From an uncultured Collinsella sp. (GTDB lineage Bacteria > Actinomycetota > Coriobacteriia > Coriobacteriales > Coriobacteriaceae): a DNA stretch of 30,906 nt. The position numbers were made by a program, and so were the translations under genes. The DNA is taken from positions 1-30,906 of the forward strand of contig USFU01000004.1 in NCBI GenBank assembly GCA_900554135.1, in the 5' to 3' direction. Of the stretch, positions 1 to 30,906 are shown piece after piece. Every line of letters begins with the position of its first letter. The stretch's first letter is position 1. The notes under the pieces are model-generated. The model saw nothing but the letters and a program-made list of their open reading frames with translations. It did no database searches and was not told the origin of the DNA.

Positions 1-1226
1 ACGGCCACGGCGGAGGTGAGCGCCTCGTTTATGCTGCCGGTCAGTGCCATCCACACCGCAAAGGTCACGGCCGAGATTACAAACACCACGGGCACAAACA
101 CGCCGGCGACCTTGTCGGCCAGGCGGGCGATGGGCGCCTTGGTGGCGTTGGCGTCCTCGACGAGCTGGATGATCTTGGCGAGCGACGTGTCGGCGCCCAC
201 GCGCGTGGCACGGAAGGTAAACGATCCGGTGCGGTTGACCGTGGCGGCGTTGACGGTGTCGCCGGCGGTCTTTTCCGCGGGGATGGACTCGCCGGTGAGC
301 GCACTCTCGTCCACGGCCGAGCTGCCCTCGAGTACCACGCCGTCGACGGGGATAGACTCGCCGGGGCGCACGCGCAGCACCTGGCCGGGTAGGATGCTGT
401 CGACGTCGACGGTGGTCTCGGTGCCGTCATCGGCAACGACGGTCGCGGTCTTGGGCGCCAGGTCGATGAGCGCCTCGATGGCGCCGCCGGTCTTGGATTT
501 GCTGCGCGTCTCGAGGTATTTGCCCACGGTGACGAGCGACAGAATCGTGCCGGCACTCTCAAAATACAGGTTGTCCATGCTCGTCATCATGGCCTCGTGC
601 ACCTGACCTGCGGCTAGCTGATCGGCCATGATGAACATGGCGTAGAGCGACCAGGCGATCGACGCGGTGGCGCCGACGGCGATGAGGGCGTCCATGGTGG
701 GTGCGCCGTGCACGAGCGACTTGAAGCCGTTGATAAAGTACGCGTCGTTGACGTAGACGATGGGGATGAGCAAGACGAGCTCGGTGAGGGCGAGCGTCAT
801 GCTGTGGATGTGGTCCGTGAAGATGCCGGGCAGCGGCCAGCCGAGCATGTGCCCCATGCCTATGTAGAACAGCGGAATGAGAAAGATGATTGAGATGATG
901 AGACGGGTGCGCATGGCGGAGGCGGTGGCTTCTAGCTTTTTGGTCGGCGACTCCATATGGGTGGCACCGGACCTGGCTTGTGCGCTGCCGTTTGGGGCGG
1001 CATCGGTGCGCATGCTGACGGGCGAGGCCGAGTAGCCCGCGCGATCGACGGCGGTGCAGATATCGTCGGGGGAGACCTGCGCGGGGTCGTAGTCGACCAT
1101 CATGGAACCGGCGAGCAGGTTGACCGCGACGCTTTGGACGCCGTCGAGCTTGCTGACGGCGCGGTCCACATGCGCCTGGCAAGCGGCGCACGTCATGCCG
1201 CCCACGTCAAACTTATCTTGAGCCAT
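1..1226 (-). CDS. copA: Copper-translocating P1B-type ATPase, CopA-like (3' part outside window)
   Basis: About 408 N-terminal residues are visible; the frame is still open at base 1. Residues 1-70 form a heavy-metal-associated domain with the metal-binding motif GMTCAAC (Cys13, Cys16). Several hydrophobic helices follow, including a segment around [19 protein letters not shown]. The actuator domain contains the phosphatase loop TGES in [15 protein letters not shown], and the visible part ends in the next helix pair. The CPC helix and the DKTGT phosphorylation loop would lie beyond the window edge. The family exports Cu(I) across the cytoplasmic membrane. The start at 1226 is chosen because AGGAGA lies just upstream and the metal-binding domain begins at once. 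A GC-rich dyad in the promoter agrees with copper-responsive control. Silver, or another soft metal, cannot be excluded without the CPC region. Confidence 0.93.
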
Positions 1227-1273
1227 GGCTTCTCCTTTCTGTAGTTCGGTGTTGTAATTGTTAACCTGCCGAT

Positions 1274-1305
1274 ACTATACACCCATACCCCCTGGGGGTG
1301 TACAA
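1274..1305 (-). promoter_or_regulatory. copA promoter with copper-type operator dyad
   Basis: Read on the minus strand, TTGTAC (1300-1305) and TATAGT (1274-1279) resemble -35 and -10 boxes 20 bp apart; an alternative -10, TGTATA, gives 18 bp. Between them lies CCCCC-T-GGGGG (about 1288-1298) flanked by AT-rich bases. Dyads of this kind are known for CsoR copper repressors. The long spacer with an internal dyad also fits a MerR-family (CueR) activator. Which regulator is used is not decided by the sequence. Confidence 0.6.
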
Positions 1306-1378
1306 TACAGAAAGAAATGTATGACATTCCGATTCAGATGAGGGTGGCTGCCGGGTTGGTGCACCATCCCCGCCCTTC

Positions 1379-1675
1379 GTCTCGATCTGTAACATCTAGC
1401 CCCAGTTTTGCCGGGTTACTGTTACAGATTGAGACAAACAATTCGGCGGGTGCTTAACATCTCAATCTGTAACATCTAGCGGGGAAAATGACCTCTAACT
1501 GTTACAGATCGAGATGTTGTTTTGTGAGGTTTGGGTTTGTCTCAATCTGTAACAGTTAGGCCGGTTTTTGGGTTCTAGATGTTACAGGTCGAGACGAACC
1601 TTCAGCAAAAATCTTAATGTCTCAATCTGTAACAACTAGACCTGTTTTTACCGAGTGGTTGCTACAGATCGAGAC
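1379..1675. repeat. Array A: four 57-bp inverted-repeat units, 80-bp period
   Basis: Units lie at 1379-1435, 1459-1515, 1539-1595 and 1619-1675. Each has a left arm close to GTCTCRATCTGTAACA (16 bp), a 25-bp centre, and the reverse-complement arm. Spacers between units are 23 bp and unrelated in sequence. Unit starts are exactly 80 bp apart. The array fills most of the gap between the copA promoter and the 3' end of the first kinase gene; nothing else is seen in the gap apart from the copA promoter. The same unit recurs at 28612-28989 and 30539-30756. Confidence 0.95.
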
Positions 1676-1719
1676 AAACGCCGGGGCCGGAAGCTCCGCC
1701 GCGGCAAGATACCCGCCCC

Positions 1720-3819
1720 CTAGATACAGAATCCAGGAATCACGCAGGTCCGCTTGTTGGGCTTGCTCGCAGGGGTGGCGTACGTAAAGACGTCGCCATC
1801 GTGTCCCACGCGGTTCATGTAGAGCGCGCCTTCGCTCTCCGATGTGTCGGGACTCGCTGTTCGTTCCCACCAACAGGCGTCCTTGCCCTTCCACTGGCGA
1901 ACCAACGTCTCGTTCGTGGTATACGGACTTACCTTGAGCTCGCGGAAGAGCTGATATTCCTTGCCCTCGCCGTTGTAGATATCTGCCAGGTAGTGATAGT
2001 CCTCGGTAAATGACTCGGGTGGCTGATTGCCGCAGAGCTCGACCATGGCGGGAAGCCAAAGGGTCGCGGGCAGCTCGCTCAGACACGATGCGCTTCTGGC
2101 GGCGCCAACGTTATTCGAGATCTTTTTGACGTCTTTAATATATGCGCGCAGCTCGTTGGGCAGCAGTTTAAGGCCGTCGTTGTCGAGCCATTCCCGCAGC
2201 TCGCAATCTGCCCAGCCGGCGCTCAGCGGTTGGGCCGCGGCGTCGCGTTCGGCAATGCCGGCATCGAACATAAACGTCAGTCCGGCCTTGCCCGTCCCGT
2301 CTAGAAGCTCGTCGTGGCGGATGCCCACGAGTTGTGCGCCGACTTCCAGCCCGTTGGTGAGCGTGACGCGCTTGGTGCATGGATAGGGGATATGACCGTC
2401 ATCGTCGAGCAGGTGATAGCGCTTGGCGATCTTGCGGGCTTCGGCGTTGCTCCTCGCAGCCTTGATCTTAAGCGAAATCTCCTGCAGCTGATCCCAAGTG
2501 TAGTCGTCAAGGGAGCTGCGGATGCCGTCGAGGTAGTCGGGAATGCCGAAGCCGTGAGTGGCGGCGCCAATGGCTCCGAGTCCTGCGACGACTGCGACGA
2601 CGCCGCCGATAATAAACCGGCGGCGGGTCATGGCATCGCGGCGGGCCTGCTCCAAAAGCGCTCGGGCACGGTCACCGGCGACGTCGACCTTAAGGTGCGC
2701 GCCGGCATCGATGTTGATGGGCTGGTGCGAGAGACCCGGCGTGCTTGCGGCCGATTCGTCCAGGTCGGGAGCGAATGCCAGCAAACCCTCGTAGAACTCG
2801 CGCTCGCTGGGGCGCGATACCTGGTCGGTCACGAGGCAGGACATGATGAGGTCGGCAAACGCCTGGTCATCACCCTTGTGGGCGACGAGCGGCTCGGGCT
2901 CGTTTTGCGTTTTGAGCAGGTAGTACGAGCTGACTTCATGCGCTTGATGCCTAGCCGCCCTAAAGGGGGTGTGCCCGCTGTAGAGCTCGTAGAGGATGCT
3001 CGCGATGGCGTACACGTCGACGGCAGGCGAGCGACGCAGCTCGGCAATGTTGGGGATATCGCGAGTGAGCATTTCGGGCGCGGCGTATGCCGGCGTGGCA
3101 TAGCGCCAAATGTCGGCGCGCTGCGTGAGCGTGTCGCTGCCCAGAGCCGGGACCGAGGAGCCCATATCGACCAGACACGGCTTAAACGCCAGAGCCTGCA
3201 CCTGCTCGTCGATGCCAAGCTCGTTGGTGCGGAACATGATGTTCGCGGGCGACAGGTCGCGGTGCACAAGCGGCGTCTCGAGGTTTTGGGTCGACAGCAG
3301 CGTGCCCAGGACAGCGCAGCCTACCGATGCGGTGGCGGCACAAGTCACGCCCTCGCCGTCGTGCGGCAACATACTGGTCACTTTGTCGAGCGACGTACCC
3401 TCGATCCACTCCATAAGGATGAGCGGTTCGCCCTGGCACGTGCCATAGCCGTAGACGTGGGGAAATCCGCGCAAGTGCGACACGCGGCAGAGGTTTCGGT
3501 ATTCCTCAAAAAGCGCGGCGGTGTTTGCCAGATGCATGGCGGATTCGTCTGCCGTACGCGACGGGGTATTGGTTCCCAGCGCACGCATGAGCGTGTTGTC
3601 CGCGAGCACTTTGACGGCGAATCGCTCGTTTGAGGTGTTATGCGCCTGCAGCACAAGGCCCGTGTTGCCGTGCGAGGAACGGTCGGCTTTGACGATGAGC
3701 GTCATAAAGCGGCGTTTGGCGAGCTCCTCGTCGGCGGGATTGACGGGGGCGGCGGTGTCGAACGACTCGAGCTGAAAGAGGACCGTCGTCGAATCGGGCT
3801 GCGGAGTGGTATTTGCCAT
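1720..3819 (-). CDS. Membrane Ser/Thr protein kinase with extracytoplasmic DUF6273-like domain
   Basis: 699 residues. The N-terminal cytosolic kinase domain (about 40-350) has the ATP-binding Lys70 (FAVKVL), a catalytic loop HRDLSPANIMF (Asp189, Asn194), DMG at 218-220 in place of DFG, and an APE motif near 247-249. One transmembrane helix lies at about 402-422. The outer part (about 475-699) resembles DUF6273: a W-x-x-C-x-L-R-x-W-L motif near 536-545 and a C-terminal WWER...V...FCI pattern. Known kinases of this layout sense an outer signal and phosphorylate cytosolic targets; the ligand here is unknown. The start at 3819 is preferred over 3870 because AAGGTAAGG lies just upstream. Residues 11-14 read TTVL, a motif repeated in neighbouring proteins. 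The kinase half is closely similar to the one at 5021-7648, so the two are probably duplicates. Confidence 0.9.
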   Translation of the reverse strand: MANTTPQPDSTTVLFQLESFDTAAPVNPADEELAKRRFMTLIVKADRSSHGNTGLVLQAHNTSNERFAVKVLADNTLMRALGTNTPSRTADESAMHLANTAALFEEYRNLCRVSHLRGFPHVYGYGTCQGEPLILMEWIEGTSLDKVTSMLPHDGEGVTCAATASVGCAVLGTLLSTQNLETPLVHRDLSPANIMFRTNELGIDEQVQALAFKPCLVDMGSSVPALGSDTLTQRADIWRYATPAYAAPEMLTRDIPNIAELRRSPAVDVYAIASILYELYSGHTPFRAARHQAHEVSSYYLLKTQNEPEPLVAHKGDDQAFADLIMSCLVTDQVSRPSEREFYEGLLAFAPDLDESAASTPGLSHQPINIDAGAHLKVDVAGDRARALLEQARRDAMTRRRFIIGGVVAVVAGLGAIGAATHGFGIPDYLDGIRSSLDDYTWDQLQEISLKIKAARSNAEARKIAKRYHLLDDDGHIPYPCTKRVTLTNGLEVGAQLVGIRHDELLDGTGKAGLTFMFDAGIAERDAAAQPLSAGWADCELREWLDNDGLKLLPNELRAYIKDVKKISNNVGAARSASCLSELPATLWLPAMVELCGNQPPESFTEDYHYLADIYNGEGKEYQLFRELKVSPYTTNETLVRQWKGKDACWWERTASPDTSESEGALYMNRVGHDGDVFTYATPASKPNKRTCVIPGFCI

Positions 3820-3877
3820 GGTGACCTTACCTTGTGGTGTCGCGGGCGCGGGCGCACCGCTTCTTACCAAATAGACG

Positions 3878-3913
3878 TTGTGCCCGGTACGCCACGTACG
3901 GCGCCGGGCACAA
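3878..3913 (-). terminator. Hairpin between FHA gene and kinase gene
   Basis: TTGTGCCCGG (3878-3887) pairs perfectly with CCGGGCACAA (3904-3913). It starts 3 bp beyond the stop codon of the minus-strand FHA gene. There is no long T-run after it, so it may be a leaky terminator or an RNA-stabilising hairpin that lets some transcription enter the kinase gene. Confidence 0.55.
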
Positions 3914-3915
3914 TG

Positions 3916-4878
3916 CTAAATTGCGAGTTTCATAACCAAAAAACGGGTCGTGGCACCCAAACAAATAGTGTCGCTGTGCCACAGAGGAACGGGCGGGTAT
4001 TCGACGCCGGGTCTGCGTGTATGGCGCGGAGGCTCGACCACGTGCTGGGACATATCCGCGCCCGAGATGAGCACGGTACCGTTGGTGGAACCCAGGCCCT
4101 GCACGTACCAGTAACCGTCCTTGGCAAAAACGCGTGCGTGTCGGCGCGAGACATCGCGGTCGACATCGGTGATGGCACCGGTGCCCGTGGCGAGCGAACC
4201 GATTACGGTACCGCCCTCGCCCTCGTTGAGCGGGTACAGCGGAGGCTTGGCGGCGTTACCCACAATGCGGATAAGGCCCAGGCGCTCGGCATGCTTGACC
4301 TCGGGCTCGACGGCGGCGGTAAAGCCTTCGCCTACGCTGAGCTCGGTGGTGGAGAAGTGCCCGCCCATCTTGTCGGCGATGAGCGTCTCGGTCACCTGCA
4401 CGGCGGCTTGCGGATCGCACAGGCAGCCGCAGGCCACAAACAGTGTGACGAGAGGCAGGGCGCAATCGGCGGCGGTGGTGCCGGGCGCGGCGATACGATC
4501 GCAGGCGTTGCGGTAGATGCGGTCGTCGAGTCCGTAGGCGCTCAGCGACTCGCGCATGGCGTCGGCAGCCTCGCCGCTATAGTGCTCTGCCACCATGGCG
4601 CGAGCCATCTCGCTGCCACCGAGGTTGGAGATCAGGCGAGCGGTGATGTTTTGGGCCGTCTGGGTAATATCGGCAAACAGCTCGGGGCGCGGACGCTCGA
4701 CGGGGGCGTGAACAACCTCGCGCGATAGGAACGTTCGCTCGTCCACACGGTCGCGTGGTGCTTTGCCACCGGCCATAGGGGTGGAGCGCAGCAGCATCCA
4801 AGCGGTATCACGATTGGTGATTCCGCCGAACTTGCGCAGATCGTCGAACATGACGGAGCGCGGTGTCTCTCGATCCAT
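3916..4878 (-). CDS. FHA-domain protein with uncharacterised helical N-terminal region
   Basis: 320 residues, no membrane segment. The C-terminal FHA domain (about 222-318) has the conserved SRRHA (244-248) and GSTNGT (263-268) motifs that form the phospho-threonine pocket. Residues 1-210 look mostly helical, with a cysteine-bearing stretch near 148-154 (FVACGCLC), and match no family I can name. The start at 4878 has a strong AAGGAGGGG upstream; a Met at residue 10 is possible but less well placed. It lies between two kinase genes on the same strand (gaps of 96 and 142 bp), so it is a likely reader or adaptor of their phosphorylation. The protein at 10822-11823 has a similar plan. Confidence 0.87.
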   Translation of the reverse strand: MDRETPRSVMFDDLRKFGGITNRDTAWMLLRSTPMAGGKAPRDRVDERTFLSREVVHAPVERPRPELFADITQTAQNITARLISNLGGSEMARAMVAEHYSGEAADAMRESLSAYGLDDRIYRNACDRIAAPGTTAADCALPLVTLFVACGCLCDPQAAVQVTETLIADKMGGHFSTTELSVGEGFTAAVEPEVKHAERLGLIRIVGNAAKPPLYPLNEGEGGTVIGSLATGTGAITDVDRDVSRRHARVFAKDGYWYVQGLGSTNGTVLISGADMSQHVVEPPRHTRRPGVEYPPVPLWHSDTICLGATTRFLVMKLAI

Positions 4879-4934
4879 TGGTCCCCTCCTTGCGGTCGCA
4901 GCACGCAGACCGAACTTGCATGCAGTTTGACAGT

Positions 4935-4956
4935 CCAATCTACTATATCCGATTGG
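4935..4956 (-). promoter_or_regulatory. Possible promoter -10 inside a 6-bp inverted repeat
   Basis: CCAATC (4935-4940) and GATTGG (4951-4956) flank a 10-bp centre containing TATAGT on the minus strand (4942-4947), a good -10 box for the FHA gene. No convincing -35 is seen at the normal spacing. The repeat could be an operator. Confidence 0.35.
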
Positions 4957-5020
4957 GCGGACTAAAACATGCACGTCAACGCCGTCTTTACATTGCTATA
5001 AACGGGCTGGGGCGCTGGCG

Positions 5021-7648
5021 CTAGATGATCGCGTCGAATTTGGGCATAACGCGCCAGTCGCCGGCGTCGTCGAGCACGCCCCATTTGCCGCTCTCGTTGT
5101 CCTGTACAGGCAAAAAGACGTCGGTGGAGGTGTAGAAGATGTCGCCCATGGCACGGAACTTGGGCTCGACCTGCCAAGCGCCGCTCACCGTCGAGCAGCC
5201 CCAAAGACCAGTCGCCTGGTCCTTGACGGGCGCCCAGCCGTTGGCGAACTCGCGTGCCTCGGCAAAGGTGGCAGAGAATGCGCGCGTGCCGTCGGGCAGA
5301 ATATAGCCCCACGAGCCGTCATCGAACTGCACGGCGGCGCGATTGCTGGCAAAGCGGCGTGCGGATTTAAACTGCGGCTCGATTTTCCACTGGCCGTAGC
5401 CGTTGATGTAGCCCCAGGTGGTGCCGTCCTGCGTCGCTGGCCCCAGGCCGTTTGCCGAATCCCAGCCGCCCAGGCCCCTAAAGGTCGGCGGCACGTCGTT
5501 GCGCTTGCCGGTCTTGATGTAGATGTAGCCCCAGCTGTCCTCTTCGTTGCTGGAGCGGTAGGGGACAAAGTTGCCCAGTACCATATCGCCCATGGCGTAG
5601 TACTTGGCCTCGACGATCCACTTTCCCTGGCGGTTGAGCACGCCCCAAAAGCTGGTCTGTGCATCTTGGGCGACAGCACCGTAGTCGTTGAAGGGCCGGG
5701 TGTCCGAGAACTGCGGCTCGATGGCCCAGTTGCCGTCCTGGTCGATATAGCCCCACATGCCAGTGGCGGAATCGAGCGCGGCGGCAAGCCCGGCACCGTA
5801 AAGCCGCATGTCGCTGTAAGTCGGTTTGACCTTCCAGGCGCCGGTGTCGTTGATCAGGCCCCATTTGCCGTCGCTTTGGGCGGCATAGCGCATCTCCACG
5901 CTTATGGTGTTGGACGACGTTGCGGAGGTGTCGGAGCTGTCCGAAGCGTCGGAGTCGCTGTCTTTTTTGCTTTTGGACGAGCTGTCGTCGCTTTTGGCGT
6001 CTGCCGCAACCGCGGTGTCGTTGCCGTTGTGTAGGTTACGCGACAGCAGGTAGGCGCCGCCACCGACAAGCGCTGTAAAGGCGAGGCCCCCCGCTGCGAG
6101 AAAAGCGCGGCGCGAGACGGACGTTGCCGCCGCAGCCGTCGTAGTGGCTGCGGACGCTGTCGAGGAAAGGCCGGCAGAGGCGACGGAACCAGCGGAGCCA
6201 GCGGATGCAGAAGGGCCTGCCGCTGCGCCGCCAAAGATCGCGTTTTGTGCGACGGGCGCGGCGGTGCCTGCCGCGGGCGCCGCGGGTGCGTGCATGCTCG
6301 GCGTTGCGGACGTTGCCGAGGCGGCGGGCATGGATGCCGCAGTCGACACGGCGGCATCGGCGCCATAGGCGGCCCGGGGCGCCTCGAGCACAACCGGTAC
6401 GGGCAGATAGGGTGCGTGGTCCCGATGCCCTTGGTCCAACGGGGCATCTTCGGCAGCGGCATCAGACGCGGCTGCAAACGGGTCAACCGGAGCGGCAACG
6501 TCGTTGTCGTCCAGCGGAAACATGACCGGCTGCGCGGTGTCGAACGTGGCCGGTACGGGCTCGTCGACGCTTGTCCCCGGGCCGATATAGGTCGTCTGGG
6601 CGTCCATGACCCTGCTGCCCCAGACCGGCTCGGGTGTGGGCCAATCGCCCAGTTCGCTCGATTGCCAACGGCGCAGCAGGTCGAGCATCTGCTCGACGGA
6701 GGGACGCCGCTCCTGATCGACGGCGAGTCCCGCCACGATAATGCTGACGAGCGCCTCGTCGGCGGCCGTGCGGGCCTGCGGTATTTCAAAGGCCGTTTCG
6801 GTTTTGACACGGTAGGGAGATGCGGTGCCCAGCGCCTGCAGGTTAAACGGAGTGTGTCCGCAATACAGCTCGTAGAGCACGCTCGAGAGCGCGTAGATGT
6901 CAACCGTGGGGCTCAAGCGCCTGGTCTCGATACCCGCGATGTCGTGGGTGAGCATCTCGGGCGGCGCGTACTCGGGCGTGCCGCCGCGCCAGACGTCGGC
7001 GCGCACGGTAAACGTGGGGTCGATGGGATTGAGCGCCGTGGAGCTGCCAAAGTCGATGAGGCGGATGTCGAAGTCGAGCGTCGCGATCTGGTCTTGGAGC
7101 GAGCGCTCGCTCGTGGCGACCATGATGTTGCGCGGCGAGATATCGCGGTGCGCAACGCCCGTGTCCAGGTGCCGTACGTTATTGAGAATGGAGAGCACGG
7201 CCACGCCGATGGCCGCTACCGCATCGCCGCGCACACCGCCGTCCTCGTGGGGGAGCTGCGGGGTAATGTGCTTGAGCGTGGAGCCTTCGACCCATTCCAT
7301 AACGATGAGCGGCTCGCCGTTGCTGGTGCCATAGCCGTATACGCGTGGAAAGCCCTTAAGGTGCGAGACCGTGAGCTGGTTGCGATATTCCTCGAACAGC
7401 ACGGCGCGCATGCCGGCGGCGATGCGTTCGTCCGTGGTGTCGTTCACGTGCAGGCGCTTGATGGCAAAGATCTCGCCGGCGGTGTTGGTGGCACGCTGGA
7501 CTACGCCCGTGCCGCCCTGGCCGGCCTCGCTTTGGACGAGGAACATCGAGAAGCGGCGGCGCGATTCGTCGCGCTTGGCGGGATCAAAGGCAACCGCGGG
7601 CTCAAACGTGTCGAGCACGATGAGCTCCTGCTGTCCTTGATTGTCCAT
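5021..7648 (-). CDS. Membrane Ser/Thr protein kinase with eight extracytoplasmic WG repeats
   Basis: 875 residues. The kinase domain (about 38-330) has a glycine loop GQGGTGVV (43-50), Lys64 in FAIKRL, HRDISPRNIM (Asp169, Asn174), DFG at 199-201 and APPE near 228-231, so all catalytic residues are present. An Ala/Pro-rich linker (about 340-510) leads to a transmembrane helix at 514-536, then a Ser/Asp/Lys-rich stalk (550-580). The C-terminal 285 residues hold eight WG-repeat units; W-G pairs occur at 596, 632, 668, 706, 745, 780, 816 and 856, about every 37 residues. WG repeats are thought to form a beta-solenoid or propeller-like binding surface; the ligand is unknown. The start at 7648 follows AAGGGGG. 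It is the first gene of a probable minus-strand set (5021-7648, 3916-4878, 1720-3819) and runs divergently from 7875. Confidence 0.93.
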   Translation of the reverse strand: MDNQGQQELIVLDTFEPAVAFDPAKRDESRRRFSMFLVQSEAGQGGTGVVQRATNTAGEIFAIKRLHVNDTTDERIAAGMRAVLFEEYRNQLTVSHLKGFPRVYGYGTSNGEPLIVMEWVEGSTLKHITPQLPHEDGGVRGDAVAAIGVAVLSILNNVRHLDTGVAHRDISPRNIMVATSERSLQDQIATLDFDIRLIDFGSSTALNPIDPTFTVRADVWRGGTPEYAPPEMLTHDIAGIETRRLSPTVDIYALSSVLYELYCGHTPFNLQALGTASPYRVKTETAFEIPQARTAADEALVSIIVAGLAVDQERRPSVEQMLDLLRRWQSSELGDWPTPEPVWGSRVMDAQTTYIGPGTSVDEPVPATFDTAQPVMFPLDDNDVAAPVDPFAAASDAAAEDAPLDQGHRDHAPYLPVPVVLEAPRAAYGADAAVSTAASMPAASATSATPSMHAPAAPAAGTAAPVAQNAIFGGAAAGPSASAGSAGSVASAGLSSTASAATTTAAAATSVSRRAFLAAGGLAFTALVGGGAYLLSRNLHNGNDTAVAADAKSDDSSSKSKKDSDSDASDSSDTSATSSNTISVEMRYAAQSDGKWGLINDTGAWKVKPTYSDMRLYGAGLAAALDSATGMWGYIDQDGNWAIEPQFSDTRPFNDYGAVAQDAQTSFWGVLNRQGKWIVEAKYYAMGDMVLGNFVPYRSSNEEDSWGYIYIKTGKRNDVPPTFRGLGGWDSANGLGPATQDGTTWGYINGYGQWKIEPQFKSARRFASNRAAVQFDDGSWGYILPDGTRAFSATFAEAREFANGWAPVKDQATGLWGCSTVSGAWQVEPKFRAMGDIFYTSTDVFLPVQDNESGKWGVLDDAGDWRVMPKFDAII

Positions 7649-7824
7649 CTTCGCCCCCTTGAGTGTCGGTCGTGATGAGGCGCGGGCGGCGACGGCGCAA
7701 TTGCCGTCCGCTTTCGCGCGCAATGTCCAATAATATGGCTAGTTTCTCTCATTCGCGGTTGCGGCGCTGTTGAAAAACACCGTTTTGCGTGCAGACGTGC
7801 TGCCGCTGTGCGATGATGGGCGCA

Positions 7825-7853
7825 TTTGAGAGGGGCCCACCGCGCCCTTATAC
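7825..7853 (+). promoter_or_regulatory. Promoter for the coiled-coil zinc-ribbon gene
   Basis: TTTGAG (7825-7830) and TTATAC (7848-7853) are 17 bp apart and lie 22 bp before the start codon at 7875. The palindrome found before most neighbouring genes is absent here. Confidence 0.45.
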
Positions 7854-7874
7854 CTAGACGAGAAAGGACCCACC

Positions 7875-8408
7875 ATGGGTTTTCTTGATGAGATGCAGGC
7901 ATCGCTCGATCGTACGGCTTCGGATGCCAACCGTGCCCTGCAGGTTAACAGGATCAAGAGCCAGATGAATGACGCCCTTAAGCGCCGCCAGCAGCTTGCC
8001 GGCCAGCTGGGTGCCAGCCTGTACGAGGCGACCAAGGACAACGCCGAGCTGCGTCAGGGCCGCGAGGAGCTTTTTGACGGCATCGCCGCAATCGACAACG
8101 AGCGTGCTCAGCTTCAGGCCCAGATCGACGAGCTCGAGCGCCAAGCGCAGGCGGCGGCCTATGCTTCTGCATTCATCGATTGCCCGTTTTGCCACAACCG
8201 CCTGCAGCGGTCCGTCATGTTTTGCTCGGGTTGCGGTAAGTCGATGGCCGAGATCCAGGCCGAGCTGGCTCGCCAGGCTCAGGCGGCTCCCGTGCCGGTC
8301 GAGGCCCAGGTTGCCCCTGCTGACGGTGCTGCCACGCGCCCCTCGTGTGGCGCTCCCATCCAGGCGGGTCACGCCTTCTGCATGAATTGTGGCCACAAGT
8401 TGGCGTAA
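7875..8408 (+). CDS. Coiled-coil protein with C-terminal double zinc ribbon
   Basis: 177 residues, soluble, no signal peptide. Residues about 25-98 are rich in Gln, Glu, Ala and Arg in a heptad-like pattern and probably form a coiled coil. A zinc ribbon follows with Cys103, Cys106, Cys117 and Cys120 (CPFC and CSGC). After an Ala/Pro/Gln linker comes a second ribbon with Cys158, Cys169 and Cys172. Its expected first ligand is Arg155 (codon CGC at 8337-8339), one base away from TGC, so this ribbon may bind zinc weakly or not at all. The start follows AAAGGA. It is the only zinc-ribbon protein here with the ribbons at the C-terminus. Function unknown; an adaptor role beside the kinases is a guess. 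Confidence 0.85.
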   Translation: MGFLDEMQASLDRTASDANRALQVNRIKSQMNDALKRRQQLAGQLGASLYEATKDNAELRQGREELFDGIAAIDNERAQLQAQIDELERQAQAAAYASAFIDCPFCHNRLQRSVMFCSGCGKSMAEIQAELARQAQAAPVPVEAQVAPADGAATRPSCGAPIQAGHAFCMNCGHKLA

Positions 8409-8466
8409 TCGGCAGTGTCTGACCGCGGCTTAGACAGTCGGGGACGATACCTCAAAAACTTTTTCA

Positions 8467-8478
8467 TGTTGCGCAACA
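8467..8478 (+). promoter_or_regulatory. TGTTGCGCAACA palindrome, site 1
   Basis: Perfect 12-bp palindrome 86 bp before the start at 8564. A -10-like TATGGT lies at 8501-8506, 22 bp downstream. It is one of seven such sites in the window, all in front of zinc-ribbon, kinase or FHA genes. Its position near -40 suits an activator or a -35-overlapping repressor. Confidence 0.75.
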
Positions 8479-8504
8479 AGTTTGCGCACTGAGCGGTGAA
8501 TATG

Positions 8505-8533
8505 GTCGTGCGGGCCCCAAAGGTCCGCACGAC
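8505..8533 (+). terminator. 12-bp hairpin in the leader of the zinc-ribbon membrane gene
   Basis: GTCGTGCGGGCC (8505-8516) pairs with GGTCCGCACGAC (8522-8533), with one G-T pair and a 5-base loop, followed by TTGTTGTTT. It could end transcription of the 7875-8408 gene, or act as a leader attenuator for 8564. If the -10 at 8501-8506 is real, the RNA would begin inside the hairpin, so one of the two calls may be wrong. Confidence 0.55.
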
Positions 8534-8563
8534 TTGTTGTTTGACCCCAAGGAGGTACCCGAT

Positions 8564-9427
8564 ATGTTCTGTCCCGGTTGTGGCGCCAAGATCGACGACG
8601 GCGCTCGTTTCTGCCCTGTTTGCGGCCAACAGATCCAGGCGGCGACCGCTGCCCCGGCTCAGCCCGCCCCCGCGGCTCAGCCCGTACCTGCCGCTCAGCC
8701 CCAGCCCGGCCCCGCCTTTGCCGCGGCGCCTGCCATGCATGCGGCTGCCCCCGCCTCTGCCGTGCATCCGGCCCTGTCCATCGCCCGCATCATCCCTTGC
8801 GCTCTTGCGGTGGTCGCGATCGTCCTCTCCTTTATGCCGTGGTTTAGCATCTCGCCCACGGTGGTGCAGGCATCGAGCTACGCGAGCCAGGGTGCCAATT
8901 TCCTAAGCCAACTTGCCGGCCAGAACACCGACTATTCGTCGAGCCTGGGTTTTGACGAGAGCTACAACGTCTGGAGCCTGGGCAAGGCCGGCGAGGTCGC
9001 CGTTACCTACCAGAGCATGTACGACTCGGCGTCCGACCTCGCCAGCTCGCTGAGCAGCTCCTACTACGATGACTATTCCGACTCGGGCCACGGTCGTGCC
9101 GTGAGCATCGCTAATCCCAACTACGGCAAGGTTTCCTCCGGCGGTGTCTCCTTTATCTCGATGGCCGTTACCGCCTTTTGGGCCCTCGGCATGCTCGCCT
9201 CGATCGCCGGCATCGTGCTCTACCTCACCCAGGGCCTCAAGGTCGTGCTTCCCGCTGGCTGTGGCCTCATGGTGCTCTCGGTGCTGGCCTTTGAGCTGCT
9301 GTACGCCAACATGATGAGTGCTATTGGTTCTGCGGCGATCACCCCCATCTTTACGGCGCTGTTTGCCATTGCCGCCGCCGCGCTCACCTTTGTGCTGCGC
9401 GAGCAGACTGTTCCGTCGGCTCACTAG
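8564..9427 (+). CDS. Zinc-ribbon protein with four transmembrane helices
   Basis: 287 residues. The N-terminal zinc ribbon has Cys3, Cys6, Cys17 and Cys20 (MFCPGCGAK, FCPVCG). A Pro/Ala/Gln linker follows, then a transmembrane helix (RIIPCALAVVAIVLSFMPWF), a large Ser/Tyr/Asp-rich loop of about 100 residues that is probably outside the cell, and three more helices close to the C-terminus. The start at 8564 has AAGGAGG eight bases upstream. The protein at 23746-24648 has the same plan, including an aromatic P-W at the end of the first helix, so the two are paralogues. No enzymatic motif is visible. Palindrome site 1 lies upstream and a terminator follows, so it is probably a single-gene unit. 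Confidence 0.85.
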   Translation: MFCPGCGAKIDDGARFCPVCGQQIQAATAAPAQPAPAAQPVPAAQPQPGPAFAAAPAMHAAAPASAVHPALSIARIIPCALAVVAIVLSFMPWFSISPTVVQASSYASQGANFLSQLAGQNTDYSSSLGFDESYNVWSLGKAGEVAVTYQSMYDSASDLASSLSSSYYDDYSDSGHGRAVSIANPNYGKVSSGGVSFISMAVTAFWALGMLASIAGIVLYLTQGLKVVLPAGCGLMVLSVLAFELLYANMMSAIGSAAITPIFTALFAIAAAALTFVLREQTVPSAH

Positions 9428-9464
9428 AAAACCGGCGCTCAATACGACCGATTCGTGACCCATG

Positions 9465-9500
9465 GCGGCCGAGGACAACATCCCCGGCCGCTTTTCTTTT
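9465..9500 (+). terminator. Rho-independent terminator
   Basis: GCGGCCG (9465-9471) pairs with CGGCCGC (9485-9491) and is followed by TTTTCTTTTT. It ends the 8564-9427 gene. Confidence 0.85.
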
Positions 9501-9554
9501 TCGTCTTTACCCTCGCTCAGCAGGCAAAACAAAAAAATTTGCGATGAGAGGCAA

Positions 9555-9566
9555 TGTTGCGCAACA
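9555..9566 (+). promoter_or_regulatory. TGTTGCGCAACA palindrome, site 2
   Basis: Perfect palindrome 58 bp before the kinase start at 9625, followed by ACTTTTTG, as at sites 4 and 6 (ACTTT). The -10 is unclear; CATGGT at 9586-9591 (19 bp) and TATTGG at 9591-9596 are candidates. Confidence 0.75.
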
Positions 9567-9624
9567 ACTTTTTGATTTTTGCCCTCATGGTATTGGTAGC
9601 AAAGAAAGGCAGGTGCTTACCAAG

Positions 9625-10701
9625 ATGGATCAGACGACCGATAAGAAGAACGTCGCGGCGGCCCCGATCGACGCCAAGGTCGACATGGTTGCCAGGCTCG
9701 CCGGCGTCGACGGGCTCAAGCTCGTCTCGAGCGCGGCGGGCGGCACGCAGGTCTTTGTCGGTTCCTGCACGGCTGACGGGCTGCGTGGCACCTCGTGCTC
9801 GCTCAAGCTCATCCGCGGCGACATCGATCACCTGCGTCGCCAGGGCGACTTCTTCTGTCGCGTCTCGGACACGCAGGCCGATGCCGGCGGTACCCTCACG
9901 CCCTCCTCGCATGGCTTGGCGCGCGTGCTCTTCCACGAGCTCGTCGCCCTGCCCGGGGATGACGCCGTGTTGGCCGTGGTGACCGTCATGGTTCCGGGCG
10001 TGTCGTTTGCCGACGTGGTGCGCACCTGCGCCACGGGCGTGCGCACCCTCTCGTTTGCGCAGTCGCTTTTGCTCGTGTCCTCGTGCTTTAAGGCGCTTGC
10101 CCAGGCACAGGCCGCCTTTGGCGGGACGTTTGTCCATCAGGACCTTAAGCCCTCCAACATCGTGTTCGAGAGCGACCCCTTTGATCTGGCGCCCGACCTT
10201 TTGGGGGATATCCCCCGGGCCGCCCTCATCGATCTGGACTTTTCGTTTTTGGCCGAGGAGGGGGCGTATCGCGCCCGCCCGCATGGAACGCCGGGCTATC
10301 TGGCACCCGAGCTGCTGCTGGGGGAGGCCGATGGGGCACGCTACGCTGTGCCCGCGTCCGATGTGTTCTCGCTGGGCGTCCTTGCCCACGAGGCGCTCTG
10401 CGGCAGCCTGCCGTACCTGCCGGGTGCACCCGACGTCGGTGGCTCCGGCAGCGCGTGGCGGGATTTCCTCGGGGCTTGCCGAGACACGGGCGCCGAAGCC
10501 ATTGCGGTGGATGAGGGCCTGCCGGCGGACGTGCGCGCCGCCATCGCGGCGTGCCTGGCCAGCGACCCCGACGCTCGTCCAAAGGCGGCTCAGATGGCCC
10601 GCGTGTTCGACGACCTAGCTCGCCGCCACGTGCAGCTTAAGGGCGACTTTATTGGCGATCGGCACGTGATGGATGTGGTGACGCCCGTCACGCTGCTGTA
10701 A
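9625..10701 (+). CDS. Soluble Ser/Thr kinase-like protein with altered HRD and DFG motifs
   Basis: 358 residues, a kinase fold with no membrane helix and no extra domain. Lys61 (CSLKLI) fits the ATP-binding lysine. The catalytic loop reads HQDLKPSNIVF: Asp173, Lys175 and Asn178 are kept but the HRD arginine is Gln172. DFG is replaced by DLD (203-205). The APE motif is at 227-229 (YLAPEL). The glycine loop is poorly recognisable (AAGGTQVFVG). These changes suggest a kinase that does not need activation-loop phosphorylation, or one of reduced activity; the key metal and base residues are present, so it is not clearly a pseudokinase. The start at 9625 is favoured over a GTG at 9613 on spacing from AGAAAGGCAGG. 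It has its own palindrome and lies before the FHA-PP2C-kinase operon. Confidence 0.83.
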   Translation: MDQTTDKKNVAAAPIDAKVDMVARLAGVDGLKLVSSAAGGTQVFVGSCTADGLRGTSCSLKLIRGDIDHLRRQGDFFCRVSDTQADAGGTLTPSSHGLARVLFHELVALPGDDAVLAVVTVMVPGVSFADVVRTCATGVRTLSFAQSLLLVSSCFKALAQAQAAFGGTFVHQDLKPSNIVFESDPFDLAPDLLGDIPRAALIDLDFSFLAEEGAYRARPHGTPGYLAPELLLGEADGARYAVPASDVFSLGVLAHEALCGSLPYLPGAPDVGGSGSAWRDFLGACRDTGAEAIAVDEGLPADVRAAIAACLASDPDARPKAAQMARVFDDLARRHVQLKGDFIGDRHVMDVVTPVTLL

Positions 10702-10702
10702 T

Positions 10703-10720
10703 GCCGCCCGCACCGGCGGC
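10703..10720 (+). terminator. Weak hairpin after the soluble kinase
   Basis: GCCGCC (10703-10708) pairs with GGCGGC (10715-10720). No T-run follows, so it is only a possible terminator. Confidence 0.3.
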
Positions 10721-10749
10721 GATGTTGAGTTACTGGACTGTTCCCGAGG

Positions 10750-10761
10750 TGTTGCGCAACA
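10750..10761 (+). promoter_or_regulatory. TGTTGCGCAACA palindrome, site 3
   Basis: Perfect palindrome 60 bp before the start at 10822. TAAAGT at 10783-10788 is a -10-like hexamer 21 bp downstream. This site would control the whole operon from 10822 to 20970. Confidence 0.75.
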
Positions 10762-10821
10762 GCGCGGGAATGCGGTGGCCCCTAAAGTTTGGGGTACCGG
10801 GGAGTTAGGAAAGGGGGCCTC

Positions 10822-11823
10822 ATGGCGAGCTCCTCTCAGGTTTGCGATTGCGTTCACGAGCATGGTTGGGACAGTGCGTTCTACCGTTTTGCAGAGACCA
10901 TCAGAGACCTGACGTGCGGCGGCTGCAACCACAAGCACATCTACGCGCTCGTGGGCACCCGTGGCAGGTATATCAACCACAGCAACCCGGTCGTTCGTAA
11001 GCGTACGGCCGCGGCACTGTCCCGCCTGATGCATTCGAGCCGCTATGCAGCCGATATGCAGCAGGGCTATGCCGACGACAGCTCGGTGTTCTCCAAGGCC
11101 GCGACTTCGTTGATCGAGATGCTGCACGAGACGACCAAACTGGACGATGCGGAGCTGTTTGACTACGCGCTCCACACCTCGTGGCCCGAGCTGCTGCGCG
11201 GACTGGAAAGCGAGCGTCGCGCCGGCCGCGAGGTCGATCCGCTGCGCATGGCCTGCGAGTCGCGCGAGGTGGTGCGCTGGGGCGAGCAACAGGCCGCTTG
11301 CGATCGTGCCCCGCTTGCCGAGCTCTTCGCTGCCTGCTTTCGCACCATGGCCTTTGGCTGCCTGGACGATCGCTTCGCCCGCACGCTTTGTTCTCGTACG
11401 CCTGCGGAGTCCGATGGCTCGCCGGCGGCGTGCGGCGAGCGCGTGCCCGAGGGCGCTTGCCTGGTGCGCACCACGGTCGGAGACGAACCGTGTATCTCGG
11501 GCGTGTGGTGCGTGGATGCCGACCGGCCCTTTTCGATCGGGCGCTTTAGCAGCTGCGACGCGATCGAGGCCGACCCGGTGGTCTCGCGTCTGCACTGTCG
11601 TGTGTTCATGCTCGACGGCACCTGGTTTTTGGAGGATGGCGGAAGCACTCACGGCACACGCGTCTTGCGCGGTGCGGATGATGCCCTTTCCTGCGTTTTC
11701 GACAGCGGGGGAGAGAAGGGCCCCCGGGCCTTTCCGCTCGAATTCGGCGACCGCATTGTGCTCGCCGGCCGAATTACCTATTGGTTTTGCGCGCGCGACG
11801 CGCATGTTCTGACGATTGGTTAG
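10822..11823 (+). CDS. FHA-domain protein, first gene of the phospho-signalling operon
   Basis: 333 residues, soluble. The FHA domain (about 236-322) carries SRLH (255-258) and GSTHGT (274-279), where His replaces the usual Asn of GSTNGT. The N-terminal 200 residues are mainly helical, with a Cys/His-rich patch near residues 8-39 ([15 protein letters not shown]) that could bind a metal, and resemble no family I can name. The general plan, a helical N-terminus plus C-terminal FHA, is shared with 3916-4878. The start at 10822 follows AAAGGGGG. The next gene starts four bases after this stop, so translation is probably coupled. Confidence 0.85.
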
Positions 11824-11827
11824 CCAA

Positions 11828-13300
11828 ATGGAAAAACGAGTTATTCAGCAGCGTGACGGTTCTATGGCACTCGGCTACGTGGTCGCCGACCAGCGTCAGC
11901 TCGACAAGCGTCTCTATGAAGCTGTAACCGGCGGCGTCGTGCCCTACCTGCTGCCCGGCGCGCTTATGCGCTACCCCGATGGCGTGCTCGAGATGCGCTA
12001 TCGCATTGCCGGCGAGACCTTGGAGCAGCGTCTGGCGCGTCCCTTTGACGGTGCCGAGACCTGTGAGCTGCTCGATAGCATCTCCAGCGCGCTTGACGCT
12101 TTGGTTGCAGGCCAGATGCCGCTTATGAACCTGCGCTTTGCCGCCGACGAGGTGGTTATGGACGCCGCCGGCACCGGATGCCGCTTTGTGTTTTTGCCCA
12201 TGACCGGCATCAAGCCCAACCTGGACGGTGCCCGCGTCTTCTTTGAGTCGGTCGCCGCCGCGGTCAAGCCCGCCGACGATATTGCCCAGAACGCGCTGAC
12301 GTCGCTGAGCTCTTTCTTTAAGAAGTCCGGCCCCTTCGACATCTTGGGTTTCTCGCGCCATCTGAAGCAGGTGAGCGTGAGCGCGATGCTCATGGATGCC
12401 GGCACCACCGTGCTCGACGATGGCGATGGCGATGACCACGGCACCACGGTGCTCGATAGCGGCGATGACCACGGCACGACGGTGCTCGATGATGGCGAGG
12501 ACCTGGACGTGTCTGCCCCCGGCCCCGTGCTGGGTACAGTCGTTCTTTCCGATTTGGAAGACGAGCCGATCGCCGCTACCGAACCTGCGCCTGCGCCCGC
12601 GCCCGAGCCGCAGCCTGCCCCGGAGCCTGAGCCTGCACCTGCGCCCGCGCCTGAGCCGGAGCCCGAGCCCGAGCCGGAACCGGAGCCCGAGCCCGAATCC
12701 GAGCCGGCGCCTGAGGACGAGGACGACCTGGCCGACGCGCCCATCGCCCAGTCCCGCCCGGATCGCACTGGCGTGCTCAACCCGATCGACTTTAAGGTCG
12801 CCGAGGGTTACGAGTCCCTGTTCTCCCAGGATACGGTCGAGCGCCATGGCTCCCATGCGAGCGACGCCAAGGCGCCTGCGCACGCCGCCCACGCTTCCAA
12901 GCCTGAGCCCGCGCCTGAGCCTGAGCCCAAGCCCGAGCCCGCATCTGCGCCCGCCCCCAAGCCCGAGCCGGCCCCCGCGCCCGCAGCTCCCGAGCGCCAC
13001 CTGCGCTTCTACCTCACGCGCATTGCCACCGGCGAGCGCTTTGAGGTCCGCGGCCGTCGCTTTGTGGTTGGCAAGTCCAAGCACAGCTCGTTTATGGTCA
13101 AGGGCTCCACGACGGTTTCGCGCAGCCACGCGATCTTCGTTACCGACGGTGCTACCTGCACCATCGAGGACGACAACTCGCGCAACGGCACCTTCGTCAA
13201 CAACGAGCGCATCGATCCGGGCTTTCCGGTTGCACTCGTCGACGGCGACACCGTGCGCATGAGTGACGAGAACTTTGCATTCGAGGTCCAGCCCGCCTAA
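11828..13300 (+). CDS. FHA protein with DUF6382-like N-terminus and Pro/Glu linker
   Basis: 490 residues, soluble. Residues 1-185 resemble the DUF6382 region found before FHA domains in Gram-positive bacteria (resemblance from memory). Residues 192-245 carry [21 protein letters not shown] and GTVVLSD, four near-copies of one threonine motif. A Pro/Ala/Glu-rich linker follows (about 255-300, and again 355-385), then a C-terminal FHA domain (about 392-490) with SRSHA and NSRNGT. The threonine copies fit a pT-x-x-D pattern that FHA domains can bind, so the protein may be both substrate and reader. There is no clear ribosome binding site; the start is four bases after the previous stop, which suggests coupled translation. 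Confidence 0.87.
12401..12560 (+). repeat. Coding repeat of the TTVLD motif
   Basis: Three copies of GTTVLD plus one degenerate copy (GTVVLSD) are encoded in about 150 bases of the FHA gene, separated by Asp/Gly/His-rich linkers. The spacers differ in length, so this looks like selected motif copies and not simple slippage. Confidence 0.8.
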
Positions 13301-13342
13301 GGGCGTGCGACCCACGTTGAGATATTCGAGAAAGGAGCGCAG

Positions 13343-14230
13343 ATGCTTTTCGAAGGGGCCGGTTATTCCAATGTCGGCCGAACGCGCGAATCCAACCAGG
13401 ATAGCTACCTGATCAAGGTCGCCTCCACCCCCGTGGGCGATGTCGCCCTGGTCGCCGTCGCCGATGGTATGGGTGGCCTTGAGTGCGGTGAGCTCGCCTC
13501 TGCCGCGGTCATCAACATGCTGTCCGATTGGTTCGACAACAAGCTGCCCGTGGCCCTGGAGGCCATGGAGAGCTCCGTCGGCGGTTTTGAGAACTTCGTC
13601 GACGGTCAGTGGGGCGGCCTGGTTCAGGACATGAACATGGCGCTGATTCGCTATGGCATGGCCGAGCATATGAACCTGGGCACCACGCTTACCGCCATGC
13701 TCGCCATCGGCGGCCGCTATTCCATCGTGCACGTGGGCGACACGCGTGCCTACGAGCTCACCGAGTCGGCGACCAATCAGCTCACCGTCGACCAGACCTT
13801 CGTGCGCCGCGAGGTCGAGGCCGGTCGCATTACGCCCGAGGAGGCCCTCACGCACCCGCGTCGCAACGTGCTGCTGCAGTGCCTGGGTTCCACCAAGGAG
13901 GTCGTGCCCGATCTGATTCACGGCAACCTCGATCGCGATGCTATCTACCTGCTGTGCTCAGACGGTTTTCGCCACGTGCTCACCGATACCGAGCTTCGCC
14001 GTCGCCTAGGTCCCGACGCCCTGGACGCCAGCGCCTGGGACGCCGAGCGTCGTCGCGGCGCCTATGCCACCTGCACCGCCGCCGACCTGGACCGCGAGGA
14101 GCGCGAGGGCTTTGAGGCGGGGTGCGTCACGCAGCGCATCGCCGAGACGGCCCAGCTCGTCATGGATCGCAAAGAGGCCGATAACGTTACCGCGCTGGTG
14201 CTGCGCGTCCAGCCTCAGGGAGGTCGATAG
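13343..14230 (+). CDS. PP2C-family Ser/Thr protein phosphatase
   Basis: 295 residues. All metal-binding motifs of bacterial PP2C enzymes are visible: RESNQD (15-20), DGMGG (41-45), GTT (113-115), HVGDTRAY (130-137), SDG (206-208) and DNVT (280-283). These enzymes remove phosphate from Ser/Thr with Mn or Mg. Compared with the usual 240-260 residues, there is an extra charged segment at about 222-260 before the last motif, which may be a regulatory flap. No membrane helix, so it acts in the cytosol. It follows AAAGGAG and lies three bases before the kinase gene, the common PrpC-PrkC type pairing of phosphatase and kinase. Its likely role is to reverse phosphorylation by the kinases here. Confidence 0.95.
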   Translation: MLFEGAGYSNVGRTRESNQDSYLIKVASTPVGDVALVAVADGMGGLECGELASAAVINMLSDWFDNKLPVALEAMESSVGGFENFVDGQWGGLVQDMNMALIRYGMAEHMNLGTTLTAMLAIGGRYSIVHVGDTRAYELTESATNQLTVDQTFVRREVEAGRITPEEALTHPRRNVLLQCLGSTKEVVPDLIHGNLDRDAIYLLCSDGFRHVLTDTELRRRLGPDALDASAWDAERRRGAYATCTAADLDREEREGFEAGCVTQRIAETAQLVMDRKEADNVTALVLRVQPQGGR

Positions 14231-14233
14231 CCC

Positions 14234-15982
14234 ATGCCGTCTACCAGAAGCAGGCGAGAGGTCGACGCGCGCCGTAAGCGCGTGGGCGACGTCATCAAGG
14301 GCCGCTACAAGATTCTGTCGGTGATTGGCAAGGGCGGCATGAGCCGTGTCTACCTGGCCGCCGACCTGCAGCTCACCAACAAGCAGTGGGCTGTCAAAGA
14401 GGTCGACCGTAACGCGACCGACCCCACCGGCCGCCCCATCGAGCAGTCGCTGGCAAGCGAGGCCGAGCTGCTGTCCAAGCTCGATCACCCCAATATCGTC
14501 GACATCGTCGATATCGAGAAGACCGAGGACTTCATCTACGTCATCATGGACCACGTCGAGGGTACGTCCCTGGCCGACGTGGTGCGCCGCGAGGGCCCGC
14601 AGTCCGAGGAGGACGTGCAAAAGTGGATGCTGCAGGTGTGCGACGCCCTGGGCTACCTGCACCGTCAGGACCCGCCCATCGTCTACCGCGACATGAAGCC
14701 CTCCAACATCATGCTGCACCCCGATGGCTACATTAAGCTGATCGACCTGGGTGTTGCGCGCGAGTACAAGGACGAGGCCCGCAAGGACACCATCGCCTTT
14801 GGTACTACGGGCTACGCCGCGCCCGAGCAGTACGGCAAGGCCCAGACCGACGCCCGTACCGATATCTACGGCATCGGCGCCACCATGTGGCACCTGCTGG
14901 TGGGCGAGGCGCCCCCGGTCGAGTTCCCGCTGCCCAACGTTCACACCAAGAACGAGAACGTGGGCGAGGGCTTTGCCGACGTCATCATCCCCAAGTGCTG
15001 CGAGCTCGAGCGCGCCCGCCGCTACCAGGACTGCGATGAGCTGGCTGCCGATCTGGAGATCTACAAGGAGCTCACCCGCGAGTTCCGCGATAAGCAGGCC
15101 CGCAAGGTCAAGACCTTCTTTGGCTGCGTCATCGCGTGCGTGGTGTGCCTGGTCGTGGGCATTGGCAGCATGGCGCTGCGCGAGTCCACGATTACCGAGA
15201 AGTTCGACTACCAGATGAAGCTCGGCCGCGACCAGACCCAGTCGGCTCCCGAGAAGGCCGAGAAGGCCTACCTCGCCGCCATTGGCTATCGTCCGGGCGA
15301 CGTCGAGGGCTACGAGGGCCTCATCGATGCCTACAAGGCCGACGGCACCTTCACCACCAAGGAGAAGGCGCAGCTCGACGACGTGTACCAGCAGAACCTG
15401 ACCGAGCTCGAGAAGTCGAGCAGGTTCTCGGAGCTGTCTTACGAGATGGGACGTCTGTACTGGTACTTCTACTCCTATGGCGGCAGCAAGGACGACGAGG
15501 ACGCCAACCGCACCACGCGCATTAAGGCGTCTGCCGAGTACTTTAAGAACGCCGCGGAGGACCCGTCGTTCGAGAACCGCGACAAGGCCAAGATCTACAA
15601 CGGCATTGCGCAGTTCACGACCAAGATCGCCATCGCGGTCAAGACCGACGACGACTCCGACTCCATGTACAAGGAGTACTGGGGCAACCTGGAGGACCTG
15701 GCCGACGAGATCGCCAGCGAGTCCAACGAGACGGTGCGCCTGGACAGCTACGCGCTGATCTCCAACGCCATGGAGACCTATATGGATAAGTTCAAGGCCG
15801 CCGGTATTAAGAAGTCGCAGGCCGAGAAGCTCTACAAGAAGGTCGATTCGGGTCTTAAGTCCGTCTCGCCTAAGGATGACGAAGCCGAGCAGCGTCGCGA
15901 CGAGACCATCCAGCGTCTGGAGAACGAGGTCCAGCGCAAGATCACCACGGTGTATTCCAACGCCGTCGTCGCCGAGGATTAA
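14234..15982 (+). CDS. PknB-like membrane Ser/Thr protein kinase
   Basis: 582 residues. The kinase domain (about 24-285) has a glycine loop GKGGMSRVY (32-40), Lys55 (WAVKEV), a catalytic loop YRDMKPSNIM (Asp153, Asn158), DLG (171-173) and GTTGYAAPEQYG (190-201). The His-to-Tyr change in HRD and the DLG form are common in this branch of bacterial kinases. A transmembrane helix lies at about 294-315. The outer region (316-582) is helical and charged, looks TPR-like, and has no PASTA repeats, so it does not obviously sense peptidoglycan. The start follows AGGGAGG, with the phosphatase stop three bases before. As the kinase paired with the phosphatase, it is the best candidate for the core enzyme that modifies the downstream Thr-repeat protein. 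Confidence 0.94.
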   Translation: MPSTRSRREVDARRKRVGDVIKGRYKILSVIGKGGMSRVYLAADLQLTNKQWAVKEVDRNATDPTGRPIEQSLASEAELLSKLDHPNIVDIVDIEKTEDFIYVIMDHVEGTSLADVVRREGPQSEEDVQKWMLQVCDALGYLHRQDPPIVYRDMKPSNIMLHPDGYIKLIDLGVAREYKDEARKDTIAFGTTGYAAPEQYGKAQTDARTDIYGIGATMWHLLVGEAPPVEFPLPNVHTKNENVGEGFADVIIPKCCELERARRYQDCDELAADLEIYKELTREFRDKQARKVKTFFGCVIACVVCLVVGIGSMALRESTITEKFDYQMKLGRDQTQSAPEKAEKAYLAAIGYRPGDVEGYEGLIDAYKADGTFTTKEKAQLDDVYQQNLTELEKSSRFSELSYEMGRLYWYFYSYGGSKDDEDANRTTRIKASAEYFKNAAEDPSFENRDKAKIYNGIAQFTTKIAIAVKTDDDSDSMYKEYWGNLEDLADEIASESNETVRLDSYALISNAMETYMDKFKAAGIKKSQAEKLYKKVDSGLKSVSPKDDEAEQRRDETIQRLENEVQRKITTVYSNAVVAED

Positions 15983-15994
15983 GGAGGGGCGAAC

Positions 15995-16900
15995 ATGGAA
16001 AACGTTTACTTTTACGTAGCGATCGCCGCGTTTGTACTCGCGGCCGTGCTCGCCGTCGCCGCGGTGGTTGTGTTTGTGAAGATGGATGTCATCAACGCCA
16101 TCCGCTTCCTCCAGGGCAAGCGCGTGCCTACGTCTGGCGAGGGTACGCGCCGCCGTACGACGCGCGGCTCGCGCGGTGCCGGTGCTAAGAAGTCCGGCAA
16201 CCCCGCCCGCTCCGTGCTGGGTGGCCCCGAGGGCGACGACCGCGTGACCGACATTGCGCATGAGGGCCCCGAGGGCGACGACAACCTGACCACGGTGGTC
16301 GCGCCTGTCAGCGACGAGCCCGCATCGGCCCGTCACGCCAAGGCGCACGCCGCCACGGTGGAGAAGGACGTCCGCGACGAGAATGACGACGAGGGCTTCG
16401 CTGGCAGCGAGACCCCGACCGAGGTGCTGACCGAGGACGATCTTGACACCGAGCGTCCGACCGGCGTGCTCGTAGAGGACGAGGAAGATTCCGAGCGCCC
16501 GACCGGCGTTTTGGTTGAGGACGAAGAGGATTCCGAGCGACCGACCGGCGTCCTTACCGAGGACGAAGAGGATTCCGAACGTCCGACGGGTGTCCTGGTC
16601 GAGGACGACGAAGAGTCCGAGCGTTCTACGGGCTTGCTCGTGGAGGAGGACGAGGAGTCCGAGCGCGAGACGGGCCTGCTCGACGAGACCGACGAGGACT
16701 CCGAGCAGGAGACCGGTCTGCTCGACGAGGGCGCCGAGGCGTCCGAATCCGAGACTGACGTACTCAGCAGCGGCGATGTTTATGAAAACATCGGTGCCGA
16801 TGGTGTTGCTCAACACGAGGATGACGGATTCCGCTTCATACTCAAACAGAATGTGATCGTAGTTCATACCGACGAGTCTCTCGATCGGGTTTGCAACTAG
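15995..16900 (+). CDS. Membrane protein with tandem Thr/acidic 14-residue repeats
   Basis: 301 residues. A single transmembrane helix lies at 6-28 with basic residues after it, so the rest is likely cytosolic (N-out, C-in). Residues 45-70 are Arg/Gly/Lys-rich. Residues about 139-264 are built of nine consecutive 14-residue units of the type ERPTGVLVEDEEDS, the last degenerate. Every unit keeps a Thr followed by [GED]-[VL]-L and then acidic residues. No enzyme domain is seen. Acidic, Thr-bearing repeats next to a kinase, a PP2C and FHA proteins suggest a scaffold that is phosphorylated at many sites and recruits FHA domains; this is inference. It follows AAGGAGG, 12 bases after the kinase stop. 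Confidence 0.85.
   Translation: MENVYFYVAIAAFVLAAVLAVAAVVVFVKMDVINAIRFLQGKRVPTSGEGTRRRTTRGSRGAGAKKSGNPARSVLGGPEGDDRVTDIAHEGPEGDDNLTTVVAPVSDEPASARHAKAHAATVEKDVRDENDDEGFAGSETPTEVLTEDDLDTERPTGVLVEDEEDSERPTGVLVEDEEDSERPTGVLTEDEEDSERPTGVLVEDDEESERSTGLLVEEDEESERETGLLDETDEDSEQETGLLDEGAEASESETDVLSSGDVYENIGADGVAQHEDDGFRFILKQNVIVVHTDESLDRVCN
16409..16786 (+). repeat. Tandem 42-bp coding repeats, about nine copies
   Basis: Nine in-frame 42-bp units encode the 14-residue Thr/acidic repeat. The central units are nearly identical at the protein level but use different synonymous codons, so they have been kept by selection on the protein and are not a recent slippage. Confidence 0.88.
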
Positions 16901-16917
16901 GGAAGGAAAATCGAACG

Positions 16918-19900
16918 ATGTCTGTGTTTGATAAACTCAAGGCGTATTCACGTAAGCCTGCAGCCGTGATCCTCGCCACCGTGATGGCCACCTCGACCAT
17001 CCCCACCACCCCGATCGCCCAGGCCGTGACCGCTGCGTATGCGGAGAGCACGACGGCGCAGCCGGCGAAGGGTGCCGAGACGAAATCTGGCCATCATTCT
17101 TCCGCTGCAGCTGAGGTTTTTCGGGATTACCCCGCTATCCGCTTTATCTACGATTCATATGCAACGGATGGTCAAAAAACCGTTGACTATTTCCTTAGCA
17201 AGTCCGAGGCGGCCGAGACGGCAAAGAAAACAATTCAGGAAGCAATTCTTAGTGGCAAGAGTGCCTATAGCACCGAGATTCTGCATGCCGCAATTGATGA
17301 CGCCTTCAATAATCACATTCCCGAAGGCCGGATTGTTGCCAGCAAAGATGACGTTTTAGTTGATTACACGAGCATCAAGATTGAGGATGTTCAGGTTGAT
17401 ACCGTAAAGCTGCTCAGCGCTGATACCGGATTTGCCGTTGATTCCGCCGATGGCGGCTGGAAGCTCACCGCTCCTGAGAAAGACCTTGCCAGCGCGCAGA
17501 TTGGTATGGACATTAAGTCCGTTAAGTTTTCGTACAACTTTACGTATAAATACACGACCAAGAGCGATGAGCAGGAGCCTAGCAATCCGGGTACCGGTGG
17601 CGACACGGGCTCAGGCTCTGAGGAAAATAGCGGAGCAGACGCTTCGAGCCAGGCCATTACTAATGAAAACACCACCGGCTCGGTGTTCGCTACTGGTGAG
17701 GCCAAGGGCAACGTGCTCACGGCTGAACAGAAGGATTTAAACGGACTTCGTGTTGATGGCTATCTGTTCAGCGAGGACTATTGGCGATTCGTGGGAGCAA
17801 ATCTTCCCAGCGTTAAGGCTGATCCTGTTACGCTTACGTATGGTGCTAAAGACAATCCCGAGGCCACGATCGCTGATGTCGATGGTGCCCATTCTGGGCA
17901 GCTGAACGCTACGTTCGAAAATGGCAAGAAGACCACCGAGAACGATTATTACAAGGCCGAGCTGGTTAATGAAGATGGTGCTTGGAAGGTAAAGTTCACC
18001 CCCAAGAAGGTCTTCTCTGCTGCTGAAAACCCGGACGGCGTGAGCGTTAACGTTAAATGGGCTTACCCTGATGGCACTGCTATCGATGGCGTCCAGACTC
18101 CTGTGACGGTCAGCGCAATCAATAAGTGCCCGATTGACAAACTGTCGCTGCCCGGTGACAAGGATGGTAAATACGCCTATCGTATCAAGGACGCGCAACA
18201 GAAGAAGATTTTGAAGGACGCTAATGACGCCGTTAAGCAGGCGGTTAAGGCCATTGACGGAAAAGAGCCGTCCGAGAACTACTACTCTTCCGTTGAGCTT
18301 GATGTTGACGCTAAGGGCGCAGCGAATAGCAGTACTGCTCTCACCTTCACCGTCAATCCAGACGAGAAGGCTGTGGCCGCATACGCGAACTTTAATGTAA
18401 CGGATGTTCCTACCGCGAATATCGATGCTGTTGCAAGTGTTGGTTGGGATAAGACCGATTTGGTCGTCAAGTCTGATAATGGCGGCTCTAATTCAAAGCT
18501 TTCCTATGAGGATTATTCTAAAAATGGTGCCTGGCTTAATGGCAACGGAACGAAGCATGACGGTAAGGTGACGGCTAGTTGGACAGACTATGCACTTTCC
18601 GATGAGGTTCCGGCTGAGATGTCCAAGCTCGGCAACGACCTCGAGATGAACATGAAGGAGGGCGTCTCTGAGAACAACCAGATGTATGCTCTCGATAGCG
18701 ACGGAGTCGTTACGCTCGTTACCGGTATCTGCTACCGTCGTGATACGTGGGCTCCCGAGGTCAAATCTGCGGGCGTTGTGAATGCTGAAAAGAAGAGCGC
18801 CGCCCGTACCAAATCAATTACTGAGGAGCTCGAGGCTAACCGCACTTACGTCACAAAGAATCTTCAGGTCGATGTAACTATTGTCGATGGCTACAACAAT
18901 TCGGATAAGTCTGGCCTTAAAGATGACTCCGTAAAGATGAAGTATAAATTTGGGACGAATGACCGAAGCGATACGGGAAACGATAAGGAGGTCACGCCAG
19001 ATTCTTCCGATAAGGGCACCTTTGTTTTTGATTTGTCCAAGTACGGCGCGAATCAGCGTATCAACTCCAACAATATGAAGGTCAGCGCATACGATAACGC
19101 CGGCAACCATATCGATGAAGTTGGCGTTCTCGAGGCGGCGGACACGCCGATGAAGTATCTCGAGCTTGTTCAGAATGCTGAGGCTCCTACGGTTACCGCG
19201 GCTTTTGACAACAACAACGTTCAGCGCGAAGCAAACGGTCGCGGATACTACAACGCTAACCGTACTTTCACTGTCTCGGTCACCGACCCCTTCTTTAGTT
19301 ATGTTCAGCGCTATGATTCGGATCAGGTTATCGCGACGCTTGAAGACGGCGGCGAAACGACCACAATTACCCCTGGCATGCTCACTCGTTCGAACGGGGA
19401 CACGTGGACCTATTCCTACACCTTCGGTGCTAAGGGCGATGCGGACTGCAAGGTTTCTGCGGTTAACTACGCAAATCTTGCTGGCACCACTGCTGCCCAA
19501 ACCTTCTCTGGCGACACCTTCACCATCGATAAGACCGCTCCTAAGCTGAATGTGTCTTGGAACACTGAGGCTGCTCAGAATGGTAAGTATTACAACGCTG
19601 CTCGTACGGCTACCATTACGGTTGAGGAGCACAACTTCGATCCGAACCTGTTCAAGATCGAGGCTCCGGTCTCTGCCGGCAACGGTGACGAGGCTACTCC
19701 TGCCCAGATCGGTGGCTGGTCCAGCAACGGCGATACCCACACCGCTACAGTGACCTTCCCGGGTCAGGGCGTCTACACGCTCTCCGTCTCCGGTGAGGAC
19801 CTGGCTTCCAACAAGTCCGAGTCCTACACCTCGCCTGAGTTCGTGATCGACACCATCAAGCCCAAGATCGACATCCAGAATGTCGTCAACCGCACGGCCT

Positions 19901-20970
19901 ACGCCGGTGAGGTCGCCCCGACCGCTGCCGTTCACGACACCAACCTTGCCGATGGCACCTCCATCGAGGTTTCCAAGATCAGCTACCCGCTGTCCAAGGA
20001 CGATCCGAACCCCTATGCGGGCGCCGCGATCAACACCTCGGCTACCGACAAGTCCGTGAGCTACCTCAACCCGGCCAAGACCAAGGGCAACGATGGCGTC
20101 TATACCCTGACCGTTCAGGCTATCGACCTGGCCGGTAACACCGAGTCCGAGGCCGTCACCTGGTCGGTCAACCGCTTTGGTTCGACCTACGTCATCTCCG
20201 ATAACACCGGCAAGATGCTCGACCAGTACCTCAAGAGCTCCAAGACCACCGATGTTAAGGTGACCGAGATCAACCCGTCCGGCCTTGATGACAACAAGAC
20301 CTCCGTCGAGCTGACCCGCGACACCAAAAACACCACGCTCAAGAGCGGTGACAACTACACCACCGATTCCGACACGTCGAGCGGTTGGAGCGAGTACAAC
20401 TACACCGTCAGCAAGTCCAACTACGACAAGGACGGCGCGTATCGCGTGCTGTTCCACAGCGAGGACGCCGCTGGCAACTCCTCCGAGAACACCATGGAGG
20501 GCAAGAACGCCAAGAAGTCCGGCGCTGCTGCCGAGATCAACTTCGCCGTTGACGACACCGCGCCCATCGCTTCTTTCGTCGACCTTGCCTCCAACGGTAA
20601 GTACGAGGAGTCCTCGCACAAGGCCAAGGTGAGCTTCGAGGACAACCTCAAGCTTTCGAAGGCTCAGATCAAGGTAAACGGCAAGACCGTGGCCACCTTC
20701 ACGGCCGACCAGCTCGAGAAGAGCCCGATCCGCGAGTTCACGCTCGACGGTAGCTCCTCCAAGCAGGACGTCACCGTTGTCGCTTGGGACGCCGCGGGCA
20801 ACAAGTCCAAGGAGCTTAAGGCTACGGGCGTGCTCGTCACCAACGACTCCTTCGTTCTGTGGATGAACAACCTGCCGCTTATGGTTGGCACCATCGTCGC
20901 GATCGTCGTCGTCGCTGGCGGTATCTACATGGTCGTCGCCAAGAAGCGCAAGGAGAACGAGGAGAAGTAA
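16918..20970 (+). CDS. Large Ig-like surface protein, membrane-anchored
   Basis: 1350 residues. A signal peptide covers about 1-42 (basic start, hydrophobic core, AYA-E cleavage site likely). The body contains several bacterial Ig-like modules marked by D-x-A-G-N or D-L-A-[GS]-N loops at about 724, 960, 1070, 1183 and 1291, and by IDKTAP, IDTIKP and VDDTAP linkers near 870, 977 and 1211. A membrane helix at about 1320-1341 ends in a basic tail (KKRKENEEK). No LPxTG motif is seen, so it stays in the membrane and is not sortase-linked. Codon use is unlike the neighbours from about 17050 to 19560 (many A/T-ending codons) and host-like after that. It is the last gene of the operon, 17 bases after the repeat protein, and ends at a terminator. 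A role as adhesin or cell-surface sensor fits. Confidence 0.85.
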   Translation: MSVFDKLKAYSRKPAAVILATVMATSTIPTTPIAQAVTAAYAESTTAQPAKGAETKSGHHSSAAAEVFRDYPAIRFIYDSYATDGQKTVDYFLSKSEAAETAKKTIQEAILSGKSAYSTEILHAAIDDAFNNHIPEGRIVASKDDVLVDYTSIKIEDVQVDTVKLLSADTGFAVDSADGGWKLTAPEKDLASAQIGMDIKSVKFSYNFTYKYTTKSDEQEPSNPGTGGDTGSGSEENSGADASSQAITNENTTGSVFATGEAKGNVLTAEQKDLNGLRVDGYLFSEDYWRFVGANLPSVKADPVTLTYGAKDNPEATIADVDGAHSGQLNATFENGKKTTENDYYKAELVNEDGAWKVKFTPKKVFSAAENPDGVSVNVKWAYPDGTAIDGVQTPVTVSAINKCPIDKLSLPGDKDGKYAYRIKDAQQKKILKDANDAVKQAVKAIDGKEPSENYYSSVELDVDAKGAANSSTALTFTVNPDEKAVAAYANFNVTDVPTANIDAVASVGWDKTDLVVKSDNGGSNSKLSYEDYSKNGAWLNGNGTKHDGKVTASWTDYALSDEVPAEMSKLGNDLEMNMKEGVSENNQMYALDSDGVVTLVTGICYRRDTWAPEVKSAGVVNAEKKSAARTKSITEELEANRTYVTKNLQVDVTIVDGYNNSDKSGLKDDSVKMKYKFGTNDRSDTGNDKEVTPDSSDKGTFVFDLSKYGANQRINSNNMKVSAYDNAGNHIDEVGVLEAADTPMKYLELVQNAEAPTVTAAFDNNNVQREANGRGYYNANRTFTVSVTDPFFSYVQRYDSDQVIATLEDGGETTTITPGMLTRSNGDTWTYSYTFGAKGDADCKVSAVNYANLAGTTAAQTFSGDTFTIDKTAPKLNVSWNTEAAQNGKYYNAARTATITVEEHNFDPNLFKIEAPVSAGNGDEATPAQIGGWSSNGDTHTATVTFPGQGVYTLSVSGEDLASNKSESYTSPEFVIDTIKPKIDIQNVVNRTAYAGEVAPTAAVHDTNLADGTSIEVSKISYPLSKDDPNPYAGAAINTSATDKSVSYLNPAKTKGNDGVYTLTVQAIDLAGNTESEAVTWSVNRFGSTYVISDNTGKMLDQYLKSSKTTDVKVTEINPSGLDDNKTSVELTRDTKNTTLKSGDNYTTDSDTSSGWSEYNYTVSKSNYDKDGAYRVLFHSEDAAGNSSENTMEGKNAKKSGAAAEINFAVDDTAPIASFVDLASNGKYEESSHKAKVSFEDNLKLSKAQIKVNGKTVATFTADQLEKSPIREFTLDGSSSKQDVTVVAWDAAGNKSKELKATGVLVTNDSFVLWMNNLPLMVGTIVAIVVVAGGIYMVVAKKRKENEEK

Positions 20971-21007
20971 GCTCTTCGCAAGACGCTTGTGCATCTGTGA
21001 GCTTTAC

Positions 21008-21044
21008 GGCGCCTTGCCCCACTGCTGGGCGGGGCGCCATTTTT
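21008..21044 (+). terminator. Rho-independent terminator of the FHA-PP2C-kinase operon
   Basis: GGCGCC (21008-21013) pairs with GGCGCC (21033-21038), extended inside by GCCC with GGGC, and is followed by A and a run of five T (21040-21044). Confidence 0.85.
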
Positions 21045-21063
21045 GTTAGGAAAGGATTGATCG

Positions 21064-22632
21064 ATGAGTTCCAAACAGGCACTGTGCCCGTTTTGCGGAC
21101 AGCCGGTCGATGAGGGAATGCGTTGCTGCCCGTTTTGCGGGGCGCCGCTGAGTGCGGGCGAGGATGCTGTGGTGGATGTTGGGTCGCACGCTGCCGGCAC
21201 TGACGGGGCTACCGATGTTGCCACGCATGCTGCTGAGCCGGCCGCGAAGAAGCCTGGCCGTCGGTTTGCGAAAACTTCCGCGCCGGCCGCAAGCCCTGCC
21301 GAACAGGCTCCGACGGGGGAGGACGCGCTGTTCTCGCTCGATAACCTGGATGGCGATACGGGGGTCAACCCCAATGCCTCTGCCGGTAAGGGCGCTGTGA
21401 TCCCGCGCATGACGCCTCATCTGGATAACGCACGCGCCGCGGTCCGCAAGCCGCTGGCGAAAAAGATCGCGATTGCCGTGGCTGCCGTGCTGGTTGTTGC
21501 GGTGGTCGTGGGCGTTGGCGTGGCCTGGAAGGGCGATCAGGATCTTAAGCGCGAGGCACAGCAGGTTTCGGCCCAAAAGAAGAAGTCCGAAAGCAAGCTC
21601 GACCTTATGGGCGGCGACCGCAAGATTAAGGCGCAAGCCAAGGCGGGCCTGGGCGGCGACGCGATGGTATGCGACGGCTCGTATCTGTATTATGCGGATG
21701 GCTCGCATATCCTGGCGCGCAAGGCTTCGGGCACCAAAGCCGTGGATGCGACCGTGCTCACCAAGACCACCGCGAAGCACCTGAACGTTTGCGACGGCGA
21801 TCTGTATTATGCGGACGGTGCCAGCGTCATGAAGATTGAGGACGTTGCCGAGTGTGCCAAGCAGGCGGGCGGCAAGGACAAGTCCAAGGTCAAGGTCAAG
21901 ACGGTGGCGACACTCGAGGGCGATGTTGAGGGGCTTGTCGTACGCGATGGCACCGCCGTTGCCATGACGCTCAAGGACGGCAAGGCCTGTGTGTGGCGTC
22001 TCGACAAGGACGCGGCTCACCTGGTGGCCGCCCAGCCGGCATCGAGCGCCTGGCTGTTTGCCGATGACACCCATTGCGATGTGGTGGTTGCCACCGATAC
22101 GGGTTGGACCGTGTGCGAGGCGACGCTTGCCGACGTTTCGTCTGCCGCGGAGATTACGCTTGAGCAGGAGAATGCCGAGGCCGAGGCAGAGCATCCGCAA
22201 GAGACGCACGGCCCCTTTGGTTCGTACGTTGCCGGCTCCGAGCAGCTCAAGAATGCATTCTTTGGCGAGGGCACGCTCTATGCCGTGCTGACGGGCACCG
22301 ATGGGCACACCACGCTTTCGCGCTGCACCCAGGGCGGCACGTTTAGCTCGTTTGACGCTTATGCCGATGCGGGCCGCCTGTGGGCCAATAGCCACGGTTG
22401 CGCACTCGTGCTCTCGGGAGGCGAGCTCGGTTGGATCGATGCGAGCTCGGGCCTTTCGAGTGACTACGACAAGGTTGCCGACAAGGCCGGGCTCGACCTC
22501 GATCCTTCAACCTCGGCGTTGTGGCTCAACGGCACGACGCTCTTTGTGGCAGATAATAGTGGCAAGTCTTCTACGCTTTGGGCGCTCGACACCTCGGCCG
22601 AGAACCCCAAGCTCGTCAAGATCGCACAATAA
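21064..22632 (+). CDS. Zinc-ribbon membrane protein with propeller-like outer domain
   Basis: 522 residues. The zinc ribbon has Cys8, Cys11, Cys22 and Cys25 (LCPFCG, CCPFCG). A 100-residue Ala/Pro/Asp linker leads to a transmembrane helix at about 133-155. The outer region (about 165-522) has repeated short strands of the type VCDGSYLYYADG, VCDGDLYYADG, FFGEGTLYAVL, LWLNGTTLFVAD, which resemble the blades of DUF5050-like beta-propellers. The first two are near-copies about 45 residues apart. No catalytic motif is visible. It starts after AGGAAAGGA, 20 bases past the terminator of the previous operon, and no palindrome precedes it, so its promoter is unclear; readthrough is possible. 22660 follows after 27 bases. 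Confidence 0.83.
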   Translation: MSSKQALCPFCGQPVDEGMRCCPFCGAPLSAGEDAVVDVGSHAAGTDGATDVATHAAEPAAKKPGRRFAKTSAPAASPAEQAPTGEDALFSLDNLDGDTGVNPNASAGKGAVIPRMTPHLDNARAAVRKPLAKKIAIAVAAVLVVAVVVGVGVAWKGDQDLKREAQQVSAQKKKSESKLDLMGGDRKIKAQAKAGLGGDAMVCDGSYLYYADGSHILARKASGTKAVDATVLTKTTAKHLNVCDGDLYYADGASVMKIEDVAECAKQAGGKDKSKVKVKTVATLEGDVEGLVVRDGTAVAMTLKDGKACVWRLDKDAAHLVAAQPASSAWLFADDTHCDVVVATDTGWTVCEATLADVSSAAEITLEQENAEAEAEHPQETHGPFGSYVAGSEQLKNAFFGEGTLYAVLTGTDGHTTLSRCTQGGTFSSFDAYADAGRLWANSHGCALVLSGGELGWIDASSGLSSDYDKVADKAGLDLDPSTSALWLNGTTLFVADNSGKSSTLWALDTSAENPKLVKIAQ

Positions 22633-22659
22633 GGCGCCTGGCGCCGGAAAGGACCCATC

Positions 22660-23565
22660 ATGTTTTGTGGTCACTGCGGATACAACAACCCCAATACCAG
22701 CAAGTTTTGCTTAAAGTGCGGCTCTGAACTTGCCAAGTACATGCCCGGTGGTGCCTCTGCCGCCGCCGCGGCCACGCTTCGTACTCCTGCTCAGCAGCAG
22801 CGCCCCGTGCAGGCGCCTGGTGCGCAGACGGGTATGGGCGCTCAGCGCCCCGCTGCGGCTCCGATGCCGCAGACGGCTCGTCCTGGCATGGCACCCATGG
22901 CGCAGCCCCAGATGCCGCAGGCTGGTCGTCCTGCTGCCGGTATGGCTCCCCAGCAGCCGATGCAGCGTCCCGCCCGTACTTCGCACAACCGTCCGTCCAA
23001 TATCCCGGACGCCGGCCCTGCCGTGCGTCCCGGCTCGCATCCCGCTGCTGCCCCTGCGCCCGCTCCTGCCGGCGCCAACGGTAACGTGGTGATTCCCCGT
23101 GGTCCTGTGGCAGGCGCTAACCAGCCGGCTGCCGGCTACAACCAGCCCAACGCGGTCTATAACCGTCCCAGCACGGGCGTGACGGTGCTCGACGATCTCA
23201 TGGCGTCCTCGGACCATCCGTCGTCCTCCGAGCTGCCGCGCATCGCCTCCGATGTGCCGCGTTCTGCCTATGGTCCGCGTATGGCACTGATCCGCGAGCG
23301 CGGAACCCGCTATGACATTACCGAGTTCCCCGCCACGGTGGGCAAGGGCTCGGCGGCAAATGTCCGCATCGAGGGCAACACGGCTATTTCGCGCGTGCAC
23401 TTGCTGGTGCGCTACACGGGCCAATGCTTTGCCGTGGAGGACAAGAACTCTACCAACGGCACGTGCATCAACGGCAACCGCCTGGAGCCCGGCGAGCTCG
23501 TCAAGCTCAAGAACGGCGATAAGCTCAAGATGGGCAACGAGGTCTTTACGGTCGAGATTCGTTAA
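22660..23565 (+). CDS. Zinc-ribbon FHA protein
   Basis: 301 residues, soluble. The N-terminal ribbon has Cys3, Cys6, Cys17 and Cys20 (MFCGHCGY, FCLKCG). Residues 30-165 form a Pro/Ala/Met/Gln-rich linker. Near residue 172 is STGVTVLDD, a match to the TTVLD motif of the FHA protein at 11828. The C-terminal FHA domain (about 208-301) has SRVH and NSTNGT. It is the only protein in the window that joins a zinc ribbon to an FHA domain, and so links the two protein families of this locus. It probably shares a transcript with 21064 and ends at the terminator at 23604. Confidence 0.9.
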   Translation: MFCGHCGYNNPNTSKFCLKCGSELAKYMPGGASAAAAATLRTPAQQQRPVQAPGAQTGMGAQRPAAAPMPQTARPGMAPMAQPQMPQAGRPAAGMAPQQPMQRPARTSHNRPSNIPDAGPAVRPGSHPAAAPAPAPAGANGNVVIPRGPVAGANQPAAGYNQPNAVYNRPSTGVTVLDDLMASSDHPSSSELPRIASDVPRSAYGPRMALIRERGTRYDITEFPATVGKGSAANVRIEGNTAISRVHLLVRYTGQCFAVEDKNSTNGTCINGNRLEPGELVKLKNGDKLKMGNEVFTVEIR

Positions 23566-23603
23566 CAGATAACGGTCTGTACCAGGTAAAACGTTGTAGA
23601 CGA

Positions 23604-23635
23604 GCGACGGCAGGTAAAAAACTTGCCGTCGCTTT
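23604..23635 (+). terminator. Rho-independent terminator
   Basis: GCGACGGCA (23604-23612) pairs with TGCCGTCGC (23624-23632), with further weak pairs inside and TTT after it. It separates the zinc-ribbon FHA gene from palindrome site 4, which begins four bases later. Confidence 0.8.
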
Positions 23636-23638
23636 CCA

Positions 23639-23650
23639 TGTTGCGCAACA
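23639..23650 (+). promoter_or_regulatory. TGTTGCGCAACA palindrome, site 4
   Basis: Perfect palindrome 95 bp before the start at 23746, followed by ACTTTCGA. GATTCT at 23673-23678 is a weak -10-like hexamer 22 bp downstream. Confidence 0.75.
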
Positions 23651-23745
23651 ACTTTCGAGTTTTTGGACGGATGATTCTAACTGTCAAAGGTGAACGAGCG
23701 GACGCGGTATCGAGCCCGGCCGCTCCCTTAAGAAAGGGGAATGAA

Positions 23746-24648
23746 ATGTTCTGTCCTCATTGTGGAGCCCAGCAGCCCGATGGCGCCGTCTTCTGCGGTA
23801 ACTGCGGTCAGTCTATGGTCGGTGCTTCTTCTGCGCCGCAGGCAGCTCCTGCCCGTCAGGCTCCGGCTCCGCAGCAGCCTTTTGCCGCGCCCGCACCTGC
23901 ACCCTCCGCGCATCACGGGCTTGGCAGCTCCGGTTCCAACTTCCAGGGTACACTGTCGGCGGCGACAGGCTTTGGCAAGCGTTCCCTCGCCATGCTTGGC
24001 GGCGCCGTGGCATCGTTCGTCTGCATGTTCCAGCCGTGGGTCGCGCTGCCGTTTGCCGACAAGGGCCTCGACTATGCCCTGCAGCAGGCTGCGAGCGGCT
24101 CGAGCACCGCTATGATCGAGCAGCAGCTGGGCGGCGCCTTCAAGGCATTCATCAACACCTCGTTCGATATGCCGCACGTCTTTAGCCTTTCCGGTAGCCT
24201 GCGTGGTATCGCATCGGCGGCCAATACCTATATTACGCAGATGTCGAGCTATGCCGATCTTCCGGCACTGCAGCAGGCCCAGAGCGCCGTGGGCTCCATT
24301 AATCTGGCGGCCAACGTCCTTACCATCTTCTTTGTGCTGTGGATTGCCTGCCTGGCTGCACTGATTGCCGGCGTTGTCCTCAAGTTTGTCAAGAAGAACG
24401 ACGTCGTTCTGATTGCCGCTTTTGGCGCCACTGCCGCCATTTCGCTGGTCTGCGTGATCGCGTCCTTTGTCGTTAATGGTCAGATCGAGAGCAACCTGGT
24501 TTCGGCTTTTACCTCGATGGGTAGCAGCAGCACGGCCGGAATCATCGCGTCCATCAAGCCGTTTATCCAGCCTGCATTCGGCGCCATCCTCACGCTCATC
24601 TTTTCGGCTGCCGGCCTGGTGTGCTCCTTTGTCCTCAAGGAGGACTAA
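23746..24648 (+). CDS. Zinc-ribbon protein with four transmembrane helices, paralogue of 8564-9427
   Basis: 300 residues. Cys3, Cys6, Cys17 and Cys20 form the ribbon (MFCPHCGAQ, FCGNCG). After a Pro/Ala/Gln linker come a helix ending in FQPWVAL, a loop of about 110 residues that is probably outside the cell, and three helices (near NVLTIFFVLWIACLAALIAG, VVLIAAFGATAAISLVCVIA and AFGAILTLIFSAAGLVCSFV). Plan and length match the protein at 8564-9427. The start at 23746 follows AAAGGGGA. Upstream in-frame codons are passed over because they would run through the palindrome and lack a ribosome binding site. Function unknown. Confidence 0.85.
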   Translation: MFCPHCGAQQPDGAVFCGNCGQSMVGASSAPQAAPARQAPAPQQPFAAPAPAPSAHHGLGSSGSNFQGTLSAATGFGKRSLAMLGGAVASFVCMFQPWVALPFADKGLDYALQQAASGSSTAMIEQQLGGAFKAFINTSFDMPHVFSLSGSLRGIASAANTYITQMSSYADLPALQQAQSAVGSINLAANVLTIFFVLWIACLAALIAGVVLKFVKKNDVVLIAAFGATAAISLVCVIASFVVNGQIESNLVSAFTSMGSSSTAGIIASIKPFIQPAFGAILTLIFSAAGLVCSFVLKED

Positions 24649-24708
24649 TTTCGTCGATACGCCTGCTGGCGGGCTAGACTCGGCCCCGTTTACAGGAGAC
24701 TATCGTAG

Positions 24709-24736
24709 GCCCTGCGGATCTTCCGCGGGGCCTTTT
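24709..24736 (+). terminator. Rho-independent terminator
   Basis: GGCCCTGCGG (24709-24718) pairs with CCGCGGGGCC (24723-24732) with one T-G pair, followed by TTTT. Confidence 0.83.
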
Positions 24737-24752
24737 GCTATGGCGTGGCAAT

Positions 24753-24764
24753 TGTTGCGCAACG
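24753..24764 (+). promoter_or_regulatory. TGTTGCGCAACG palindrome, site 5
   Basis: Eleven of 12 bases match the consensus. It lies 58 bp before the start at 24823, and TACACT at 24784-24789 is a good -10 hexamer 19 bp downstream. Confidence 0.72.
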
Positions 24765-24822
24765 TTGTGGGCGGAGCGCGGGTTACACTCTGAGTAACGG
24801 AATTGTTGTAAGGGAGAACCTT

Positions 24823-26037
24823 ATGTTTTGCACTAAATGCGGCTCGTACGTGCCCGACGGCCAGCACTTCTGCACCAGCTGCGGTGCCCCTATGGAGGAG
24901 TTTGGGCCCGCTGATGCTGCTCCGGCACAGCCGACGTACCAGCAGCCTGGTCAGACGCAGCAGGGCTATGGGCAGCCTGCTTCTGTAACGGACGCCAGCG
25001 ACTTGCCGCCCTATATGCCGCCGGTCGACGTGCCGGGTGTCTACGACATGGGTGCAGGCGGTCCTGGTCCGCAGGGCCCCAAAAAGAACGGTAAGAAGGC
25101 TGCACTGATCACCGTTGGTGTGCTGGTGGCTATCCTTGCGGGCGGTGGCGCCGGCTATTACTTTGGCGTGTATCGCCCGCAACAGGCCGAGATTGAGCGC
25201 ATCGAAAAGAAGAAGGAAGAAGAGGCCGTTAAGCACTCCAAGCACCCGGTGCGCATCACGGCGACCGGCATGCAGTGGGATACCGATACCGGCGCCACCA
25301 AGCTGCCGGTGCACGTGACGGGAACCGACGTTGACGGCAAGGACGTGGATACGGTCTTTTATGTCGACAGCGAGGGCAACGGTATCAAGCTCATGCAGGG
25401 CAACTACAGCCTTGCAGTGGCCGCGTCGCCCTTGGGTGCCGATGGCGAGATTTGGGACGTACCCAACGTTTCGGTGAGCATTAAGCTGGGCGACGCGCTC
25501 AAGAAGGGCGAGAAGCTCGACCTGCGCGAGAATGCCAAGTTTGAGCTCGGCGATCCGATCAATGCCGTGGACGTCGAGGCTGGCGAGATCACCATGGCGC
25601 AGAATTACGCGCGCCAGGGTGGCTGCGACGACAAGGACGAGGCCGACCGTCTGGCGGGCTTGGCTTCTTCGGCGCGTAACGGTGCGGTCGCGAGCTATAA
25701 CGCGGCCGTCTCGGAGGCGAGCCGCAAGAGCCGCACCTACGACGGCGACGTGTTTACGTTCGAAGTTCCCGAGGACTGGGAGAGCGACTGGGACGTAAAG
25801 ACCTCACAGGGTACGTACAGCGGCGTCAAGAACGGTTTGTGGGTCGATTACAAGATCGTCCACGATGGCTACACGGTGGGAACGCTGATGATCTCCAACC
25901 ACTTCAGCTCGGGGTTTAACACGATCGGGAAGACGAACAACGTGGGTAAATCGACCAATCTGTGGCTCGGATCGTACGATTCGCTTTCGGGCGACTCCGA
26001 TTGGGAGTACATCATCGATTCGATCTACATTAAATAG
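24823..26037 (+). CDS. Zinc-ribbon membrane protein with outer beta-rich domain
   Basis: 404 residues. Ribbon Cys3, Cys6, Cys17 and Cys20 (MFCTKCGS, FCTSCG); Pro/Gln/Tyr linker to about 88; transmembrane helix at about 93-117; a charged Glu/Lys segment; then an outer region of about 270 residues. The last 100 residues start with YDGDVFTFEVPEDW, typical of a small beta-rich domain seen in secreted Gram-positive proteins, though I cannot name the family with confidence. The start at 24823 follows AAGGGAG. Single-gene unit: palindrome site 5 upstream and a terminator downstream. Confidence 0.82.
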   Translation: MFCTKCGSYVPDGQHFCTSCGAPMEEFGPADAAPAQPTYQQPGQTQQGYGQPASVTDASDLPPYMPPVDVPGVYDMGAGGPGPQGPKKNGKKAALITVGVLVAILAGGGAGYYFGVYRPQQAEIERIEKKKEEEAVKHSKHPVRITATGMQWDTDTGATKLPVHVTGTDVDGKDVDTVFYVDSEGNGIKLMQGNYSLAVAASPLGADGEIWDVPNVSVSIKLGDALKKGEKLDLRENAKFELGDPINAVDVEAGEITMAQNYARQGGCDDKDEADRLAGLASSARNGAVASYNAAVSEASRKSRTYDGDVFTFEVPEDWESDWDVKTSQGTYSGVKNGLWVDYKIVHDGYTVGTLMISNHFSSGFNTIGKTNNVGKSTNLWLGSYDSLSGDSDWEYIIDSIYIK

Positions 26038-26051
26038 TTTCGCTTACAAGA

Positions 26052-26090
26052 AAGTGCCCCGTTTCCCTGGTGGAAACGGGGCACTTCTTT
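26052..26090. terminator. Bidirectional terminator between convergent genes
   Basis: A perfect 15-bp stem: AAGTGCCCCGTTTCC (26052-26066) with GGAAACGGGGCACTT (26072-26086), loop CTGGT, followed by CTTT. It lies between the stop codons of 24823-26037 and the minus-strand gene 26115-28478 and probably serves both, better for the plus strand. Confidence 0.88.
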
Positions 26091-26114
26091 GTGCAATGAG
26101 AGTGGCGCTCGGCG

Positions 26115-28478
26115 CTACTCGTCGACGTCGGTGAACTCGGTGGGCGGGACGGAGTCCGTGGAGTCGTCGTAGCTATCGTCGTAGTCGCTGGAATCGTCGT
26201 AGCTGTCGTCGTAGTCGGAGTCGTAGTCATCGTCGGAGTCGTCGTAGCTGGACGACTTGCTGGAGCTGCTCGACTTGCTCGACTTTTTGCTGGAGCTCGA
26301 CTTACTGCTGGACGAGTCGGTCGACTTGCTGCTGTTTGCATCAGCATCGGTATCGGTGCCGCTGATCTTGGTGGTGAGCGTCATCAAGGTCTGCTCGACG
26401 GTATCGACCGTGTTGTTGAGGTTGAGCTTGGAGGTATCGATGGCGCCCTCCGGGGCAGAGGCGTCCTGGTCCTCCAGGTTGTCGCTGTAGCCCTTGATGA
26501 GGAAGGCGCTCTGGTAGTTGAAGTCGTCGCCGTGGAGCTCGCCCTCGGCAGCCTTAAACTCAGTGCCGTCGTAGGTGAAATACTTGTACTCGGCATCGTC
26601 GTCAACGAGCACGGCCGTGTCGTCGGACATGAGCTGGGTCAGATAGACGTGATTGCTCGAGTCGCCGATCATGGTCTTAAAGGTTACAAAGACATAGCCG
26701 CCGTTGGACGCCTCCGGTGAGCCGCTGTAGAGATTGACGACCTTCTTGCCGTTGTAGCCCCACACGTCGAGGACGTAGTCGCCGTTCGAAAGGCGCGTCT
26801 TCTTGTTGAAGGACTTTGCCTTGGTCTTGGAGTGAACGGTCACGAGCTCCTCGAGGCCGTCGCCGTTAAAATCGACGAGCTGGGCAAACTGGACGCCGCT
26901 AATCTGGTAGTCGCTCGTGCCGGTCGAGACAAGCTCGGGCTCGCCATACTTCTTGATCAGGCTGTTGAGCTTGCTCTTGTAGGCGGTGCAGGCCGCCTTG
27001 TACGTCGCGTCGTCAATCGTGGCGGGCGCGGTGGTGTTCGTGGTGTCCTTGGACGTGTCGGTCTTCTTGTCGGACTTGCTGGGCTTGGAGCTGCTCGTGC
27101 TGTCGCTCGACGTGCTCGAGTCGTCCTTGGTCGTGGAGTCGTCCTTGCTGGCGTCGTCGCTGTTGGTGTCGTCCTTGGAGGTCGTGTCCGAGGAACTGCC
27201 GTTGTCCGTGCTGGTGGAGACGTCGTCGTCCTTCTCGGGGGTGTTGACGGTCACGCTCTCGGCAGGCTTCTCGGCGCTGGTGTCGTCCTTCTTGACCACG
27301 GTGGTGTTGAAGTTTTGGACCGTATTGCCCTTGGTGTCCTCGATCTTGCAGCTGTAGTCGCCGGGCTTGACCTTGCCAAAGTCACCGATCGTAAAGCCGT
27401 CGTCGCCCTTGACCTTGATCTTGTAGCTCTTGCCGCCGTTCTTGGGAGTAAGGGTCGCGGTGTAGCTGTGGATCACGCGGTCCTTCTTTTTGGGCAGGAC
27501 CTTGGTGTCGACCGTGCATACGACGGCGTCCTGACTGCCCGAGGTGATCTCGACGGCGTTGGCGTTGGGCGTGAGCAGCAGGATGGCTGCCACGGCGGCG
27601 CCGGCGGCGACCAGACCAAGGCCCGCGAAGACCGGCCAGCGGCGCTTCTTTTGCTGCGGCTGCTGGGGCATGGGCATCTGCGGTTGGGGCTGCGGCTGCG
27701 GAATAGGCGCCGCCTGCATGGTGGTGTCGGTCATCTGCTGCTGCGGCAGGTCGACGACGGTGGCGCCGGCCGTGGGTTGTGCCACACCGAGCGACTCCAT
27801 TGCCTCGGCGGTTGCCTGGGCATCCTCGTCGAACTCGGCGATGGTGGTGGGGTCGTCATTGACGTTGACGAGCGTAGTGGGGTCGTCGGCGACGGCCGCG
27901 GGCTCGGCTGCATCGTCGCCGGGGAAGGCGACGGCGACGGCTGCGTTGTCGTCGGTCTCGAAGATCTCGTTGGCCTCGGCGGCGTCAACGGGCGCGGCGT
28001 CGTCGATGACGACGGGCTCGGCGGTCGGCTCGGGGTCGGCTGCGGGCTGCGGCTCGGTGGTTTGCTCGTCCGAGGGCTCAACGGCATCGAGCGTGACGAC
28101 CGTCTCACCGGGGTCGGTCTGATCAGCTTGCGGCTCGGCGGTGTCTGTCGGGGCGTCCGGCTCCGGGTCAGCGGCGTCGAGGGTCACCACGGTCTCGCCG
28201 GGATCTGCATCGACAGCGTCCAGCGTGACGACCGTCTCGCCGGGGTCGGTGACGGTCTCGGGTGCAGGTGCAGGCTCGGACGTCGGCTCAACGGCATCGA
28301 GCGTAACAACGGTCTTGCCCGGATCAGCGGCGGGCGCCTCGGCGGGTGCAGGTTCGGCGGCCTGTGCCTCGGCGGGCGCCGGAGCCTGGGTTGCTGCCTT
28401 GGGCGCTACGGACGCTCCGCAATTGGTGCAAAAGCGCGCGTCGTCAGGCAGCTTCGTTCCGCATTGCGTGCAAAACAT
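26115..28478 (-). CDS. Zinc-ribbon membrane protein with TVVTLDA repeats and Ser/Asp/Tyr tail
   Basis: 787 residues. Ribbon Cys3, Cys6, Cys17 and Cys20 (MFCTQCGT, FCTNCG). Residues 52-133 hold four copies of DPG[EK]TVVTLDA; DDPTT occurs twice near 199 and 209; an acidic Pro/Glu/Asp region continues to about 250. A transmembrane helix lies at about 281-303. Outside, after a short beta-rich part, comes a long Ser/Thr/Asp/Lys low-complexity stalk, then a folded domain with DFNGDGLEEL, a calcium-loop-like D-x-N-x-D-G motif also seen in FG-GAP or dockerin-type loops. The last 70 residues are almost only Ser, Lys, Asp and Tyr. The cytosolic Thr repeats make it a likely kinase substrate. The start at 28478 follows AGAAGGGAG. 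Confidence 0.85.
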   Translation of the reverse strand: MFCTQCGTKLPDDARFCTNCGASVAPKAATQAPAPAEAQAAEPAPAEAPAADPGKTVVTLDAVEPTSEPAPAPETVTDPGETVVTLDAVDADPGETVVTLDAADPEPDAPTDTAEPQADQTDPGETVVTLDAVEPSDEQTTEPQPAADPEPTAEPVVIDDAAPVDAAEANEIFETDDNAAVAVAFPGDDAAEPAAVADDPTTLVNVNDDPTTIAEFDEDAQATAEAMESLGVAQPTAGATVVDLPQQQMTDTTMQAAPIPQPQPQPQMPMPQQPQQKKRRWPVFAGLGLVAAGAAVAAILLLTPNANAVEITSGSQDAVVCTVDTKVLPKKKDRVIHSYTATLTPKNGGKSYKIKVKGDDGFTIGDFGKVKPGDYSCKIEDTKGNTVQNFNTTVVKKDDTSAEKPAESVTVNTPEKDDDVSTSTDNGSSSDTTSKDDTNSDDASKDDSTTKDDSSTSSDSTSSSKPSKSDKKTDTSKDTTNTTAPATIDDATYKAACTAYKSKLNSLIKKYGEPELVSTGTSDYQISGVQFAQLVDFNGDGLEELVTVHSKTKAKSFNKKTRLSNGDYVLDVWGYNGKKVVNLYSGSPEASNGGYVFVTFKTMIGDSSNHVYLTQLMSDDTAVLVDDDAEYKYFTYDGTEFKAAEGELHGDDFNYQSAFLIKGYSDNLEDQDASAPEGAIDTSKLNLNNTVDTVEQTLMTLTTKISGTDTDADANSSKSTDSSSSKSSSSKKSSKSSSSSKSSSYDDSDDDYDSDYDDSYDDSSDYDDSYDDSTDSVPPTEFTDVDE
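26125..26330 (-). repeat. Low-complexity Ser/Asp/Tyr-coding tract
   Basis: This encodes a run of Ser/Lys followed by repeated SYDDS and DYDD units at the C-terminus of the minus-strand gene. Repeat number may vary between strains. Confidence 0.75.
28080..28325 (-). repeat. Four coding copies of the DPGETVVTLDA motif
   Basis: Four copies at residues 52-62, 78-88, 92-102 and 122-132 of the protein, nearly identical but unevenly spaced. Confidence 0.85.
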
Positions 28479-28546
28479 AAGGTGAGCTCCCTTCTTTTGA
28501 TGGTTCTTGCGTTCGAATCTATGGTACCTGCGGTATAGGACAAAGT

Positions 28547-28558
28547 TGTTGCGCAACA
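28547..28558 (-). promoter_or_regulatory. TGTTGCGCAACA palindrome, site 6 (minus-strand gene)
   Basis: Perfect palindrome 68 bp before the minus-strand start at 28478. Read on that strand it is followed by ACTTTG, and TACCAT (plus-strand 28521-28526) lies 20 bp downstream. It keeps the same geometry on the opposite strand, which supports a real promoter element. Confidence 0.78.
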
Positions 28559-28611
28559 GTTCGAAAAACCTTCGGACGACGCCAATAGTGGTGTTCATGT
28601 GTACAGATTTC

Positions 28612-28989
28612 GTCTCAATCTGTAACAACTGGACGGGATTTCATCCTCTACCTGTTACAGATCGAGATAGTTCTCCACCCAACACATCAAACATCTCAAT
28701 CTGTAACAGTATGGACCCGTTTTGCTCAGCAGATGTTACAGATTGAGATGTTGTCCGGAGGGGGATTCTTCGGTCTCGATCTGTAACATCTAGGCCGGGA
28801 ATCGACCTCTACTTGTTACAGATTTAGATGTTTTGGATGGGGCCGACAGTATGTCTCGATCTGTAACATCTGGACGAAGATTCAGCCTGCAGATGTTACA
28901 GATCGAGATGTTGTCCAAGGGGCTGATCGTATGTCTCGATCTGTAACGCTAAGACTCAGTTTTGACCCGTAACTGTTACGGATTGAGAC
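28612..28989. repeat. Array C: five 57-bp inverted-repeat units, 80/81-bp period
   Basis: Units at 28612-28668, 28693-28749, 28773-28829, 28853-28909 and 28933-28989; start-to-start steps are 81, 80, 80 and 80. Arms are 16 bp, centres 25 bp, spacers 23-24 bp, as in array A. The array lies between two divergent promoters (palindrome sites 6 and 7) and takes up most of the 664-bp gap between genes. Confidence 0.95.
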
Positions 28990-29028
28990 AAACCTGCTGC
29001 TGGCGGTGTGGAAACGACCGCTTGGAAT

Positions 29029-29040
29029 TGTTGCGCAACG
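29029..29040 (+). promoter_or_regulatory. TGTTGCGCAACG palindrome, site 7
   Basis: Eleven of 12 bases match. It lies 102 bp before the start at 29143; TATGCT at 29060-29065 is 19 bp downstream. It lies 40 bp beyond the last unit of array C. Confidence 0.72.
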
Positions 29041-29142
29041 TCTTTCGCGATATCTCCCATATGCTTGCGCCAAGAAGAGGTGGAGGGGCTTGCCAGCGCG
29101 TTCGCTCGCATGGATTGCTCTGCAGTGTTGAAGGGAGATACC

Positions 29143-30501
29143 ATGAGGTGCTCAAGTTGTGGAAGCGAGCTGGTTCCGGGCACGACGTTTTGTCCCATTT
29201 GCGGCGCCCAGGTCATGGACCAGGGTTTTGACGACCCGATGGCGAATACTGCCGATTATGCTCAGCAGTATTGGGATCAGTCGCAGGCTCAGCCGGAGCA
29301 GCAGTACTGGGCTCAACCTCAGCAGTTCCAGCCGGACTCTGCTCCGGCCCCCATGCCGATGACTCCCGCCAAGAAGCCCCGTCGAGGAAAGAGGGTCGCT
29401 GTAGGCCTGGCCATCGCCGTTGTCGTTATTGTCATAGGCGTCGGCGGCTTTGCGGGATTCTCGTTCTGGCAGAAGGCTCAGCACCAAAAGATGGTCGACC
29501 AGACGACGGCGGCTGTCAAAAAGACGGTGGACGAGCAGTATGGCGAGAGTTTTGGCGGCTTTGTTTCCAGCGACTACGTCAATTCTTCGGCGTATAAAGT
29601 CAAGTCCGTCAAGGTGGACAACGTTACGGAGAACAATGGTTTGGTGAGCGGCTCGGCCGAAGCCGTCACGGCGAACCGCAGCTTTCGCTCGACGATGGAC
29701 TTTACGTTCACCGGCGTCAAAGGTTCGGGCGACGCGGTTTCAAACGTGACCTTGAAGCTCAACGATAAGTCGACCGAACCCAAGAGGGGCATCGACTTTG
29801 ACGAGGAAAACGGGCTGACGGACCTGGACCCTGAGCTCGATGGCTCGTCGTGCACGGTTAAGCAGGAGATCCCCGGAGGTGCGCCCTGGTACTACGACCC
29901 GTCGTACCATCAGGAGTACTCGTACTATTTCGAAGACGACGAAGGATGGAGCCTCTCGGATTCCGGTCGCTACGACGATGATGGCGATTCCGACCCCATG
30001 CTCGACATCTCGGGTACCTACGAGGACTCCGGCGGCGCCGCCACGCCGGACATCTACCTCAAGATTTCGAACTATGACGAGGATGAGGGAACGATTTCCG
30101 TTGAGTTGTCGACGGACTATTCGCTTTCGAGGAAGAAGCTGAGCGGTCGCATGCTCTTTAGAAAAGACGATATTGAGCTCGAGGACATCGACGACAGTGG
30201 CTATAAGGGATTTAGGATTGGCGGAGGCGGCGGCCTGGTGACCAGCGCCGAAGAAATTACCGGTGCAGAGGCGGGCGACGCGGCTCTGGTGTTCGTGCTG
30301 AACCCTTCGTCGCCTGGCGGGATTAATGTGTATAGGGGTGACGACCAGGGTCTTTCGGTGCAGACGGGCTACGGCAAAGCGGGGCGCTACACCCTTCCTG
30401 TTATGACTGGGGTTACGGGCGGCATGATGAGCGGGCTTTCGGAGTTTAGTGCGTGGTCGTTCGAGAACAACGCGCCTGCGCCGCAGTTCGTGAAGGAGTA
30501 A
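29143..30501 (+). CDS. Zinc-ribbon membrane protein with large outer domain
   Basis: 452 residues. Ribbon Cys3, Cys6, Cys17 and Cys20 (MRCSSCGS, FCPICG); Gln/Pro/Tyr linker; transmembrane helix at about 84-107. The outer region of about 340 residues is rich in Asp, Ser, Gly and Tyr, probably beta-structured, with an acidic Tyr/Asp stretch near 255-290. No enzyme motif and no named family is recognised. The start at 29143 follows AAGGGAG; in-frame codons further upstream lack a ribosome binding site and would put non-conserved sequence before the ribbon. It is flanked by array C upstream and array D downstream. No clear terminator is seen before array D. Confidence 0.84.
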   Translation: MRCSSCGSELVPGTTFCPICGAQVMDQGFDDPMANTADYAQQYWDQSQAQPEQQYWAQPQQFQPDSAPAPMPMTPAKKPRRGKRVAVGLAIAVVVIVIGVGGFAGFSFWQKAQHQKMVDQTTAAVKKTVDEQYGESFGGFVSSDYVNSSAYKVKSVKVDNVTENNGLVSGSAEAVTANRSFRSTMDFTFTGVKGSGDAVSNVTLKLNDKSTEPKRGIDFDEENGLTDLDPELDGSSCTVKQEIPGGAPWYYDPSYHQEYSYYFEDDEGWSLSDSGRYDDDGDSDPMLDISGTYEDSGGAATPDIYLKISNYDEDEGTISVELSTDYSLSRKKLSGRMLFRKDDIELEDIDDSGYKGFRIGGGGGLVTSAEEITGAEAGDAALVFVLNPSSPGGINVYRGDDQGLSVQTGYGKAGRYTLPVMTGVTGGMMSGLSEFSAWSFENNAPAPQFVKE

Positions 30502-30538
30502 AGGTTGGCCCCGTCCCCGGCGCGGCCCTCGCGGATTT

Positions 30539-30756
30539 GTCTCAATCTGTAACATCTGGACCCGTTTTTGCTGAGTAGCTGTTACAGATTGAGACATTGC
30601 GCTGCGGGAGAATCTTCAGTCTCGATTTGTAACATTTGGATGAGAAATTGACCTCTACGTGTTACAGATCGAGACGTTTGTTCATGGGGTTGTTGGTTTG
30701 TCTTGATCTGTAACATTTGGGACCGGTTTTGCCCCGTAGATGTTACAGATTGAGAC
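30539..30756. repeat. Array D: three 57-bp inverted-repeat units, 80/81-bp period
   Basis: Units at 30539-30595, 30619-30675 and 30700-30756; steps of 80 and 81 bp. Arms and 25-bp centres match arrays A and C. The array begins 38 bp after the last stop codon. In the remaining 150 bp to the window end I see only a lone TATACT (30834-30839) that could be the -10 of a gene outside. Confidence 0.95.
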
Positions 30757-30906
30757 ATTACCAGGCGGGGGAGTCTCTGCGCGATTCCAGACCCTGTCAT
30801 CTGTGGTTTACGTGGGGTCATGCGAAGCACGGGTATACTAACCGGCGGCGAATCTGCTCCATCGCTTAGAGCTGCTGCGTCTGGACGGCGCGTGATAGGG
30901 CTGCCA

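What the first reader, a model, noticed from the sequence alone, without database searches (positions are those of the whole stretch)
8467..29040. A 12-bp palindrome, TGTTGCGCAACA, marks seven promoters of one functional gene set
Sites at 8467, 9555, 10750, 23639, 24753, 28547 (minus) and 29029 precede starts by 58-103 bp. Five are perfect and two differ only in the last base. A -10-like hexamer begins 19-22 bp after nearly every site, also for the one on the opposite strand, placing the dyad centre near -40. I saw no copies inside genes. All target genes encode zinc-ribbon, kinase or FHA proteins. This looks like a dedicated regulon with a class II-type activator site or a -35-blocking repressor site. 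No DNA-binding regulator is encoded in the window, so the factor lies elsewhere.
Basis: partly seen in the sequence, partly recalled or inferred. Interest (0 to 1): 0.85.

Follow-up and report, generated by a model that had tools for sequence, protein, structure and literature searches.

The report
Shared promoter switch in Collinsella relatives
A short mirror-image DNA word sits at a fixed distance in front of a set of genes, many of them for zinc-ribbon proteins, in Collinsella and related gut bacteria, which suggests that one still unknown protein controls them together.

Summary
The window is from a Collinsella; its own genome is not held. In 43 genomes of the genus the exact 12-mer occurs 101 times, in 34 genomes, against 2 control hits; 7 of 106 copies lie in called genes. 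The composite is concentrated in Coriobacteriales. Zinc-ribbon proteins are clearly enriched among targets (24 of 70 against 46 of 1110 nearby genes). Kinases, secreted proteins, BREX phage-defence operons, capsule genes and, in two genomes, type VII secretion also occur, but secreted proteins as a class are not enriched. Best reading: the site of one unidentified dimeric regulator, probably a class II-like activator. Activation is inferred from geometry alone.

The parts
8467..8478 (+). palindrome TGTTGCGCAACA before zinc-ribbon gene 8564-9427; -10 GAATAT at 8498-8503
9555..9566 (+). palindrome before protein-kinase gene 9625-10701; -10 CATGGT at 9586-9591
10750..10761 (+). palindrome before the FHA / FHA / PP2C / kinase run starting at 10822; -10 TAAAGT at 10783-10788 (offset 22, not 20)
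23639..23650 (+). palindrome before zinc-ribbon gene 23746-24648; -10 GATGAT at 23670-23675
24753..24764 (+). TGTTGCGCAACG before zinc-ribbon gene 24823-26037; -10 TACACT at 24784-24789
28547..28558 (-). palindrome before zinc-ribbon gene 26115-28478 (minus); -10 TACCAT at 28526-28521 (offset 21)
29029..29040 (+). TGTTGCGCAACG before zinc-ribbon gene 29143-30501; -10 TATGCT at 29060-29065
16804..16815 (+). possible eighth site TGTTGCTCAACA inside the end of CDS 15995-16900, before gene 16918-20970 (Ig-like domain); CATACT at 16837-16842 (offset 22)
   Evidence: the CT centre recurs at composite sites
7875..8408 (+). zinc-ribbon gene without a site here; a similar gene in G328 (L231) has one
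   Evidence: similarity read by eye

Best explanation
TGTTG-N2-CAACA is the binding site of one dimeric transcription factor, not identified here, shared by many Coriobacteriales. It occupies the place of the -35 element, centred near -37.5 and separated by exactly 19 bp from a weak -10 (xAxxxT). A normal -35 hexamer cannot stand there, so the dimer most likely activates by contacting RNA polymerase at the -35 position (class II-like). Its targets are above all zinc-ribbon proteins, with Ser/Thr-kinase and FHA signalling proteins, some secreted surface proteins and, depending on the species, BREX defence, capsule and type VII secretion operons. Shown by computation: the site, its enrichment, the fixed spacing, the zinc-ribbon enrichment and the concentration in Coriobacteriales. 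Inferred: that a protein dimer binds it, that it activates, and that it is the same factor in all species.
For: Exact 12-mer: 101 copies in 34 of 43 genus genomes, control 2; 7 of 106 copies in called CDS, five of those seven in one orthologous gene. Offset profile: 38 of 118 non-redundant flanks have xAxxxT at +20; the other offsets from 5 to 49 have 1-10. Per site: 34 of 58 and 18 of 21 fit (6.1 and 2.3 expected). Strict composite: 71 matches in 28 of 43 genus genomes, control 0; 162 in 74 of 395 order genomes, control 5; 13 in the 273 phylum genomes not met in the order search, control 3. Targets: N-terminal double CxxC in 24 of 70 against 46 of 1110 called genes of the fetched loci; 29 of 70 Zn_Ribbon_1, 5 Pkinase, 3 SLH, 3 CAP; BrxA, BrxB, BrxC, CpsB/CapC and a NusG-like protein.
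Against: No transcription start, binding or expression data. 24 of 58 non-redundant Collinsella sites fit the +20 rule in neither direction, and two window sites miss it by 1 and 2. The missing -35 is no independent test: with the palindrome at this offset its own letters allow at most 3 of 6 matches to TTGACA at 16-18 bp (seen: 5 of 116 with 3, none more). N-terminal hydrophobic segments are no commoner among targets (16 of 70) than among nearby genes (248 of 1110; crude test), so a surface programme is not shown. The regulator was not found. G024 and G030 have no composite match even with one mismatch, and G024 and G039, without exact sites, carry WXG100 genes.
Confidence: 0.6

Rival explanations
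1. Repressor operator: the same dimeric factor binds over the -35 region and blocks RNA polymerase until a signal releases it.
For: Centre near -37.5 covers the -35 region, a usual place for operators; short 5-2-5 palindromes occur in repressor families (recalled).
Against: A repressor does not need a fixed spacing, yet one offset stands out sharply (38 of 118 against 1-10); with the palindrome there, no good -35 remains to drive the promoter alone (follows from the letters of the palindrome).
Confidence: 0.28
2. Alternative sigma factor promoter: the palindrome is an unusual -35 element read directly by a sigma factor.
For: Fixed distance to the -10.
Against: Variants mostly touch the centre or an end base (listed rows by eye), as for a symmetric dimer; a 12-bp palindromic -35 is not known to me and the -10 TAnnnT is of the housekeeping kind (recalled).
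Confidence: 0.06
3. Mobile or structural repeat, such as a REP-like or terminator hairpin, that happens to lie between genes.
For: It is palindromic and mostly outside called genes.
Against: Conservation stops at the 12-mer apart from A/T-rich flanks and the -10; one offset to a -10 core stands out.
Confidence: 0.02

Closest known systems
Class II activator promoters (CRP/FNR type, site at -41.5; FadR-activated fabA)
   Same: A dimer site abuts or replaces the -35 element at a fixed spacing from the -10
   Different: Centre is near -37.5, the site is a compact 5-2-5 palindrome, and the regulator is unknown (comparison recalled, not from a call)
MarR-family operators with 5-2-5 symmetry
   Same: Half-sites of five bases separated by two
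   Different: No MarR gene was tied to these sites; motif comparison is recalled
EmbR of mycobacteria (DNA-binding domain plus FHA, kinase controlled)
   Different: No HTH domain was found in the helical N-terminal part
BrxR/WYL regulators of BREX islands
   Same: Control of BREX operons through inverted repeats
   Different: The BrxR box described is a pair of 11-bp repeats with a 5-bp spacer (PMC9122601, passages seen), and here BREX is one target among many

Membership tests
Class II activator-dependent promoter | site at a fixed spacing from the -10 | tested here: met
   38 of 118 flanks at offset 20, other offsets 1-10; 34 of 58 and 18 of 21 sites; 24 of 58 do not fit
Class II activator-dependent promoter | no consensus -35 element | tested here: met
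   0 of 116 fit flanks with 4 or more of 6 matches to TTGACA at 16-18 bp; this follows from the letters of the palindrome at that place, so it is not independent evidence
Class II activator-dependent promoter | expression depends on the bound activator | not testable with these tools
   needs reporter and binding assays
BrxR/WYL operator | 11-bp inverted repeats with 5-bp spacer | tested here: not met
   core is 5-2-5; BrxR box from PMC9122601
LytTR-regulated site | regulator gene under its own site | tested here: inconclusive
   in 3 of the 40 loci read (G304, G305, G306) a LytTR-type gene is first behind a site (Pfam for L337); 0 of 62 LytTR-like frames in 58 Collinsella loci have one within 260 bp, one mismatch allowed
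EmbR-like FHA regulator encoded in the window | DNA-binding domain joined to FHA | tested here: inconclusive
   model has a helical N-terminal part; the matches listed span only 196-320, so that part is barely tested
MarR-family operator | binding by a MarR protein | not tested
   only the 5-2-5 symmetry was seen

The most novel reading that the evidence does not exclude
One undescribed regulator of the Coriobacteriales runs a single signalling, surface and defence programme in these gut bacteria: through the composite promoter TGTTG-N2-CAACA-N19-TANNNT it turns on zinc-ribbon sensor-like proteins, Ser/Thr-kinase signalling, adhesins and S-layer proteins, capsule, type VII secretion and the BREX phage-defence system together.
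Probability: 0.35. Interest if true: 0.75.

Novelty: new member of a known kind. Interest (0 to 1): 0.55.

Why it matters
My searches found no description of such a regulon in Coriobacteriales, which are common in the human gut (listings only, in one open-access library). A sharp promoter signature that predicts start site, spacing and a target list turns an open question, what controls their zinc-ribbon proteins, kinases and phage defence, into a direct experiment: pull down what binds one 40-bp fragment. If one factor links phage defence to surface and signalling genes, it would be an unusual order-wide joint programme.

Tried and rejected
Regulator search. Rrf2 gene: the palindrome lies about 190 bp before an Rrf2-like gene in many Collinsella (family read by eye), but in that direction the -10 does not fit; it fits the opposite strand, so autoregulation was dropped. 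Gene clusters near the sites were read by eye for HTH proteins (the clusters printed only). LytTR: lead from three loci, but 0 of 62 LytTR-like frames in 58 Collinsella loci have a site upstream. Counts per genome correlate weakly with site counts for LytTR (rho 0.33), GerE (rho 0.22) and genome size (rho 0.30), n = 43, so none is singled out. FHA protein 3916-4878 as an EmbR-like regulator: inconclusive (a weak 6ohj match at residues 38-125, E 0.65, is not significant). Type VII secretion as the core of the regulon: rejected, since WXG100 over the cut-off occurs in 4 of 43 genomes and two of these, G024 and G039, have no exact site. BrxR: rejected by box shape. Rfam on the window: 0 families. 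Literature: the 12-mer is in 1 paper, an enzyme-screening study seen only in the listing.

Limits and dropped rows. In one search the gene-internal sites were left out except the L118 one, whose gene call scored low. In one search, 92 of the 106 exact copies had enough flank and unique sequence and collapsed to 58; the 21 sites of other genera come from regions of six genomes chosen for many copies. 87 of 125 promoter-fit flanks got a target, 38 none, and the 87 collapsed to 70; these include loci found with the composite or one-mismatch pattern and a few doubtful start codons. One search's figure for other genera includes 30 loci chosen by the composite, so one search is the fair count. Several listings were capped, while their count tables are whole. 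Gene calls are from my own simple caller and may miss genes. On rechecking, the -35 result proved not independent and secreted proteins not enriched, so I lowered the main odds from 0.65 to 0.6 and the bold reading from 0.4 to 0.35, and raised the repressor from 0.25 to 0.28.

Full report
What was checked. The seven copies are at the stated coordinates, five perfect and two with G as last base; 11 matches with up to two mismatches against 1.57 expected. Each lies 58-102 bp before a start codon. The first genes behind them are five zinc-ribbon proteins, one kinase and one FHA protein. TGTTG is the commonest half-site of perfect 5-2-5 palindromes in the window (6 sites, next 2). One near copy at 16804 is inside a gene but 102 bp before the start of a large gene with an Ig-like domain and may be an eighth site. 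Four zinc-ribbon, kinase or FHA genes of the window have no site near their start.

Where the window comes from. Among the close relatives of the window's PP2C protein, one that bears a name is a Collinsella (P0014, 95% identical). No whole genome is held for the window. Through L001 (Collinsella tanakaei ET30) I reached 43 genomes of its genus and 395 of its order.

Enrichment. In the genus the exact 12-mer occurs 101 times in 34 of 43 genomes; the same pattern read backwards occurs twice. With the window's five that makes 106 copies, of which 7 lie in called genes: five in one orthologous gene, one elsewhere, and one in a doubtful gene call. In the order 134 of 395 genomes have at least one copy, with 4-10 in ten genomes outside the genus.

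Geometry. Counting xAxxxT at every offset after the palindrome in 118 non-redundant flanks, both directions, gives 38 at offset 20 and 1-10 at the other offsets from 5 to 49. Per site, without selection on the -10, 34 of 58 Collinsella sites and 18 of 21 sites of other Coriobacteriales fit in at least one direction (6.1 and 2.3 expected from base composition). In the window five sites fit exactly, one is off by 1 and one by 2. If the -10 begins at -12, the dyad spans -43 to -32 with its centre at -37.5. It therefore occupies the -35 place; its letters allow at most 3 of 6 matches to TTGACA at 16-18 bp, and 5 of 116 flanks reach 3. A/T is preferred on the base before the palindrome (91% and 94% in the two fit sets, where the set of other genera is partly pre-selected).

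Core and breadth. With one mismatch allowed the composite gives 203 matches in 41 of 43 genus genomes against 7 control matches (sum). The strict form TGTTG-N2-CAACA-N19-TANNNT gives 71 matches in 28 of 43 genus genomes with control 0, 162 in 74 of 395 order genomes with control 5, and 13 in the 273 genomes of the phylum sample that were not met in the order search, control 3. That is 1.65 per genome in the genus, 0.26 in the rest of the order (91 in 352) and 0.05 in the rest of the phylum.

Targets. Of 125 promoter-fit flanks, 87 had a recognisable gene; these collapse to 70 proteins. An N-terminal double CxxC is seen in 24 of 70 targets against 46 of 1110 called genes of the fetched loci, targets included. 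By Pfam 29 of 70 match Zn_Ribbon_1, 5 Pkinase, 3 SLH and 3 CAP; single matches include subtilase, a surface lipoprotein family and CpsB/CapC (the first 25 of 62 families shown). N-terminal hydrophobic segments, a crude mark of secretion, are as common in targets (16 of 70) as in nearby genes (248 of 1110), so secretion as such is not enriched. BREX operons lie behind such sites in Collinsella and other genera (BrxA by Pfam in L248, L278, L319, L323 and L328; 63-355 nt from site to my called starts in the loci read), as do CpsB and a NusG-like gene. In C. tanakaei G001 a type VII secretion operon (WXG100, FHA-FtsK/SpoIIIE protein, LXG proteins) follows two sites, and in G037 the same WXG100 gene does, but WXG100 over the cut-off is found in only 4 of 43 genomes. 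G016 and G028, with one strict site each, keep it before a gene that is followed on the other strand by an FHA-like protein (FHA read by eye).

Mechanism. The fixed spacing argues for an activator that contacts polymerase at the -35 position; a repressor would not need it. Symmetric half-sites with a loose centre argue for a protein dimer rather than a sigma factor. This is inference; no expression data exist here. The factor was not identified. The best lead is a LytTR response regulator whose own gene follows a site in three loci, but the 62 LytTR-like frames checked in Collinsella loci lack such sites.

Verdict. A real, order-wide promoter class with an unknown regulator; not found in the literature searched (listings), and of a known general kind.

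Noticed in passing
window 1379-1675, 28612-28989, 30539-30756: Arrays of intergenic hairpins built from TGTTACAGATYGAGAY arms in alternating orientation with a period of about 80 bp: 24 arms (0.01 expected); no Rfam match.
   Followed up: partly
L117 8948 (minus strand); near-identical composite in 15 genus genomes listed: The site opposite an Rrf2-like gene fits the promoter rule on the other strand but no open reading frame was found there; about 100 nt on lies a hairpin beside a tRNA-like sequence (by eye), so a small RNA is possible.
   Followed up: partly
L278, L286, L288, L248, L319, L323, L328, L338: BREX operons of several Coriobacteriales start behind this promoter type (L286 and L288 by likeness to L278).
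   Followed up: partly
L086 480/496 and L183 1434/1469: Tandem copies of the palindrome 16 and 35 bp apart.
   Followed up: no
L118 9620, L178 6269: Single palindromes that fit the -10 rule in both directions, possible divergent promoters.
   Followed up: no
L125, L128, L147, L151, L169: The palindrome recurs inside one orthologous coding gene, probably kept by the protein sequence.
   Followed up: no
window 3916-4878: FHA protein with 244 relatives found and a helical N-terminal part of about 170 residues without a significant match in solved structures by sequence.
   Followed up: partly
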